This document shows, piece by piece, positions 1-64,000 of a stretch of DNA of 64,000 nt. The notes under the pieces are model-generated. The model was given only the letters and a program-made list of their open reading frames with translations, was not told where the DNA came from and ran no database searches. Source of the stretch: Aureliella helgolandensis (lineage in GTDB: Bacteria; Planctomycetota; Planctomycetia; Pirellulales; Pirellulaceae); assembly GCF_007752135.1 (NCBI RefSeq), contig NZ_CP036298.1, forward strand, positions 7,308,501-7,372,500, read 5' to 3'. Every line of letters begins with the position of its first letter. Position 1 is the stretch's first letter. The position numbers were made by a program, and so were the translations under genes.

Positions 1-422
1 TGAGCTCCGCGAGAAGTCAGCGAACTAACCAAATCAAAGAGAGAGGTTGGAGTTCCGGCTGTGAACGTATCCAGCGACACTCCTCCAGCGGTGAACCCAC
101 TTCCGCTCAATGCGGCGTTAGCGGCCGAACCGATCGATCCGGAAGCTGCTGCGAGCGACGCGGTCGAAACAGTCAGACTGTCGATGCCGGACAGCGTGTT
201 GGACTGCTGAGTTACCTGATACAGGTAAGCGTAATCGCCATCAGCCAAGCCGATTCCCATGTCATCCCCAGCAGTGCCCTTATAGACAGCTGTGCCGAGA
301 GTGAAATCAAAGGTCCCGTCATTGAGCGACTGGGACGAATAGGCAGTCACAAAACCAGCTTGAGCTGGGGCGGCGATGCAGCAAGCTGCCAAGGCCAAAA
401 CACTAAACAAAACTTTTTTCAT
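1..422 (-). CDS. Exported protein, N-terminal part only (possible PEP-CTERM protein)
   Basis: Only the first 140 or so residues lie in the window; the frame stays open to the left edge. The ATG at 422 has GGAG six bases upstream on the minus strand. The protein starts MKKVLFSVLALAAC and has a clear Sec signal peptide: two lysines, a hydrophobic core and an A-Q-A|G cleavage site near residue 23. The visible mature part is rich in Ser, Thr, Gly and Ala, as in secreted beta-rich proteins, and has no enzyme motif I recognise. The C-terminus is missing, so a PEP-CTERM tail is inferred only from the other exported proteins in the window. Confident as a gene, weak on function. Confidence 0.75.
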   Translation of the reverse strand, partial: MKKVLFSVLALAACCIAAPAQAGFVTAYSSQSLNDGTFDFTLGTAVYKGTAGDDMGIGLADGDYAYLYQVTQQSNTLSGIDSLTVSTASLAAASGSIGSAANAALSGSGFTAGGVSLDTFTAGTPTSLFDLVSSLTSRGA

Positions 423-945
423 AGGACGCTCCGGTGTTGAACAAAGAGAAACATGTAGGGGCAAATGGCCGACATCAGATTGGTATGTTAAATGGTGACG
501 ATTATAAGTCAAGAGAAACGTTTCCCTACTTTGACCGGTCCCCCAACGCTTGCAATGCGGGAGGTATGGATAAAAGGGGTAATATGACTAAAGGCAGAAA
601 TGACGACGACTGCACCAAGGATGCAAGGACGGCCACTGACCGCCAACGCCGTGTCTTTAGACCCCATAACACGCCCCAGTGGCCCAAAGAACTACTGTGC
701 AGAAGCCTCCGATCTGCCATTGCCAGGGGGCCTAAAATAGCGATTTTTCTTCATAGGAAATTTAAATTTTGTTCGGTCTTGATGCTACCGAATGTTTATG
801 CAGTCACATTTTGCGACCAGCAACTCCACGCGTCTGGAGCCCCAACAACCAGGGGCAAGCTTCAAGCGTAACCCCGCCAGAATCCAATGCTCATCTGCCC
901 CGAAATTAACCGCTCAGTAGCCGAGCCTCAATCGCCCTAGCACAA
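423..945. other. Intergenic stretch, nothing recognised
   Basis: Upstream region of the exported-protein gene. Open frames here are short, have no family resemblance and no ribosome binding site. A 10-bp palindrome, GAAACGTTTC, lies near 518-527 about 95 bases upstream of the start codon. It could be an operator but is short enough to be chance. Confidence 0.4.
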
Positions 946-1597
946 GCGATGACGAGTCATTGCGCTCCATATGGACTGCTGCGACTTGTCGTAGCTTTCT
1001 TGCCCGGCAACCCAAAGATTCGCCAGCAGGCGTAAACACTACCCCAGGGAGGGAATCGCTTGAACAGCCTCCCGCTGCGCGAGCAAGGAAAGGTGGTTTC
1101 CGCCACACGAGATTCAGGAGCTCCAGCTCGCCGCGAAAGCACAAACCGTTCTTAGCTCAACGAGCCGGAAGGACTTGGATTGCACGGAGTCAACCGGTCG
1201 GTGGCTTAACGACGCACCTCCCAGTAGTCACTCCAAAGCGATGACGAGGCATTGCGCTCCATATGGACTGCTACGACTCGTCGTAGCTTTCCTGCCCGGC
1301 AACCAAAAGACTCGCCAGCAGGCGTAAACACTACCCCAGGGAGGGGATCGCTTGAACAGCCTCCCGCTGCGCGAGCAAGGAACGGTGGTTTCCACCACAC
1401 GAGATTCAAGAGCCCTATCTCGCCTTGAAAATCACAAACCGTTCTTAACTCAACAAGCCGGAAGGACTCGGATTGCATAGAGTAAACTGGTCGGTGGCTT
1501 AGCGACTTAGCTCCCAGCAGGTACTCCAAAGCGATGACGAGTCACCGCACTCCATAGGGACTGCTACTACTCGTCGTAGCTTTCTTGCCCGGCAACC
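946..1597 (+). repeat. Triple-hairpin repeat (family A), copies 1-3, with tandem 290-bp units
   Basis: Three copies of a ~67-bp element lie at 946-1012, 1238-1304 and 1531-1597. Each has three consecutive palindromes: GCGATGACGAGTCATCGC or a close variant, a CCATATGG-centred hairpin, and GCTGCGACTTGTCGTAGC or a variant, followed by TTTCTTGCCCGGCAACC. The copies are 290 bases apart. The DNA between them is itself repeated (1013-1237 and 1305-1530 are alike), so 946-1530 is a tandem duplication of a 290-bp unit. No protein is encoded. Confidence 0.85.
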
Positions 1598-1752
1598 AGA
1601 CGCCCCCCATCGGCCCGGGTCCTGCCTAGAGAGAGGAGACCTTCATAAATCACCCGCGAGCAACCGCTCAGCGCAGTCCCCCCCACCGAGCCTGACGAAA
1701 AATCCACCCAAATAGGCCGTTTGGACGCTGTAATGAAATCGATACGACACGA

Positions 1753-1792
1753 TTTACTCTCTCCCTCTCCCCAAGTGCTTCAGGGGAGAGGT
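1753..1792. repeat. CCTCTCCCC hairpin repeat (family H)
   Basis: The arms CCTCTCCCC and GGGGAGAGG are separated by about ten bases. A related copy lies near 63447-63492. Hairpins of this wording are common dispersed repeats in bacterial genomes. It has no T-run and is far from any gene end, so I do not call it a terminator. Confidence 0.6.
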
Positions 1793-1889
1793 CCGGAGTA
1801 CCAGGACGAAGGGGAGCAGGTTCCGGTTGGGGGATCTGCAAGGTAATAGCCTTATTGAAGGTCCGGTTCGTGTATGTGGGGGCACTAGG

Positions 1890-2580
1890 GGTGCGCTGTG
1901 GTTGCCGACGCCCATCGGACTTTTCAGAAAGTTGGCATGCGGGAGTTAGCTAGTCACTTCCCAACTGGCCGACTTCTGTATTTTTCTGTCTCCAGCTTTC
2001 TGTCTATATCCTCTTTCCTTTGCGTCTTAGCGGCTTTGCGCGCAACCCGTCTACCTTTTCAGTTCTCGCGCAAAGACGCTAAGCCGCAAAGAAGGGCACG
2101 GCCCTGGAGACATGCAACCGGTGCGGTGGAGTTGCTGGCACCTATCGAACGTTGACACCGAAATGGATCCAGGAAGATACGACACCAGTAAGACAGCACT
2201 TCCCAACTGGCCGACTTCTGTATTTTTCTGTCTCCGTCTTTCTGCCTATTCCTCTTTCCTTTGCGTCTTAGCGGCTTTGCGCGCAACCCGTCTACCGTTT
2301 CAGTTCTCGCGCAAAGACGCTAAGCCGCAAAGAAGAGCACAGCCCTGGAGACATGCAACCGGTGCGGTGGAGTTGCTGGCACCTACCGAACGTTGATACC
2401 GAAATGGATGCAGGAAGATGGGACACCAGTAAGGCAGCACTTCCGAACTGGCCGGCTTCTGTATTTTTCTGTCTCCATCTTTCTGTCTATATCCTCTTTC
2501 CTTTGCGTCTTAGCTGCTTTGCGCGCAACCCGTCTGCCGTTTCAGTTCTCGCGCAAAGACGCTAAGCCGCAAAGAAGGGA
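1890..2580. repeat. Three tandem ~242-bp units with a 74-bp inverted repeat (family C, block 1)
   Basis: Each unit holds an imperfect inverted repeat beginning CTTTGCGTCTTAGCGG and ending GACGCTAAGCCGCAAAG. These lie at 2018-2091, 2259-2332 and 2501-2574, so the period is 241-242 bases. The arms are about 28 bp with a few mismatches, around a ~17-base loop. The DNA between the hairpins is nearly identical from unit to unit (for example TTTTTCTGTCTCC just before each one). Open frames through this block only translate the repeat. Confidence 0.85.
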
Positions 2581-2583
2581 TAA

Positions 2584-2693
2584 GGACCGTCGGAACAATT
2601 AATGGCGGATAGTCGCCGAACCGCTCCGCCGGTTCGTTCGGGAAAATGCCGATCGGCGGAGCGATCTGGCGACACTCATTGTACCGACGGTCC
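2584..2693. mobile_element. 110-bp MITE-like palindromic element
   Basis: The left end GGACCGTCGGAACAAT matches the reverse complement of the right end ATTGTACCGACGGTCC with one mismatch. The similarity continues inward (TAGTCGCC against TGTCGCC, then CGCTCCGCCG in both arms), so nearly the whole element folds into one imperfect hairpin. It is flanked on both sides by TAA, which may be a short target-site duplication. It lies ten bases after the family C block. It is too small to encode a transposase and would need one in trans. Confidence 0.65.
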
Positions 2694-3212
2694 TAAGTTC
2701 GACTTCCATTTTATTGCACACTAACCGCAGTTGGTCGGGCAAGGCGCCGCCTCGTTCATGGTGCCCCTATTCATATTCAGCACACCAACTTGCATTGAAT
2801 CTCTGTCGAAAAGATTCGCAACCTGAGGGTTAGGCATCAAGCTCGTGGAACTCGGTTTCGCCTCCCCAGGCTTTATGCAATCGCCATGCCGTAGCTGGCG
2901 GGGCTGGAGAAATAGTCCCCCTGTGGACGGCGGACGAGTTCGAGTTCGCATAGGAATAAGAGTACGAACCCTTGATTTCCTTGGCTTTGACGCATGGATG
3001 CGTGGGTAAACCTAAAGACACGGTCCGGGGGGCCATGCTACTTTTCCTTTCGACGGGGAAGCTACCAAGCATGCTCCCGCCGGGATATACCCGGAACGGA
3101 AAGCCACGCATCCGATGTAGTGTCTGCCATACTGCCCAGAGAGACGATCCCCTTTCGCCCAAGAGCAACCGCTCGGTGGGATAACCGCAACCGCCCAGAC
3201 AACAACCACAAA
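2694..3212. repeat. Repeat-derived intergenic DNA: degenerate hexamers and palindrome family B
   Basis: 2694-2930 shows nothing recognisable. At 2935-2963 there is a degenerate run of CGAGTT-type hexamers (family F). It is followed by TTGATTTCCTTGG, a phrase also seen near 9879, 50310 and 50711, and by the GC-rich palindrome family B (CACGGTCC..GGCCATGCTA) at 3019-3040. GCAACCGCTCGGTGGG at 3166-3181 precedes the next family A copy, as it also does near 39524 and 41744. Confidence 0.6.
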
Positions 3213-4403
3213 GCGATGACAAGTCATCGCACTCCATATGGACTGCTGCGACTCGTCGTAGCTTTCTTGCCCGGCAACGGGTTGATTCGGCGGTCAGGAT
3301 AGAGGCGGCTGCAGAGGGGAATAGGGCTTGGGTTATGTTGGGTCAACCGGTCGGTGGGTTAGCGACTCAGCTTCAAGCAGTCACCCCAAAGCGATGACGA
3401 GTCATCGCACTCCATAGGGACTGCTGCGACTCGTCGCAGCTTTCTTGCCCGGCAACCAAGAGACTCGCCAGTAGGCGCAAACACGCCCCAGGGAGGGGAG
3501 CGTTTGAACAGCTCCCGCTGCGTGAGCAAGGAAAGGTGGTTTCCGCCACACAAGATTCAGGGGCCCCAGCTCGCCGTGAAAGCACAAACCGTTCTCAACT
3601 CAACGAGCCGGAAGAAGCTTAGATTGCATAGAGTCAACCGGTCGGTGGCTTAACGACTCAGCTGCCGTCAGGCACTCCAAAGCGATGACGAGTCACCGCA
3701 GTCCATATGGAGTGCTACGACTTGTCGTAGCTTTCTTGCCCGGCAACCGGAAGCTTTCTCCAATGGCGGGAACATGCAGAGCACCCAAGCTAGCTGCCAA
3801 CCTCCGGTAGATTTCAGGCCTCCCTCCCTCTTGTAGCATGGTCCCCCGGACCGTGTCCTCCCCGGGGCCGTGGCCTCAAACACTCCACTATTCCATGCCC
3901 CCCTAGGAAATCAATGGTGCGCAATCGGAAAATTTCGAGCACGAGCACGAGTAGGAGATGCACTTTGGGACACGGCCCACAAACTTTTTCCAGTGGCGAC
4001 GGACGTGAGGCACCAAGGAAAAGCCGCTATTGAACCCAGTCAAACGTTCGGTGGAATACCCACTCCCCGCCCAAACACCCACTCCAAAGCGATGACGAGT
4101 CATCGCACTCCATATGGACTGCTGCGACTTGTCGTAGCTTTCTTGCCCGGCAACCAGGAGACTCGCCAGTAGGCGCAAACACGCCCCAGGGAGGGGAGCG
4201 TTTGAACAGCTCCCGCTGCGTGAGCAAGGAAAGGTGGTTTCCGCCACACAAGATTCAGGGGCCCCAGCTCGCCGTGAAAGCACAAACCGTTCTCAACTCA
4301 ACGAGCCGGAAGAAGCTTAGATTGCATAGAGACAACCGGTCGGTGGCCTAACGACTCTGCTGCCGGCAGACACTCCAAAGCGATGACGAGTCATCGCACT
4401 CCA
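3213..4403 (+). repeat. Triple-hairpin repeat (family A), copies 4-8, with two more 290-bp units
   Basis: Copies lie at 3213-3279, 3391-3457, 3682-3748, 4089-4155, and truncated at 4380-4403. The 290-bp unit seen at 946-1530 recurs at 3391-3681 and 4089-4379; these two are almost identical. Between them lie a family B palindrome (3834-3855) and a short hexamer run CGAGCA/CGAGTA (3937-3957). Copy 8 keeps only the first palindrome and stops eight bases before the 3' end of the EpsI-like gene. This stretch completes about 4 kb without a supportable gene. Confidence 0.85.
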
Positions 4404-4410
4404 CAGCCCC

Positions 4411-5079
4411 CTATGGCTGATGCTTGCTGGCCGTGGCCCACATCTCTTGGTTGAGCAAATCGGCGAATTCCTGCATCGGTCGCTCCGCGGTTTCCAGGGA
4501 ACTAAATCGCCCCTGCAGCAAAACCTTGATGGTGCAGGGCCAAGTCTTCTCTCCCCATAGCCGATAGAACATCGCCCGTGCCTCCTCGGGACTATGGAAG
4601 CGATCCTCGCCCATCTGGTACCAATGGCAGGTCACCACCGTTTCATCCTTGCGTTGGAATTGGATCAACTCAACGGGCATCTCCATTTCCGATTCGGGTT
4701 CCGCAGCGGTTTGCCGGCTACGCCGCGACATGACTTCCCAACCAGCGGCTGGGTAACAGACCTGAGGGTGGTGCGGGGTCGACTCCCCCACTTCACTGGC
4801 GCGCGACCAAATGGCGATATGCACACCAATCTCGCGACCTAAAGAATCGCGATAGATGCGATTGATGAAGGAGTCCGCGTGCAAGACGCGGATTGTGTCA
4901 TCGCGAATCTCCACCTCTTCTCCCACCCACTCTCCCAGCTTGAGCGGAATCTGTGAGGGATCGATCGGTGGCGACTCCACCGTGAAATCGTAGCCCGATT
5001 GCACGTAGCTGACCGTTCCCCAGGTAATCGCCAAGCAAGCGATCATAACCGTCGCCCGCGCGCTGAACGTATTCATCAT
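4411..5079 (-). CDS. EpsI-like exosortase-associated protein (DUF3485)
   Basis: 222 residues. EpsI-type proteins accompany or are fused to exosortases and are needed for matrix-polysaccharide/PEP-CTERM systems; their exact reaction is not settled. The N-terminus has one hydrophobic segment (about residues 8-25), so the rest should lie outside the cytoplasmic membrane. The family signature PHHPQVCYPAAGW is at 102-114, with Cys108. LKLGEWVG (47-54) is typical of the start of DUF3485. Two adjacent ATG codons give two possible starts; I keep the first. It is last in a minus-strand series after the exosortase and the tyrosine autokinase, 327 bases behind the latter, and that gap is filled with a repeat element. 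In many other loci the EpsI part is fused to the exosortase C-terminus; here the two are apart. Confidence 0.87.
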   Translation of the reverse strand: MMNTFSARATVMIACLAITWGTVSYVQSGYDFTVESPPIDPSQIPLKLGEWVGEEVEIRDDTIRVLHADSFINRIYRDSLGREIGVHIAIWSRASEVGESTPHHPQVCYPAAGWEVMSRRSRQTAAEPESEMEMPVELIQFQRKDETVVTCHWYQMGEDRFHSPEEARAMFYRLWGEKTWPCTIKVLLQGRFSSLETAERPMQEFADLLNQEMWATASKHQP

Positions 5080-5406
5080 CTTAAAAGTCTCTGTCTCAAG
5101 GATTCTCTAACGACGCTCGTTAACCCGCTCGGCACCGCATCACCACGGACGCCCGTTTAACAGGCCGTTGATTTAATAGCATCGATAACTTTGACGTACT
5201 GGCAGTGCCCCAACTGACCTGTAGCGGCAACCACCTTTCCTTGCTCACGGGGCTGTTGATTTAATAGCAATTTGAATTTTAACGCGGAGGTTGCGTCCCA
5301 AACTGCCATGTAGCGGCAACTATCGTTCCTAGCTCACGCAGCGGGTTACTATTTGAACAAGCCGCTCAGCGAAAGTTAAATCTCTACCGAGGGGGGGGGC
5401 CGCAAC
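5080..5406. mobile_element. 115-bp element with inverted ends (family D), copy 1, plus a partial copy
   Basis: The element at 5250-5364 starts GGGCTGTTGATTTAATAGC and ends GGTTACTATTTGAACAAGCC. The ends are inverted relative to each other, with mismatches in this copy. The middle contains ATTTTAACGCGGAGGTTGCG, also present in the copies near 8173 and 63819. A degraded partial copy (about 5160-5249) lies directly before it and ends in the same TTGCTCAC phrase into which the full copy seems to be joined. No gene. Confidence 0.7.
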
Positions 5407-7758
5407 TCAATTCTCGATCAACTTAGGCTTCCGCTCCACACTCCGATTTTGGTAGGCGTAGTAGCCTTGATAGCCCGTCGAACGACCGCCAATGACTACC
5501 GTTCCCAAGACAGCAATCCCGTACGATTTGAGCAGGTCGCATGCCCTAGCCGCGTTGGGCAGACGCGATCGATCCCGCACCAACGTGAAGATCACGCCAT
5601 CGGTATATTTACCAATTACGCGCGCATCGATCACAGGCAATACGGGAGGGGTGTCGATGATCACTAAATCGTAGTGGGATCGCAATTTATTGAGCAATGC
5701 CGCCAGACTCCCGTCCGATTCGCACTCCGTCACCGAACACAATTCGCCACCCGCCGTAATCACATGCAGATTGCGGGTGGTAGTCTCCTGGATCGCATGG
5801 GTCAGTTTCGTGGAACCGTGCAACAGCTCCGATACCCCAGGTCCTTCACTCAGCTCCAAATAACTGTGCAGCGAGGGCCGGCGCAGATCAAAATCGACCA
5901 ACAACACCCGTTTGCCAGACTTGGCCAGACTGCGTGACAATTGGCAGGAAATCGTCGATTTCCCTTCGCCTGCCAAGGCGCTTGAGACCATAAACACCTG
6001 GCGTTTCTCCACAGCCGCGCGGTGCAGCACCATGGCGGCTACCGAATCAATGGCTTCAGCTAACTCAACCGCTCGCTGATAATCCCGTCCCTTCTTGGCT
6101 TGGCCTGGAGAGACCAACGGATCGCGATCGACCATGGGAACCGTACCAAAGGTCGACAGCGAGAGCGAATGGCTGACCCCCTCCAAATTGTCTACCTTGC
6201 GGCGTGTCAGATCCCAGCCAACCAGCAGCACCAACGGCAACAGTAACCCTAGCCCCCCCCCGGCGCCCGCCACGGCAAATCGTTTCTTGAGATCCGGTGC
6301 GATCGCGCGATCGGCAGAACTGAGTAATTTGATACGAGAAGCGGTTTTGAGCTCGATGCTGGTTCGCTCGATCTCGCCCCCTACATGTTGCAGAACATCC
6401 TCCAGTCCTGCAATTTCCGCCCTCATCAATTCGACGTCAATCGACGATTGCCCCAGCTTGCGAGTTTCGTCTGACAAGACATCGACTTTCTCTTGCAGCA
6501 ACGCTTCTTGCTGCTTCAAGACTTCGATGTGCGAAGCCCGGCTGATGAGATCTTGCTGAGTGAGTGCGCCCAACGGAGTTCGGTTAGTGGCAGACTGTTG
6601 CTGCCCCAGTGGAAGCATAGACTCTGCGTTCGTCTTGGCGAGCGATTCCAGTGCAGCCTCCCGGGCATACTCCCGTCGTTTGTCCAGCAACTCTTGCCGC
6701 GCTTCCAGCTCGACAGTCAGGGCTCGGGCACTGGGGTGGCCGGGGCCGACCGAAGCTCGCATGACTGTCAATTGCGATTGGATACGAGCAATATCATCCT
6801 CCAGCCGCAATACGTCAGGGGTTCTCAGCAGCGATTCGGAAACGTCAGATTGAGGCTCACGTGCGGCAACCAGCCCGCCTTCCTCCGATTGCGAGTCGGC
6901 CGCCAATTCAGCAGCTTGGGTCCTTAAACGCTGGTCAAACTCTGAAGCCAGTTTCATTTCTCCTTCGGCCTGCATCAAGGCAAACTGAATCGTACTCAGC
7001 TTCTCTTGCATCAGACCGTACTGCTGCAATGCATTCTGCTGGGCCACGGTCAGGGATTCCGCGTCTCCCGTACCTAAAAGTGTAGCCAAGGATTTCAATT
7101 CAGCCCGCTTTATACGAACCTTGCTCTCCGCTTCCGCATGAACTATTTCCAGGCTTTCCAATCGCTGGCGTCGCTGGCTGCGTTCGTTCCCCACCACCTC
7201 CTTCATATAGGCGTCTACCACCCCATTCACAATTTTTACGCAATCGGCGGGAGACTGGGTTTCCAAAGTAACTTGCATAACCTCACCATCCCCTGGAAAA
7301 GTGACTTCCAGCTTTTCCTGCAACCAGGAAACAGGATCATCATGTTGCGCGATGATCGGCAGGGAGGACAATTCACCGTCACGCAGCGCCGCATTCAGCA
7401 CGAAGGGAGTCAGCATTATTTGCTGCTGCGTGCTCTTATACAACTTGAATCCCGATACGCCACCTCCAGCCTGATCGACCGTCTCAAACAACAGCGGACG
7501 ATTGTCAGAATCGATCCGCAAGTAGGCCGAGGCCGCATATTTTGGCACCATGGCCAGCCACCCAGCGACGGCCCCAGCAACTCCTAGCAAGACCCCTAGC
7601 GGCAGACCTATCCACCACCAACGTCGCAAGGAGCCTAGAGCTGCGGACAAATTGGGACCACTTGGTTCAGGCCCCCCTTTAACGGGTCGGGCTACGACGA
7701 TTTGCTGTTGTGCGTTTGTTCGCTGGCCGTTCGTCCCGTTGACTCTGTCTGTAACCAT
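5407..7758 (-). CDS. Wzz/GumC-type chain-length regulator fused to a BY-kinase (tyrosine autokinase)
   Basis: About 783 residues. It is predicted to sit in the inner membrane and control polysaccharide chain length and export through ATP-driven tyrosine autophosphorylation. The order is a short cytoplasmic N-terminus, a first membrane helix (around residue 50), a long periplasmic region with coiled-coil character, a second helix before the basic DLTRRK stretch, then a kinase domain. The kinase has Walker A in ALAGEGKST (around 590-600), an A' motif in LLVDFDLRRP, and Walker B in VIIDTPPVL (around 700). The C-terminus has a tyrosine cluster (GYQGYYAYQNRS), the normal autophosphorylation tail. 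The frame extends to a GTG at 7839; neither start has a good ribosome binding site, and I prefer the ATG at 7758. It lies between the exosortase and the EpsI-like gene, as usual in exosortase-linked loci. Confidence 0.9.
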   Translation of the reverse strand: MVTDRVNGTNGQRTNAQQQIVVARPVKGGPEPSGPNLSAALGSLRRWWWIGLPLGVLLGVAGAVAGWLAMVPKYAASAYLRIDSDNRPLLFETVDQAGGGVSGFKLYKSTQQQIMLTPFVLNAALRDGELSSLPIIAQHDDPVSWLQEKLEVTFPGDGEVMQVTLETQSPADCVKIVNGVVDAYMKEVVGNERSQRRQRLESLEIVHAEAESKVRIKRAELKSLATLLGTGDAESLTVAQQNALQQYGLMQEKLSTIQFALMQAEGEMKLASEFDQRLRTQAAELAADSQSEEGGLVAAREPQSDVSESLLRTPDVLRLEDDIARIQSQLTVMRASVGPGHPSARALTVELEARQELLDKRREYAREAALESLAKTNAESMLPLGQQQSATNRTPLGALTQQDLISRASHIEVLKQQEALLQEKVDVLSDETRKLGQSSIDVELMRAEIAGLEDVLQHVGGEIERTSIELKTASRIKLLSSADRAIAPDLKKRFAVAGAGGGLGLLLPLVLLVGWDLTRRKVDNLEGVSHSLSLSTFGTVPMVDRDPLVSPGQAKKGRDYQRAVELAEAIDSVAAMVLHRAAVEKRQVFMVSSALAGEGKSTISCQLSRSLAKSGKRVLLVDFDLRRPSLHSYLELSEGPGVSELLHGSTKLTHAIQETTTRNLHVITAGGELCSVTECESDGSLAALLNKLRSHYDLVIIDTPPVLPVIDARVIGKYTDGVIFTLVRDRSRLPNAARACDLLKSYGIAVLGTVVIGGRSTGYQGYYAYQNRSVERKPKLIEN

Positions 7759-8409
7759 TGCAACTTGTTTTTCACTGAGGAATTCTGAAGTTAATTTAAA
7801 TCCTTCGCTCGGCTTGAGCGAGCGAAGGACGCTAGCCACCGGCTTTATCTTTTGTCTCTCGGTCCCAGGCGGTGCCTGGGCTGTGCAAACAAGGGCAGTT
7901 GAAATCTGTTGCTGCCTCTCACATTACCCTGGAGTATCTACAGCGCAACCGTAGCATGGCCCCCCGGCCGTGTTTGCCACTCATTCGCAACTCTATCGCA
8001 TGTGCAGGCACAGCCCAAATACCCTCCCCCCAACGGCCCCCCATTCGGTCGCCCCTCGCGGCTTACTTGTTTGTCGCATGTTCTGTTATTTCGCAAAGGT
8101 CTCGCCACGGTTGGCGTTATATCAACGTTTCCCTGCTCACCGGCATGTTGAAATAGTAACCCGCCGCGTAACGGGCTGTCGATTTAATAGCAATTTGAAT
8201 TCTAACGCGGAGGTTGCGTCCCATACTGCCTTGCAGCGGCAACTATCTTTCCTTGCTCACGCAGCGGGTTACTATTTCGACAGCCCGGTAAGTAAGGACG
8301 AGTGGTTGTTGCTACGGGTCAATTAGGAAAACTATACTGCTCAGTAAAACCAAAATCGTGCTTAAATCAACAGCCCGTCACACGGCGGACTGCAATTTCG
8401 GCAAGGCCG
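7759..8409. mobile_element. Intergenic repeats: family B palindrome and 115-bp element (family D), copy 2
   Basis: 7952-7972 is a family B palindrome (TAGCATGGCCCCCCGGCCGTG). A partial inverted family D end lies at about 8139-8166. The complete family D copy is at 8173-8287; its ends are GGGCTGTCGA and TCGACAGCCC, a perfect 10-bp inverted match. Another loose end (ATCAACAGCCCG) is at 8348-8359. No open frame here has support. The block separates the exosortase from the kinase. Confidence 0.7.
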
Positions 8410-9336
8410 CTATCGCGCCGCCGCCGATCCCAATTGAGATCGGTGCCCGTCGTCAATAATCAATCGTTCCAGGATGGCCAACCCGCCCAAGAGGATCGCA
8501 AATCCCATCGGCATCATGACCCAGCCCGCCACATCGTGAAATATCTTCTCGGCAGTTTCCGCGCCGAAGTGCTCATACGCCAAACCGGTAGCGACGATTC
8601 GAATGCAGTTGACCGCGATTGCAATGGGTACTGCAGCCATGCCAATCGCGAGTTTTTCGATCAGACTACGATCAATGACCAAGCACGCGCCGACCGTTAG
8701 AGCAAAAAATGCATACAGCATTCTCAGGCCGCTGCAGGCTTCCGCCACGCCGATCTCTCCGTTGGAGAGTGAGATAATGTTCCCATCCGCGATGGCTGGT
8801 ACCCCTGCCGTCTGCAAGAAGAAGGTACTAATGCTCGTAGCCACCGCCTGCAATCCCCCGCTCATGCGACCCGCTAAGAATCCAGGCAGCGGAACGGTAA
8901 AGACCAAGAACAGCAGCGCCGGGAGTGCCCAGAGCATCGCGCGGCGCCCTAGCAAAATCCCCAGTGCCCCTAGCAAAAACGGTATGAGTGACAGTGCCTC
9001 AAAGGTCAAGACTCGCATGTAGATGCCGACCAACCGCAGCAACAGCCCCGCCACCAGCAGCGCTACGCCCCACCACAGACCATCGGAAATCAATGGGCTC
9101 CCAGAATCCGAAAGCGAGGCCAACTTCTTTCTGCCGGCCCAAAGTAGATAAAGCGAGAAGAGCACCACCAACCAACCATGCGAGTAGTCGGGATTGGTTT
9201 GCCAAGTCCGCGCCAGCCATCCAAAAATATCGGCATACATCCAGCCACAAAAGGCGACCACAATCAGGACCAGCCACCACGACTTATTGGTGGATGACGC
9301 GACTGCAGCGGGTTGGGATGGGTTTGAATCAGTCAT
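8410..9336 (-). CDS. Exosortase (membrane cysteine transpeptidase for PEP-CTERM proteins)
   Basis: 308 residues with about eight membrane helices. Exosortases recognise PEP-CTERM tails, cleave near the PEP motif and hand the exported protein on to the cell surface or matrix. The family's catalytic residues are all visible: Cys201 in VAEACSGLRM, Arg246 in VNCIRIV and His267 in FHDVAGW. The N-terminal region has the usual NPDYSHGWLV loop (48-57). Unlike many exosortases it has no C-terminal EpsI domain, but a separate EpsI-like gene follows two positions downstream. The ATG at 9336 has only a weak upstream purine run. At least five PEP-CTERM proteins are encoded within 55 kb on either side, at 11062, 21088, 38791, 40400 and 62243, and are its likely substrates. 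Confidence 0.95.
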   Translation of the reverse strand: MTDSNPSQPAAVASSTNKSWWLVLIVVAFCGWMYADIFGWLARTWQTNPDYSHGWLVVLFSLYLLWAGRKKLASLSDSGSPLISDGLWWGVALLVAGLLLRLVGIYMRVLTFEALSLIPFLLGALGILLGRRAMLWALPALLFLVFTVPLPGFLAGRMSGGLQAVATSISTFFLQTAGVPAIADGNIISLSNGEIGVAEACSGLRMLYAFFALTVGACLVIDRSLIEKLAIGMAAVPIAIAVNCIRIVATGLAYEHFGAETAEKIFHDVAGWVMMPMGFAILLGGLAILERLIIDDGHRSQLGSAAAR

Positions 9337-10460
9337 CGGGATAAACTTCGGCTGCAGGAACCCTGCTCAGAGGCAATACGGAATGAACCAGATCTTACGC
9401 AAACGCCTATCAGCGTGGCAAACAGAAATGCGCGTCGAACGCGATGCAGTCCGCCACCGGACCTTTAGGGCTAGGACAATTGTAGATTGCAAATGCAATT
9501 TTGAGGGCAATCCCCCCCAGGATAATTGCACAAAACCGTTTCCTAGGTGGTTAACCGGGCTTTTCCCCACTCAGCGACCGCTGAGTGGTAGTGAAAATAA
9601 CGGTAAGAAGGATTTTGCTTTGGACTGCGATGACTCGCCCTGATCGCTAGCGTCCGACCGAGGAGTACTTAGCGACGCCATCGTCCGTTCATATCCTCCC
9701 GTCCTCCCGCGCGAGCGATCGGCCGAACGTCGGTGTTCTCTCGGGAGGAGCGCTACATGAGTACCACGAACTCAGCGGGGAGGGGCTTACGGCTTAGATT
9801 CACCCACTTTTCACGGTCTTAGTCGTGCTCGTGCTCGAGTGTCGGATTACAGACGAGTTCAAGTAGGCGTGGGAGCCTTTGATTTCCTTGGGTTTGACGC
9901 ATAAAGTTGTGGGTCCCCCCCAAGGCTCGGCCGATCCCATTCGATTCGCAAGCAAAACCAACAGCGAAATGCACTTCCAACCACACTTACCGCTGCGAAG
10001 TATCCAGGCAGACGTTTTGGCAGGAAGATGGGGGCAGGAAGATTCGATGCGTGAGCTAGCACTCCAAGACTGGCCGTCTTCTTTTATTTTCCTGCCAATT
10101 CCTCCTCCCTTCTTCAGCATTCAATCTAGGACGGTCCATAGTGAGCATGTCTTAGCTACCGAATTGCCCGCTAAAAACGCGAATTTACGCAAATAAAAAC
10201 TGGGGGGCCGAATGGTGGGTTGCTAAAGGCCTGGTAGGGACAAGCGATTTTGCTGTCTCGAACCCCTCCCCTTGCTTCTCTCCCTTTGCTAAGACGCCCA
10301 ATTCACTGTCGGCCTCTCGACTCTCCAGTAGCATTCAGACAGAACCGAGCCCCCCCAAAAAAACACACCGGCCAGCTATATATTTCCCCCAACGCCCCCC
10401 GTGACGAAACTCCCTTATTTTTCTGTCTCCATTTTTCAGTCTATTCCTCCCCGCCCCCAA
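9337..10460. other. Intergenic region upstream of the exosortase; one perfect palindrome
   Basis: A perfect inverted repeat lies at 9567-9588: nine-base arms CCACTCAGC and GCTGAGTGG around GACC. It has no T-run on either side and sits 231 bases upstream of the exosortase start, so it may be an operator or just a hairpin. A hexamer remnant (CGTGCT twice) is at 9821-9832. A TTGATTTCCTTGGG phrase follows at 9879. AAGTATCCAGGCAGACGTTT at 9999-10018 matches the phrase that opens each family C block 2 unit. No supportable gene. Confidence 0.45.
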
Positions 10461-10841
10461 GCAAGAAAGCTACGACAAGTCGCAGCACGCCATATGGACT
10501 GCGATGACTCGTCATCGCTTTGGAGCAAATGTTTGGGCCGGAGCAGTTAGACCACCGAGCTAGCGCCCCTGAGCACCCCCCCGCTGCAGCCGCCTCTACC
10601 CCTGACCACCCAATCCACCCGCCCCGAAGCAAGAAAGCTACGACAAGTCGCAGCACGCCATATGGACTGCGATGACTTGTCATCGCTTTGGAGCAATCGT
10701 TTGGGCCGGAGCAGTCAGACCACCGAGCTAGCGCCACTGAGCACCCCAAGCCCCCCCCCTCCTTCTACAGCCGCCTCTACCTTGACCGCCCAATCCACCC
10801 GCCCCCAAGCAAGAAGGCTACGACAAATCGCAGCACTCCAT
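10461..10841 (-). repeat. Triple-hairpin repeat (family A), copies 9-11, tandem ~170-180-bp units
   Basis: Copies in inverted orientation lie at 10461-10518, 10629-10686 and 10809-10841 (truncated). The DNA between them is also repeated, including TTTGGGCCGGAGCAGT and GACCACCGAGCTAGCGCC, so this is a tandem array with period 168-180. The hairpin arms are the same as in the left-hand copies (GCTACGACAAGTCGCAGC, GCGATGACTCGTCATCGC). Confidence 0.85.
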
Positions 10842-11061
10842 AAAAAGCCCCTCCCCTTCAGCCCTGCCTACACACTACAGACGTAATAACCGGCATGACT
10901 GCTGAAGTCTTCCCAAACATCGGCGCCAATTACTGGCTTGAAGTGCTGAGCCTGTCTATACTAAGATCACTGCAGCAACCGGCTGGAAATCATCGCTTTG
11001 TTTGAGATTTTTAGCCCTAAGACATTCCTGAATACTCGTCAAGTTCTCTAGGTCAGTGCAC

Positions 11062-11784
11062 ATGAAATCCGTTTGCCTTACTTCACTGAGTCTCGCACTA
11101 GCCCTATGCACCTGGCTACCCGGTGTGGCCAGTGCGGAAATGATCTACCAAGCCAATTTCAACTCGGGCTCACTGGACAACACAAAATGGACAACTTACA
11201 GCTCAGTGACTGGAGTTAACGGCGGATACCTGGCAATCTACGATTCGGACCCTGCCCATGGCAAGTCGCTTTTCATGGACAGCAAGACATTGCCGGGAAC
11301 AGCTAACTACAACCACGCTACACTTGCAGTCAATGTTTCTGGCTACAGCCAAATGTCGCTGGTCTTCGATTCTTTTACCTTCTACGACTTTAACGATGTG
11401 CTGGGCACTGCCCCGTTCACCGGAACGAAGAATGGCGATGGCATCGCGATCAGCACCGACAACAACAATTGGCTGCCAATCTGGAGTCCAGCCAGCGGCG
11501 CTGCCTCCATGGGCTGGACGCCAGGGACGACCGTCCTGGTTTCCGATGCACTTACGAGCAACGGAATTGCAGATGGCTCAGTAAGCACCCTATACATCCG
11601 ATTCCAACAATACGACACCTACCAAGACAATGGCCAACTCAGTTCCGACGGACGCGCTTGGGACAACATCGCGCTCAGCGGCACGTCTGCCGGAGCAGCC
11701 GTTCCGGAACCGACAACGGGAGTTCTAGCTGGCCTGGGCCTGCTAAGCCTGTGTGGCGTGCGTGTTTCGCGCCGCCGTCGCTAG
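11062..11784 (+). CDS. PEP-CTERM sorting-domain protein
   Basis: 240 residues from the ATG at 11062 (AGG nine bases upstream); a GTG two codons earlier is also in frame. Signal peptide MKSVCLTSLSLALALCTWLP ending with an A-S-A|E type site. The mature part is an all-beta-looking domain without enzyme motifs, with many Asn/Asp/Thr/Ser residues (for example SVTGVNGGYLAIYDSD). The C-terminus is a textbook PEP-CTERM signal: VPEPTTG, then a hydrophobic helix (VLAGLGLLSLCGV), then RVSRRRR. It should be processed by the exosortase encoded at 8410-9336 and end up at the surface or in the matrix. It is transcribed alone on the plus strand. The ligand is unknown. Confidence 0.9.
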   Translation: MKSVCLTSLSLALALCTWLPGVASAEMIYQANFNSGSLDNTKWTTYSSVTGVNGGYLAIYDSDPAHGKSLFMDSKTLPGTANYNHATLAVNVSGYSQMSLVFDSFTFYDFNDVLGTAPFTGTKNGDGIAISTDNNNWLPIWSPASGAASMGWTPGTTVLVSDALTSNGIADGSVSTLYIRFQQYDTYQDNGQLSSDGRAWDNIALSGTSAGAAVPEPTTGVLAGLGLLSLCGVRVSRRRR

Positions 11785-12418
11785 CCAACCGACTCACCGA
11801 CCATGCGTTCACTCTGGGCCAATTTGCGGAACCGCTGGCAGCGTCTTTTTGCGGCGAGCGCCCAGTGCGGGAGCTGCCACGAGTGGCTCCCCCCTGCCCT
11901 ACTTCAAGATCTGGGGCACTGCTATGTTTGCCCACGCTGCCAAGCCACTGTTTCGGAGCAATTGTAGCCCGCCCCCTTCCCGTAGCATGGTCGCCCCGAC
12001 CGTGTCCCCTTCCCGTAGCATGGCCCCCCGGACCGTGTTCCTCCCGTGGCACGCCCCCAGGCCCTTGTTCCCTCACACCCCGTCACATGGACCACCGGCC
12101 CTCTACCAACCTCCCCCGACAAGAAGGCTATTCTCCCCGTCGCCTTCAACCTAAACTTGCATGTAAGAGAGTGGACGATGGAACAGGCCGAATGAGCTAA
12201 AAAATCGAGGGGACATGCCACCTCGTCCCGCACCTACCCAAAATCCATTTTGGATGAGCCGCTGGTTCTATACTGGTCGTTAGAATTGAGTCCACACTAG
12301 CATTCCGCACCGAGGGCTTCATCCGAGCTGGCTTTCAGAGTCAAGGGATTCGCCAGCCCCCCGTTGATCGCGGCGACCAAGAGCTCGCTACTTCCCTCTC
12401 CCCCAGCTGAGTGCAACG
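11785..12418. repeat. Intergenic region with two or three family B palindromes
   Basis: Palindromes of the type GTAGCATGGTC..GACCGTG lie at 11983-12003 and 12015-12037, with a degraded third at 12045-12066. The remainder (11785-11980 and 12070-12418) shows no gene and no clear terminator for the PEP-CTERM gene that ends at 11784. Confidence 0.6.
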
Positions 12419-12979
12419 ATGAATTTCCTGGGAGACCCCGATGCAATTGGGATTTTGATCACAGTCGGTTACTTCCTGGCTGCCGGCCTCTGCTTCCATC
12501 GCTACCACCGGCAATCGCAAACGGCCAATACCCCTCTACCCCAGCTCCGATTTTGGCTATTCGTAGCGGCCGCCTACCTCCTGCTGGGAATCAACAAGCA
12601 AGCAGACCTGCAAGTCCACATAACCGAGGCCCTACGGAGCTGGGCGCGACAAGGCAATTGGTATGCCAACCGACGGCTATGGCAAGCGGCTGCATCCGGC
12701 GTCATTGGCTTAACAGCCATCGGTGGCATCACTTGGGCAGTATGGCAAGTGAGACACTGGCCGCGAGCGTACCATCTAGCCATGCTGGCAATGGGATTAC
12801 AAACCACTTATGTGCTGCTGCGCATGGTCTCTTTCCATCATGTCGATGCTCTATTAGGTATCTCGTTGGGAACAACGCGCCTCGGATGGCTGATCGAACT
12901 CTCAGGCATCGCATCATGTTGCATAGCTACTTCAATCAACCTTCGAGCCCAGCGAAAACCTTCAAACAGTGCCAACTAG
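12419..12979 (+). CDS. Small integral membrane protein of unknown function
   Basis: 186 residues, start ATG at 12419 without a strong ribosome binding site. Five hydrophobic segments can be read (about residues 9-27, 44-57, 91-109, 116-135 and 147-168), so it should be an inner-membrane protein. LLLGINKQADLQ (55-66) resembles a motif I associate with small uncharacterised membrane proteins, and FHHVD (140-144) might bind a metal. I do not recognise the family with confidence. It lies between a PEP-CTERM gene and the first glycosyltransferase, on the same strand as both, so a role in the surface-polysaccharide locus is possible but only by position. Confidence 0.65.
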   Translation: MNFLGDPDAIGILITVGYFLAAGLCFHRYHRQSQTANTPLPQLRFWLFVAAAYLLLGINKQADLQVHITEALRSWARQGNWYANRRLWQAAASGVIGLTAIGGITWAVWQVRHWPRAYHLAMLAMGLQTTYVLLRMVSFHHVDALLGISLGTTRLGWLIELSGIASCCIATSINLRAQRKPSNSAN

Positions 12980-13243
12980 CTTCCCCCCAGCAGGAAAGCC
13001 TCCGCCACTTGCTTAATTTAGCGTCACCTCATAAAACCGGTGCTTGAGATCGAAGCGATACTGATAGCCTTAACTTAACCGCAAGTAAGCTGGAAATTTA
13101 GAATATTCACCAACGATGCACGATGCTTCCGCCGCCCCTGGGACCACAGTCGCTAATAATTTATCTGTAGGATATCCCCGACCAGTCGTTCATATTTTTT
13201 CATCGCTCCAACGCCACCTCAGTTAACTCAGATCACCTGGCTC

Positions 13244-14098
13244 ATGATTTCCATAATAATACCGGCATACAACGAAGCCTCTGTAATAACCAGGACACTG
13301 AAAAGCGTCGCCCAAGCCCTAACCGCTGAACCGGGCGAAATCATTGTGGTTTGCAATGGCTGTAGAGACGAAACCTTCGACATAGCCAGTAGCTTTGGAG
13401 AGCAGGTACGAGTTTTCAACATCGAGCAAGGATCTAAAATTGCTGCGCTCAACCTGGGTGATGAACAGGCTCAAGGTTTCCCTCGATTTTTCCTAGACGC
13501 AGACATTGAGCTGTCCCCCAATGCACTACACGATACGTCGAAGGTACTACGCGAGGGCAGAATACACGCTGCCGCACCTAGAATGAAATGCAATACCGCA
13601 CAATCTTCCTGGATGGTACGCAGCTTCTACCGCACTTGGCTGGACCGTCCCTACCATCGACTGGGCCACGTGGGAAGCGGATTTGTTGGTATTAGTGAAA
13701 TTGGACGTTCACGTTTCGAACAATTCCCCAACATTATTGCCGACGATGAATTCGTCAGGCGCCAGTTCACACCGCAGGAACGAGCTGTTATTGATTCGGC
13801 TACGTTTACAATTCGCGCCCCGCACGATGTACGATCCTTGATTAAAGTTAAGACCCGTGCACGTCTAGGAACTCTGCAGTTGAATGCAACGCATCCGGAA
13901 TTGCAAATGAATGCGAAAGCACAAGCAGAGAACAACAGAGACTCCGTACACTCCGCTAACAATGAAACTAGCGAGCGCAATTGGATTGACAAAGCTGCGT
14001 ACGGGTTTGTGGTACTGACGTCGCGATATCGAGCGCGGAGACAATTTGCTCGAGCTCAATTCACGACCTGGGAACGCGATGAGACGAGCCGACAATAA
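13244..14098 (+). CDS. Glycosyltransferase family 2
   Basis: 284 residues. It starts directly with a GT-A fold: MISIIIPAYNEASVI at 1-15, EIIVVCNGCRDET around 32-44, and the metal-binding DxD-type motif FLDADIELSP around 84-93. It should transfer a sugar from a nucleotide donor to the growing repeat unit at the cytoplasmic face. No membrane segment is evident. The donor and linkage cannot be told from sequence. It is a clear paralogue of the glycosyltransferase at 19994-20842: both share NGC.D.T, LDAD, the ..DDEFVR/DDKFVR..QER box, and a VKTRARLGTLQL/VRTRWTRGNLQL stretch. The acetyltransferase gene follows after 111 bases on the same strand. Confidence 0.9.
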   Translation: MISIIIPAYNEASVITRTLKSVAQALTAEPGEIIVVCNGCRDETFDIASSFGEQVRVFNIEQGSKIAALNLGDEQAQGFPRFFLDADIELSPNALHDTSKVLREGRIHAAAPRMKCNTAQSSWMVRSFYRTWLDRPYHRLGHVGSGFVGISEIGRSRFEQFPNIIADDEFVRRQFTPQERAVIDSATFTIRAPHDVRSLIKVKTRARLGTLQLNATHPELQMNAKAQAENNRDSVHSANNETSERNWIDKAAYGFVVLTSRYRARRQFARAQFTTWERDETSRQ

Positions 14099-14209
14099 AA
14101 TTGGTCAACAAACAGCTTGGTTGCCCCAATGGCGGCCTCCCAATTTTCGTACATTTGGACGTGTACCGTGTTTTCACCCTAATTTCCTATCGCCAAGAGG
14201 GCAGATGCA

Positions 14210-14971
14210 ATGGACGCAAATAGCAATTCGAGCTGGCCGGAGCTCAAGCAGTCGCGAACTGCAACTGCGTTATTCCAGCTAGCTGGAATGTTAAGGCTGT
14301 GCAAACGCTGGACGATTGCAAGACACTTGATCACCTCGATTTGCAAACTTGAGGGCGGAGAAACTTTCTCTCCCACCGCAAGAAAATTCTTGGCAAATTA
14401 CTATGGGGTACATATTGGCAGCTACAGCTACGGAGGTGTATTCAAGCCAGGTGCGTTTCCGGCAAAGACATATGTCGGACGCTACAGCTCCATCGCGGCA
14501 GGAGTCAGGTGTATTGAACGCAACCATCCCTATAACAGGGTTTCAACTTCGTCCTTCTTTTACGAACCCAACCTCGGAATTGTATCCGAGAGCCAACTTC
14601 CGGCCTACGAGCCAATCTACATAGGCCACGACGTCTGGATTGGCTGGAATGCGATACTACTGCCTGGATGCCGGAGAATTGGTAACGGAGCCATCATTGG
14701 AGCCGGCGCCATTGTGACCAGTAACGTACCTCCCTACGCCATCGTGGCCGGTTCTCCTGCAAAGATATTAAAGTATCGCTTCAATCCTGAACTGATCGAA
14801 TCATTGGAGGCAACCAACTGGTGGCAACTGACTCCTCAACAGCTTAGAGAGCATCGAGAATTGTTCTGCTGCACAATTGACATGGCTTCCATTTCTCGCC
14901 TAGCAGCTTGCGGAACATCCAGTCCTCCAACACCTGACAGACGATCCGTCTCAGATGAAGTCCAAAGTTAG
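14210..14971 (+). CDS. Left-handed beta-helix acetyltransferase (CatB/LbH family)
   Basis: 253 residues, start ATG at 14210 with GAGGG eight bases upstream. The C-terminal half carries hexapeptide repeats and the family hallmark PIYIGHDVWIGWNAILLPGC, followed by RIGNGAIIGAGAIVTSNVPP and IVAGSPAKILKYRF. These build a trimeric beta-helix that uses acetyl-CoA to O- or N-acetylate a sugar. FKPGAFPAKTYVGRYSSIA (from about residue 82) is the usual entry into the helix. The last 35 residues are low-complexity and not part of the fold. In this locus its substrate is most likely a sugar of the exopolysaccharide repeat unit. It is read from the same strand as the preceding glycosyltransferase. Confidence 0.9.
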   Translation: MDANSNSSWPELKQSRTATALFQLAGMLRLCKRWTIARHLITSICKLEGGETFSPTARKFLANYYGVHIGSYSYGGVFKPGAFPAKTYVGRYSSIAAGVRCIERNHPYNRVSTSSFFYEPNLGIVSESQLPAYEPIYIGHDVWIGWNAILLPGCRRIGNGAIIGAGAIVTSNVPPYAIVAGSPAKILKYRFNPELIESLEATNWWQLTPQQLREHRELFCCTIDMASISRLAACGTSSPPTPDRRSVSDEVQS

Positions 14972-14991
14972 AAAGGATACAAAATGCCGTT

Positions 14992-15966
14992 CTAACCAGC
15001 AGTAGCTTGGGTACTAAACGCGGCCCTCCCCGCCAAGACACCTATGCATACGTGAACGATGGCGTACACGGTTGAGAAGCAAACCACAACTACACCTTGA
15101 ACATCGCCTGCTAGCTGGTCAATGGGCGTCAGTGAGACCAACGAGATTATTAGCGGATGGATCAAGTAAATCGGTAAGGCAAGCTCCCCAAGGAAGCGAA
15201 CCGAATTCCCAGCTGGCAAGGGGAAAACCCAGCCGATCATTGCGGCCAGTCCACCAATTGCAAAGGGAATGGACCACGACAGGAATCCGCCCATGAAGGC
15301 TAACAAGGCTGTGGCTAGGATGGCCCCAACAATGATCGCATTATCGAACCGTTTGCCCCGAATTCCCACAATCATTCCTAACATCACTGATGGAAATGCG
15401 AAGCACCATTGCAAGAACGGAATCGACAAGTCGCCCTGACTAACAATACTCGCACTAAGGTATCCCAAACTGGGCAGAGTCAACACAAGAGCCCAAAAGA
15501 GAACTCTTCCACTCCGCCTCCCCAAGGCCTGCACCAGTAGGTATGCTGCGGAGGTCGAGAAGAATGCGAAGGGAAGGAACCACAAGTGCAGAGACGGACC
15601 TGTACTCAGCATCCACCAGGAAAACTCATGGGAAATGGCGGTATGCTCGACCAATGCTTCTGCAACTTTCGCGATCGCATAGAGTAGTGACCAAATTACC
15701 CACGGCACCAAAAGTCGCTCGGCGCGCCGCCATACGACTGTTGCAAGCGTTTTCCCCTTAGAATTGGCATTGGTAGCCAGTGCAATCATAATTACACAGA
15801 ACAGCGGTAGTCCTGCATATCCAATTGAGCGACCAGTGTTTCCCGCGTGAAACCAAACGATTCCCCAAGCAGCCAACAGCCTCAATATTTCAACCGAACC
15901 GTTTACCTGAGCCCCTCGAACGCTCAACGGCACAGGCAACTGTGATACCACATTGTCTGGGTGCAT
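14992..15966 (-). CDS. Acyltransferase 3 family membrane protein (OafA/WecH type)
   Basis: 324 residues, almost entirely hydrophobic, with about ten membrane helices. Start ATG at 15966, with AGG seven bases upstream. The family's opening motif is present as VNGSVEILRLLAAWGIVWFH (about 21-40), where the Arg and His are the conserved catalytic-site residues. LHLWFLPFAFF around 131-141 is the second family signature. Members transfer acetyl or other acyl groups to surface sugars at the membrane. It converges with the acetyltransferase at 14971 (20 bases apart). Having both an LbH and an acyltransferase 3 enzyme suggests two separate acylations or two sugar substrates. Confidence 0.9.
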   Translation of the reverse strand: MHPDNVVSQLPVPLSVRGAQVNGSVEILRLLAAWGIVWFHAGNTGRSIGYAGLPLFCVIMIALATNANSKGKTLATVVWRRAERLLVPWVIWSLLYAIAKVAEALVEHTAISHEFSWWMLSTGPSLHLWFLPFAFFSTSAAYLLVQALGRRSGRVLFWALVLTLPSLGYLSASIVSQGDLSIPFLQWCFAFPSVMLGMIVGIRGKRFDNAIIVGAILATALLAFMGGFLSWSIPFAIGGLAAMIGWVFPLPAGNSVRFLGELALPIYLIHPLIISLVSLTPIDQLAGDVQGVVVVCFSTVYAIVHVCIGVLAGRAAFSTQATAG

Positions 15967-16602
15967 TCATTGGCCTAAAAGTAGTTCTCGTTCATTAATA
16001 CAATCAGCGACTTTTACTTTTCAATCTTCAGCCAAATGCACAACCCTAAATTTCATCCTATGAGCTCCTGTTCAATTTGCAAGAGATTTCGCTTACAAAC
16101 CTAACTAGAAGTGCAGCTTGAAGCCTCTTTAGCCTACCACGGATGTAACTATTTATCTGGACAACGCACCGCGACTTGACCGAATCGAGCAAGTCCTCCT
16201 TGAATGGCTTGCGAAGAACAACGCTTGCGTCTAACGCATCTATCAATCGCTGTAAGCAAGTAAACCAGTGGGGACTACACAAGCAACTAACTTGTTCGCT
16301 AAGAAGGCGTTTGCGATGCAAGCCTGGGCAAAGTAGACGACGCACTTCTAACCTTCCCCCGCAAGAATTCGCGAAACACTTCGCCAAGCTCAGCATTCGA
16401 AACTTAACCAAGTTCGCGCACCAAACTAGATTCAGTCATGGTGGTCTTCGCATCGCCAGCAACCGATGTAAATCGAAATATACAGAAGGCAATACCTGCC
16501 TTCCGGGAGCCACCCTTTCAACTTGTAACAACGGATCGGACGCTTCCAACAATTCACCCTACGCATTAACTCTCGAAGCAGAACATCAATCCGCATATCC
16601 GC
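15967..16602. other. Gap inside the glycan block; possible decayed gene on the minus strand
   Basis: 636 bases without a recognisable gene in an otherwise tightly packed area. The longest minus-strand frame is 16058-16411 (117 residues from a TTG). It has a basic, Leu-rich C-terminus and no family motif I know. A stop lies just upstream of its start, and no good ribosome binding site is visible. It might be the remnant of a glycan gene or mere chance. No dispersed repeat of the window is seen here, unlike most other long gaps. Confidence 0.25.
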
Positions 16603-17835
16603 CTAATCAACACGAGAGTTACTGACTGGCAAACGCCCCAGGAGCTTGTCATAAAAGTCTACAAGCACCTGCCGACTGTAATCCCATGCCAACATTTCCT
16701 CGACTCTAGCTCGACCAATCCTCCCCATCTCCTGCCGTTTCGCAGGATCACTTAGAAGCATCCGCATTGCGTCCGCCATTCCCTGCTCGCTATCCCCACT
16801 AACATAAACAGCAGCCTCGCCAGCGGTGCACCGAGACTCCACAAGATCAAAACTAACTAAAGGCAGCTCCATCGCCATATACTCGACGATCTTGTTCATA
16901 GAACTCACGTCATTCAATGGATTCTTAGGGTCAGGCGCAATCCCCAAGTCGGCTGTGGACATGTACTGCTTAAGGTCTGAATCTGAAATCCGACCTGTAA
17001 AATGCACAACCCCAGCAAGATCCAAGCTTTCCGTCAGACGAATCAAATTATCAAACTCGTCCCCACTTCCAATAAACGTAAAGCTCGTGTCCTTCAATCC
17101 ATCATCAATTGCGTAGCGAACCGCACGAAGCGCGTAGTCCACCCCATCTTGCGCCCCCATAACTCCCAAATAGACAACCAGTTTTTCACGACCACGCCGC
17201 AACTCGGGAACCGGCAATCCGCGTTCGAAGCGGCTAAGCAAAGGACCGGATCGCACTACTGCGACATCAGACTCTTCCTTACCTCCGCGCGCTACCGCAA
17301 TGCGTTTATAACTCTCATTGGTCGCAATAACACCATCCGCAGTTTGAAATTGTTTTTTCTCCAGCCACAAAAGAGCTCTATACAAAAAGTCCTTTCGGTC
17401 GAACTTAGACTCGTAGAGCTCAGGGCAAAGATCATGATGGTCAAAGACGAATTTCACACCACGCGTCTTATATGACTTCGCGATATGCCAGAAAGTATCA
17501 GGTGGATTGCACGAGTGAATTACGTCGAACTTCGATTCTTGCCAAATCTTCGCTAACAACTTACGAGTCTGCCAGTAGCAATACGCAAACTCGCGGATGA
17601 AGCTCAGTTTGCCGCGTGTCAGTGCTGGTGGAGGATACCGATAGACGTGAATGCCATCGATTTCGCGATTGGCAACTTCATCATCGGGTGCCATGGGTGA
17701 CACTACACTAATGCGATAGCCAGCGTTGGTTAGTGCAAGAGACTCCATCCAGACCCTACGATCAAAGGGCACTGGTAGGTTTTCAACAAGTATGACAATA
17801 TGAGGCTGCCGCTCGGTGCGTTCAGAGGCATTCAC
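16603..17835 (-). CDS. Glycosyltransferase family 4 (GT-B fold, WbuB-like)
   Basis: 410 residues. The N-terminal half begins HIVILVENLPVPFDRRVWME, the usual start of WbuB-like transferases, and contains FDHHDLCPELYESKF around 130-145. The C-terminal nucleotide-sugar-binding half has VVYLGVMGAQDGVDYALRA, FTFIGSGDEFDNL and the E-x7-E-type region VSSMNKIVEYMAMELPLVSFD. It should add a sugar from a nucleotide donor to a lipid-linked intermediate in the cytoplasm. Its ATG overlaps the stop of the preceding dehydrogenase gene by four bases (17832-17835), so the two are translationally coupled. That makes a uronic acid made by the dehydrogenase a plausible donor sugar, though this is inference. Confidence 0.93.
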   Translation of the reverse strand: MNASERTERQPHIVILVENLPVPFDRRVWMESLALTNAGYRISVVSPMAPDDEVANREIDGIHVYRYPPPALTRGKLSFIREFAYCYWQTRKLLAKIWQESKFDVIHSCNPPDTFWHIAKSYKTRGVKFVFDHHDLCPELYESKFDRKDFLYRALLWLEKKQFQTADGVIATNESYKRIAVARGGKEESDVAVVRSGPLLSRFERGLPVPELRRGREKLVVYLGVMGAQDGVDYALRAVRYAIDDGLKDTSFTFIGSGDEFDNLIRLTESLDLAGVVHFTGRISDSDLKQYMSTADLGIAPDPKNPLNDVSSMNKIVEYMAMELPLVSFDLVESRCTAGEAAVYVSGDSEQGMADAMRMLLSDPAKRQEMGRIGRARVEEMLAWDYSRQVLVDFYDKLLGRLPVSNSRVD

Positions 17836-19151
17836 CAGTACAATCCTTCGTATTTCCCGGCTACGCAGTCTACCGAGGTGATATTCGCAAGGTCTAAAAC
17901 AATTTGATCGGGAGTAATCATCGGAATCGTTTTACGATAGGTTTCGGCATTGTGGCCATAAACGAGTACTTCCGCATGGCATAACGCTTGCTCCGACTCA
18001 ACAAGCACGGACTTTAAGTGTGGAAGCTCAATGTCAATAAAATCTTTGTTTGAGCCGAAAATCGACGCATACTTTACGTTGGGATCGTATATCCTGACAT
18101 CGTACCCCTTACCAATCAGTATTTCTGCCAGATGAACCAGGGGGCTTTCCCGCAAATCATCAGTCGCCTCTTTAAAACTAATCCCGAGTAAGGATATACG
18201 GCGCTTACCGAAAGCCATTATTCGCTCGGATGCTTGCTCTATCTGCAAGCGGTTGCTGCTAAGTATGCCTTCGGCCATTGGCATCGCGACATCCGCTTTC
18301 TTTCCAAAATTAATGCAAGCTCGCAAATCTTTTGGTAGGCAACTTCCTCCAAATGCAAACCCGGGCTTCATATACTTATCGGAAATATTGAGTTTATTGT
18401 CTCTGCAAAGGATTTCCATCACTTCACGTGCATCAACCTCTGCACGCTTGCAGAACATCCCCATCTCGTTTGCAAATGTAATCTTCAACGCGTGAAAAAT
18501 GTTACATCCATACTTCATTGCCTCTGCCGTGGATACGCTGCAATGCAAACGCTCGCCAGATACACTCAACGCACCTTCGTATAGACCACAGAGCTTATCA
18601 AACTCCGATTTTGACGAGGAGCCAATTACGGTCATAGGAGGGTTGTAGAAGTCAGCGATCGATGTGCCTTCTCTCAAGAATTCAGGATGCATGCTGATCC
18701 CGAAGTCACGTCCAGCTTTTAAACCACTCGCTTTTTCTAATGCAGGAACTACTAAACTGGCTGTGGTCCCGGGAAGAACCGTTGATCTCACTACTACCGA
18801 ATGATACGCATTTTTCGAGCGAAGAGCTTCGCCGATCTCTTCGGACACACGTTCTACAAAACGTGTTTGGAGTGCGCCATTGGGAAGCGAGGGTGTGCCA
18901 ACGCAAATCAGCGAAACATCACTCTCGGCTACCGCTTGGTCGCAACTAGACTTCACTTTCAACCGCCCCAACTTCACCATTTCGGCTAATAGCTCATTCA
19001 ATCCCTCTTCGAGAATTGGGCTTTTACCTGAACTGATTAGATCGAGCTTGACTGCCGAAGGATCCACTCCAATGACTTCGTGTCCCATCTGGGCCAAACA
19101 CGCTCCAGTTACAGCCCCAACATACCCCATCCCGAATACTGAAACTCTCAT
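17832..19151 (-). CDS. algD: GDP-mannose 6-dehydrogenase-type nucleotide-sugar dehydrogenase
   Basis: 439 residues, the full family length. These enzymes oxidise a nucleotide sugar twice with NAD to give a uronic acid; AlgD makes GDP-mannuronate. The Rossmann start MRVSVFGMGYVGAVTGACLA has the G-x-G-x-x-G NAD loop. VVRSTVLPGT is present, and the catalytic Cys (about residue 268) lies in FAFGGSCLPKDLRA. The wording matches AlgD-type proteins as I remember them (EVIGVD, GKSPI.E.GL, DDLRESPLVHLAE) better than UDP-glucose dehydrogenase, but the two cannot be separated without alignment. Start ATG at 19151 with GGGG five bases upstream. It is the first gene of a two-gene unit with the overlapping GT4 gene. 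Confidence 0.9.
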   Translation of the reverse strand: MRVSVFGMGYVGAVTGACLAQMGHEVIGVDPSAVKLDLISSGKSPILEEGLNELLAEMVKLGRLKVKSSCDQAVAESDVSLICVGTPSLPNGALQTRFVERVSEEIGEALRSKNAYHSVVVRSTVLPGTTASLVVPALEKASGLKAGRDFGISMHPEFLREGTSIADFYNPPMTVIGSSSKSEFDKLCGLYEGALSVSGERLHCSVSTAEAMKYGCNIFHALKITFANEMGMFCKRAEVDAREVMEILCRDNKLNISDKYMKPGFAFGGSCLPKDLRACINFGKKADVAMPMAEGILSSNRLQIEQASERIMAFGKRRISLLGISFKEATDDLRESPLVHLAEILIGKGYDVRIYDPNVKYASIFGSNKDFIDIELPHLKSVLVESEQALCHAEVLVYGHNAETYRKTIPMITPDQIVLDLANITSVDCVAGKYEGLYW

Positions 19152-19993
19152 TGAGACCCCATGTTAAGCCAAAATATAGTGCAGATAAAAATCGCTGGAA
19201 GTCAATATTCTTTAGCATGACAATCGCCACGCCATTATCATTTGCCTCAGAACCACTCCTGCGTCAACCTTCGCGATTCAGTGCATGCGCTGTGATTCAG
19301 AGATTTAGACTTCAGCAACTGCGATGATTTCTCGGGTATAGGGTACGCAAATGCTTTTGGATTAGCAACTCATCTATATTTAAACAGATTGCCACATCCC
19401 CTATTCCTGGACCAGCAGTTGCAAAAGGGGAGTTCAGGAAATAGTTAACCAGAGCGACTGCATGCTGCATTGATGGAATGAAGCCAACGCAGATTTCGAA
19501 GTGAACCAGCAAAACTGTCTACAAAATCTGAATAAGTCGCGACTAAGGCAAGGGCAATTACTGCCATCAATGGCGCCCTACGTAGTAACATCGAGCGAAT
19601 TAGCTTGCATTCGAGCCAACTCGCTCGCAGCGTCTTCAGCCCACTGCTTTGGCTTAACATACAATCTGCCCCTCACCCCGCGCTTAGCACTACCCTCCCC
19701 CGCTACTGCTCGAGGAAGAGGAAATGGTGCATTTTATGCGAATCGGGATTACTATTGGCGTACAAGGGATGCTCGCTTTGCCTACTAGCAAACGTGTGTT
19801 CTAGGTCACACTTGGTCCGCGGAAGTTTATGCGTCACGGTCTGTACACTGATTCACGCGTCACTCAGACAATCTCCCAGCCTCAAGCCAATAAACCTGCT
19901 TACCACTGGACCTTCCCTCATCCCCTACACAATTTGTGCCTAGTGCATTTTCGGCTAGGCGAGTCCACTAATGCCCCCAAGAGACTTTCGAAA
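19152..19993. other. Intergenic region between divergent glycan genes, nothing firm
   Basis: This 842-base region separates the minus-strand dehydrogenase from the plus-strand glycosyltransferase, so it should hold two promoters. I cannot point to convincing -35/-10 pairs. Minus-strand frames at 19312-19512 and 19445-19660 have no start signal or family resemblance. The frame of the next gene extends upstream to 19829 but the extra residues look non-coding. No dispersed repeat of the window is seen here. Confidence 0.4.
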
Positions 19994-20842
19994 ATGCTCA
20001 CCGTGATTATTCCGGCATGCAATGAAGAGTCCGTAATCGGAGACTGTCTCGCAAGCCTAGCTCGCCAGCAAGAGATTTCAAACGTCGAAATCCTAATTAT
20101 TGCCAATGGATGTAGTGACGGAACTGCAGCGATAGGAAAATCCTTCAATTCGGCATTTGCCGCTCGCGGCATATCCCTACGCGTCCTGTCGTTACCAGCA
20201 GGCAACAAGAATCAAGCCCTGAACGCGGGAGATGCTGCGGCGAGATTCCCCTCTCGCGTGTATCTCGATGCCGATGTTCGGTGCTCACCCTATTTGCTAT
20301 CGCAAATCAACAAGATCCTTTCCGCCCCCTCCCCAACCTATGCAAGCGGGACCATGCAAATCGACGCTACAGGGGACCTCGTAGGAAGATGCTACGCCAA
20401 AATTTGGAAAGCCACTCCGTACATACGCGATACCATCCCCGGATGTGGTTGCTACGCAGTCAACGGTCCAGGCCGCCAACGCTGGACTGACTTTCCGCCC
20501 ATCCATTCCGACGACAAATTCGTTCGCCTACACTTCAATGCGCAAGAGAGAGTGCAAGCAACTGCGGCTTACTACTGGCCCTTGCCTCAAGGATTCCGAA
20601 CCCTGGTTCGAGTCCGCACCCGCTGGACACGCGGAAACCTGCAACTCGCATCCCGTTATCCGTATTTAAAGAAAAATGACGTTCGTAGATTTGCTATCGA
20701 CGGTCGCTTTTTGGGGACGCTTTTTACGAACCCCATCTCGACGATCGTATTTTCTGCTATCTATACGGCAGCCCTAGTTACCGCTGCATTGCAGCTTTGG
20801 AAACAGCAGAAGGACATAAAGTGGGACCGCGCACGAATCTGA
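19994..20842 (+). CDS. Glycosyltransferase family 2
   Basis: 282 residues from the ATG at 19994, chosen because the GT-A fold begins immediately (MLTVIIPACNEESVI). A longer frame from 19829 only adds unstructured residues. Motifs: VEILIIANGCSDGT, the donor/metal motif VYLDADVRCSP, and HSDDKFVRLHFNAQERVQ, equivalent to the acceptor-side box of its paralogue at 13244. One hydrophobic helix near the C-terminus (about 250-270) may anchor it to the membrane; the paralogue lacks it. It is the last glycan gene before the PEP-CTERM/DUF1552 block and stands alone on the plus strand. Sugar specificity unknown. Confidence 0.9.
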   Translation: MLTVIIPACNEESVIGDCLASLARQQEISNVEILIIANGCSDGTAAIGKSFNSAFAARGISLRVLSLPAGNKNQALNAGDAAARFPSRVYLDADVRCSPYLLSQINKILSAPSPTYASGTMQIDATGDLVGRCYAKIWKATPYIRDTIPGCGCYAVNGPGRQRWTDFPPIHSDDKFVRLHFNAQERVQATAAYYWPLPQGFRTLVRVRTRWTRGNLQLASRYPYLKKNDVRRFAIDGRFLGTLFTNPISTIVFSAIYTAALVTAALQLWKQQKDIKWDRARI

Positions 20843-21087
20843 AACGAATGCTGGACCACTCAATGCGTTTTTCAAACCAAGAAAATCCCTCTGTCACCCG
20901 CTATACCGTCAAGAACTAGCTGAACAGAAATTCTTAGGAAGAAGCGTTAGCCTGCTCCCTTTCCGACAGCGGCGGGGCAAGATCTCCTCGTGAATCCCAT
21001 TTGCCCACTCGGTTTTGGCTTACCCCCCCACCGTTACCTCGAGCACCGATCCGCCGCCAAAGTAAATCAGCATAGTTACTCACAACA

Positions 21088-21822
21088 CTACTCAACGACC
21101 GGCAACTTAATCTTTCGACCAGCATTCCGAGAGACTGGTACAATTGCTAACGAACCAATCCCTAACATTGCTAAAACAAACGCAGAGGGTTCGGGTACAG
21201 CTTGTGGAGTCGCGCGTGATAGGTACACGTTATCCAACTGAAAAAAAGCTGGTCCAGTTCGAGACTCGGGAACATACGCTTCGAACGAAACTCTGATTTC
21301 TCTGGTGCGGAACCGTGTCAAATCTAGACTCGCGGTCAGACTGCCTGTGTCGAGGTTCATACTTCCACCTACAAGCCGATACACTTCGACACGGTCGAGG
21401 AGATTGACATACGAACCAGGTTCGTAGATCGCAACGCTAAAAACCCTGTCAAGTTTACCAAGCGGATCGCCCCCCTCATTGAGCATGTCCCAGCCAATTC
21501 GATAATCGAAATTCAACATATCTGAGTTGCGATCAATTCGCCCCACGTCTTGGGAAATACGGATCACACCAATCCCAAAACTATCAAATCCGTGTGTTGC
21601 GGAATATATCCCTTCAGTTGCTTCAGACGTGAATAATCCCAGTCCAGGCACAAAACCATCCTGTCGCACCTCAATCGCAAAGGTCGGGCTGATGTTATCG
21701 TTGATACTCCATTGAATAAAGTTACCGGTCTCAAAACTTCCATTTCTAATGAATGCAGCTTGGCTTGTATTCGACACTAATACCGCCAACAGCATTATGA
21801 TCAGGATAGACAGCGGTTTCAT
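21088..21822 (-). CDS. PEP-CTERM sorting-domain protein with an extended tail
   Basis: 244 residues from the ATG at 21822, which has AGGAG ten bases upstream; an ATG three codons earlier is too close to that site. Signal peptide MKPLSILIIMLLAVLVSNTS. The mature part (FIRNGSFETGNFIQWSINDN and onward) resembles the beta-sandwich found in many PEP-CTERM proteins: an N-G-S-F-E-x-G opening and a C-terminal FQLDNVYL strand. The sorting signal is VPEPSAF, a hydrophobic helix (VLAMLGIGSLAIVPV) and then SRNAGRKIKLPVVE. The last piece is longer and less basic than normal, ending in a hydrophobic PVVE. It is a candidate exosortase substrate. Confidence 0.88.
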   Translation of the reverse strand: MKPLSILIIMLLAVLVSNTSQAAFIRNGSFETGNFIQWSINDNISPTFAIEVRQDGFVPGLGLFTSEATEGIYSATHGFDSFGIGVIRISQDVGRIDRNSDMLNFDYRIGWDMLNEGGDPLGKLDRVFSVAIYEPGSYVNLLDRVEVYRLVGGSMNLDTGSLTASLDLTRFRTREIRVSFEAYVPESRTGPAFFQLDNVYLSRATPQAVPEPSAFVLAMLGIGSLAIVPVSRNAGRKIKLPVVE

Positions 21823-22222
21823 CGGGTACATACTCCTTGGATATTGAAATTTCAGCTAAACATATACTATAGCCAATGTTGGCCCATCCTCAGCTTTCGC
21901 CTCGCAAAAAACACTGCGCTTACGCTGGCCAATTGGAGCAAGTGCCAACCTCCAGAATTGGGGCACTTTTCCACAGCCAACACTTTTAAAGCTAACCTAA
22001 CGATTAAGCCTCGCAGACAATCGTGACACATTTTGCCAGCTGCGCCACCTGAAACAGGCCCAAGCCCCCGCAACTAACTAGCTTTCATTCATATTGATCT
22101 CCGTGTCGGCGGCAACTGATGCAAGCATGAAACGTGCAAAAGGTGATACTTTTCAGTGAGAGACACTTTCCAACTTTATAAAAACTAGCGGGACGCTCGC
22201 TACCTGGACTGAGCTCAACATT
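21823..22222. other. Intergenic region upstream of the PEP-CTERM gene, nothing recognised
   Basis: Contains the ribosome binding site of the PEP-CTERM gene (AGGAG) and an AT-rich stretch TATAGTATATG about 30-40 bases before its start codon, a possible -10 region without a clear -35. Nothing else is seen down to the end of the DUF1552 gene. Confidence 0.35.
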
Positions 22223-23578
22223 TCACGCTAACTCGCTCAACGTACCCGTCGATGACGCGAAGGAGTCGATTTCCAATCCTAGTTGCTGAAGCATTGAGAC
22301 ATACAGATTCGGCAACGGATAGTCTGTCGGCTGATCAAACGATAAGTGCTGGCCATGTTGGAATCCACCTCCCGCTAACAGAATAGGCATGTTCCGCGAG
22401 TCATGATTATTGGCATTGCCTAGATTCGAACCAAACAGAACCATTGTCTTTTCCAATAAACCTTGCCCCTGCTCCTGTGTTTGCGCGAGTTTATTCAAAA
22501 ACCGCCCCAACGCTCCCACAACCTGCTCCTCCACCACAGTCAACTGCGCAAGCTTCTCAGGATCCTTGCCGTGGTGCGACAAATTGTGGTAGTCAATCGT
22601 AACTCCATTAATGTCAGGTACTTGATTAAAGCCATTGATGAAGTAGGTCAAAAATCGCGTTGAGTTGGATTCCAAAGCCAAGTGCATCATGTCGTACATC
22701 AAGTCCATGCGTTCAACGATCTGCGTTGCGCTCGGTATATCTCGCGGTGGTTCCTGATCCACCACCGGCTTGGGACGATGCGTCCAGGCCTGAGCTTTGA
22801 CAAGCTGCTGTTCCGCTTCACGCACCGAATTGAAGTATTGATCCAGCTTCTGCCGATCTCGTCCGCTCACCAGCGGCGTCAACCCGCGACGCTGCTCGCC
22901 CAGCGCATCCAAGACGCTTTGCCCCACTTCTAATTTTTGTAGCTGCCGCTGCTGCTCTCGTGCATTGCCGGCCAAAAACAACTGCCGAAAAATTTGGGAC
23001 GGACGAGACTCCGTGGGGACTTCCACACCACTACTCGACCACGACAACCCTGGTCCTGTCTCCGTTAGAGCGAGCGACGCAAAGCGAGTCGTCCCTCCCA
23101 ACTTTGAAGCAGCCAATTGATCTAGGGAGATGCTATTGCGAAACCCCGCACTCAGCGGGTGCGGCGCAGCCGTCAAAAAAGACTTGCTCGAGTAGTGCCC
23201 TCCATCCACCTCCGGATGCGAAGCCCCCGAAATGACTGTGAAGTGGTCGCGATGCGACTCAAGGAGCCTCAAATACCTTGGCAGATCGTAGTTGCGACCA
23301 CTCCGATTGGGGATGAAGTGAGGGGCGTGCAAACCAAGGCCGACGTTAATGGCTACCATCCGCATTCCGCCCGGCTCGGGCTCGGGCACCACCGGAGCGT
23401 CCGCTTCAGCCTCTTGCGCCACCACCGGCATTTCTTCAATGGCGGTCTGTGGCTCAGGGGCCACATGCGAACCAGCCACCTGAGAATTGGAATTGGTCGA
23501 GCGTTGGCATGCCTCCAGTACTGGTAGAAACAAGGCGACCCCAGATGCCTGCAAAAATCTGCGTCGTACCGTGCTCAT
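22223..23578 (-). CDS. DUF1552 domain protein with Tat-type signal
   Basis: 451 residues. DUF1552 proteins are exported proteins of unknown function, very common in Planctomycetes and nearly always beside a DUF1592/PSD1-type cytochrome-like gene. The N-terminus is a twin-arginine signal, RRRFLQ at 5-10, followed by a hydrophobic stretch. A Cys at 24 (LEAC) could be a lipidation site, though the lipobox is imperfect. The family opening is seen as MRMVAINVGLGLHAPHFIP. Typical inner motifs are VISGASHPEVDGGHYSS, ISLDQLAA, and later YHNLSHHGKDPEKLAQL and LFGSNLGNANNHDSRNMPIL, with several His/Asp residues that could bind metal. It reads from the same strand as the DUF1592 gene upstream, but 2.1 kb of repeats lie between them. 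Confidence 0.93.
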   Translation of the reverse strand: MSTVRRRFLQASGVALFLPVLEACQRSTNSNSQVAGSHVAPEPQTAIEEMPVVAQEAEADAPVVPEPEPGGMRMVAINVGLGLHAPHFIPNRSGRNYDLPRYLRLLESHRDHFTVISGASHPEVDGGHYSSKSFLTAAPHPLSAGFRNSISLDQLAASKLGGTTRFASLALTETGPGLSWSSSGVEVPTESRPSQIFRQLFLAGNAREQQRQLQKLEVGQSVLDALGEQRRGLTPLVSGRDRQKLDQYFNSVREAEQQLVKAQAWTHRPKPVVDQEPPRDIPSATQIVERMDLMYDMMHLALESNSTRFLTYFINGFNQVPDINGVTIDYHNLSHHGKDPEKLAQLTVVEEQVVGALGRFLNKLAQTQEQGQGLLEKTMVLFGSNLGNANNHDSRNMPILLAGGGFQHGQHLSFDQPTDYPLPNLYVSMLQQLGLEIDSFASSTGTLSELA

Positions 23579-25671
23579 TTCAGTTCCCTGAAAGTTAAGG
23601 TGTTAGCTGCCCAGCGGATTGCAGGCCGTCCATCTGACAAATCGACGCGGCACAAGTGTTTGTCGATTTAGGAGCGATTTCGCTTTCAACGCGAAGACAA
23701 CTCCCCAAATCACGCTGTAGCGGTAGTTCCCCTGCCCTGCTCACACGGCGGGATACCATTTCGAAGAACTGCTAGCTTCCCATGCTCTATTCTACCTGCA
23801 ACATGCAGGGGTGGATCACACGCATTGCAGATTTTCCGGTACAGTCCCCAGTTATCCTTGCGCAGTCGAAAATTCAGTACGAAAATCCAGACGGGTGGCA
23901 AACCTCATATCTTGTTCCTCAGACGTACAATTCACTTTCGACCTCTCGACCCTCCCATTCAATGCAAAGCAAAACAATCCCTCCCAGCTACCCCAACGCC
24001 AAGCTGTCGTTCAAAGCGCGCCACCGCAGCCAAGTATCCAAGCAGACGTTTTGACAGAAAGATAGAGACAGAAAAATAGAATGATCGCGAGGAAGCTAGC
24101 GATCCGGCAATGGGCTATTAGCTCTATTTTCCTGTCTCCATCTTTCAGTCTATCACCCTCCCTTTGCGTCTTAGCGACTTTGCGCGCAACCCGTCTGCCG
24201 TTCCAGATCTCGCGCAAAGACGCCAAGCCGCAAAGATATGATAAGCTGCCAGACTGCCGCAAGCTCAGCACGGTGCCCCAAGCAAGGCGTCGAAACATGA
24301 CAAGCGAACGCGGCTTGATAATCGCAATAGCTTTCGCGTATTTGGCGTCTTTCGCGGTTGCTATGTCTCCGTAACCGCTCAAAGCAATCAGGGGAATTCT
24401 GGCGAATCACACTACGGTTCAACCCCAAATCCTACCCCTGGCTCCGTCACGGAGATTGGAAAACGGAATTCTGCACAATCTCATGCTCTAGGTGCGCCCA
24501 CCGCAGCGAAGTATCCAGGCAGACGTTATGACAGCAACATAGAGACAGAAAAACAGGATGCTCACGGGGAAGCTAGCGTTCCGGCAACGGGCAATTGGCC
24601 TTATTTCCCTGTCTCCATCTTTCAGCCTATCCCCCTCCCTTTGCGTCTTAGCGACTTTGCGCGCAACCCGTCTGCCGTTCCAGATCTCGCGCAAAGACGC
24701 CAAGCCGCAAAGTTAAGATAAGCTGCCAGACCGCCGTAAGCTCAGCACGGTGCCCAAAGCAAGGCGTCCCAACATGACAAGCGAACGCGGCTTGATAATC
24801 GCAATATCTTTTGCGTATTTAGCGTCTTTCGCGGTTGCCATGTCCCCGTAACCGCTCAAAGCAATCAGGGGAATTCTGGCGAATCACACTACGGTTCAAC
24901 TCCAACTCCTACCCCTGGCTCCGTCACGGAGATTGGAAAACGGAATTCTGCACAATCTCATGCGCTAGGTGCGCCCACCGCAGCGAAGTATCCAGGCAGA
25001 CGTTAGGACAGAAAGATAGAGACGGAAAAACAGGATGCTCACGGGGAAGCTAGCGTTCCGGCAACGGGCAATTGGCTCTATTTTCCTGTCTCCATCTTTC
25101 AGTCTCCCCCCCCTCCCTTTGCGTCTTAGCGACTTTGCGCGCAACCCGTCTGCCGTTCCAGATCTCGCGCAAAGACGCCAAGCCGCAAAGATAAGATAAG
25201 CTGCCAGACCGCCGTAAGCTCAGCACGGTGCCCAAAGCAAGGCGTCCCAACATGACAAGCGAACGCGGCTTGATAATCGCAATATCTTTCGCGTATTTAG
25301 CGTCTTTCGCGGTTGCTTTGTCTCCATGACGGCTCAGAGCAATTAGCTCTATTTTTCTGTCTCCATTTTTCCGTCTATGCCTGTTCCCTTTGTATCTTAG
25401 CGGCTTTGCGCGCAACCCGTCTGCAGTTCCAGATCTCGCGCAAAGACGCCAAGCCGCAAAGTTAAGACAAGCTGCCAGACCGCCGTAAGCTCAGCACGGT
25501 GCCCAAAGCAAGGCGTCCCAACATGACAAGCGAACGCGGCTTGATAATCGCAATATCTTTCGCGTATTTGGCGACTTTTGCGGTTACAATGCCCCTGCAA
25601 TTGCTCAAAGCAATCAGGAGAATCCCTGCGAGTCCCACCGCGGTTCCACTCCCCCCCTGACACTGAGGCTG
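23579..25671. repeat. Repeat block: family D remnant and four family C units (period ~478 bp)
   Basis: A degraded family D element lies at about 23640-23770 (TTTGTCGATTTA, ACGCTGTAGCGGTAGTT, GCGGGATACCATTTCGAA). Four family C inverted repeats (CTTTGCGTCTTAGCGAC to AAGCCGCAAAG) then lie at 24162-24235, 24639-24712, 25117-25190 and 25388-25461. The first three are 477-478 bases apart; the last is 271 bases on, so its unit has lost about 200 bases. Each full unit opens with a phrase like AAGTATCCAGGCAGACGTTA and carries GCGAACGCGGCTTGATAATC. This is a different, longer unit than block 1 (242 bp) around the same hairpin. No gene. Confidence 0.85.
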
Positions 25672-28080
25672 TTAGGGAGACTGGAAAATGGAACTCTGCA
25701 CAACCTCGTGCACTAGCGTCCTCAGACCATTGCCGCCGGAGCGCGTGCGATCGATGACATTGTGAATCTCCATCCGATCGGAAAAACGCATGGCGCGTCC
25801 GGTCGCATAGGTCATGAGCTTCCCGGTAATGCAGCGCATGATGTCGGCCTCGCGCAGCAACAACCAGCGTTTGAATTCGCGAACATCCTCGAAATGCATA
25901 CCGTCGGGGGTCGTCCCCGTCGCGTCGACGGGCAAGCCAACTTTGTATTTCACCCATGAATGGGTAAAAGCAGAGCGACTTAAACCGGATCTCTTGCCAT
26001 CGCCTAGGGTGCGGTAGTGCTCACGGTAGCCACCAATGGGATCGAAACTCTCCAAAGCGAAGCCAGGCGGGTCCATGCGATCATGACAACTCGCACACAA
26101 GCTATTGTCGCGGTGGGCTGCCAATTGTTCGCGCAGCGTGCGGGCACCACGAATGTCGGGCTCTACCCCTGAAACCGTCGGGGGCGGAGGTGGGATCGGA
26201 CGCCCCATGATATGCTCGGCCACCCAAGCACCTCGCAAAACCGGTGAGGTGTTCGTCCCGTTGGCGGTAACTTTCAGAACACTGGCTTGCGTTAATACTC
26301 CACCACGCCAGCTGTCTTCTGGCAAGGGCACCCAACGCATTTCCTGCCCCGTGATATCGGGGACGCCATAGTGAGCCGCCAATCTCTCATTCAGAAACGT
26401 GAATTTGGAGTCGATGACCTGCATCACGTCTAAATCTTTGTCGAGTAAGTGTTGCAGAAAATGCTCAGTTTCAGCAAGCATCGAGCGTTGCAAGAGTTCA
26501 TCGAACTCTGGAAATAACTCCTGATCCGGTGTCGTAAAATCGATTTCACGCAGTCCTAGCCACTGCCCGCCAAAATTGCGAACCAGTGCCTCACCGCGTG
26601 GTGCCGACAGCAATCGCTCGACTTGCTGCCGGAGGATAGCTGGATGGCTGAGCTTGCCGGCATGTGCGATCCGAAGAAGTTCCACATCTGGCGTTGAACT
26701 CCACAAGAAATAACTCAAGCGAGCTGCAAGTGCGTAATCGCTAATACGCTGTCGCCCGCGAGAATCCTCGATTGGCTGTTCATTAAGAAATAAGAAATCG
26801 GACGAGCAAAGTAGCGTCTGCAAGGCAAATCGTAGGGAAGCTTCGAAATTATCCCCAAACTCAAGACGCTGCTCCACCAAACCAACGTAGAACTCCTGCT
26901 CCCCATCCCTGAGCGGTCGGCGGAGGGCACGTGGCAGCAAACGTTTCAGAATTTGCTCGGCATCTGCCAGGGTGGCTTGTTCGACATCCAAATCTCCGAG
27001 CAACTGCTGGCGGCTGGCCGGCGGCCACTCCTCGAGTGGTCCTTCAATCGTAATATCGCCAATTTCCAAACCAGGTCCGGTGTAAGTATCAGCTCCCTTA
27101 CGGATATCGATCGTATTGTAGCACTGAAATTTATACGTTCCGCCCGCTTCCATTAATCGATCGGTAAACTCAAGATCCGTCCAAATATTGGGAGGGATAT
27201 CGTAGTAGCCCACCACATGCTTCTCGCGGCGACTGGTAAGGGTATCCCCTCCATAGATGCGCAGGGTTACCGGCGCGTCAGACTGAATGGCTCGCACGCG
27301 CACTCTCCCGCGATAGGTACCTGCAGGTACCTTGAGTTTGACGAATTCGATAAGATTGGTGGGGCAGTAATCGGACTGAAAGATAACGATTCCCTCTGGC
27401 GTCTTGCGGAACATGCTCCCGAACTTGGAAGCGCGTGCCACGTTACCGCGATGATCTCGATCACGCAGGAAATTGGTACGGTGTTTGATCTGAGGAGGAG
27501 CCTCAGGAGGTCCTAACACATTCCCCAGGATGAGCTCACTGGTTTTTAGGTAAGCTCGGATCGTTTCCGGGGAGAGGACCAGTCCTTCGCCGACATTGTC
27601 GAAGCCGGCGGTAGAAGCATCTTGCGGCAACAAATGCTGGAGGGGTAGTTGAATATTGAATAGATCGTGAATGGTGTTTTCGTATTCGACGCGATTTAGC
27701 CGCCGCAGCACAACTTCGGCTCGTTGCTCTTCCGCCTGCTGGATGCCTTCCGCTAGTTTGGCCAAGATCGCACGTCGCTCTTCGGCAGACGGCTGCTCGG
27801 CGTCAGCTGGCGGCATATCTCCACGGCTAAGCCGATCGAAGACACGAACCCATCTCTGCGTAGACTCTTCGTCTTCAAAAGTTGTTTCGAGTTGCGAAAG
27901 ATCAAAACCGGCTTCTGCATCGGCCCCTGCATGACAATCAACACAGAAGGACTGAGAAAAACTGCTTAGCGTCGCATTTACACCAAACGCCAGCAACGGT
28001 AAAGAGTTAAGAACCGAAAACGTGAGGATAAAAGACGCGTTCAATAGTGCTCGAAAATCGAGATATCGGTACTTGCTCAT
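25672..28080 (-). CDS. PSD1-type protein (DUF1587/1595/1592/1588/1585) with c-type haem motifs
   Basis: 802 residues from the ATG at 28080, preceded by GGAGGAG; a TTG five codons earlier lies inside that site. Exported: hydrophobic N-terminus up to about residue 36, then a cytochrome-like CVDCHAG (Cys46, Cys49, His50). Further motifs in family order are YENTIHDLFNIQLPLQHLLP (DUF1587), a beta-sandwich middle part (about 230-360), LPRALRRPLRDGE (DUF1595), ALAARLSYFLWSSTPDVELL (DUF1592), then CASCHDRMDPPGFALESFDP around 660-680 (DUF1588, second CxxCH). The C-terminal part is DUF1585. The function is not established; the haem-type motifs suggest an extracytoplasmic redox role. It is the usual partner of the DUF1552 gene downstream. 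Confidence 0.93.
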   Translation of the reverse strand: MSKYRYLDFRALLNASFILTFSVLNSLPLLAFGVNATLSSFSQSFCVDCHAGADAEAGFDLSQLETTFEDEESTQRWVRVFDRLSRGDMPPADAEQPSAEERRAILAKLAEGIQQAEEQRAEVVLRRLNRVEYENTIHDLFNIQLPLQHLLPQDASTAGFDNVGEGLVLSPETIRAYLKTSELILGNVLGPPEAPPQIKHRTNFLRDRDHRGNVARASKFGSMFRKTPEGIVIFQSDYCPTNLIEFVKLKVPAGTYRGRVRVRAIQSDAPVTLRIYGGDTLTSRREKHVVGYYDIPPNIWTDLEFTDRLMEAGGTYKFQCYNTIDIRKGADTYTGPGLEIGDITIEGPLEEWPPASRQQLLGDLDVEQATLADAEQILKRLLPRALRRPLRDGEQEFYVGLVEQRLEFGDNFEASLRFALQTLLCSSDFLFLNEQPIEDSRGRQRISDYALAARLSYFLWSSTPDVELLRIAHAGKLSHPAILRQQVERLLSAPRGEALVRNFGGQWLGLREIDFTTPDQELFPEFDELLQRSMLAETEHFLQHLLDKDLDVMQVIDSKFTFLNERLAAHYGVPDITGQEMRWVPLPEDSWRGGVLTQASVLKVTANGTNTSPVLRGAWVAEHIMGRPIPPPPPTVSGVEPDIRGARTLREQLAAHRDNSLCASCHDRMDPPGFALESFDPIGGYREHYRTLGDGKRSGLSRSAFTHSWVKYKVGLPVDATGTTPDGMHFEDVREFKRWLLLREADIMRCITGKLMTYATGRAMRFSDRMEIHNVIDRTRSGGNGLRTLVHEVVQSSIFQSP

Positions 28081-28240
28081 CCGACTCCTCCTCAATCAGT
28101 CTTCTAAAAATGGAGTACAACCCCGATAGGGTGTATTAACTCCAGATCATCTGCAATTACTACTGCCAGTCCATCAACTCCAACTTGCACCTAAACTCAA
28201 GGAATCGAAAAAATTCAGTCGCAAAATCCCTTATCGAGCT

Positions 28241-29194
28241 TTACAACTGTACCCCATTCCACCCATGCCACCATTTTGTGGGCTGCCAGAATATGAGACT
28301 ATAGGCAGAGGCCACACGTGCAGCCTTCTTTTGTTTGGGAAGGCAACCCAGGACATTTCCGATACAATACCGAACTGCCGCATGCATCCATAGAATGCAT
28401 CCCATGGCGATCCATCCTGGTGTCGAAAAGTGCTTTCGAGCATAGTGCATTTGACCTCGCGTCCTTGCAAGCATGCGTGTCGATTGGAATGCATTCCCAC
28501 TCCCTGCAAGATGCTTGATGCGAGATGCACCGGTCATCATTATCGGCCGCCCCGTCTGCCCAATCCGGTAGCACAGGTCGACCTCTTCGGAATACAATTT
28601 GAACGACTCATCGAAACCTCCAATTCCATTCCAAACGGCTCGATCAACCATCATGTACGCTCCATTGAGAACCTCAACCTCGCCACAAAAAGTTGGACTT
28701 CGATCAACAAGTTGATGAGATTTCCCATGGATTCCGAATAAATTTTTCAATGCCAGAGCTAGAGAAGGCAGACGCAGGTAGCAACCAGGATCGATCTCAC
28801 CACTTTCGAGCAGAGTGACACCGCCCCAAGCAGCGGCATGTGGATTCGAATCTGCGAACTCTACTAACCTTACAAGCGCTTTATTGGAGCGGACGATTGT
28901 GTCAGGATTCAGCAAAAGTAAGTATTTTCCAGATGCATGGCTCGCAGCTAGGTTGTTTCCGGCTCCAAAGCCTCGATTATCCAAGTTCGCCACGACATGC
29001 ACTTCTGGGAAGTGCTCGGAAACCATTTCAGCAGTCCCGTCACTTGAATTATCCACCACAATGACTTCGAACGACAGTTCCGCCCGTGAGGTGTTGAGAA
29101 ACAAGCTCGTTAGGCAGTCTCGGATCAATTCCTTGGAGTTGTAACCAACGATTAGAATACTAACTTTGGTCTCAAAGGGACGCATCGCGGACAT
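28241..29194 (-). CDS. Glycosyltransferase family 2 (rhamnosyltransferase-like)
   Basis: 317 residues from the ATG at 29194; a TTG three codons earlier is also in frame. GT-A motifs: VSILIVGYNSKELIRDCL, SFEVIVVDNSSDGTAEMV, NRGFGAGNNLAASHASGKYL and the metal-binding LLLLNPDTIV. VLNGAYMMVDRAVWNGIGGF and EEVDLCYRIGQTGRPIMM are typical of WbbL-like rhamnosyl- and related transferases. One hydrophobic stretch toward the C-terminus (MGCILWMHAAVRYCIG) may touch the membrane. It should add one sugar of the repeat unit. First glycan gene after the PSD1 block; it reads on the minus strand with the rest of the 28-38 kb cluster. Its donor sugar cannot be told. Confidence 0.92.
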   Translation of the reverse strand: MSAMRPFETKVSILIVGYNSKELIRDCLTSLFLNTSRAELSFEVIVVDNSSDGTAEMVSEHFPEVHVVANLDNRGFGAGNNLAASHASGKYLLLLNPDTIVRSNKALVRLVEFADSNPHAAAWGGVTLLESGEIDPGCYLRLPSLALALKNLFGIHGKSHQLVDRSPTFCGEVEVLNGAYMMVDRAVWNGIGGFDESFKLYSEEVDLCYRIGQTGRPIMMTGASRIKHLAGSGNAFQSTRMLARTRGQMHYARKHFSTPGWIAMGCILWMHAAVRYCIGNVLGCLPKQKKAARVASAYSLIFWQPTKWWHGWNGVQL

Positions 29195-29271
29195 TTCAAT
29201 CAATCGGTAGAGCGGTAGTAGCAGTCAGCAAGTGGCGTTCTAGCAATACAGGCCTGCCTTGCCTGAGTTTT

Positions 29272-29745
29272 TCAAGAACTCGAATCCTTCGAAATACGCC
29301 CGTAGGTTTCGGTGTGGATGCCGCTGCGGATAACCCGCGCTGGATTTCCACCGACCACTGAACCGGAGGGAACGTCCTTGGTAACAACTGCCCCCGCACC
29401 AACCACCACATGATCGCCAATCTGCACTCCTGGCAAGATGATCGAACCACATCCGATAAAGCAGCATTTACCGATTCGAGTCACTCCCGTGAACACATCG
29501 TTGTGTCGTCCCGTGGAGTAATCGTGCGACAAGACAATCGAATCGAATGCTATGTAGGTAAATTCCTTGACCATAATCGCTTTAGGATTGGTCTTATCCA
29601 TGCGGGCCTTAAAGGAAATTCGCACACTTGGATCTATTTGCATTCCATATATTTTGCGAAAGACCTGCGTACGCATCTTTAACAAAACATTTCTACCCCA
29701 AATGAACACTAGGAACAGTTTCCGCGAAAATCTAGCTGATTTCAT
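29272..29745 (-). CDS. Left-handed beta-helix acyltransferase (serine acetyltransferase-like fold)
   Basis: 157 residues, start ATG at 29745 with GAAG seven bases upstream. Hexapeptide repeats fill the second half: [40 protein letters not shown] and [14 protein letters not shown]. The last is the standard end of sugar O-acetyltransferases, with the turn that binds acetyl-CoA. A His in [11 protein letters not shown] is a candidate catalytic residue. The N-terminal 50 residues are basic and partly hydrophobic. It is predicted to acetylate a sugar of the exopolysaccharide. It lies 77 bases upstream of the glycosyltransferase gene and 69 bases downstream of the polymerase-like gene, on the same strand as both. 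Confidence 0.9.
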
Positions 29746-29814
29746 CTGTTATCTTCTTCAAGTTAAATTTTGCAGCAAGTTAGCGCGGCAATCTAATGTA
29801 CGAATGCAACTGAA

Positions 29815-31233
29815 CTAATTTGGATCAGACTCTCCAGGCACGCTCATGCTCAAACAAGTGACTTCACTGGGACCAAATTGCGGATCGTCAATCAAGTAGT
29901 ATTCGTTCGAGTCCCCACTAAATCCATCGCTACTCACCGATGCAGCCACAGCAAGTGTGAGCGTCCATAGAAATGTAATTTGTCCGAAATAGGCGACACC
30001 AATGAAACAGACGCCATGCACAAAAAGTGAGGTCCCAAGACACCACAACAACCACTGCGATTGCCTGTCTTGACTTTTACGCAATCCCGTCGCGATCGAT
30101 TCTGCTGCGCTATATATCAACCAAACAAACAAGATTAGCCGCATCACCCCACCCTTCACTCCTTCAAGAATGTACTGATTGGTTATGTCCCACGTTTGGT
30201 AGAATTGATGCCAATGGCCTGTTGACGTGCTTCCCACGAGCCACCATTCAGGAAACCGCTTGATGGCGCAGTCGATCAGAATAAAACGGTGCATTCCAGT
30301 CGATCCGCCAACTGCAGTTACCCGTGAGACGAGATGCCATACAGGCGCTTCCATAACGAAATGCAAGGCTGTCAGTAGGAAGGGTAGAGCGACCCACCCC
30401 CATCTTACAACACCCCGGACTGACCACAGAGTTAGCATCAATAAACAGGCAACCACACCGAGCAAGGGAGTGCTAGAGGCCGTTGTTGCAATAATAATCA
30501 GTGATGCGAATATGCCCACAATTGCGAACAAACGCTCACTTGCGAATGAAAGTAGCCCCACGAAAAGTGGAAGCATTCCAGCCCAAAAAACTCCAGCAAT
30601 GATGGGATGGCTAAAAGCGCCTTGGCACCGCAGCCTCCCCTCCCGCTCCAAGGTAATCGCGGGCACTCCTCCGAAGTACGAAAAGAGGTTGTATCGAGTT
30701 GACGCTTCAACCAGAAAAACGGCGGCGATCACAGCAGCCAAAATAGCCCCGGCGCGAATAAAAACTCGAAAATCCGACTCTTCTTTCATCGCGGCTCGGA
30801 AAAAGAAATAGCCGCCAAGACTATCAATCAAACCACCCAAAATATAGATAACCGATTCGGAAGAGCCTTGTTGGGCAATGTAAAGCCCTCCGCCGAGTAC
30901 AGCCCAGCATGCAAATGCCAGGTCAACGCGATTCCATTGAATCGATCGAAACTCACCGCGTAAAACCACACGAATGGCACCGCAGATGGCAAGTATGCGA
31001 AGGAATCGAAAGTCGCCTCCCAAAACAAGTATGCGTTGGGCTTCTGGTACCAGGCACATGATCGCTAACATCGCATAGATCGCTGCATGTCGTTTAGAAC
31101 AAAGCAGCCAAATACAACTCAAGCACATAACCAGTGCGCCCAGAGGGTTCAGGGTCATGGTATCGTGGTATTCCACGATTTGCTTTGCATGCAACTCGCT
31201 TTTTGCCGCCGCTAGTATCAGTAGATCAAACAA
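29815..31233 (-). CDS. O-antigen ligase/polymerase-like membrane protein (Wzy candidate)
   Basis: 472 residues with about eleven or twelve membrane helices and a larger loop in the second half, the pattern of Wzy polymerases and O-antigen ligases. Around residues 190-230 it reads YNLFSYFGGVPAITLEREGR and RCQGAFSHPIIAGVFWAGML. The R-x-x-G-x-F-x-H-P pattern is found in many members of the O-antigen ligase (PF04932-like) group. It should polymerise lipid-linked repeat units in the outer leaflet. The start is a TTG at 31233 with GGGGAGG five bases upstream, one base after the stop of the upstream gene, which argues for coupled translation. Methionines further in (for example MTLNPLG) are alternatives. 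Function assigned from topology and context. Confidence 0.8.
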   Translation of the reverse strand: MFDLLILAAAKSELHAKQIVEYHDTMTLNPLGALVMCLSCIWLLCSKRHAAIYAMLAIMCLVPEAQRILVLGGDFRFLRILAICGAIRVVLRGEFRSIQWNRVDLAFACWAVLGGGLYIAQQGSSESVIYILGGLIDSLGGYFFFRAAMKEESDFRVFIRAGAILAAVIAAVFLVEASTRYNLFSYFGGVPAITLEREGRLRCQGAFSHPIIAGVFWAGMLPLFVGLLSFASERLFAIVGIFASLIIIATTASSTPLLGVVACLLMLTLWSVRGVVRWGWVALPFLLTALHFVMEAPVWHLVSRVTAVGGSTGMHRFILIDCAIKRFPEWWLVGSTSTGHWHQFYQTWDITNQYILEGVKGGVMRLILFVWLIYSAAESIATGLRKSQDRQSQWLLWCLGTSLFVHGVCFIGVAYFGQITFLWTLTLAVAASVSSDGFSGDSNEYYLIDDPQFGPSEVTCLSMSVPGESDPN

Positions 31234-32505
31234 TCACGCCTCCCCTTTAGTCTCGATGATACTAGCTTTGCGCCGCAATTGTTTTGTGAACACTCGCTTG
31301 ATTGTCCCTGTAAAGGACTGGACCTTCTGGCTGGTCCCAAGTGCCCTTAACCAAAAGGGAAACGTTTCGAACCCCTTGAGATTCGGCACAGCGGCGCCCA
31401 AAACGTGCAGCACCTTGAGCCGCGCCCAAAGACCGCCTCGGGTTCCTAGTAGATTGGGTTGCGAACGTGGGAGTAGCGTTGCATCACGTGTCTCCAAAGT
31501 GAGATAGCCACTGCGTTGGGCTGCTTGAATGATCTCACGGCCTCGGGGTGTGCGCGCAATGATCAACGACTTGCCCGGCTCGCCTGGCTGCACCTCCCGA
31601 TACCAGGGGTCCCCTACCGCAATGTCCGCAAACTCACCGGTGTGGTCAGGACAGATATAGCACCGCCATTGCCGGTACTTCTGCAAGAACCCCCACGATT
31701 CCGCATAAGTCATTTCCGAAGAGCGCAGCTCTCCACTTGGCTCACGCCAGCGAACGGTCCATTTACCTGGCCAACCATTGCCTCGATACCGCAACCCCTC
31801 AATGCTCTGCGGATCCTCCACTCCCACCTGTTTCAATAGCTCCAACGTACCCTGCGTCGAAGGCGTTCCCGCACAGAAAAAGGCAAGGGTCACCCCTACT
31901 TTTCCGGATAGTTCCGGACGCACCTCCTGAGCTCGCTTCACCGCCGCCACGTCGCAAGGCTTGCCGATAAAGACGCTCGGCCCAGCGGCTTGTTCGATAA
32001 AATGCAAGCCATCGCAAGGACTGGCTGGTGCGTACCGCGAACCGGTGCGATCGAGCAATTCCTCTCGGCTTGTGCTATAGACACTCTCGTTCAAGTGAAC
32101 TGCGTCCTGACGAGCGCCAGTGTGCAGAACGCCACTCATGCCCCCCTGCTCGATGCAATACAGCGCTAGAGCGGTGGCCGCACCACCGCTGGAACCGGCC
32201 AACCGAATCGCATCGTCGGTCGCAAAGCCTTCCCATACATCGTAGACAGGCCCCCAGCCAGCGATTAACTCCTGCTCCAATTCGGGATCGGACGGATCAA
32301 AGGTGTGCTCTAGGCTAGCGCCGGGACAGCATTGCAGTCCCAAGCCAGATTCCTTGGCAGGCTGCTCAACCAGAAAGGGACGCCGCCCATACTCGAGCGC
32401 ATCGGCCATCCGAAACCGCTTGGGCTCGACCGACGCGCAAACGCCACACCCCGTGCACAATTGCCGCGCGCAAACTTCCTCAATGGTGGTTACTGGTAAT
32501 TGCAT
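31234..32505 (-). CDS. F420-hydrogenase beta-subunit-like iron-sulfur protein (glycan-locus type)
   Basis: 423 residues from the ATG at 32505, seven bases after the stop of the sulfotransferase gene. Early on there is a ferredoxin-like cluster motif, CTGCGVCASVEPKR, with a further CC pair (GLQCCPGA). The later part has SGGAATALALYCIEQGGMSG, VFIGKPCDVAAVKRAQ, FFCAGTPSTQGTLELL and CYICPDHTGEFADIAVGDPW, which are the N- and C-terminal domains of the coenzyme F420 hydrogenase/dehydrogenase beta family. Homologues in polysaccharide loci usually sit near a pyruvyltransferase, as here (34921-36231). The reaction in glycan synthesis is not known to me; a redox step with flavin and Fe-S is the likely chemistry. 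An upstream in-frame extension to 32586 overlaps the preceding gene and is unlikely. Confidence 0.9.
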   Translation of the reverse strand: MQLPVTTIEEVCARQLCTGCGVCASVEPKRFRMADALEYGRRPFLVEQPAKESGLGLQCCPGASLEHTFDPSDPELEQELIAGWGPVYDVWEGFATDDAIRLAGSSGGAATALALYCIEQGGMSGVLHTGARQDAVHLNESVYSTSREELLDRTGSRYAPASPCDGLHFIEQAAGPSVFIGKPCDVAAVKRAQEVRPELSGKVGVTLAFFCAGTPSTQGTLELLKQVGVEDPQSIEGLRYRGNGWPGKWTVRWREPSGELRSSEMTYAESWGFLQKYRQWRCYICPDHTGEFADIAVGDPWYREVQPGEPGKSLIIARTPRGREIIQAAQRSGYLTLETRDATLLPRSQPNLLGTRGGLWARLKVLHVLGAAVPNLKGFETFPFWLRALGTSQKVQSFTGTIKRVFTKQLRRKASIIETKGEA

Positions 32506-32509
32506 GAGA

Positions 32510-33418
32510 TTAGTGGCACCGCCAGTGACTAAGGTCGCACTGCAAAAACGCCTCCAAACGCCGGACCGAAGGTTCGTATCGCGCACTCAATGCCTTCTTC
32601 GTTTCAGGCAAAAGAGGACTAGGCTGATTCTCCTCACGCACCTGTGCAGCAAAGCGTGTCCTACGCAATCGGTCAAACACCGCCGTTCGCCAGCTCTGAG
32701 GGATACGTGATTTCAATGCCATCGCACCCGGCAGACTTTGCATCAAGCGTTTCGCCTTGTACCGCAAGGCATAGTCATCTTCCCCCAAGTTCCGTCGCTC
32801 CACCCCTGCAGCAGTCAAATCGCGTTCCTCCAAGCCCAAGAAACTCTGCACTTTAGCGAGCGTATCCTGCGGTTTTTTCTGCAAATGCTCGTTCTGAATC
32901 ACCAGCAAATCGTCTGCCTCGAAGTATCTCAAGTAGCGATCGATCTGCATCATATAGTCGCCACAATCAAAGTAGATTTCATCCCGTTGGAGCGCCTGCT
33001 CGAACGTCATGGTCACCTTATCACGCATGTGATGCCGGTAGTGCGAGTAGGCCCTTGCCACCGGTTCGCGAACGAGATAAATGAACTTCCGCGTTGTAGT
33101 GTGCTCCTGGATCAACTGGGGCGCATCCAACGTATGCGGCCATCTGCTGTACGTCGTGGATGCCTCGCCGCGAAGCACCCCTGGGGGAGCGTCACAGAAC
33201 AGGGATGCATACCACTGCATCCCTCGCTTGTAGACTTCGCCACGACTAAAAAACTCAGGCTCTTTCAATTCAGGCAGGAACACACCAGGGTGCCGCAACA
33301 GGTACCCGTACAGCGACGTCGTCCCCGATTTCCCAGCACCGATAATCATAAAATCGAGGTTAAGGGAGCTGCAATCCGACTGTTCCGCCTCGACGTTCGT
33401 CGCTATCTTACTACACAA
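32510..33418 (-). CDS. Sulfotransferase (PAPS-dependent, carbohydrate type)
   Basis: 302 residues. It should move a sulfuryl group from PAPS to a sugar. The 5'-phosphosulfate loop is FMIIGAGKSGTTSLYGYLLR (about 23-42). KEPEFFS follows, then the 3'-phosphate region KFIYLVREPVARAYSHYRHH (about 107-126), where the Arg and Ser bind the 3'-phosphate. VIQNEHLQKKPQDTLAKVQSFLGL is also typical. The start is a TTG at 33418 overlapping the end of the flippase gene by eight bases, in another frame; the Met at about residue 24 is too late because it would cut the PAPS loop short. Placed inside the Wzx/Wzy cluster, it predicts a sulfated exopolysaccharide, while an arylsulfatase is encoded 10 kb away. Confidence 0.92.
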   Translation of the reverse strand: MCSKIATNVEAEQSDCSSLNLDFMIIGAGKSGTTSLYGYLLRHPGVFLPELKEPEFFSRGEVYKRGMQWYASLFCDAPPGVLRGEASTTYSRWPHTLDAPQLIQEHTTTRKFIYLVREPVARAYSHYRHHMRDKVTMTFEQALQRDEIYFDCGDYMMQIDRYLRYFEADDLLVIQNEHLQKKPQDTLAKVQSFLGLEERDLTAAGVERRNLGEDDYALRYKAKRLMQSLPGAMALKSRIPQSWRTAVFDRLRRTRFAAQVREENQPSPLLPETKKALSARYEPSVRRLEAFLQCDLSHWRCH

Positions 33419-34916
33419 CTTTGGCTTCTCCTTCTACCCGCTTGACTGCTCCAGCTGGAGCAGCAAACGTAGATACGTTCTGATTTGCAACCGTTCTTGG
33501 ATGCAACACTAAGCTCACCAATTCCTTAGCGCCCGGTGATAGTGCCACAATCGTAAGGCCTCCCCCCAAGGCAAGCAATGCTGCCACAGTCAACTCCCCC
33601 CAGTCGTTCAACGCGCCGTAAAACGTAGTTCGCCCTAGCAATGCCAATGCGACTAAGAAGAAAAATACGGTGATTGTAGTAACTTGAAACGACCGACGAA
33701 CGTGGCAGAGCCGATACAGACAGTACATTGAGACTAAGACCGCTAGCAATTCCCCCCCCGCCGCCAAACCGGCTACGAACGGAATGGAATACCCGAGGTA
33801 GGCAGACAGCACTCCGGCGGGAATGGAAATACAACGTACGAAATTTGCGTACATCATATTCTTGGTTTCCCCCAGCGCCATCGCTGCAATACTGGGTCCC
33901 ACGCGACATAGTCGCAATGCTTGCAGCATTGCAAACCAGGGAATCACGGCAGCGGCGGGTGCGTAGCGAGCCCCGTATAATATTTGCAGAAAGGCGGGGC
34001 CTCCTAGGATAAACCCGAGCACAAAGCATCCAGCCAAACCAGCAACGGCAATGCAGACGCGTTCAAACAGGATCGAGAATTCGGGCAGGTCATTTTTCTT
34101 GCGCGCCAGCAATGGTAGGAAGTAGGTGCGTAACACCTTGGCCAGCACCAAGGTCGGCATCATGGTCAGCGAGAATGCGGCGCTGTACCAGCCCAACTCT
34201 TCCATGGAGAACCAAGTCGCGACGATCATGCGATCGCCCTGGAAAATTCCAAACAACAAGAACCCGTTGGTTAATAGAGGCCAGCCAAAATGCAGAATGC
34301 GACGAACGACGACAGCATCCCAATGCCATGCGTATCTCCGCATTGCAACATAATGCGAAATTAGCAACTGCAATGCAAACTGCAAAATCGTCAGCACCAA
34401 GACGGCGCGATAGTCCCCGAACCAGGCGGCCAAAGGAATCGCCAGGGCGGTCATCGCGAGCTGTGGTCCAGCATCCGCCCCCACCGAAGGTGCAAACTTC
34501 ATCTCGCGTTGCTGGCGATACATATCCAGATGGATGAATCCGCGCATTAGTGGCACGATAGCCAACGTGCGGAACGCCCAGGTGACCTCTGGGATCCCCA
34601 TGAGCGCAGCGAATGGTTGAGCCAGCAATATCATAAAGAGGCATCCAGTGAGGCCTCGCACCGCCTGGAAGGCCTGCGCAGTGGCCTGCAGCTTGGGGTC
34701 ATCGCCATCATCGGCTTGCACCAACAACCGGTCCAGTGCCATGTCACTCGACATTTCAATCAGCGACGTCGTCATCGCAAACGTAGCCGCGATCCCGAAA
34801 TCCTCTAACGAGAGCATGCGGGCAATGAAGATATTGCGCACAAACGAACAAAGCGCTGACAATAGCCCGCCGGTGGTTAGCAAAGCACCACCACCCAGAT
34901 ATTTGCGGAGGTTCAT
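33411..34916 (-). CDS. Polysaccharide flippase (Wzx/MOP-type)
   Basis: 501 residues with about fourteen hydrophobic segments. It should flip lipid-linked repeat units across the inner membrane. It begins MNLRKYLGGGALLTTGGLLS and soon has FVRNIFIARMLSLEDFGIAA, the usual N-terminal signature of this family. QGDRMIVATWFSMEELGWYS in the middle is the second typical box. I chose the ATG at 34916 because AGGGG lies seven bases upstream and the upstream gene stops just before it (TAG, four bases, ATG). The frame is open further upstream but would overlap that gene by about 50 bases. The sulfotransferase start lies inside its last codons, so the series is tightly coupled. Confidence 0.93.
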   Translation of the reverse strand: MNLRKYLGGGALLTTGGLLSALCSFVRNIFIARMLSLEDFGIAATFAMTTSLIEMSSDMALDRLLVQADDGDDPKLQATAQAFQAVRGLTGCLFMILLAQPFAALMGIPEVTWAFRTLAIVPLMRGFIHLDMYRQQREMKFAPSVGADAGPQLAMTALAIPLAAWFGDYRAVLVLTILQFALQLLISHYVAMRRYAWHWDAVVVRRILHFGWPLLTNGFLLFGIFQGDRMIVATWFSMEELGWYSAAFSLTMMPTLVLAKVLRTYFLPLLARKKNDLPEFSILFERVCIAVAGLAGCFVLGFILGGPAFLQILYGARYAPAAAVIPWFAMLQALRLCRVGPSIAAMALGETKNMMYANFVRCISIPAGVLSAYLGYSIPFVAGLAAGGELLAVLVSMYCLYRLCHVRRSFQVTTITVFFFLVALALLGRTTFYGALNDWGELTVAALLALGGGLTIVALSPGAKELVSLVLHPRTVANQNVSTFAAPAGAVKRVEGEAKVV

Positions 34917-34920
34917 GGAA

Positions 34921-36231
34921 CTACCCCTCGCACCGGTGACGCTGCTGCGCCGCAGATCGAATCCTCTCGACAATGCAATCCAATTGCTCCCGGGCTTGAC
35001 CGAGTACCTTCGGTAGATGCTGAGACAACGACTGTCGCGCTGAGGCCCGGTTCTGGTAAGCGTCGGTCAATTGCTCCAGCACTTGTTCGGTCTCCAGCAC
35101 GCGGGGGTCAATCACAGCCCCCCCCTGACCGCAGCTTTCGAAAACTCCCAGCGCTTTATCTGAGTACGAAACCGTTGCGGTTGGGACGCCCGAGGACAAC
35201 GCAGCGATCGTGGCGTGCATCCGTGTGCCACAAAACCAATCGGTCTGCCCAATCAACCACTTTAATTGACTTTGATCCAATGTTGATGGGGACAAGACAA
35301 TTCGGCCGGGAAATTGAGGCTGGAGTTCATCGGCCATCGCTTGGCAAGCGCCTGGATCGGACTCGTAGTGACCGGCGGGGCTGATCACATGCGAGACAAG
35401 CACTACATTGGCATCGGTGTCGCTCAACAGCCAAGTCAAAAACCGTCTGACGACCGCGTGATAATCGGCCTTGAAACCATAACGTTCCGCCGCCGCCACG
35501 GGATCGTTATAGATCAAACCGCTAATATTAAAGCCCACCAACGGACGCTCCTGACGATTGAGTTCCAGCATTCGCTGCAAGTCGACGCTCAGCACTTCAG
35601 GGGCAGGTCGCGGCTCAAGTCCAAAAGCGAGATCGACACCACAACGATGATTAGCTGGGTCAAACCGATCCCCCAACAATTCTTGCAGAATCTGAAAGCT
35701 GTGCTGATCGCGTGCCCAGCACATCTCCGCACCACGCACGGCCCGCGCAGCTAACTCGCGAAACCTCAGGCCTTGGAACGGCCCGTAGGTCTGGGGCAAT
35801 AAAAACAAGGGAATCTTCCGCTGTATAGCAATGAGCTTGGGGTAAACAATGTCGTAGAAACGCCTTGAGCCGTAGATATCACTGAAACTGTCGCCTCCTG
35901 AGACATCGAGCACCGCGTCACATTGATCGATGGCGGCAACGTTTGTATTCAACAATTTACCCAACGAGCCAAGCCTACTTGCACAATACATCGTCGCGAG
36001 ATTTTCAACCCGATCATACCTACGCCCACCTCTAGCACCACGCAACTCTATTTCAACAGAGGTACCATTTGCTAAAGTAAAAGTTGAAGACCTAGTTTTC
36101 AGACCATAGTCAAACACCACGAAACGTGTCTCAGGAACAAGCTGTAGCATGCGGGAAACTGTAGAAGCATAAAGAGCCGAGACCCCCCGATTCGCGGTAT
36201 CTGGTGCCGCTCCAAAAAATGAGATCTTCAA
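34921..36231 (-). CDS. Polysaccharide pyruvyl transferase family protein
   Basis: About 436 residues. Members of this family transfer pyruvate from phosphoenolpyruvate to a sugar as a ketal, adding negative charge. Motifs: FFGAAPDTANRGVSALYAST at the start (the usual G-x-x-N-x-G-A-x-A opening), CDAVLDVSGGDSFSDIYGSR, PLFLLPQTYGPFQGLRFREL, and WFCGTRMHATIAALSSGVPT with the conserved R-x-H near the C-terminal end. Start uncertain: the TTG at 36231 has GGAG eight bases upstream, while a GTG at 36237 sits two bases from the same GGAG; the longest frame begins at 36261. It is followed by the flippase after four bases and belongs with the F420-beta-like gene three positions downstream, a pairing known from other loci. 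Confidence 0.9.
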   Translation of the reverse strand: MKISFFGAAPDTANRGVSALYASTVSRMLQLVPETRFVVFDYGLKTRSSTFTLANGTSVEIELRGARGGRRYDRVENLATMYCASRLGSLGKLLNTNVAAIDQCDAVLDVSGGDSFSDIYGSRRFYDIVYPKLIAIQRKIPLFLLPQTYGPFQGLRFRELAARAVRGAEMCWARDQHSFQILQELLGDRFDPANHRCGVDLAFGLEPRPAPEVLSVDLQRMLELNRQERPLVGFNISGLIYNDPVAAAERYGFKADYHAVVRRFLTWLLSDTDANVVLVSHVISPAGHYESDPGACQAMADELQPQFPGRIVLSPSTLDQSQLKWLIGQTDWFCGTRMHATIAALSSGVPTATVSYSDKALGVFESCGQGGAVIDPRVLETEQVLEQLTDAYQNRASARQSLSQHLPKVLGQAREQLDCIVERIRSAAQQRHRCEG

Positions 36232-36498
36232 TTCCACTTCTCCAGCACGATCGACGCGCAAACAACTACATTAAGGGAGGGCGATAGGACTAGCCTGACC
36301 GCCTTGACTAGCACGCCGCGTCTGGACGATTTACCGGAACGCTTGGCCAAGTTCAACGCAACCCGCACCAAAAAAACGGCTCATACTACTGCCGACTCTC
36401 GCAATCGGCACGGCTCTCCCCATCCCTGAAATCACATTCAGCGATCGCTGTATCTTAGAGGAGGGGACAATAGCACTTAGCACTAATTCACGCGGCGA

Positions 36499-36517
36499 TA
36501 ACACTTAACTAGTGTTA
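36499..36517. other. Short hairpin behind the sugar-transferase gene
   Basis: Seven-base arms TAACACT and AGTGTTA around five bases, 15 bases after the stop codon of the sugar-transferase gene on the minus strand. It has no T-run in that direction, so it is at best a weak transcription or mRNA-end signal between this gene and the next one. Confidence 0.3.
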
Positions 36518-36531
36518 CAGCAAATTTGGCA

Positions 36532-38304
36532 CTAGGAACCTTCGCGGAATAGGACGGTTTTGACGGTTCGTAGGATTAGATACATGTCGAGCCATACGCA
36601 CCAATTGCGAATGTAGTACATGTCCCAGTAGATGCGCAAGTCGTAGACGCCGCGATTTCGGCAGGCGACTTGCCACAAGCCGGTCAGCCCTGGACGCACC
36701 GATTTGTAAGCTTCGAACTCGTCCGGATAGTGCTCGACGTAGCAGGCGTCGTAGGTTGGGGAATTGATAATCGGACGTGGCCCGACCAGACTCATCTCAC
36801 CCGTCAACACATTCCACAACTGTGGCAACTCATCAAAACTGGTCGCTCGCAGCAGTTGCCCGATACGGGTAACGCGTGGGTCGCTCGACAACTTGTGCTT
36901 CTCATCCCATTCCTTGCGGGCGGCGGGATTCTTGGCTAAGTACGCATCCAGCACCCGGTCTGCATCCTGCTGCATCGTCCGGAACTTCCAAGCGGTGAAC
37001 TCACGCCCTCCGAGTCCAATTCGCTTCTGACCGTAGAACACCGGGCCCCGCGAACTCAGCTTGACCATCAAGTACATGGCCAGCAATGCCGGCAAGCCTA
37101 CGAGGCAGGCTGCCAACGTAAACGTCAGATCCATCACCCGCTTCATCGCCAGTTTGTAGGAGCTGGGGCGACCGCCGCCGAGCCGCAGTCCACTGGTGGA
37201 CCCGACACAATACAAACGATCCCACAGCCCCATATCGAGCTGGTTGGACGACAACAGAATACGATTGGGAATGACGGCCAACGGTGGGTCTAGTGAAGGA
37301 GCGTTTTCGCGATTCGCACAGTTGGAAACGATGACCCAGGTCACGCTATGTTCAAGAGCCGATTCATGCGTCCGACGAATATCGAAGACGGGCACCCCCT
37401 GCTCTTCCAAACGCTTCCCAGCTCGCCAGTAATTGTCTGCATCGAGCAATACACCAACCGGACGAAACCCCTGCTCCGAGGACTTCGCCAACCTACGGTA
37501 AAGCTCTTCGCCACGCTCCGGGTCGGCCAGCACCAGTACGGGGACTCCCCAAAACCGGAATCGCTTGGCCAGGTGTCGGGCAACATACCGGGCGGCGATG
37601 GAGGCGGGAGTACCTAGGCAGAAGGCGAGCAAGCCAGAGGCAACATAAAACAACCACATCTGCGGATGGGCAAACCACCCAATACCACAGAATACGAGCA
37701 AGGATGCAAACAGCGACCGTGAAAGCTGCCGAAATTCGACAACGGGACTGATCCCCAAACCGGGATAGAGTCCCGCCAATTGGGCGATCGGTAGAATGAC
37801 CAGCGACACAAAAAAGACCGCTTGCATCTCCGCTTGCTGCGTCGAAATCCCGAACAAACGCTCGGCGATACCAGTGGCCAAGAAAAGCGACGAAAACAAC
37901 GCCGCGAAATCGGCCAGTGCCAACGGAAGCGAGGTCAATACACTCTGCAGGGCAGCCAAATTGGCCAGCCGCGTTGGCACGTTGCCAACCACCGTGTTGA
38001 CTTTGCAATACTGGTTTAGCGCCTCAGCGGAGTGGCGATCGACAATATTCAACCGCTGGTATCGGGCGGATTCCGGGGAAAGAGCATCCTCTCTTGCCAC
38101 AGGGGCTTGAACGCCCGAAGCATCGTCTCCACTGGACGAGTGCGCAGCGTCCGATCGTTGTCGAATCACGTCCACTGGTCCTTCATGAGAATCTGGCGTA
38201 AAGCGATCTGAGGTCTCTGCTACACCATGCGACATGTGGCGGTCCCTGTAATCCGTTTGACGAAGATGAGATGCGTTCGTATCCAAAGCGAACGTGGATT
38301 CCAT
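36532..38304 (-). CDS. Polyprenyl-phosphate sugar phosphotransferase (initiating enzyme, WbaP-like)
   Basis: 590 residues from the ATG at 38304. It should start repeat-unit synthesis by moving a hexose-1-phosphate onto undecaprenyl phosphate. The first ~110 residues are polar and carry no recognisable domain, longer than usual. Then come about five membrane helices, a CoA-binding-like cytoplasmic domain (SGLLAFCLGTPASIAARYVA to VILSCANREN-type region), and the C-terminal catalytic domain: YKLAMKRVMDLTFTLAACLV, PVFYGQKRIGLGGREFTAWK, FRTMQQDADRV, SFDELPQLWNVLTGEMSLVG and PRPIINSPTYD, with the conserved DE and PRP. It is first in the minus-strand cluster of eight glycan genes running down to 28.2 kb. 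No clear promoter was found upstream. Confidence 0.93.
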   Translation of the reverse strand: MESTFALDTNASHLRQTDYRDRHMSHGVAETSDRFTPDSHEGPVDVIRQRSDAAHSSSGDDASGVQAPVAREDALSPESARYQRLNIVDRHSAEALNQYCKVNTVVGNVPTRLANLAALQSVLTSLPLALADFAALFSSLFLATGIAERLFGISTQQAEMQAVFFVSLVILPIAQLAGLYPGLGISPVVEFRQLSRSLFASLLVFCGIGWFAHPQMWLFYVASGLLAFCLGTPASIAARYVARHLAKRFRFWGVPVLVLADPERGEELYRRLAKSSEQGFRPVGVLLDADNYWRAGKRLEEQGVPVFDIRRTHESALEHSVTWVIVSNCANRENAPSLDPPLAVIPNRILLSSNQLDMGLWDRLYCVGSTSGLRLGGGRPSSYKLAMKRVMDLTFTLAACLVGLPALLAMYLMVKLSSRGPVFYGQKRIGLGGREFTAWKFRTMQQDADRVLDAYLAKNPAARKEWDEKHKLSSDPRVTRIGQLLRATSFDELPQLWNVLTGEMSLVGPRPIINSPTYDACYVEHYPDEFEAYKSVRPGLTGLWQVACRNRGVYDLRIYWDMYYIRNWCVWLDMYLILRTVKTVLFREGS

Positions 38305-38790
38305 ACTAGACACGAATGTTTAAGCGTCAAGAGATTGGTGTTTGAATGGCAATCCTGCGCCAACCGCGACCGATCCCCAAAAGGGCAACCGCCACCACCT
38401 CATTCTGCTACAAGGTGACAATCCACCGCATTCCCACCGCAACAGTTGCACAACCTACCCAGTCTCACTCGCCGGATTCATCGATTTTTTACAGTGACTT
38501 CCCTCCACCTGCTCGCTTGCTAGCAAACTCTCTGCGGGCTGTGATTCACCTTACCACGCACAGCCGCCCCCCCGATGGCTACGGAACAACAGCAAGAGGA
38601 TTGTATTAAATATCGCGATTCTACCGGTACTCCTGATTGTATATGCGTCAAAGATTGTGTAGGGCACAATAGCTACCTAATCGTTGCGTATTCTCCCCCT
38701 TCGACTATCATGAGGGTCAGGCACAACAGAATGGAATGTGTGCTACTTAGACGCCCGCCCCCCACTGAAGTCAACATGGAGTTCTTAGCA
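38305..38790. other. Divergent intergenic region between the sugar transferase and a PEP-CTERM gene
   Basis: It should hold promoters for the minus-strand glycan cluster and for the plus-strand PEP-CTERM gene. No repeat of the window and no convincing promoter pair is seen. The frame of the PEP-CTERM gene is open back to 38575, but the residues there do not look like protein and a signal peptide begins only at 38791. Confidence 0.4.
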
Positions 38791-39342
38791 ATGCGATCGC
38801 TGGTATTGTCAGTTATAGTTATGTTTGCCACCTCGGTAGCACACGCGGACGTGATCAACGTCGACGTTAGTGGTTGGCAAGCAGTGGGAGGCTACACAGC
38901 TCCCGGCAATTCCTTCCAAACATTCGACCTCGGGCCCAGCGGTGTACTGAGCGACGTTTCGTGGACCGATTTGGATTACGACGCTCCTGCTCCGAGCAAT
39001 CTAAGTGAACTTGTATTCAACTTCACGAATTCCGATCGCAGCCAGTCGTGGCAATTCACCGTTTCCGGAACAACCTCCCCAGGTAACTACTTCGGAAGTG
39101 GTAATGTCTTCACCGACAAGGTGGCTGGAGGAGTTGGTCCGGTCACCACACTGGCTGATGGAATCTTGCGGTTTGAAGTTTACGATTCGTTCAACGACCG
39201 CAGCATTCCGGTCGACCAGATCATCAACAGCGGTACCTTCAATTTGACGGTCAGCGATGTTCCGTCAGTACCCGAGCCGAGCAGCGCCGGACTTGCGGGA
39301 CTTGTGCTCCTGGCCAGCATGTGGCGCCGCTCGCGGCAATAG
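38791..39342 (+). CDS. PEP-CTERM sorting-domain protein
   Basis: 183 residues from the ATG at 38791, with GGAG nine bases upstream; an in-frame ATG at 38776 overlaps that site. Signal peptide MRSLVLSVIVMFATSVAHAD with an A-H-A|D cleavage site. The mature part is a compact beta-type domain starting VINVDVSGWQAVGG with SELVFNFTNSDRSQSWQFTV in the middle; this pattern recurs in planctomycete PEP-CTERM proteins, but I know no function. The sorting signal is VPSVPEPSSAG, LAGLVLLASMW and RRSRQ. A strong intrinsic terminator lies 42 bases after the stop. It is divergent from the initiating sugar transferase gene and so placed at the head of the exopolysaccharide cluster. Confidence 0.9.
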   Translation: MRSLVLSVIVMFATSVAHADVINVDVSGWQAVGGYTAPGNSFQTFDLGPSGVLSDVSWTDLDYDAPAPSNLSELVFNFTNSDRSQSWQFTVSGTTSPGNYFGSGNVFTDKVAGGVGPVTTLADGILRFEVYDSFNDRSIPVDQIINSGTFNLTVSDVPSVPEPSSAGLAGLVLLASMWRRSRQ

Positions 39343-39380
39343 CATCTACCCATGCAGTGCATTGCCCACCATAAACCAAC

Positions 39381-39409
39381 AAAAGCTGCGTCTAGACGCA
39401 GCTTTTTTT
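39381..39409 (+). terminator. Rho-independent terminator of the PEP-CTERM gene
   Basis: A perfect 18-base palindrome, GCTGCGTCTAGACGCAGC (39385-39402), is preceded by AAAA and followed by seven T. It sits 42 bases behind the stop codon. The A-run on the left makes it potentially bidirectional, but no minus-strand gene ends here. Confidence 0.9.
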
Positions 39410-40399
39410 ATGGGCGTCCGACCATGCTGCCGCCACACGTCGTAGCATCCGACTCGGCAACCTGGAGATTTTGCCAACGACCGATGTGCGGGCAGCGGGA
39501 AAGGCCTCTACCGAACACCAACAACCGCTCGGTGGGATGACCACTCCCGTCCAGAACACCACTCCAAAGCGATGACGAGTCATCGCACTCCAAATGGACT
39601 GCTGCGACTTGTCGTAGCTTTGTTGCTCGGCAACCTGGGGATTATTTCAGTGGCGGGAAAATGCAGAGCACCCCATCTTCCTGCCAGTCTCCGGTAGACT
39701 CCCCCACTCGTAGCATGGTCCCCCGGACCGTGTCGCTCCTCCCAGGTAGCATGGTCCCCCGGGCCGTGCCTCAAGCACCCAACCAATCTCCATGTGCTCC
39801 CCCGAGGAAATCGATGGTTCGCACTCCGAGAATTTCGAGCACGAGCACGAGCACGAGTAGGAGTAGGAGTAGGAGTAGGAGCAACACTGTGAAACACGCC
39901 AACCGAGGAATAGCTACCCTCCAAATTGAGGGCAACCGCACTCTCCCAACAGCGAAAGAAAATACCACTCACCCTTAACAGCAACTCAGAGCTAGCCCAC
40001 TTAGTTGCTCGCACTTCCACAACATTGAACCGAAAGAGGAACAGCGCGCACAACTGTTTAGAGTTCCCCTGCCCCTTCAACAACATGCTTCATCATTGCT
40101 GGAAAGAACCAACATCAGAAGTGACTTGCACAGAGGGCGATAGCAACAAAATCAATATCCACCACTACTTCTGCTTACTCCACCACGCAATGCCCTGCCT
40201 CGGCAGAATGCCTTACCTAAACATTTACAGCTAGCACTGGAGTGATTAGATTTCTAGTGAGAAAGCCCCTGCCTGCCTCGTTAGTGCAACAGCAGCGACT
40301 TTGCGATACAGACGGCATCGCCACGTCGCTTCCCGATTGGAAAGTCGCATGCACCGGGGCACGTTTTTTGGTTCTTTGATTTCTGGAAAGTAATGCGCC
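39410..40399. repeat. Composite repeat (families A, B, F), copy 1, upstream of a PEP-CTERM gene
   Basis: 39497-39860 is a composite, read left to right: GCAACCGCTCGGTGGG-type phrase (near 39524), family A copy 12 (39569-39635), a spacer with AAAATGCAGAGCACCCCA, two family B palindromes (39711-39731, 39747-39768), then GAGGAAATCGATGGTTCGCA and a hexamer run (39836-39883: CGAGCA three times, CGAGTA, GGAGTA three times, GGAGCA). About 350 bases of it recur at 41352-41745 on the other side of the next gene. 39890-40399 has nothing recognisable beyond the upstream region of that gene. Confidence 0.8.
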
Positions 40400-41203
40400 A
40401 TGAGGTTTCGTTTTCGACCCCGAGTCTACGATCCCCTTTCATTTTTGCGTTCTATCGCAGTACTGTCATCCCTCGCCTACGCATCTCCAGCCCTTGCTGG
40501 CGTAATCGATTTCGAAACGCTCCAGGACGGTCTGACTGCACCAACTGACGATGCTGCACTTGACCGCACTGTCGGATTTACGTTCGATGGAACGAATAGC
40601 GTCACTTTTGGATTCGACTACTCTGGCAATGATTTCAATGCGGATACCGATGCCGTGTTTGAAGCACGCGGTTCAGATAAGTTCAATGGTTTTGAGTCCA
40701 AACAAGCCGAACTGAACGGCGGCGCCAAACACGACACCGAACGGCCAGGCTCAGCCTACTCGCTAGGCAATTTTTTCCTGCGGCAACCTGCATCCATTGG
40801 ATCAGTTCCCGGTCCTTTCATTATTGACTACGCCCAAGTAGTCTCGGCCCTGAGTGGTGAAATCTGGGACATCGATACAGGCAGTGCTGGGTACGAGCAA
40901 TGGAAGGTCACTGCTTTCGATGCCGGAGGAACAACAATCACCTCGCTGCTTAGCCCAAAGGGAGACACCCTGCAAACAAACTCCTCCTCTGGCGATAGCT
41001 TGCCCTGGATTTTTTCGATTGCCGGTAGCGGGATTAAGAAGGTAGCTATTGAGTTTGTTGGAACGAATAAAATTGTTGGTTTAGCGTTTAACAATTTCAA
41101 TCCATCCTCGGCCACTGTACCCGAACCAACATCGCTGCTTGTCTTTAGCATCGGCGCGCTGTCCCTAGTGCGTGTACGACCTCGCCGTAGGGCAGCGACT
41201 TAA
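40400..41203 (+). CDS. PEP-CTERM sorting-domain protein
   Basis: 267 residues, start ATG at 40400 with a loose GGAAAG 12 bases upstream. The N-terminus is basic (MRFRFRPRVYD) before the hydrophobic core FLRSIAVLSSLAYASPALAG, with an A-L-A|G cleavage site. The mature part begins VIDFETLQDGLTAPTDDAAL and contains FTFDGTNSVTFGFDYSGND and, near the end, KVAIEFVGTNKIVGLAFNNF. It looks like a carbohydrate- or calcium-binding beta-sandwich, but no family is certain. Sorting signal: VPEPTSL, LVFSIGALSLV and RVRPRRRAAT. It is flanked on both sides by direct copies of the same composite repeat. GGGGCACGTTTTTTGG some 35 bases upstream resembles a sigma-54 site but has GG where GC is required. Confidence 0.9.
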   Translation: MRFRFRPRVYDPLSFLRSIAVLSSLAYASPALAGVIDFETLQDGLTAPTDDAALDRTVGFTFDGTNSVTFGFDYSGNDFNADTDAVFEARGSDKFNGFESKQAELNGGAKHDTERPGSAYSLGNFFLRQPASIGSVPGPFIIDYAQVVSALSGEIWDIDTGSAGYEQWKVTAFDAGGTTITSLLSPKGDTLQTNSSSGDSLPWIFSIAGSGIKKVAIEFVGTNKIVGLAFNNFNPSSATVPEPTSLLVFSIGALSLVRVRPRRRAAT

Positions 41204-41875
41204 ATTGCCGACGTAGCAGGGGCAGCCGGGGTTGAAAAGCTCTCTGCCCATGCCATGGGGAACGGAGTGCAACATAGGGACTGCTGCGACTTGTCGTAGC
41301 TTTCCTGCTCGGCAACCTGGAGATTTTCCAGTGGCGGGCGTGGGAGACCAGGGGAAAAGGCCTCTAGCGAACACGAGCAACCGCTCGGTGGGATAACCAC
41401 TCTTGCTCAAACCACCACTCCAAAGCGATGACGAGTCACCGCAGTCCATAGGGACTGCTGCGACTTGTCGTAGCTTTGTTGCTCGGCAACCTGGGGATTT
41501 TTCCAATGACGGGAAAATGCAGAGCACCCCACCTTCCTGCCTGCCTTCGGTAGACTCTCCCCACTCGTAGCATGGTCCCCCGGACCGTGTCGCTCCTCCC
41601 AGGTAGCATGGTCCCCCCGGGCCGTGGCCCTCCGTCCAAGTAGCACGGTCCCCCGGGCCGTGCCTCAAGCACCCAACCAATCTCCATGTGCTCTCCCGAG
41701 GAAATCGATGGTTCGCACGAGAGAATTTCGAGCACGAGCACGAGCAACCGCTCGGTGGGATAACCACTCTCGCTCAAACCACCACTCCAAAGCGATGACG
41801 AGTCATCGCACTCCATATGGAGTGCTGCGACTTGTCGTAGCTTTGTTGCTCGGCAATTCCGCAGATGTGAGATAT
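41204..41875. repeat. Composite repeat (families A, B, F), copy 2
   Basis: Degenerate family A copy 13 at about 41265-41317, full copies 14 (41425-41491) and 15 (41792-41857). Three family B palindromes lie at 41568-41589, 41603-41626 and 41641-41662. GAGGAAATCGATGGTTCGCA (41698-41717) and a short CGAGCA run (41727-41746) follow, then GCAACCGCTCGGTGGG (41744-41759). The order A, B, hexamers, A is the same as at 39.5 kb. Copy 15 stops about 19 bases before the 3' end of the HdeD-like gene. Confidence 0.85.
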
Positions 41876-42469
41876 TTAGAGGCTCTTCAAACCACGGATT
41901 TTGAAGGCACAGTAAATTGCCACAGCTCCGAACAGAATGGCAAAACCACCGCTGATGCGAATCAACAGGCTGGCCGAAAGCAGGGGAGCTAGCGCCAAGG
42001 CGACTCCAAAGAGAATTGAGAACAGCCCGTCCAACATCATCCATCCTTCGCCTTGGATGGCTTTGCGTTCACGGATCGCAACGACAATTTCAAGTACTCC
42101 ACTGGCCATCGAGAGCCCTGCGATAATCAGCACGACGGTGATTGCGGCTATCGCACCAAACAAGGCTGGATGCCCTGCAGCGAATGCGCCTGCAACGATC
42201 GCCAAAACACCTCGCAGAATCGTCCAGCCGCGCGCCTGCGTCCATCCTGCAAGCCCGGCGATCACCGCTAAGACACCATCGATGACCAAGAAGATTCCAA
42301 CCACCAGCGCCCACGTTAGCAACGTTAGCCCGGGATTAATGAGCGCGTATAAACCGATAGCTAGGAGAACGATGCCGCGCAGCAGCAGGATCCACCAATT
42401 CGCCGCCAAGGCGTTTAGGATCAATGTAGCGTTGGAGGACTCGGGGGAAGGCGATAGAGGCTCAGGCAT
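41876..42469 (-). CDS. HdeD-family membrane protein (DUF308)
   Basis: 197 residues, start ATG at 42469 with GGAG nine bases upstream. Six evenly spaced hydrophobic helices in three pairs, the pattern of the HdeD/DUF308 family: WWILLLRGIVLLAIGLYALI (25-44), ALVVGIFLVIDGVLAVIAGL, then GWTILRGVLAIVAGAFAAGH, ITVVLIIAGLSMASGVLEIV, GWMMLDGLFSILFGVALALA and IRISGGFAILFGAVAIYCAF. E. coli HdeD is linked to acid resistance at high cell density; the role in Planctomycetes is unknown. It stands alone on the minus strand, between two repeat-filled gaps. Confidence 0.88.
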   Translation of the reverse strand: MPEPLSPSPESSNATLILNALAANWWILLLRGIVLLAIGLYALINPGLTLLTWALVVGIFLVIDGVLAVIAGLAGWTQARGWTILRGVLAIVAGAFAAGHPALFGAIAAITVVLIIAGLSMASGVLEIVVAIRERKAIQGEGWMMLDGLFSILFGVALALAPLLSASLLIRISGGFAILFGAVAIYCAFKIRGLKSL

Positions 42470-42594
42470 CTTGCCAAGCTCCTTTCTTAGGGTGAGGGGC
42501 TGATTCGAAAGCGCGTGCGACCTCCATTCTACGTTCTACCGTCTACGTCTCGAGCCTGGTAACGAATCTACGAGAGTCTTTTGGCTGATTTTTT
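42470..42594. other. Upstream region of the HdeD-like gene
   Basis: Contains the ribosome binding site of the gene; no promoter can be named. The tandem array begins directly after it. Confidence 0.35.
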
Positions 42595-43375
42595 CGCTTT
42601 GGCAGTTGCAGAGAAATAACGCTCCGTAGCTACGCTCGCCAGAGCGTGGGAAACAACGCACGCCCACCGTCTGGCGACGGTAGCTACCCTGCGGATGCGC
42701 CTACCGACGAAAGCGAAGACAGTTGCAGGGAAATAGCGCTCCGTAGCTACGCTCGCCAGAGCGTGGGAGGGAAAGCCCACCGTCTGGCGACGGTAGCTAC
42801 CGTGCGGATACGACTGCCGACGAAAGCGAAGGCAGCTGCAGGGAAATAACGCTCCGTAGCTACGCTCGCAAGAGCGTGGAAGGAAGGACCACCGGCTGGC
42901 GAAGGTAGCTACCCTGCGGATGCGCCTACCGACGAAAGCGAAGACAGTTGCTGGGAAATAACGCTCCGTAGCTACGCTCGCCAGAGCGTGGAGGGAAGGA
43001 CCACCGTCTGGCGACGGTAGCTACCCTGCGGATGCGACTACCGACGAAAGCGAAGGCAGCTGCTGGGAAATTGCACTCCGTAGCTACGCTCGCCAGAGCG
43101 TGGAAGGAAGGACCACCGGCTGGCGACGGTAGCTACCGTGCGGATACGACTACAGACGAAAGCGAAGACAGTTGCAGGGAAACAACGCTCCGTAGCTACG
43201 CTCGCCAGAGCGTGGGAGGGAAGGACCACCGTCTGGCGACGGTAGCTACCGTGCGGATGCGACTGCAGACGAAAGCGACGGCAGCTGCAGGGAAATAACG
43301 CTCCGTAGCTACGCTCGCCAGAGCGTGGGAAACGCTGCACGCCCACCGTCTGGCGACGGTAGCTACGGTGACTGC
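42595..43375. repeat. Seven-copy tandem array, 112-117-bp unit with two small hairpins each (family E)
   Basis: Each unit has hairpin 1, ACGCTCGCCAGAGCGT, and 13-18 bases later hairpin 2, ACCGTCTGGCGACGGT. Hairpin 1 starts at 42632, 42749, 42862, 42974, 43086, 43198 and 43311. The loops read GCCA and TGGC, which are complementary to each other. The two hairpins with their flanks (GTAGCTAC before the first, GTAGCTAC after the second) are also inverted copies of one another, so one long hairpin is an alternative fold. The first and last units share a longer spacer (18 bases) than the middle ones (13-14). Open frames across the array have no gene support. Confidence 0.9.
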
Positions 43376-43450
43376 GTAACGACGATGCCGCCAGGGCGGA
43401 GAATGACAACGGGGCGTGCTTTTAGAAAAATGCTTCTGCATCCACCTGAG

Positions 43451-45001
43451 TTACCGGCCGCCTAAGCTGGCTTCGATCTGCTTCTGGATTTTTTCCAGAT
43501 TGAACGATCCAGGAGTTTGGCTAGGCGGAAAATCCTTCATGGTCATCAGGAAGTTACCGGCGAGTTGTTGCATCGGAGCGAGCACAAACACTCGTTCCAA
43601 AAACCAATCATTGTAGGTATTGGCACTATGTTGCGCCTTTTCAAACGGATCGCGGCGCAAGTTGAACAACAACGGTACACGAAGTTCGGTGAACGGCTCG
43701 CGCCAAACTTCGAATGCCATGCCGCGGTTTTCCAGGAATACCGCCTTCCAATCTTGGAAGCGGATGGCAACGATCTGACCGTCGTCATTCACATACATGA
43801 ACTCCTGGCGAAGCGATTCCTGGGACTTGCCGGTTAGGTAATCGAGTTGGTTGTATCCATCGATGTGGTTCTTGTAAGTGCGTCCATTGAGCTCAACACC
43901 TTTAAGAAGCTTCTCTTTGATATCCGTACCGCCAGCAGCGGCAGCGAAGGTTGGCAACCAATCTTCGTGGGCAACGATTCCGTTGAGCACGGTCCCAGCA
44001 GGAAATTTGCCTGGCCAACGCACATAGCAAGGCACGCGGTAGGCACCTTCCCAATTCGAATTCTTCTCACTTCGAAAGGGTGTCGTACCAGCATCGGGCC
44101 AGGTGTTGTAGTGAGGTCCGTTGTCGGTGGAGTATTGAACGATCGTGTTGTCTGCGATGCCCAATTCATCCAACAGGTCGAGTAACTCGCCAACCTGCAA
44201 ATCATGCTCGATCATACCGTCGGTATACTCGTCATTGCCCTTGTGACGGTTTTCCTTTTTGACGTGAGTGCGAAAGTGCATCCGCGTTCCATTCCACCAG
44301 CAGAAGAAGGGCTTCCCAGCTTTGTGTTGACGGGTAATGAAGTCCTTGGCTGCAGCAACCGTTTCCTCATCAATCGTTTCCATTCGCTTCCTAGTCAGCG
44401 GTCCGGTGTCTTCGATCTTTCCGTCAGCGCTCGCCTTGATCACACCTCTAGGACCGAATACTTGAGTGAACGTCTTGCCGTTGGCCAGCACCATGTCGCC
44501 CGGATAATCTTCGTTCTCGGGCTCTTCTTCCGCGTTGAGGTGATATAGATTCCCCAAGAACTCATCAAAGCCATGTACGGTTGGCAGATGCTCGTCGCGG
44601 TCCCCTTGGTGATTTTTCCCAAACTGACCAGTCGCATACCCGAGGCTCTTCATTACGGTAGCCATCGTCACATCGGTCTTTTGCCACCCCTCCTTGGCGC
44701 CCGGCAAACCGACTTTAGTCATCCCGCTACGAACCGGCACACTTCCGCTAATGAATGCCGCACGTCCAGCGGTGCAAGATTGTTGGCCGTAGTAGTCGGT
44801 GAAGAAGATCCCCTCCTTGGCCACACGATCGATGTTCGGAGTCTGATAGCCCATCATCCCCCGGTTGTAGTGGCTGATATTCTCAGTACCGATATCGTCT
44901 CCCCAGATAACGAGGACATTCGGCTGATCCTGTGCCTGCGCCACATAGCTGAGTCCCAAGCAGAGCCCAAGGGCCTGCAGAACTAGAAACTTAAACTTCA
45001 T
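43451..45001 (-). CDS. Arylsulfatase (formylglycine-dependent sulfatase)
   Basis: 516 residues. It hydrolyses sulfate esters outside the cytoplasm. Signal peptide MKFKFLVLQALGLCLGLSYV, with cleavage after A-Q-A near residue 23. Metal-binding start NVLVIWGDDIGTEN (Asp35, Asp36). The maturation motif C-T-A-G-R at 76-80 has Cys76, which must be converted to formylglycine by a separate enzyme not in this window. Further active-site parts are GKNHQGD and STDNGPHYNTWPD (Asp-Asn metal ligands), with a Lys/His pair. The C-terminal domain includes FNLRRDPFEKAQHS. The sequence pattern matches the large planctomycete sulfatase group. It could act on sulfated algal glycans or on the organism's own sulfated polymer. 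It stands next to the HAD-META gene, same strand, 427 bases apart. Confidence 0.95.
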   Translation of the reverse strand: MKFKFLVLQALGLCLGLSYVAQAQDQPNVLVIWGDDIGTENISHYNRGMMGYQTPNIDRVAKEGIFFTDYYGQQSCTAGRAAFISGSVPVRSGMTKVGLPGAKEGWQKTDVTMATVMKSLGYATGQFGKNHQGDRDEHLPTVHGFDEFLGNLYHLNAEEEPENEDYPGDMVLANGKTFTQVFGPRGVIKASADGKIEDTGPLTRKRMETIDEETVAAAKDFITRQHKAGKPFFCWWNGTRMHFRTHVKKENRHKGNDEYTDGMIEHDLQVGELLDLLDELGIADNTIVQYSTDNGPHYNTWPDAGTTPFRSEKNSNWEGAYRVPCYVRWPGKFPAGTVLNGIVAHEDWLPTFAAAAGGTDIKEKLLKGVELNGRTYKNHIDGYNQLDYLTGKSQESLRQEFMYVNDDGQIVAIRFQDWKAVFLENRGMAFEVWREPFTELRVPLLFNLRRDPFEKAQHSANTYNDWFLERVFVLAPMQQLAGNFLMTMKDFPPSQTPGSFNLEKIQKQIEASLGGR

Positions 45002-45428
45002 TTAATCAACTCCCAACCAACAGTTACACCAAGACGAATTGCAGGGTGCGTAACACAACGGACAACGTACTGAACTAAATTTGCTTGAAAAACGCAGCAA
45101 CGAATCGGCAAGGCCCCAGCCGGATTCGCTAGGCCGGATCATCTGGGCGCAAGATTTCGAAATGAGGAGACTCCAGGAACTGGGGAACGAGCGTACCCAA
45201 CGCACTCCACAGAATGACCGATACTGGTGCTTCATGAATCTGAATCTCGCTGGCACTGAACGGTTTCGAGAGTTTCTTGTTGCAAACGCGAAAATGCGAC
45301 AGGCACGCATTTCCCGCCAATGCGGTACCCCTGTGGAGTGCAACCGCGGGAGGCAATTGGAGCTGTGAAGTGAGCCGCTTCGGAACACTCCACTGCACTA
45401 CCGCCTACCGGCCGCACGCATATGGGGA
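45002..45428. other. Intergenic region upstream of the sulfatase, nothing recognised
   Basis: 427 bases between two minus-strand genes. Possible open frames of 60-130 residues on both strands lack ribosome binding sites and family motifs. No dispersed repeat and no clear terminator are visible. Confidence 0.4.
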
Positions 45429-46811
45429 TCAATTTTCCATCTTCGAGAAACGAAGGACGTCAGTGCCCTCAGCATCGATCAGGAATAGCAAGCCCGTTTC
45501 GGCAATTCGATACTGCACGACGCGCTGCAAAGCCGCCATGAACTTGGATTCCTGATCCATGAGTGCCGGGGGCCCGGCACGCCGCGTCATCGCCAAGGGA
45601 CCGAAGGTGCAGGAGTTGTGATCAACCTTGGCTTGCCCCTGAAAGCGATTGACGGCTGAGCTGCCGGAAACGGCCCCGTCGGCGGAGAACTCAAGCGTAC
45701 TCTGCGCGAGATCGATTACACCAGCGGAATCGATATCCTCGGCCAGCCATTTACCCACTAAACTCAGGGCTACACCTTCGGAAGGAGCACCCGCTGGGTC
45801 ACTCCATATTTTCTGCCAATCGACCTTCATGTCGACAACCGTCCACCCGCACTCGTCAGCTCGCGTCAATGCCGTTGTGAGTTTGCCTGAGCTTTGGGGA
45901 TTCGCATCGTAAGCGTATTCACGCTCCGCATCGGTATGGTGCACGATCAATCCAAAACTCGCACGCGGATTGCCAATTGTGGTGTATTCCAACATGGCTT
46001 GATCGCCATCACTGTTTCCAAAGCAGGCAATGGGCCGGCGTCCGATGAACTGATGGATGCCGACCGGCTTGCCTTCCTTGTCGTCGACGAAGAGGTGGTC
46101 CATCGTTTTTACCAGCACGGGTAAACCATCGCGCAACTCGAATCTAGCCTGCCACATCGATCCGACAACATTCTCCGGGGGTATCCCATAGACGCGTTCA
46201 GACCAGACTCTCATGAAATCGGCTCCTCCGCCCGACACGATGAACGTCTTGAAGCCCTTCAGCCGAAGGTAGACCAGCAGTTCCTGCATGGGCTGGTAGG
46301 TTAATTCCGAATAAGGTTTTTCGAACCGAGGATGCTTGGCCGTTGCCAGCCAATCGTTGACCCGCTGGTCGAACTCATCCGTCGTCATTCCAGCATGCGT
46401 GACTCCAATAACATGCATCAAACCATCGTGGTTTTTACCCGCCAGTAATTTTGACAAATCCCCCTGCAAGGCCGCCTGGACGAACGGGTCGTCGGCGAGT
46501 TCAGGTTCCAGCGGCGCACGGCGCCGGAGTTCATCGAATACAAAAGCGGCTTGAAACGGCAGAGGAGCCTCCGGCCACAACGTTCCGTCGTTGTCGAACA
46601 CGGCAACCCGCTCGGCTGATGGCACGAAAGCTGGCGAACCCTCACGCGTAACCCGCTCAACAAACTCGAGAATCGACTGTTTGGCCGCGCCTTCGTTCCA
46701 GGAACCTAACGGATCGGCTGCCACTGCGAAACGGGCCATGCCGAACAAGGAAACCATGGCTACAAATCCGAAAATATTGATATACGGTAGAAGAAGTCTA
46801 CGAATCCGCAT
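45429..46811 (-). CDS. Exported HAD-superfamily phosphatase fused to a META (HslJ-like) domain
   Basis: 460 residues from the ATG at 46811, with AAGGA eight bases upstream; longer frames have no such site. The N-terminus is a signal peptide or anchor (about 1-30, ending FAVAAD). The HAD part has RVAVFDNDGTLWPE (nucleophile Asp in D-x-D-G-T), FKTFIVSGGGADFMRV (motif II Ser) and IACFGNSDGDQAMLEYT (motif IV acidic pair). It resembles the haloacid-dehalogenase-like phosphatases annotated as phosphoserine phosphatase. From about residue 335 a META/DUF306 domain follows: LVGKWLAEDI, NRFQGQAKVDHNSCTFGPLA, MTRRAGPPALMDQESKFMAA and DAEGTDVLRF. Such domains occur in heat-shock HslJ and in lipoproteins. 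The combination in one exported protein is unusual. The substrate is unknown. Confidence 0.87.
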   Translation of the reverse strand: MRIRRLLLPYINIFGFVAMVSLFGMARFAVAADPLGSWNEGAAKQSILEFVERVTREGSPAFVPSAERVAVFDNDGTLWPEAPLPFQAAFVFDELRRRAPLEPELADDPFVQAALQGDLSKLLAGKNHDGLMHVIGVTHAGMTTDEFDQRVNDWLATAKHPRFEKPYSELTYQPMQELLVYLRLKGFKTFIVSGGGADFMRVWSERVYGIPPENVVGSMWQARFELRDGLPVLVKTMDHLFVDDKEGKPVGIHQFIGRRPIACFGNSDGDQAMLEYTTIGNPRASFGLIVHHTDAEREYAYDANPQSSGKLTTALTRADECGWTVVDMKVDWQKIWSDPAGAPSEGVALSLVGKWLAEDIDSAGVIDLAQSTLEFSADGAVSGSSAVNRFQGQAKVDHNSCTFGPLAMTRRAGPPALMDQESKFMAALQRVVQYRIAETGLLFLIDAEGTDVLRFSKMEN

Positions 46812-46840
46812 AGTACTGGTCCTTATATGTTGAGGAAGCC

Positions 46841-46944
46841 TAGTGCTGTGTCCCAACTTAGAATTAGGGTCCAGCATGCATTGGAAAAAGGTGCCCGACA
46901 CCTTTTTCCGGGCAACCCGAAAATTAAGCTGTGACAAAGCACTA
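46841..46944. mobile_element. 104-bp MITE-like element with inner hairpin
   Basis: The ends TAGTGCTGTGTCCCAACTTA and the reverse complement of the right end (TAGTGCTTTGTCACAGCTTA) agree in 17 of 20 positions. Inside is a perfect 11-bp hairpin, GGAAAAAGGTG / CACCTTTTTCC, around CCCGA (46883-46909). CTAG occurs at both borders (840-843 and 942-945 of 46 kb), either as part of the palindrome or as a four-base target duplication. It lies 30 bases upstream of the HAD-META gene start. No protein is encoded. Confidence 0.75.
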
Positions 46945-47735
46945 GAATCGGCCGGAAAGGTTGAGCTCGGGACAAGAGAATTTAAGTCTCGTGATTCAAT
47001 CACGTGTTCTGACTCAAACTCTTACGAAGCATTTCTAGGTTCAGGCTTGGAGAAAAGGTGAAACGTCAGATGGTTCGTTGGTGCAACGGACCTCAGATAC
47101 TGTAGATCAAAGGGATCGAGTGCTCTATCCATTACTACGACGCGATTCTCTCCTCCCTCCGACCCACGGAGTGCATGCGGTCCTGGAAGTCCAAGTAGGC
47201 AGCCGCGATTGTCGTCGCCCACGTCGGAACTGATGCACACTCTAACGCCAGGCATTCTACTGCAACGCAACCGCTAACCCCGAATATCTCGCGAAAAACC
47301 TGCAACAAACCCCATAAGAACCCTACTCCCGAAATCGGAGGTAGACTTCTCATTTTTTGTCAAAAACCACCCGATGACTCTACCGCCGTGCATGGTGCCT
47401 TAAAAGCACAAACATGCCTGCTGGCCGGCCACCGATTCACGTTGAGCAGCTGTTTTCCTCGCCCCCTTTGGTGCAATGCAACACTGTACCGGGCCGACAA
47501 GCCCCCCCGGACAGCGAGAGGGAACACAGAGGAGTAAGGGTGCGTCTGCAAGGGGTTTAGCGATTGCGCCAAGGTGAGGCGGGCGGAGTGGCTCAATCGT
47601 TCGATCTGGGGACAGATTCCTGGTTGAGGGAACCTTAACGGCGGTTTAGAGTCAAATAGGCAGGTTCTCGGAATCGCGCGGGTGGCGCCACCTCCTCCCT
47701 TCATTCGCTTATTGCTCGTCTTGGAGCCCGTTTGC
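46945..47735. other. Intergenic region between divergent genes, nothing recognised
   Basis: About 790 bases between the MITE-like element and the dockerin-protein gene. Some A+T-rich stretches might carry promoters, for example near 47350, but no pair can be named. Minus-strand frames at 47360-47794 and 47022-47353 lack starts and family signals. Confidence 0.4.
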
Positions 47736-49988
47736 ATGGCTTTCTCGTTGAATTTCCTATTTTTCAAGGCACAGAAGCCCCGTCGATCGAGCAAGCGTCG
47801 CCGGCAGCTGTCCTTGGAGTCACTGGAAAACCGACGAGTCCTCGCTGCCCTCCCCTATGGCGCTACCGAAGCGGATTTGGGAGAGTTCATGCTGGGCACG
47901 GTTGGAGTGACGCCCGTCTTCTTTGAGAGCAACGGCCAATTGGACACCAGTTCAGAGGACTGGACTCCGGCGCATATCTCCGAAGTGCTGGGAAATATTG
48001 ACGAAGGCCTGGATTGGTGGGTCGACCTGCTTGCAACCCAATCCTCGGTCCACGAGCTCTCCTTTACGTTGGACACGACCTACGCGACGACTCCAGTGGA
48101 GACGAAATACGAGCCCATCGCGCGCCGCTCGAACGATTACTCCCTCTACGTCACCGAATTCCTAACCTCTGCTGGATTCACGTCCGGCAATATCGAAACG
48201 GACATTCGCTCCTTCAATCAAGCGCAGCGCGAGAAGCTGGGCACCGACTGGTCGTACACGATGTTCGTGATCCCCTCGGAGAACGACACGGATGGGAATT
48301 TTGCAAGTGGCGGTTCCTTTAGCCGCGCGTTTGCCTTTGCGGGCGGCTTGTTTATGGTCGTGCCCTCCACGCGTCCAGCCTCAACCTTTGCCCACGAAAC
48401 CGGACACATTTTCTGGGCCCGAGATGAGTACTTGGGAGGCAGCTCCTCGTTCGCCAAACGCGGATACTACAACACCTCCAATGACAATTCGGCCGACAAT
48501 CCAACTCCAGGTTTCGTGCAGCAGCCCAGCATCATGGCCTCCTCCACCCTGCTTGATACGGCCTATGAAAACTATATTTCCCCAGCCAGCACCCTGGCGA
48601 TGCTCGGTTGGCAAGACTCCGACCAGGACGGCATTTTTGATGTGCTCGACGTTCCCCACCGATTAACGGGCACCGGATACCTCGACAGCTCAGACGGGAT
48701 CTATCACTTCCAAGGCAACGCAACGGTGCAAACCCTCGCCAACCAAAACCCAGCGGGATTGGGGAACGATATCACCCTCAACCGCATTCGGGAAATTGAG
48801 TACCGATTTGATGTCGGCGAATGGCAAATCTACTCCACCCCCGATGCCTACGAAGTCGCTTTAGAGATGTCGATTCCGGTCCCCTCCGGCGTTACACAAA
48901 TCGAAATTCGAGCGAGGGATTCGAAGACCACCGTGGCCAGCAACCTCTTTACAGGCCAATTGAGCCGAGCCGACGCGACCCTAACGCCAGGTATTAACGG
49001 TTCGGTTTGGATCGACGCCAATGGTAACGGCCTGCGCGACACCAGTGAATTTGGAAGAGAGGGCTGGCAGATCGACTTAGTCGATAACTTGGGACAAAGC
49101 GTTCCATTGAAAACGACGATTGAGCCCGACAACTATCCAGACGGCACGCTGACGAGCAACTTCAACCCGCAGCTTACCCTGGCTGCGGTGGGCACCGACA
49201 CCGATGGACGCGTGGGGGTCTTTGCCGACAGTTCAACCAGCACCGGTAGCAAAAACTTTCGATTGTTCTCAAGGTCTTCCAACACCTACCAAGCTCTCTG
49301 GAACGACAGTTCGCGGCAGTTGCAAGCAACATTTTCGGTCCCCACCACTCGCGTCACCATTGATGGGATCGCCGCGGGCGACGGAGCCATCGGCCGGATG
49401 GACGCATACAACTCGAATGGGCAATTGATCGGTCGATACACCACGGCCAATATGGACGATGGACAATTTGAAACCATGACCATCGAAAGCGCCGCGGCAG
49501 ACATCGCCTGGGTAACCATCGGCGGCCACGCTGGGACTCGCGTCAGGTTGGACAACCTGTCGTTCGGTCCCGAAAGCAGCACAACTACAGACGCATTGGG
49601 GTTGTTCCAATTCCCTGCGCTCCCCGAGGGGGATTACCAAGTACGAGTCACTCCACTGGGGAATTACCAAAGTCTGGCTTCCGAGGACGCGACGCGAACC
49701 GCCAGTGTGCTAGCGAGTGAGATTACGACGGGCGTTGACTTTGGATTTCAGACCAGCGCCAGCAGTTGGCAAAATCCGACGAACCGATTGGACGTCAATA
49801 ACGACAGCTTCGTTTCCCCCATCGATGCCTTACTGATCATCAATGAGCTCAATTCCGAGCGTGGTGGTGGGTTATTAACCGGTACCGACGTCCCATTCTC
49901 CCCCTTCCTCGACGTGGACGGGGATGAATTCGTTGCTCCCATCGATGTCTTGCTAGTCATCAACCATCTCAATAGCCAAAACGCTTAG
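47736..49988 (+). CDS. Large secreted metallopeptidase-like protein with SdrD B-like and dockerin repeats
   Basis: 750 residues from the ATG at 47736, with GGAG nine bases upstream. The basic N-terminus ends in LSLESLENRRVLAA, a variant of the LEPR-XLL motif that marks large exported proteins in Planctomycetes. A zinc-peptidase motif H-E-T-G-H is at 220-224, followed by IFWARDEY (225-232). It is embedded in a domain from about 50 to 310 with YTMFVIPSENDTDGNFASGG before it, so proteolysis is plausible. After a domain of unknown kind, SVWIDANGNGLRDTSEFGRE (about 425-445) marks an SdrD B-like/CNA-B-like repeat. The C-terminus has two dockerin-type calcium repeats: DVNNDSFVSPIDALLIINEL and DVDGDEFVAPIDVLLVINHL. 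No cohesin gene is in the window. Confidence 0.85.
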   Translation: MAFSLNFLFFKAQKPRRSSKRRRQLSLESLENRRVLAALPYGATEADLGEFMLGTVGVTPVFFESNGQLDTSSEDWTPAHISEVLGNIDEGLDWWVDLLATQSSVHELSFTLDTTYATTPVETKYEPIARRSNDYSLYVTEFLTSAGFTSGNIETDIRSFNQAQREKLGTDWSYTMFVIPSENDTDGNFASGGSFSRAFAFAGGLFMVVPSTRPASTFAHETGHIFWARDEYLGGSSSFAKRGYYNTSNDNSADNPTPGFVQQPSIMASSTLLDTAYENYISPASTLAMLGWQDSDQDGIFDVLDVPHRLTGTGYLDSSDGIYHFQGNATVQTLANQNPAGLGNDITLNRIREIEYRFDVGEWQIYSTPDAYEVALEMSIPVPSGVTQIEIRARDSKTTVASNLFTGQLSRADATLTPGINGSVWIDANGNGLRDTSEFGREGWQIDLVDNLGQSVPLKTTIEPDNYPDGTLTSNFNPQLTLAAVGTDTDGRVGVFADSSTSTGSKNFRLFSRSSNTYQALWNDSSRQLQATFSVPTTRVTIDGIAAGDGAIGRMDAYNSNGQLIGRYTTANMDDGQFETMTIESAAADIAWVTIGGHAGTRVRLDNLSFGPESSTTTDALGLFQFPALPEGDYQVRVTPLGNYQSLASEDATRTASVLASEITTGVDFGFQTSASSWQNPTNRLDVNNDSFVSPIDALLIINELNSERGGGLLTGTDVPFSPFLDVDGDEFVAPIDVLLVINHLNSQNA

Positions 49989-50570
49989 CGATTTATCAAT
50001 GCGAAGCAAACTAGGTTAGGCGAGAGAGCGGGCATGGAGTCGTCCCCAGCCAAGTACGGTCATCCCTCACGAGGCTCCCGACGTTGCGTCTTCGACAGAA
50101 GCTCCTGGATTCTACGGTCCTCCCAATGTGCCACCACCCCGCCCATCAAAACCAACGGCGCAATGTATCTCCAAGCATACTCGCCCCTGCGGTGGTCCCA
50201 GACAGACACTTTGGCAGGAAGGTGAAGGCAGGAAGATGGAATGCGTGCGAGAGGATGATCGCGGTCTTGGCTTCAGCCGCATTCTCCCGTGGATGGCCCC
50301 TTGATTTCCTCGGGTTTACCGTATGGTTTGTGGGGAAACGTGAGGACACGGTCCGGGGGACCATGCTACCGTGGGGAGGCGGACTGAAATCTACCGGAGG
50401 CTGGCAGCTAGATTGGGTGCTCTGCATTTTCTCGCACTGCCCCCCCCCCGGTTGCCGGGCAAGAAAGCTGCGACAAGTCGCAGCACTCCATATGGAGTGC
50501 GATGACTCGTCATCGCTTTGGAGTGGTGGTCTGGACGGGAGTGGATAGTCCACCGAGCGGCTGACTGTGC
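49989..50570. repeat. Inverted composite repeat: family B palindrome and family A copy 16
   Basis: The same composite as at 39.5 and 41.4 kb, in opposite orientation. TTTGGCAGGAAGGTGAAGGC (50211-50230) resembles the phrase at 10 kb. TTGATTTCCTCGGGTTTACC (about 50301) is the complement of the GAGGAAATC phrase. Family B lies at 50346-50367, and family A copy 16 at 50451-50516 with perfect arms GCACTCCATATGGAGTGC in its middle hairpin. The first 200 bases after the dockerin gene show no terminator. Confidence 0.75.
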
Positions 50571-50660
50571 CTCCTACTCCTACTCCTACTCCTACTCCTA
50601 CTCCTACTCCTACTCCTACTCCTACTCCTACTCCTACTCATGCTCATGCTCATGCTCACC
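50571..50660. repeat. Hexanucleotide microsatellite (family F), ~11 CTCCTA plus CTCATG copies
   Basis: CTCCTA is repeated about eleven times (50571-50636), followed by about three CTCATG copies up to 50658. GGAGTA is the same hexamer on the other strand as in the run at 39836-39883. The repeat is a likely site of copy-number change by slippage. Confidence 0.9.
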
Positions 50661-51249
50661 CCGAGTGCGAATGCCGGAATGAAGACAAGTTCGAGTTCGA
50701 GTAGGAACTCTTGATCTCCGCGGGTTTACCGCATGGATCGGTGCGTAAACTTGAGGACACGGTCCAGGGGACCATGCTACCGGGAGGTGGGACAAGGCCC
50801 GGGGGGGCCATGCTACATGGGGGTAGTACTTGCTAGCAAACCTTGCGTTCCCCCATCGCTTCTGCTGTTAAAACCCCGCCTTGCACAGACAGAAGACACC
50901 ACCCGCTCGAAGGGCCAGCCGATTCTGGCTGGGGATTTGAAAGGCAATTGGATTTTTGACGCTCGAGCCTGGAGAAGCGGCCTAGAGGGCAACCCAGCCC
51001 CCCACTTAGGCAGACCCAATCCCGTCAAAATCGCTCTGGAAATTCAGCTTTTCCTGGAACTTCGCGCCAACTTTCCCCTCTAACACGAACGGACGGTGGG
51101 GGTATGGAGCAGGTTATGAGCTTTTTTCTGGCTGGACGGACCACCCAGCAGTTTTCCCTATTCATCCCAATTTACGCCGTCCGCTTTAATTGCAAAAACA
51201 ACCAGAGCTGACTAATCTAGACATCTCGAAACATTTTCTCTTCTAAAAG
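50661..51249. repeat. Further repeats upstream of the cadherin-like gene
   Basis: CGAGTTCGAGTA hexamer remnant at about 50683-50694, then the TTGATCTCC..GGGTTTACC phrase. Two family B palindromes lie at 50757-50780 and 50794-50815. 50820-51249 has no recognisable element; it should contain the promoter of the next gene, but none can be named. Confidence 0.6.
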
Positions 51250-54200
51250 ATGCTCTCCTGTTGGCGGCAAACGTCTCAGGTCGCCGTTCCTGACACGTTT
51301 CGACCGCAAACCCTCACGACGTCTATGGGCGCAGTAATGAAAAAACAAATTGGAAGACTATTGGCTGGAATGAAGAGTGCGCAACGGACGCGGAAGTCGC
51401 GTTTGAGAAACCTGCAGATGGAGCCGCTGGAAGGGCGCCGTTTGCTGGCTGCCGATTTAGCGCCTGTCCCCTTCCACAATCCGCTGATAGCCCAAGACGT
51501 GAATTATGACTTCAATGTATCCCCCGTGGATGCACTGCTGGTCATCAACGAACTCAACCGCGGCAATTCGGGGGAGCTCGGTTCAACCCGTGAAGGGACC
51601 AACTACGGCTACGTCGACGTCAATGGCGATGGGCACCTGTCGCCAGTAGATGCGTTGATGGTCATCAACCAGATCAATGCGGAAGCCGAAGTCGGCGCTT
51701 TGGTAACCTACACGGCGACTATTACCGATTTGGATGGAAACCCCATCACGCAAATTGAAGTGGACCAAAAGTTTCGACTGAACGTTTTTGTGCAGGACAC
51801 CAGTCCTTCACCTAATGGCGTGTTTCAAAACGCTGTCGACGTGGGAGTCGACGGATTTGAAGACATCACCTTCCCATCGGACGGCGGTAGTTTCGCCAGC
51901 AACATCGACTTCAGCTTCGTGTACAGCAGTGGCCCGCGGGCATTTGCGGGCCCCGCCGGCAGTGAGTCCGAAGAGTTTTTTGATCAAATCAGCTCATTCT
52001 CGATCAGCTCCGGTCAGCCATTCCCTCCCGTTGACGGCGTACACCTATTCTTCTCCGCAGACATTTTGGCCTCCGATGCGGGCACGGTAACGTTCAACCT
52101 GAACCCTGCGGAAGACGACAACGTTACCGAGGTATTGGTATACAACCCCAACGCCACCGGTGAGGATGGCTTCCGCGTCGATCCCTCGATGATTTCCTAC
52201 GGTTCCGCTTCGATCACGATCATTACCGATCCCACCGTCCCGGTGGCTGCGGATGACACGGTCGCAACCAACGAAGACACATCGATCCTCTTGGTTGGTG
52301 GTAGCATTGATTTAACTGCAAATGACACGGTCACTTCCCCGCGTACTTTGTCAGTCTCTTCGATTGATTCCATCGCCGGAACCACCAGTGGGACTTTGAA
52401 TAATTTCACCTACACGCCGAAGGCGGACTTCGTAGGTCAGGATGAAATCACCTACACCGTCCTAGACAGTACTGGGTTGAGCTCGACGGCCACCATCACC
52501 ATTAACATCGCTGCGGTCAACGATGCTCCCGTAGCCAGTGATGACAATTTCTCGATTGACGAAGAGACCTCCGACAACCAATTGGACGTTCTCGTGAACG
52601 ACAATGGCGGTCCCGAGGAAGCAGCTGACACCATCAACGTGACCGCTGTGGGCACTCCCGACCAAGGAGGCACCGTCTCGATCGCTACGGACGGCCAATC
52701 GCTGTTGTACACTCCCGCCGATGGGTTCTTGGGAACGGAAACATTCACCTATACCGTCACGGACTCCGGTGGACTGACCGATACCGCCACGGTAACGATT
52801 GAGGTGGAAGCCACCATCTTGCCGCGTGCTCGAACGGACCGAGCGACCGTTGCGGAGGACTCCACCGACAACGTCATCGACGTGCTGGGTAACGACCGCT
52901 TGAACGTAGGAGCAACGGCCGTTCTGGTGGGGATCACGACCAATCCAACCAATGGAACGGTTAGCATCGACGACAACGGTACCGCCGGGGATCCCTCGGA
53001 CGATACGCTGCTCTACAGCCCCAATGCTGATTTCTTTGGAACCGACTCGTTCACCTACACCATGAACGATTCTGCGACGGGGAGTCTCGATTCCATTGGC
53101 ACCGTGTTTGTAACGGTAACCAACGTCAATGATCCGGTAGTGGTCGTTAACGACACCTTCGCCGGTACCGAAGACACGAATACGACCATCGCGATTTCCG
53201 CACTCCTGGCCAACGATTCCCCGGGAGCAGGCGAAGCGGGTTCGCAAACCTTGTCAGTCGCCAGCGTTGCACCGGTGGGAGCTGGTGGAACCGTGGCCAT
53301 TGTCGGAACGAATGTGGTCTACACGCCTGCGGCTGATTTCAATGGCGAATTCCTTTTCACCTACGTTGCGCAAGACAATGGAAGTCCCGTTAGCTCAGCG
53401 ACTGGGACAGTCACGATCAATGTTGCAGCCGTCAACGATTCTCCCGTTGCCAATGCCGACAACGCCAATGCGGTGGAAGATGTCACCCTCGAAATTGCGG
53501 CCAACACCTTGCTGGCGAACGACACCAAGGGTGCCGCCAACGAGTCAGCTCAAGTCCTGACCCTCACTGGGGTAAGCCCAACCAGCACCTCAGGCGGCAC
53601 GGTCTCCCTGTCGGGCAGCACGATTTCGTACAAGTCGGCTCTGAATTTCAACGGCACAGATTCTTTCACCTACACAATTAGCGACGGAGCAGGTGGTACG
53701 GCGACAGGCACTGTTGCCGTAACCGTGGCGGCCGTCAACGACGCACCGATTGCCGGCACCGACTCGGTCCAAACGTTCAAGAATGTTGCGACAAGCATTT
53801 CTGTTGCCACGCTGTTGAGCAATGATTCAGCCGGACCGGCCAACGAGTCAGCACAAACTCTGTCCATTACCGCTGTCGCTGCTACCGCTGACACACATGG
53901 GACAGTCGTCCTCAATGCGGACGGCACCATTACCTTCACCCCTGACGCAGAATTTACGGGTGCGGCATCCTTCGAGTACACCCTCAAGGACTCCGGTGGT
54001 GCAACGGGCGACAATGTAGACACGGCAACCGGTACGGTAAACTTGACGGTCGAAGAGTTCCAGCCAAGCATCATTTCTGGCAAGGTTTGGATCGACGAGA
54101 CCAACGACGGCTTCATTCAGCCAGCCGAGCGACGTCTAGGTGGAGTACTAGTTTCACTCTCTGGGACTTCGTTGAATCAAACCGTTTCACGCAGTGCACT

Positions 54201-54819
54201 AACGCTGGCCGATGGAACGTACAGCTTCGAGGACCTGGGCCCTGGTCAGTATACCGTCCATTACACGGTGCCGAATTTCATGATGGATGGCAAGGACGTC
54301 CATGATGGGGTTCTCGATCAATCAGACACAGTCGCCAACCAGTTTACGATCGACATTGTAGAGCCTGGTGCAGTGCAAGCCGCCGAATACAACTTTGCCG
54401 TACTCGGACTGCAGTCTGGCAATGCCAGAATGCTGGAGCAACTTGCGTCGCGATACACCAAGGAAAACGGCGGCTATGCCTACAACGGGGCCTATTTCTC
54501 GCTCAGCAGCAGTAACGAACTGCGTTGGGGCACGCTCTTCGATGGCTTCGATGGTGTTCAATTCAGCGAAGCGGTGTTGAGCGACAATGGTGAGCAACTC
54601 CTGCTGACAGTCGTGCATGCCGATCACTCCGTATCGACGGTGACTCTCATCAAAGGACAAGATTTCTTCACTACGCAAGACTCGGCCAACAACCATCTGG
54701 TTCGCGTCCTGGGTAGCTGGGAGGGATTGAAGGACAGAAGCTTCCAATCCGAAGGCGGCTTCTCGAACTACCTGAATGCGGTCAACGCGGTCTTCGCCCA
54801 AGAGGGCTGGGACGATTAA
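51250..54819 (+). CDS. Giant secreted protein: dockerin repeats, six cadherin-like repeats, SdrD B-like domain
   Basis: 1189 residues from ATG 51250; in-frame ATGs at 51328 and 51340 are alternatives, and none has a good ribosome binding site. An LEPR-XLL-like motif, MEPLEGRRLLAADL, lies at about 57-70 after a very basic stretch. Two dockerin-type calcium repeats then follow at once: DFNVSPVDALLVINELN and DVNGDGHLSPVDALMVINQI. From about 330 to 930 there are six tandem cadherin/VCBS-like repeats of about 100 residues, each opening with a phrase like AVNDAPVASDDNF and containing a LLANDS/VNDNGG-type box. At about 938 KVWIDETNDGFIQPAERRLG begins an SdrD B-like domain. The last ~130 residues are unique, without a sorting signal. 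Probably an adhesive or matrix protein. Very rich in Thr, Asn and Asp, as fits calcium binding. Confidence 0.88.
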   Translation: MLSCWRQTSQVAVPDTFRPQTLTTSMGAVMKKQIGRLLAGMKSAQRTRKSRLRNLQMEPLEGRRLLAADLAPVPFHNPLIAQDVNYDFNVSPVDALLVINELNRGNSGELGSTREGTNYGYVDVNGDGHLSPVDALMVINQINAEAEVGALVTYTATITDLDGNPITQIEVDQKFRLNVFVQDTSPSPNGVFQNAVDVGVDGFEDITFPSDGGSFASNIDFSFVYSSGPRAFAGPAGSESEEFFDQISSFSISSGQPFPPVDGVHLFFSADILASDAGTVTFNLNPAEDDNVTEVLVYNPNATGEDGFRVDPSMISYGSASITIITDPTVPVAADDTVATNEDTSILLVGGSIDLTANDTVTSPRTLSVSSIDSIAGTTSGTLNNFTYTPKADFVGQDEITYTVLDSTGLSSTATITINIAAVNDAPVASDDNFSIDEETSDNQLDVLVNDNGGPEEAADTINVTAVGTPDQGGTVSIATDGQSLLYTPADGFLGTETFTYTVTDSGGLTDTATVTIEVEATILPRARTDRATVAEDSTDNVIDVLGNDRLNVGATAVLVGITTNPTNGTVSIDDNGTAGDPSDDTLLYSPNADFFGTDSFTYTMNDSATGSLDSIGTVFVTVTNVNDPVVVVNDTFAGTEDTNTTIAISALLANDSPGAGEAGSQTLSVASVAPVGAGGTVAIVGTNVVYTPAADFNGEFLFTYVAQDNGSPVSSATGTVTINVAAVNDSPVANADNANAVEDVTLEIAANTLLANDTKGAANESAQVLTLTGVSPTSTSGGTVSLSGSTISYKSALNFNGTDSFTYTISDGAGGTATGTVAVTVAAVNDAPIAGTDSVQTFKNVATSISVATLLSNDSAGPANESAQTLSITAVAATADTHGTVVLNADGTITFTPDAEFTGAASFEYTLKDSGGATGDNVDTATGTVNLTVEEFQPSIISGKVWIDETNDGFIQPAERRLGGVLVSLSGTSLNQTVSRSALTLADGTYSFEDLGPGQYTVHYTVPNFMMDGKDVHDGVLDQSDTVANQFTIDIVEPGAVQAAEYNFAVLGLQSGNARMLEQLASRYTKENGGYAYNGAYFSLSSSNELRWGTLFDGFDGVQFSEAVLSDNGEQLLLTVVHADHSVSTVTLIKGQDFFTTQDSANNHLVRVLGSWEGLKDRSFQSEGGFSNYLNAVNAVFAQEGWDD

Positions 54820-54838
54820 CTAATTGAACTCGAGAGAT

Positions 54839-54902
54839 GGGACCTTCCACCGGTCCCGAGTACTCATGAAACCTCCACCAGTGCTACTGGCGGAGGTTTT
54901 TT
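54839..54902 (+). terminator. Two hairpins behind the cadherin-like gene; the second is an intrinsic terminator
   Basis: Hairpin 1: GGGACC / GGTCCC around seven bases (54839-54857). Hairpin 2: CCTCCACCAGT and ACTGGCGGAGG around GCT (54872-54896, one mismatch), followed directly by TTTTTT. The second is a good rho-independent terminator 53 bases after the stop. The first may only be stabilising. Confidence 0.85.
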
Positions 54903-55179
54903 CATGGCTCGAGCAAAGCGTGTACTTTCCCTGCACAGCCCGCTCGCCGCGGAGGGGGCCAGACCAGCGTTGGGTCCGCTACCAGCAGTGCGGGGTCCAA
55001 CGCTATGCATGAAGAGGTTGGGCGGTAACGCCGGAGCGAAGCCTCGCTGCACCACCGCAACCGCAGGGCTCCGACACCGCTTCAAGAGGCTCTCCCGACG
55101 GTTTGAGCCCTACCCAGCGTGCGGCAGTAGCTCATTTGCCGCTCGCCTAATTCCCCCACGCCCGGTATGGTAGGAAGGT
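54903..55179. other. Intergenic region before the NYN-domain gene
   Basis: No gene. An eight-base inverted pair, AGCGTTGG and CCAACGCT, lies some 25 bases apart around 54967-55005. The end carries AGGAAGG just before the next start codon. Confidence 0.4.
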
Positions 55180-55731
55180 ATGAACGCATCTGCCTCCTCC
55201 TCCGCACCATCCACTCCGCCTCGCGATCCGCGACTGCTCATCGATGGCTACAACGTACTTTTCCAAAGCCAGTTAGTTGGCAAGGGGCGAGGAAAACTCT
55301 GGTTGCAGCGCGCACGCGAAAGACTTTTGACGCTCCTGCAAGAGAAACTATCAGCGAGCGAGCAACGCGCCACCCAAATCGTTTTTGACGCCAGCCGCGT
55401 CTCAGACTCAACGAACAGCTATAGGACGTCCCAAGGCTTGACCGTCACATTTGCGACGGAATACCCTGAAGCCGATGATCTAATCGAAGAGATTTTGCGC
55501 ACGCATTCCCATCCCAAAAATCTGCGTGTCATCTCCAGTGACCAACGCATTCGGCGGCGCGCGATTGCACGACGCGCTCAATCGATTGACGCAGAATCCT
55601 TTCTTAATGAGCTGCACCGCCCACCTTCCAAGCACGTCCCACCGCCCGTCTCCGCGGAGACTCCGACCGGCACAGAGCCGTTGCCGAGTCACGAGGAAAT
55701 TGAATTCTGGCTCAAAGAGTTCGGGCATTAG
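55180..55731 (+). CDS. NYN-domain ribonuclease-like protein (YacP/Rae1 family)
   Basis: 183 residues, start ATG at 55180 with AGGAAGG closely upstream. PIN-like NYN fold: RLLIDGYNVLFQ (18-29, first catalytic Asp), an acidic pair in EYPEADDLIEEIL (about 88-100), and LRVISSDQRIRRRAIARRAQ near 112-131, the usual third acidic position in S-x-D. In Bacillus subtilis Rae1 is a ribosome-associated mRNA endonuclease; other members are little studied. The C-terminal 45 residues (after FLNELHRPPS) are Pro-rich, with a short conserved-looking end, EIEFWLKEFG. It converges with nadD; the two stop codons overlap by four bases. Confidence 0.87.
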   Translation: MNASASSSAPSTPPRDPRLLIDGYNVLFQSQLVGKGRGKLWLQRARERLLTLLQEKLSASEQRATQIVFDASRVSDSTNSYRTSQGLTVTFATEYPEADDLIEEILRTHSHPKNLRVISSDQRIRRRAIARRAQSIDAESFLNELHRPPSKHVPPPVSAETPTGTEPLPSHEEIEFWLKEFGH

Positions 55732-56354
55732 CGGTAGAGCTGTTGGGCCTGAATATAGGCTGCCACGGCGGGGTGCAATTGATAACGCACGCTGCGTGAC
55801 TGACGCAGGCTCTCCCGAATCGCACTGCTACTCACATCAACTTGAGGCATCGTGAGGCAATGGGAAGCGAGATCCGCTCTTTGCGACTCAGGAAGGTATG
55901 GTGCTAACAATTGCATATCAGGTGCTGCCTGTCCGCCTCGGGACAGCACGATGACTCGGGCCAGTTGGCAAATACGCTCCGGTTCCCGCCACGAATGAAA
56001 ATCGACCAGCGAGTCGGCTCCCATCAAAAAATACCATTCGGTTTGGGGGTTCTCCTGCCGAAGCTCTGCTAACGTATCGACAGTGTAGGAGGTACCACCA
56101 CGCCGAATTTCGCGATCATCCACTCGAAAGCGAGAATTGCCGCCTATTGCCAATCGCACCATTTCCAAGCGGTGTTTGTCGTCGATGGGGCGTTGGTGGG
56201 TTTTTAGTGGGGAAATGGCGGCCGGCACAAATCGAACCTCATCCAATTCCAAGGAGTCCGCAGCAACCTCGGCTAACAGCAAGTGTCCAAGATGGATTGG
56301 GTCGAATGTCCCTCCGAAAATTCCCACGCGCTGACGATTCGAGGATTCCGACAT
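55728..56354 (-). CDS. nadD: Nicotinate-nucleotide adenylyltransferase
   Basis: About 208 residues. It joins nicotinate mononucleotide and ATP to deamido-NAD in NAD synthesis. Family motifs: RVGIFGGTFDPIHLGHLLLA, with the nucleotidyltransferase G-x-F-D-P-x-H-x-G-H; ISPLKTHQ; WYFLMGADSLVDFHSW; and the C-terminal SSSAIRESLRQSRSVRYQLH (I-S-S-T-x-I-R type). I chose the ATG at 56354 because the fold begins about ten residues later. The frame is open to 56411 with no better start, and the residues there (two Cys, Arg-rich) are not part of the family. It is divergent from priA with about 90 bases between them, which should hold both promoters. Confidence 0.93.
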   Translation of the reverse strand: MSESSNRQRVGIFGGTFDPIHLGHLLLAEVAADSLELDEVRFVPAAISPLKTHQRPIDDKHRLEMVRLAIGGNSRFRVDDREIRRGGTSYTVDTLAELRQENPQTEWYFLMGADSLVDFHSWREPERICQLARVIVLSRGGQAAPDMQLLAPYLPESQRADLASHCLTMPQVDVSSSAIRESLRQSRSVRYQLHPAVAAYIQAQQLYR

Positions 56355-56447
56355 ATAACTTAGGGTCCCGCAGAGGCTACAAACACGATTCGAACGCGGC
56401 ATGAGTGCCACAATCGTAGCCCAAAATGCCGAACCAGTGTATCACTA

Positions 56448-58730
56448 ATGAATTCGCAGCAGCCTGAATTGTTCGCCACCAATATCCCGCCTTGGGAATT
56501 GGATGCATTGAGCGAGTGTCGCGCGGCGAAAATCGTGTTTGCAGAGGCGCCCTACGGCCCGCTCGATTATCGAGTGCCCGATGAGCTGCTGGAGGAAGTG
56601 CGACCGGGAGTTCGGGTCAAAGTCCCCCTGGGGCGTGGAAATCGAGTGATGTTAGGCTACTGCATCGCCGTTTCCATGGTCAAACAAGCTCCCGATGCGC
56701 TGAAATCGGTGCTGGAAGTCCTCGACGTCGAGCCGCTGTGCACTCCCCGCCTGCTGGAACTTTTCCAATGGATGAGTCGCTATTACATTGCGCCACTGGG
56801 CCAAGTTTTTGAGGCGGCCATTCCGGCAGGAGTTCGGGCGGCCGCCGGCTCGCGGCAGCGCGTCATGCTCTATCCCGGCGAGCTGGCTGCGGATCCGCAA
56901 CGCATCGCCCAATTGTCCGACAAGCAACAAGCCGTAATGGGGCAACTCATTCTGACCGCTGGCGGCGTCACGATCGACCAGCTTCAAAAGCTAGCCAATT
57001 GCTCAACGGGCCCCATCAACGCCTTGCGTGAATCGGGCTTCATCGACGCCCGCCAGGAACGAATCCTCAACGAATTCACCACCACGCCCGACCTCCCCCC
57101 TGCCCCACCCCTGGCGCTCAGCGCCGATCAACGGCAAGCTCTGAACCACGTTCTGGAAGCGCTCGATTCCGCCAAGCAACAGACGATTTTGCTGCATGGC
57201 GTTACGGGAAGCGGCAAAACCGAAGTCTACATGCAAGCCATCCACGAAGTCATTTCGTACGGTCGACAAGCGATCGTCTTAGTGCCGGAGATCAGCCTTA
57301 CTCCGCAAACACGCCAACGCTTCTTAGCTCGCTTCGGCAATGTGACCGTCCTGCACAGTCACATGAGTCCCGTGGAAAGGCATCACCAGTGGCGGAAGAT
57401 CTCCGCCGGGGCCAGTCCGGTAGTGATCGGTCCTCGCAGCGCGATCTTCGCTCCCCTGCCTCGGCTCGGCTTGATCGTCTTAGACGAAGAGCATGAGTCG
57501 TCGTTCAAACAAGACACGCAACCCCGTTACCACGCCCGTGACGTCGCCCTCCATCGCTCGTTCCTCGAGCAGATACCGCTGGTACTTGGCTCCGCAACTC
57601 CGAGTCTTGAGAGCTGGAAACGTGCCAAGGAAGGATCGTATCGACTGGCCAGTCTACCGCGTCGCGTGCACAACCGCCCCCTGCCACAAGTCACCACCAT
57701 TGACTTGCGGACCGAAAAGCAAGAGCCCAATCGCGGAGCGATCACACGCCCGTTGAACCAAGCGATCCAAGAAACGCTGCGCGATGATGGTCAGGTTATC
57801 CTGCTGTTAAACCGCCGGGGGTTTGCGACCAACATTCAGTGTCCGCAGTGTGGCCATGTCGTGACCTGCCCCGACTGCGACTTGCCCCTGACGCATCACC
57901 GAGACGGCAGCAAGGCCTGTTGCCACTACTGCGATTTCCAAATTCCGACGCCTCCCGGTTGCCCGAAGTGCAATTTTCAGGGAGTGCGTTTCACGGGATT
58001 GGGCACGCAACGGTTGGAGATTGAAGTAGCACAGCGGTATCCTGGAACCAGAATCGCCAGGATGGACAGTGACACGATGCGCAAGCCAGGAAGTCACGAG
58101 CGGACCCTGACCGACTTTCGGGACGGCAAGATTCGCATCCTCTTAGGCACTCAAATGATCGCCAAAGGATTGGACTTCCCCAACGTTCTATTGGTCGGAG
58201 TCATCAACGCGGACACCGCCCTGCACTTCCCCGATTTTCGCGCGAGTGAGAAGACCTTTCAAATCGTGACTCAAGTCGCCGGTCGCACGGGACGAGGCGA
58301 GAAGGCGGGACACGTGCTCGTGCAGACCTACTCCCCCGATCATCCCGCCATCGTGGCCGCCGCCAAACACGACTTCATCAGCTTTGCCAACACCGAACTG
58401 CAGCAGCGAGCCCAGTTTGGCTATCCGCCTCATGGACATTTAGCGCGTGTCATTATGCGTGGCCCGGACTTGACCGAAACCGAGGGATTTGCCGAGTCGG
58501 TTGTTCGCAAGCTGACGGCCACTCGCGAGCTGCAGGGCATCGACTGTCGCATCCTCGGTCCCGCGCCGCCCCCGCTCTCGAGATTGCGGGGCAATTACCG
58601 CTTCCATGCCCTGCTACAAACCACGGAGGCCGAACCGCTCAATCGCCTTTTGGTAAAAACGATTCCCGACATCAAACCACCCAAAGACATTCAATACGTG
58701 ATCGACATTGACCCATTAGATACCCTTTGA
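56448..58730 (+). CDS. priA: Primosomal protein N' (replication restart helicase)
   Basis: 760 residues, family-typical. PriA recognises stalled forks and loads the replicative helicase. N-terminal 3'-end-binding domain: VFAEAPYGPLDYRVPDELLE with RPGVRVKVPLGRGNR. Walker A: LLHGVTGSGKTEVYMQAI (about 249-266). Helicase motif II is D-E-E-H in LIVLDEEHESSFKQ. Zinc-binding insert: CPQCGHVVTCPDCDLPL, CCHYCDFQ and CPKCNFQG (eight Cys in four CxxC-type pairs). Later motifs: LLGTQMIAKGLDFPNV and QVAGRTGRGEKAGHVLVQTY. The start ATG at 56448 has no strong Shine-Dalgarno. It is complete, without frame breaks. Confidence 0.96.
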   Translation: MNSQQPELFATNIPPWELDALSECRAAKIVFAEAPYGPLDYRVPDELLEEVRPGVRVKVPLGRGNRVMLGYCIAVSMVKQAPDALKSVLEVLDVEPLCTPRLLELFQWMSRYYIAPLGQVFEAAIPAGVRAAAGSRQRVMLYPGELAADPQRIAQLSDKQQAVMGQLILTAGGVTIDQLQKLANCSTGPINALRESGFIDARQERILNEFTTTPDLPPAPPLALSADQRQALNHVLEALDSAKQQTILLHGVTGSGKTEVYMQAIHEVISYGRQAIVLVPEISLTPQTRQRFLARFGNVTVLHSHMSPVERHHQWRKISAGASPVVIGPRSAIFAPLPRLGLIVLDEEHESSFKQDTQPRYHARDVALHRSFLEQIPLVLGSATPSLESWKRAKEGSYRLASLPRRVHNRPLPQVTTIDLRTEKQEPNRGAITRPLNQAIQETLRDDGQVILLLNRRGFATNIQCPQCGHVVTCPDCDLPLTHHRDGSKACCHYCDFQIPTPPGCPKCNFQGVRFTGLGTQRLEIEVAQRYPGTRIARMDSDTMRKPGSHERTLTDFRDGKIRILLGTQMIAKGLDFPNVLLVGVINADTALHFPDFRASEKTFQIVTQVAGRTGRGEKAGHVLVQTYSPDHPAIVAAAKHDFISFANTELQQRAQFGYPPHGHLARVIMRGPDLTETEGFAESVVRKLTATRELQGIDCRILGPAPPPLSRLRGNYRFHALLQTTEAEPLNRLLVKTIPDIKPPKDIQYVIDIDPLDTL

Positions 58731-58782
58731 CTTGTCTGGCCCGGCACGGCACGGCGGCCCCCAATCAACTATCGAGAGGCTA

Positions 58783-59358
58783 CTATCGAGAGGCTTCGGG
58801 GCGATTTTTTGCCGGCCGGGATAGCGTCAAACCTTCCCGTGCATCGTAGCGGAGCAGAAGCGTGTGTTTGGCACCGCACGTCCGCACAATGTTGCGGAAG
58901 ACGCCGTGTTCTTCGGGCCACGGGTAAGCGTACACCAAATCGAAATCTCGCAATTCCATATCGAGCTCCCCGTAGGCATCCCGGTCGGTCACTACCGTCT
59001 TATGAAATTCGTCACCGTTGGCGAGCTGCTCATCGAAATCATCGGGAATGAATGAGCCGACGGCAAAGGTGGGTGTGGCTGCAAAGCGCTCCGCCAACTC
59101 ATCCGCCAGCGCGACCAACTCGGGCTCCACTTCGATCCCATAGGCGTCAAACCCCAGACGACTAGCCATGATGGCCACCACACCGAGCCCAGAACCCCAT
59201 TCGAGAAAAGTGTGGGTTCGCTTTCGTAGCTTCCGCAAGGAGTGATGAATCGCTTCGAAATCGGCGCTCACGTAGCCATGAAAGGCGTCGTCATCCTGCC
59301 GCTGCGACCAAATACTCTCCGCCTCATCCCACAAACGCAATAGTTCGCGAGGTTGCAT
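58783..59358 (-). CDS. Class I SAM-dependent methyltransferase-like protein
   Basis: 191 residues from the ATG at 59358; the frame is open further upstream but those residues are Cys/Arg-rich and not part of the fold. Motif I is FLEWGSGLGVVAIMASRLGF, followed by YGIEVEPELVALADELAERF (acidic end of strand 2). FDLVYAYPWPEEH fits motif post-II/IV. The substrate is not evident. A direct repeat of CTATCGAGAGGC overlaps the 3' end (58769-58795), and one copy carries the stop. It converges with priA (52 bases apart). Confidence 0.8.
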   Translation of the reverse strand: MQPRELLRLWDEAESIWSQRQDDDAFHGYVSADFEAIHHSLRKLRKRTHTFLEWGSGLGVVAIMASRLGFDAYGIEVEPELVALADELAERFAATPTFAVGSFIPDDFDEQLANGDEFHKTVVTDRDAYGELDMELRDFDLVYAYPWPEEHGVFRNIVRTCGAKHTLLLRYDAREGLTLSRPAKNRPEASR

Positions 59359-59876
59359 TTCATTGGACAATGGCTTGGCGATACAGTAAGAGCGAGGACG
59401 GGGACAGCGGCACGCGCGAGTGGACAAGCAGTGCCAGGATGAGCAGGCACCTCCTCCCCATCCGCTGCGATGAGGCAATAATTTACCACACCGCCAGGCC
59501 CCTCAGAACCGCACTTGCACCACCCAGCGTCCTCACACGGCATCCACTCACACGGCGTCCTCACACCGATGCCATCTCCCAACGCTCTTTCACCGGCGTT
59601 CTCGGCCAGCGCTGCGGATGTTCAGACAGACAAAGACGACGAGAGACCAATCGAGAGACTCGACTGGAATGCGCAGCAGCACCGTAGTATTTCTTTCCAC
59701 CGCGCGTCGCGATTTTTGGCCATCTGAATCACTCGAACGTAGTGCTCGGCGTCTGTCCTAGGTGGATTGCCAACGATCCCTCGGCACAAGACTGAAGGGC
59801 GACTTGATTGCCTCTGCAGCTAAGACTAGGATGCCTGTGCATTCTTAGCCCCATCTATAAAACATAGGTATTTCCG
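59359..59876. other. Intergenic region between divergent genes, nothing recognised
   Basis: 518 bases upstream of both the methyltransferase gene and the symporter operon. Frames up to 105 residues lack starts and family motifs. CACACGGC occurs three times at 59535-59560 as part of a short direct repetition (CTCACACGGC). No promoter pair can be named. Confidence 0.4.
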
Positions 59877-60161
59877 GTGTCCAAACCGATCACGCAAGAT
59901 ATTAACTCACGCCTGGGCATTCAACTGTTCTTGATTTATGCCGTGTTTTATCTCGGCTTTGTGCTGGTCAATGCATTTGCCGCAAGCTGGGCGGAGTGGG
60001 AGCCGATTGCCGGCTTAAACTTGGCCATTCTGTGGGGATTTTCGCTCATCGCCCTGGCTCTCATCCTGGCGTTGATCTATGGCACGGTTTGCGTCAATGC
60101 TCCGACGACGCCCCCGAGCAATGACGCCTCGCTGGCGGGTAAAGAGGAGAGCAACTCATGA
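59877..60161 (+). CDS. Small membrane subunit of a sodium/solute symporter (DUF485-like)
   Basis: 94 residues, start GTG at 59877 with AGGT seven bases upstream. Two membrane helices (LFLIYAVFYLGFVLVNAFAA, about 17-36; ILWGFSLIALALILALIYGT, about 50-69) with short ends, the pattern of the small partners that precede acetate-type sodium symporters. A DUF4212-type small subunit is the alternative reading. Its stop overlaps the start of the large symporter gene (ATGA at 60158-60161), so the two are translated together. Probably needed for activity or assembly of the large subunit. Confidence 0.85.
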   Translation: MSKPITQDINSRLGIQLFLIYAVFYLGFVLVNAFAASWAEWEPIAGLNLAILWGFSLIALALILALIYGTVCVNAPTTPPSNDASLAGKEESNS

Positions 60162-62152
60162 TCCACGAAACCTCAACTATCGCCGTTGTCATTTTCCTAG
60201 CCTTCGTGGGTGTCACCTTAGGCATTAGTTTTTATCTGGGCAGCAAAGCCAAATCGTCCGCGGGTTACTTTACTGCCCACGGACAGATCCCTTGGTTTGT
60301 GAACGGGATCGCATTCGCTGGCGACTACCTATCGGCCGCCTCGTTTCTCGGTATTTGTGGGATGATCGCCTTCTATGGGTACGATGGCTTCCTCTACTCG
60401 ATTGGCTATTTGGCGGGTTGGATCGTAGCTTTGTTCGTAATCGCCGAACCGATGAAACGGTTGGGAAAGTTTACCTTCGCAGATGCTCTAAATGCCAACT
60501 ACAACTCGCGAGGCATTCAACTTGCCGCTGGCATCAGCACGCTGGCCGTGAGCGTATTCTACCTGATACCGCAAATGGTCGGGGCTGGCGTGCTCGTCCA
60601 ACCACTTCTGGGATACCCTCACTGGGCCGGTGTTACCATCGTGGGCACCGTAGTGATCTTGATCGTAGTCACTGCAGGCATGGTGTCCACCACCTGGGTC
60701 CAGTTCCTCAAAGGCTCCTTGCTCGTACTCTTCAGCGCGATCCTAACGGTCGCGATCCTGCAGCGTGGATTTGAGGTCACCGACGGCGGTATTGATGGGT
60801 ATGAATTCACCAACCTGACGCTTCAAGCGGACAGCCCACTCGACGAACAGCTTGCTGCCTTGGGGCATCAATTGCAACCACTCGATTCCGACTGGTTGGA
60901 GACGCCCTATGTTCGCATCCAAATGAACGACCAACGCAATCTGGTTTTCCGCAAACAGAATTCCGAAGACCCTTCAGCAGTCCTACTGGCCGAATGCCAA
61001 GAGGTTCGCATAGCCTCCGATGGTCAGACTTGGATCAACGGTGAGCTGAGAACCACTGATGAGGAGGCTCCACTAGGGAGTTCTGAAGAAAGTTCTGGGG
61101 AAGAGCGCAAGCAGCCGGCGCTACACCCGGTGGGCACTGTTTCGGCATTGCCCAACGGCGAAGAATCGACCGGCCCCATTGGGCCCTTGTCGTTCTTCAA
61201 AGTGCTGAGCAAGAGCCAAGTCGTCCTGTGGGGTAGCGATAAGCTAACCTCTTCCGATGGCAGCAGTAGCACTATTTATTTCCCCAAGCCAACGCCGGGT
61301 TCTCACGTGCTACGTCCCGGGGAGCACCCTAAATTTGCGGGAATACGGCAAGACGACGTGTGGCCCAAACTCAACTTCCTATCACTCATGCTGGCCCTGT
61401 TTTGCGGAACAGCGTCACTTCCACACATCTTAATTCGCTACTACACGGTCAAGGATGCATCCGCAGCTCGCAAAAGCACCATTGTGGGAATTGCCACCAT
61501 CGGCTTCTTCTACATTCTGACGCTCTATCTTGGGCTGGGGGCGATGACGAGCGGCGCGATGGACGTCACCAACAGCAACATGGCCGCTCCGCTTCTTGCC
61601 CGCAGTATCAATGAGTGGCTTTTTGCAATCATCTCCGCCATTGCCTTTACCACCGTTCTGGGAACCGTAAGCGGGTTGATTCTGGCGTCTGCCGGAGCGG
61701 TGAGCCACGATCTCATGAAGAACGTAATGCGGATCGAAATGTCCGACTCGCGGCAAGTTCAAATCGCCAAGCTGGCGTCCGTTGTGGTGGGGATCATCGC
61801 TATCGTGCTGGGTATCGTCTTTGAGAAAATGAATGTGAGCTACTTGGTGGGCTGGGCGTTTAGCGTAGCAGCCTCAGCGAACCTGCCTGCCTTGGTCATG
61901 CTGCTGTTCTGGAAGCGAACGACCAGTCAGGGGATCATCGCTGGCATTTTGGTAGGCATGTCGAGCTCGCTGGCCTGGATCCTGCTCAGCTCGGATACTT
62001 TTTCACAGGTGTACAGCCTCGAGCGGCCCGAATGGCTAGCGATGCTGGTTCCGTTCAGTCAGCCTGGTATCGTCACCATCCCCCTCTCGTTTATCGTCCT
62101 GGTCATCGTTTCCCTGATGACCAGCAAGACGGGATCGGCAACACCGCAGTAG
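60158..62152 (+). CDS. Sodium:solute symporter family protein (acetate-type) with a large inserted loop
   Basis: 664 residues, longer than the 500-600 usual for the family. Thirteen or so helices. The family start is seen as FLGSKAKSSAGYFTAHGQIP-like wording and GIAFAGDYLSAASFLGICGM (about 50-70), where ligand and sodium binding residues lie. TTVLGTVSGLILASAGAVSH in the second half is the next family box. Between helices at about residue 205 and 385 lies a polar insertion of about 170 residues, starting GFEVTDGGIDGYEFTNLTLQ, with an acidic-Ser part (SSEESSGEERK) in the middle and no known motif. The substrate is probably a short organic acid such as acetate, by resemblance only. It is operonic with the small subunit upstream. 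Confidence 0.9.
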   Translation: MIHETSTIAVVIFLAFVGVTLGISFYLGSKAKSSAGYFTAHGQIPWFVNGIAFAGDYLSAASFLGICGMIAFYGYDGFLYSIGYLAGWIVALFVIAEPMKRLGKFTFADALNANYNSRGIQLAAGISTLAVSVFYLIPQMVGAGVLVQPLLGYPHWAGVTIVGTVVILIVVTAGMVSTTWVQFLKGSLLVLFSAILTVAILQRGFEVTDGGIDGYEFTNLTLQADSPLDEQLAALGHQLQPLDSDWLETPYVRIQMNDQRNLVFRKQNSEDPSAVLLAECQEVRIASDGQTWINGELRTTDEEAPLGSSEESSGEERKQPALHPVGTVSALPNGEESTGPIGPLSFFKVLSKSQVVLWGSDKLTSSDGSSSTIYFPKPTPGSHVLRPGEHPKFAGIRQDDVWPKLNFLSLMLALFCGTASLPHILIRYYTVKDASAARKSTIVGIATIGFFYILTLYLGLGAMTSGAMDVTNSNMAAPLLARSINEWLFAIISAIAFTTVLGTVSGLILASAGAVSHDLMKNVMRIEMSDSRQVQIAKLASVVVGIIAIVLGIVFEKMNVSYLVGWAFSVAASANLPALVMLLFWKRTTSQGIIAGILVGMSSSLAWILLSSDTFSQVYSLERPEWLAMLVPFSQPGIVTIPLSFIVLVIVSLMTSKTGSATPQ

Positions 62153-62193
62153 GCTATTCCCCTATGAAGCGAACGGTGCACTGTCGACCGCGT

Positions 62194-62225
62194 AGCCAGT
62201 TGCCACAAAATCGCGGCAACTGGCT
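62194..62225. terminator. Hairpin between converging symporter and PEP-CTERM genes
   Basis: Perfect 11-base arms AGCCAGTTGCC and GGCAACTGGCT around ten bases. It lies 42 bases behind the symporter stop and 18 bases behind the converging PEP-CTERM gene. There is no strong T-run on either side, so termination here is likely but not certain. Confidence 0.55.
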
Positions 62226-62242
62226 GATGCTTCTCTATTTAC

Positions 62243-63139
62243 CTACGCCGACTTATTGTGGCGAGATCGCCTACCAGAGACTAAGCCTAGGCCACTCAAA
62301 ATCGTCCAAACTGCTAGCGTTGTTGGCTCTGGAACGGAATTCAACGCTATCGGCTCAACGCTCAATTCCACAAAATCAAACGCGGTGTAGGGTTCGTTGG
62401 CTGCGTTAAAATCAACCTTTGCGTATCCGTCGAATCCGGCAACAGTTGTGGTATAGACTTTATTGAATTCCAGAACTGCATATGCTGACTGAACCAAACC
62501 GTCTTTTTTACCAGCCTGACGGGTAAGACTAACGATTGTGCTAGTGTTGTCAGCGAAGGTAACTTGCACATTGGCAGGGGTTACATCGTAGTCTCCAAAG
62601 ACCAGATTCAAGAACACATCTGTACCATCCAAGATGTCTCCCACGGCTACGCTGTAGTCGAACACAAAGCCTGGTTGATTGGGCAACGAATTTGATGGTG
62701 CATTCGGAAAGGCACCACCTGCTCCGGATGTATTACTATCCGCATTGTAAACCAGCCCCCTTGAGCTCGAGCGGTCATAACTCTGCGACAATGCAATGTC
62801 GGTGTATTGCGCCCCCGTAGAACCATTGTCAATAAAACCAGAGCCTGTCACGGAACTTCCGCTCACTTCGGCGACACTACGGTTGTCAAAATCGTCACCA
62901 TTTCCAGTTGCTAAGACCCCGTTTCTGTTGAGATCGGGGAGAAGATCTCCAGTACTCAGGACTCCACCTGTGCGATTCGCTGCCGCTCCATCGGCCCCCT
63001 GGAAGCCCGCTGCATTTCCATAACCAAAACCATCAACATCACCGATCCGAATGGCAGTAAATACCCCGGCAGCTGCGCTGCCAATGTTTGCCGCAAACGC
63101 GAGTGCTAGGCATGAATGAAACAACAAAGTATGCCGCAT
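62243..63139 (-). CDS. PEP-CTERM sorting-domain protein
   Basis: 298 residues, start ATG at 63139 with GGGGAG six bases upstream. Signal peptide MRHTLLFHSCLALAFAANIG, with cleavage near A-A-A|G. The mature protein has FTAIRIGDVDGFGYGNAAGF and DLNRNGVLATGNGDDFDNRS, an Asp/Asn-Gly-rich, calcium-loop-like stretch, and later VFLNLVFGDYDVTPANVQVT, a beta-rich domain. Sorting signal: VPEPTTL, AVWTILSGLGLV and SGRRSRHNKSA. It lies 53 kb from the exosortase gene and outside the glycan cluster. Function unknown; probably a surface or matrix protein. Confidence 0.9.
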   Translation of the reverse strand: MRHTLLFHSCLALAFAANIGSAAAGVFTAIRIGDVDGFGYGNAAGFQGADGAAANRTGGVLSTGDLLPDLNRNGVLATGNGDDFDNRSVAEVSGSSVTGSGFIDNGSTGAQYTDIALSQSYDRSSSRGLVYNADSNTSGAGGAFPNAPSNSLPNQPGFVFDYSVAVGDILDGTDVFLNLVFGDYDVTPANVQVTFADNTSTIVSLTRQAGKKDGLVQSAYAVLEFNKVYTTTVAGFDGYAKVDFNAANEPYTAFDFVELSVEPIALNSVPEPTTLAVWTILSGLGLVSGRRSRHNKSA

Positions 63140-63818
63140 AAATATCTCCCCAATTCGTACTTAGGTACTGAAACGTATGGCTATCCTCCACTGAACAAAA
63201 AATTCCATTCCTCCCCAGACTAACCCCCCTCACGAAGGATTTCAACACCCTAACTAAGCACTACCTGAGGTATTCCAGCAAATCCGCAACGACGAAACCG
63301 AACATAAAGAGGACGGGGGAACAGTAATCGCAAGACCTCCCAACTCGTGCTAGGTTACGGAGGAGCAGGTGCATGTGGCCTGGGCTGAGCGAAAAACAGT
63401 CTCGCGAGTTGACGCATAATCCCAGCTTTGTAGGCAGGTTCGAGCCCCCTCACCCCGGCCCTCTTCCCCAGAGTACTTGGGGAGAGGGAGGAAGTAATTT
63501 GTGTCGCTTCGATCCGGTAACGATGCCTAAACTGCCTATTGGGATACATGATCGTCAGCCCCCCCGGGCCGTGGCCGCCCCCTCGCTTCCAACGCGGCTT
63601 GGCGATGGATTGCGTTTCCAATCTTACCGCGAAGGCACCGTCCCCAAACACCTTGCTGCCAACCGCTTTTCGGCCACCGCAGCGCACTCGTAGCGCGGCC
63701 CCCCGGGCCGTGTTCGCCCCCACATTCAACCACGGACTATCAGTGAAGAGCGTTTTAGTTAACGCGAGAAGGCAGTTCCCCAATCACCTTGTCACGACAA
63801 CCACCCATCCTTGCTCAC
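63140..63818. repeat. Intergenic repeats: family H hairpin, family B palindromes, family D fragment
   Basis: 63140-63440 has nothing beyond the PEP-CTERM upstream region. At about 63447-63492 a CCCTCTTCCCC / GGGGAGAGGG hairpin (family H) lies after TTCGAGCCCCCTCACCCC. Family B palindromes are at 63556-63573 (degenerate) and 63690-63713. A partial family D copy occupies about 63740-63818 and ends in TTGCTCAC, directly joined to the complete copy that follows, as at 5.2 kb. Confidence 0.65.
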
Positions 63819-63934
63819 CGGGCTGTTGATTTAATCGCAATTTGAATTTTAACGCGGAGGTTGCGTCCTTAATTGACTTGTAGCGGAGGTTATCTTTCCT
63901 TGCTCACGCGGCGGGTTACTATTTCAACAGCCCG
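63819..63934. mobile_element. 116-bp element with inverted ends (family D), copy 3
   Basis: The ends CGGGCTGTTGA and TCAACAGCCCG are a perfect 11-base inverted match. The inner part (ATTTTAACGCGGAGGTTGCG, CTTTCCTTGCTCACG, GCGGGTTACTATTTCAAC) is the same as at 5250 and 8173. Compared with copy 2 the terminal pair has changed on both sides (GTTGA/TCAAC here, GTCGA/TCGAC there). No gene is seen after it to the end of the window. Confidence 0.8.
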
Positions 63935-64000
63935 TCACGTGGCGGGTTACGGGTTCGGTCAAGCCAGTGAGTGGGGGCAGATACGCATTTGTTTCACTCG

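Follow-up and report, generated by a model that had tools for sequence, protein, structure and literature searches.

The repeats of the Aureliella helgolandensis window (64,000 nt of contig NZ_CP036298.1, positions 7,308,501 to 7,372,500) are most probably REPINs, each consisting of two inverted REPs, which RAYTs of one clade would mobilise and tandem duplication would extend into arrays. Systems of the REPIN/RAYT kind are already known; the recognition tag differs here from those of the described families, judged by their descriptions. We found REP copies, tags-out pairs, stem covariation and RAYT genes beside REPs, a combination that would place these repeats in a REPIN/RAYT system in the broad sense. 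The tag, which is not GT[A/G]G, counted against this explanation.

Structure of the repeat

A sequence-only reading of the window had described a 67-bp unit of three hairpins in 16 copies. The repeat was present at all 16 places, with starts 3–13 nt away from those given, but the unit was mis-registered and corresponds to the junction of two neighbouring tags-out pairs. Hairpins 1 and 3 are REP-like 26-mers of two types, A and B, with the 26 nt consensus GGA[G/C]T-GC-N3-GAC-N2-GTC-N3-GC-TTT, and the supposed hairpin 2 is made of the abutting tags of two adjacent REPINs. From this arrangement, the element itself is very likely an inverted A-B pair around a spacer, with the tags outside. The 16 copies comprise 13 facing hairpin pairs and three single 26-mers, 29 hairpins in total. 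The single 26-mers at 4377 (type B), 10814 and 41278 (both type A) had been regarded as cut (copies 4380 and 10809) or decayed (copy 41265) and are instead outer ends of REPINs.

On the plus strand, tags-in junctions (B then A) are located at 943–998 (copy 946), 1235–1290 (copy 1238), 1528–1583 (copy 1531), 3210–3265 (copy 3213), 3388–3443 (copy 3391), 3679–3734 (copy 3682) and 4086–4141 (copy 4089). The REPINs (A, spacer, B) in the same region, also on the plus strand, span 973–1260 (288 bp), 1265–1553 (289 bp), 3240–3413 (174 bp), 3418–3704 (287 bp), 3709–4111 (403 bp, with a GTAG-type palindrome within the spacer from 3834 on) and 4116–4402 (287 bp), the B end of the last one (4377–4402) being the array end. 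On the minus strand, junctions at 10466–10521 (copy 10461) and 10634–10689 (copy 10629) accompany REPINs at 10496–10659 (164 bp) and 10664–10839 (176 bp, A end at 10814–10839). A further plus-strand group consists of REPINs at 41278–41447 (170 bp, A end at 41278–41303) and 41452–41814 (363 bp, with GTAG-type palindromes within the spacer) and junctions at 41422–41477 (copy 41425) and 41789–41844 (copy 41792). Lone tags-in junctions lie at 39566–39621 (plus strand, copy 39569) and 50464–50519 (minus strand, copy 50451). Spacers of the window REPINs measure 112–351 nt, mostly 112–166 nt.

The exact 26-mer pattern occurs 110 times in the A. helgolandensis genome and not once when reversed; the repeat is therefore not a product of chance. 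Allowing up to three mismatches, we counted 148 REPs in 26 clusters of up to 15 REPs each, within 16 fetched genome regions and the window (151 raw matches, three of which were dropped with four mismatches each). All 59 tags-out pairs are A-B heteropairs, and 52 of them measure 164–218 bp. Tags-in junctions number 61, or 63 including two with a longer gap that were omitted from the junction alignment. Among lone clusters, four are tags-in junctions and four are tags-out pairs, an equality that counts against the REPIN explanation. So does the comparison of spacer middles, in which only 32 of 171 comparisons beat all 200 shuffles. The letters at the junctions are mostly constant inside one array and differ from array to array, which speaks for it. 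Phage records searched with a 113-nt query gave no match.

A clade of RAYTs linked to the REP

In a tree of RAYT proteins, one clade (22 rows, SH-aLRT 97) is linked to the REP, which is held by 16 of its 22 loci compared to one of 73 other Y1 loci, the latter coming largely from the same genomes. Here, holding a REP means a match with at most three mismatches anywhere in the fetched locus (at most ~1.5 kb per side). Four clade loci (L215, L217, L221 and L232) were first recognised through their REPs, and 12 of 18 hold the REP without them; one of the six clade loci lacking it at this threshold, L240, has copies with four mismatches. The tree was a quick one with SH-aLRT support only; it leaves out 10 duplicates, 8 loci lacking a RAYT query and six fragment or fusion rows (L202, L203, L213, L241, L277 and L294). 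We give counts from the tree, since the 24 protein comparisons scoring above 85 bits include the same gene more than once. L241 is the C-terminal piece of the A. helgolandensis RAYT, and the tree therefore does not contain that gene.

In the Terriglobia locus L232, the gene lies between two inverted REPs, and its protein matches NF047646 (REP_Tyr_transpos) with 86.4 bits (cut-off 80) and the TnpAREP structure PDB 4er8 with an E-value of 1.1e-5. The motif HYHF appears in 20 of the 22 clade rows, and the last motif is mostly Y[V/T]H.N[P/A]. In the 21 rows in which the motif was found, the residue after the clade tryptophan is F, Y, H or V; 4er8 has WQ, a pair that PMC6006769 counts among the conserved residues of the TnpAREP tag region.

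We also surveyed 42 loci in 39 genomes, all picked for the motif, for clade RAYTs (E < 1e-20). A clear member was found in only 16 of the 39 motif-bearing genomes and none in 23, which speaks against a strict link. Genomes G065 (221 exact motifs), G086 (46) and G010 (19) have no clear clade RAYT, and G004 and G052 carry one and lack the exact motif. Draft assemblies, losses or the use of other enzymes may account for the missing genes.

An interrupted RAYT gene in A. helgolandensis

The statement that no REP-associated transposase is encoded in the window holds, as seven Pfam Y1_Tnp matches and two RAYT pieces in this genome are all located outside of it. None of the seven Y1_Tnp loci carries the REP. 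The two pieces belong to a RAYT of the REP-linked clade that lies 13.4 kb upstream of the window; an IS1380-family element splits the gene, and the same REPs are present on both sides. Thus, the proposed genome-wide search for a RAYT-like transposase did yield a fitting clade member, although an interrupted one. The pieces show 53% and 69% identity to the clade-protein query and score 36.7 and 29.1 bits against NF047646. Being split, the gene escaped Pfam even with the E-value threshold at 1, and a clade protein as query was needed to find it.

According to the mechanism that we propose, a single-stranded REP would fold into a hairpin of 7–8 bp behind the GGA[G/C]T tag. The clade RAYT would recognise hairpin and tag, cut beside them and move the REP pair. 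Where two REPINs face each other with their tags, separated by 4 or 6 nt, tandem duplication of such a stretch would produce arrays, in which the abutting, near-complementary tags would give the appearance of a middle hairpin. Since the sole RAYT of the fitting clade is split by the IS1380 element, RAYT-driven movement should have stopped in A. helgolandensis, and probably recently.

Position relative to genes

The copies are mostly intergenic, as had been described for all of them; eight window ORFs of at least 120 aa overlap copies. A Pfam scan of seven of these ORFs gave no match (the eighth, 41624–41992 on the plus strand, lay outside the scan). Genome-wide, ORFs of 202–346 aa overlap three of the 26 clusters, according to a rough ORF list. 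By the same list, at least one neighbouring ORF ends towards 25 of the 26 clusters, and one cluster lies between divergent ORFs. Such positions would suit a host task at gene ends, at RNA 3′ ends, in mRNA stability or in gyrase- or IHF-like binding, that keeps the repeats whatever their origin, and the copies are indeed well preserved despite the split RAYT. We consider this unlikely as the main explanation: it accounts for a use, neither for the origin nor for the RAYT linkage, and an avoidance of promoters is also expected from selection against harmful insertions. Moreover, the break in the RAYT gene looks recent, so that the conservation of the copies says little.

Stem covariation and pair orientation

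Among 52 distinct rows of the 61 aligned junctions of this genome, three pairs of hairpin 1 are changed on both sides. The alternation noted for hairpin 3 was confirmed, with mainly one pair varying (GU in 36, GC in 12 and AU in 4 of the 52 rows). The covariation claimed for hairpin 2 was not borne out: the varying pair is unpaired in 39 of the 52 distinct rows and in 43 of the 61 copies. Across genomes, 184 of 210 cells in the REP stems are Watson-Crick, compared to a mean of 97 and a maximum of 119 in 2000 shuffles, in a test on the three stem pairs that are left free by a pattern fixing GC, GAC, GTC and GC. The view that structure rather than sequence is preserved is hence right for single REP stems and wrong for hairpin 2.

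The cross-genome motif search yielded at least 119 loci, a lower bound for the distribution, and its phylum counts are loci in scan order. The REP foot reads T[T/A]TGGA[G/C]T, with GGAG in 141 and GGAC in 23 of 169 cases, under a search pattern that itself fixed GGA.T and left free only the flanks (taken from 168 copies) and the fourth tag letter. The same foot is present in the A. helgolandensis copies, which were found with a plain DNA query. Among the 119 listed loci, 69 of 76 neighbouring REP pairs are tags-out, five are tags-in and two point in the same direction.

This bias argues against the triple hairpin as the unit. A structured RNA or DNA with three stems under selection, copied as a whole, would explain the 13 window copies and the 61–63 copies in the genome, as well as the four lone junctions that have no tags-out partner closer than 1 kb. 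When three copies were folded as single-stranded DNA, one indeed gave three hairpins; another gave two, and the third gave one long imperfect hairpin because the 56-mer itself is nearly palindromic. However, hairpin 2 is mispaired in most copies, complete tags-out pairs occur alone, and an Rfam search of the window returned no match at gathering thresholds, making this possibility very improbable.

A MITE belonging to a DDE-type insertion sequence whose terminal inverted repeats bear hairpins would fit the 26-nt inverted ends around a short non-coding body, but we dropped this highly implausible idea once the gene flanked by such ends in L232 proved to be a Y1/HUH RAYT rather than a DDE transposase, and T[T/A]T, which lies outside both tags in 50 of 68 tags-out pairs, is part of the repeat.

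Comparison with known REP systems

The early impression of a resemblance to REP/BIME elements was right, and a linked RAYT clade can now be added. We found no description of a GGAG-tagged REPIN family in the literature searched; the following comparisons rest on passages of the cited papers. REPINs and tandem REPIN clusters with RAYTs are described in Pseudomonas fluorescens SBW25 (PMC3116915), where the unit is likewise an inverted REP pair with compensatory changes and clusters lie by RAYT genes. In contrast, the family described here has GGA[G/C]T instead of GT[A/G]G, longer spacers, another RAYT clade and larger arrays. With the GTAG superfamily (PMC3733652) it shares palindromes of 20–40 nt, 2-nt loops, HH and TT dimers separated by a few nt, hetero-dimers, grouping in tandem and an occurrence in PVC bacteria, among them Opitutus terrae and R. 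baltica. We tested for the canonical 5′ GT[A/G]G tetranucleotide of this superfamily at the hairpin foot, and it is absent. The printed deviations from GTAG are GYAG, GYRG, GTRG, GTMG and GTGG (PMC3733652), and a word search of the running text of that paper returned no GGAG form. REPs with a CGTC tag and no transposase were ruled out by the different tag and the linked RAYT.

Among TnpAREP classes (PMC6006769), subclass 2.8, which is characterised by NHYH, W[Y/H] and YIHYNP, resembles the clade in the HYH of the HUH motif and, for part of the clade rows, in a W followed by Y or H; by its description it differs in GT[A/G]G REPs, YIHYNP and a mainly cyanobacterial distribution. Class 3 shares deviant tags and an occurrence in Planctomycetes and Acidobacteria; it was rejected for its CnGA foot, NHVH and Y----Q, as opposed to the GGA[G/C] foot, HYH and Y---N[P/A] of the clade. 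Subclass 2.6 shares atypical structures, but belongs to Bacteroidetes and has WQ. TIRtrons/TIRYT (PMC3733652) also have RAYT-like genes in non-GTAG inverted repeats, some of them self-complementary and repeated and some in Acidobacteria; by their description they are set apart by the common motif GGGGWSAS.

Implications

REPINs of this kind may have reached at least Planctomycetota, Verrucomicrobiota, Acidobacteriota, Chlamydiota and Chloroflexota. As a tentative wider reading, these five or more phyla could share REPINs whose RAYT clade once read GT[A/G]G and now reads GGA[G/C], with RAYT-made tag-to-tag junctions seeding the arrays and the IS1380-cut genome representing a natural stop-point.

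These results add a REPIN family, together with the transposase clade that matches it, whose tag would be missed by GTAG/GTGG-based searches, such as the RNAMotif search whose rule is stated in PMC6006769. Comparing GTAG-reading with GGAG-linked RAYTs would allow a direct test of how HUH enzymes read their tags. In A. helgolandensis, the IS-split RAYT beside ~150 well-kept REPs makes the fate of a REP population after the death of its RAYT testable in one lineage.

Organisation of the repeat

The repeat, described in the sequence-only reading as a 67-bp triple hairpin with covarying stems, is present at all 16 places named there. At 13 of them two palindromic 26-mers (REPs) stand face to face, together spanning 56 nt, and three are lone 26-mers. 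The 26-mer has the consensus GGA[G/C]T-GC-N3-GAC-N2-GTC-N3-GC-TTT, starting with the tag GGA[G/C]T, and comes as type A, mostly GC-TGCGAC...GTCG[T/C]A-GC, or type B, mostly GC-GATGAC...GTCATC-GC. In the window and the fetched regions of this genome, 148 REPs make up 26 clusters in which the types alternate. These contain 59 inverted pairs with the tags outside (REPINs), every one consisting of one A and one B and spanning 164–403 bp (at most 218 bp in 52), as well as 63 tags-in pairs, with a gap of 4 or 6 nt in 61. The "triple hairpins" are such tags-in junctions between neighbouring REPINs, and the copies at 4380, 10809 and 41265, taken as cut or decayed, are instead outer ends of tags-out pairs. 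The window, part of a single 8.44-Mb contig, holds ten complete tags-out pairs. Two ORFs of 325 and 346 aa traverse REPIN arrays (contig G000:C1:6650718-6651695 and 7012752-7013792) and are probably a by-product of the repeats.

We take the tags-out pair, not the triple hairpin, as the mobile element. At 119 loci of other genomes, neighbouring REPs (within 300 nt, at most two mismatches) were tags-out in 69 cases, tags-in in five and same-direction in two, and four clusters here consist of a single tags-out pair (contig positions 884551, 6466206, 6737164 and 7295102). Spacer middles, compared without their conserved ends, were similar among some distant clusters, exceeding all 200 shuffles in 32 of 171 comparisons, so in those clusters the middle travels with the pair; most comparisons fell short of this. 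Four lone tags-in junctions (7296381, 7305510, 7348066 and 7358964) count against the tags-out pair, and we tentatively take them for eroded two-copy arrays. Junction letters are mostly uniform inside one array and different from array to array, compatible with tandem duplication of one junction.

The reported covariation holds in part. Among 52 distinct junctions of this genome, hairpin 1 has changed on both sides at three pairs, and hairpin 3 varies mainly at one (GU 36, GC 12, AU 4). For hairpin 2 the claim fails because its two tag letters vary independently, the varying position being unpaired in 39 of the 52 junctions (43 of 61 copies). When the single REP is compared between genomes, Watson-Crick pairs fill 184 of the 210 cells given by its three free stem pairs in 70 distinct sequences; 2000 shuffles gave 97 on average and never more than 119. 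Folded as single-stranded DNA, one of three copies gave the proposed three hairpins; the others gave two hairpins and one long hairpin.

Genomic context and other repeats

According to a rough ORF list, at least one neighbouring ORF ends towards the cluster in 25 of 26 clusters, and one cluster lies between divergent ORFs. This is consistent with the downstream position of REPs reported in PMC3733652; a host role is possible. Exosortase, DUF3485 and ParA-like genes lie near the first arrays (4411-9336), and PEP-CTERM-like proteins are encoded near 39-41 kb (38575-39342 and 40400-41203, the latter matching below the Pfam cut-off). Encoded domains of planctomycete type (PSD2-5, PSCyt1, PSCyt3, DUF1552) mark the bacterium as a planctomycete.

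Another repeat, GTAGCATGGTCCCCCGGACCGTG, which opens with a canonical GTAG, has seven copies (family D17), at 3826-3868, 11975-12050, 39703-39781, 41560-41602 and 63683-63725, and occurs also within the spacers of two REPINs (3709-4111 and 41452-41814). A tandem array at 42601-43441 (period ~112 bp; families D7-D9) contains paired palindromes starting GTAGCTAC and is a candidate for another GTAG-type repeat. Repeats with the inverted pair TTTGCGTCTTAGCGGCTTTGCG / CGCAAAGACGCTAAGCCGCAAAG lie at 1955-2579 and 24021-25546 (families D2, D4 and D13), and CTCCTA units form a simple tandem run at 50559-50660 (D18).

Distribution and the associated transposase

The exact REP pattern matched 110 times in this genome and never when read backwards, and was found in 5 of 59 relatives searched. 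In 39 genomes chosen for having the motif, there were 1–343 exact matches per genome and no control matches in any. Most of the loci listed from other genomes (at least 119) belong to Verrucomicrobiota (41), Planctomycetota (37), Acidobacteriota (19) and Chlamydiota (8), each count being a lower bound. T[T/A]T precedes the REP, outside its tag (168 copies), and 50 of 68 tags-out pairs have it on either side.

At a Terriglobia locus (L232), a Y1 gene of ~180 aa lies between two inverted REPs. Its protein scores 86.4 bits against the RAYT (REP-associated tyrosine transposase) model of NCBIfam, where the cut-off is 80, and 22.9 against Pfam Y1_Tnp, slightly below the cut-off of 23, and matches TnpAREP 4er8 (E 1.1e-5). 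Clear relatives (E < 1e-20) occur in 16 of the 39 motif-bearing genomes; none was found at this threshold in the other 23, some of them motif-rich (221 in genome G065, 46 in G086). When 95 Y1 proteins, most of them from genomes with the motif or from relatives, were placed in a tree, 22 fell into a single clade (SH-aLRT 97). The REP is present at 16 of these 22 clade loci versus 1 of 73 outside (Fisher p 2e-12, with rows that are not independent).

The repeats share their organisation with REPINs in tandem clusters (PMC3116915) and with BIMEs (PMC8266576). Canonical REPs are defined by a GT[A/G]G tag (PMC3686654, PMC6006769), which the REPs here lack; we therefore regard them as a REPIN/RAYT system whose tag deviates, and not as part of the GTAG superfamily. 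Class 3 (CnGA) and subclass 2.6 are earlier examples of deviant tags. We found no account of this motif or of a GGAG-tagged family in the literature searched; a drawn consensus could exist in figures or supplements. HYHF occurs in 20 of 22 clade proteins. The W motif was found in 21 rows, with F, Y, H or V after the W and Q in none of them. In the alignment with 4er8, WY of the query protein stands opposite WQ, a pair discussed in PMC6006769 as conserved in TnpAREP subclasses with GTAG tags. The change of tag and the change of residue may belong together.

A split RAYT gene in A. helgolandensis

The sole clade match in this genome is divided: query residues 5-103 match at 7292693-7292989 and residues 102-181 at 7294831-7295070. 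The gene ends 13.4 kb upstream of the window and is flanked by REPs on both sides. A 1.84-kb IS1380-family element separates the two parts (transposase of 507 aa; 258 bits, cut-off 180). The break looks recent, since a 99.95% identical copy lies at 6676231-6678072, adjoining a REPIN array that begins at 6678089. Both copies (5991-7832 of fetched locus L044 and 3232-5073 of L041, ends approximate) stand beside REPIN sequence, with ACTAG-like letters at their flanks. Three more RAYT-like genes (loci L184, L186 and L185) lie amid their own, distinct palindromes, seen by eye around GGGCTTGCCCCGGCGGA and GGATCGCTCCGCGATCC. With the gene split, RAYT-driven movement should have ceased in this genome; REPs have been proposed to decay after RAYT inactivation or loss (PMC3686654).
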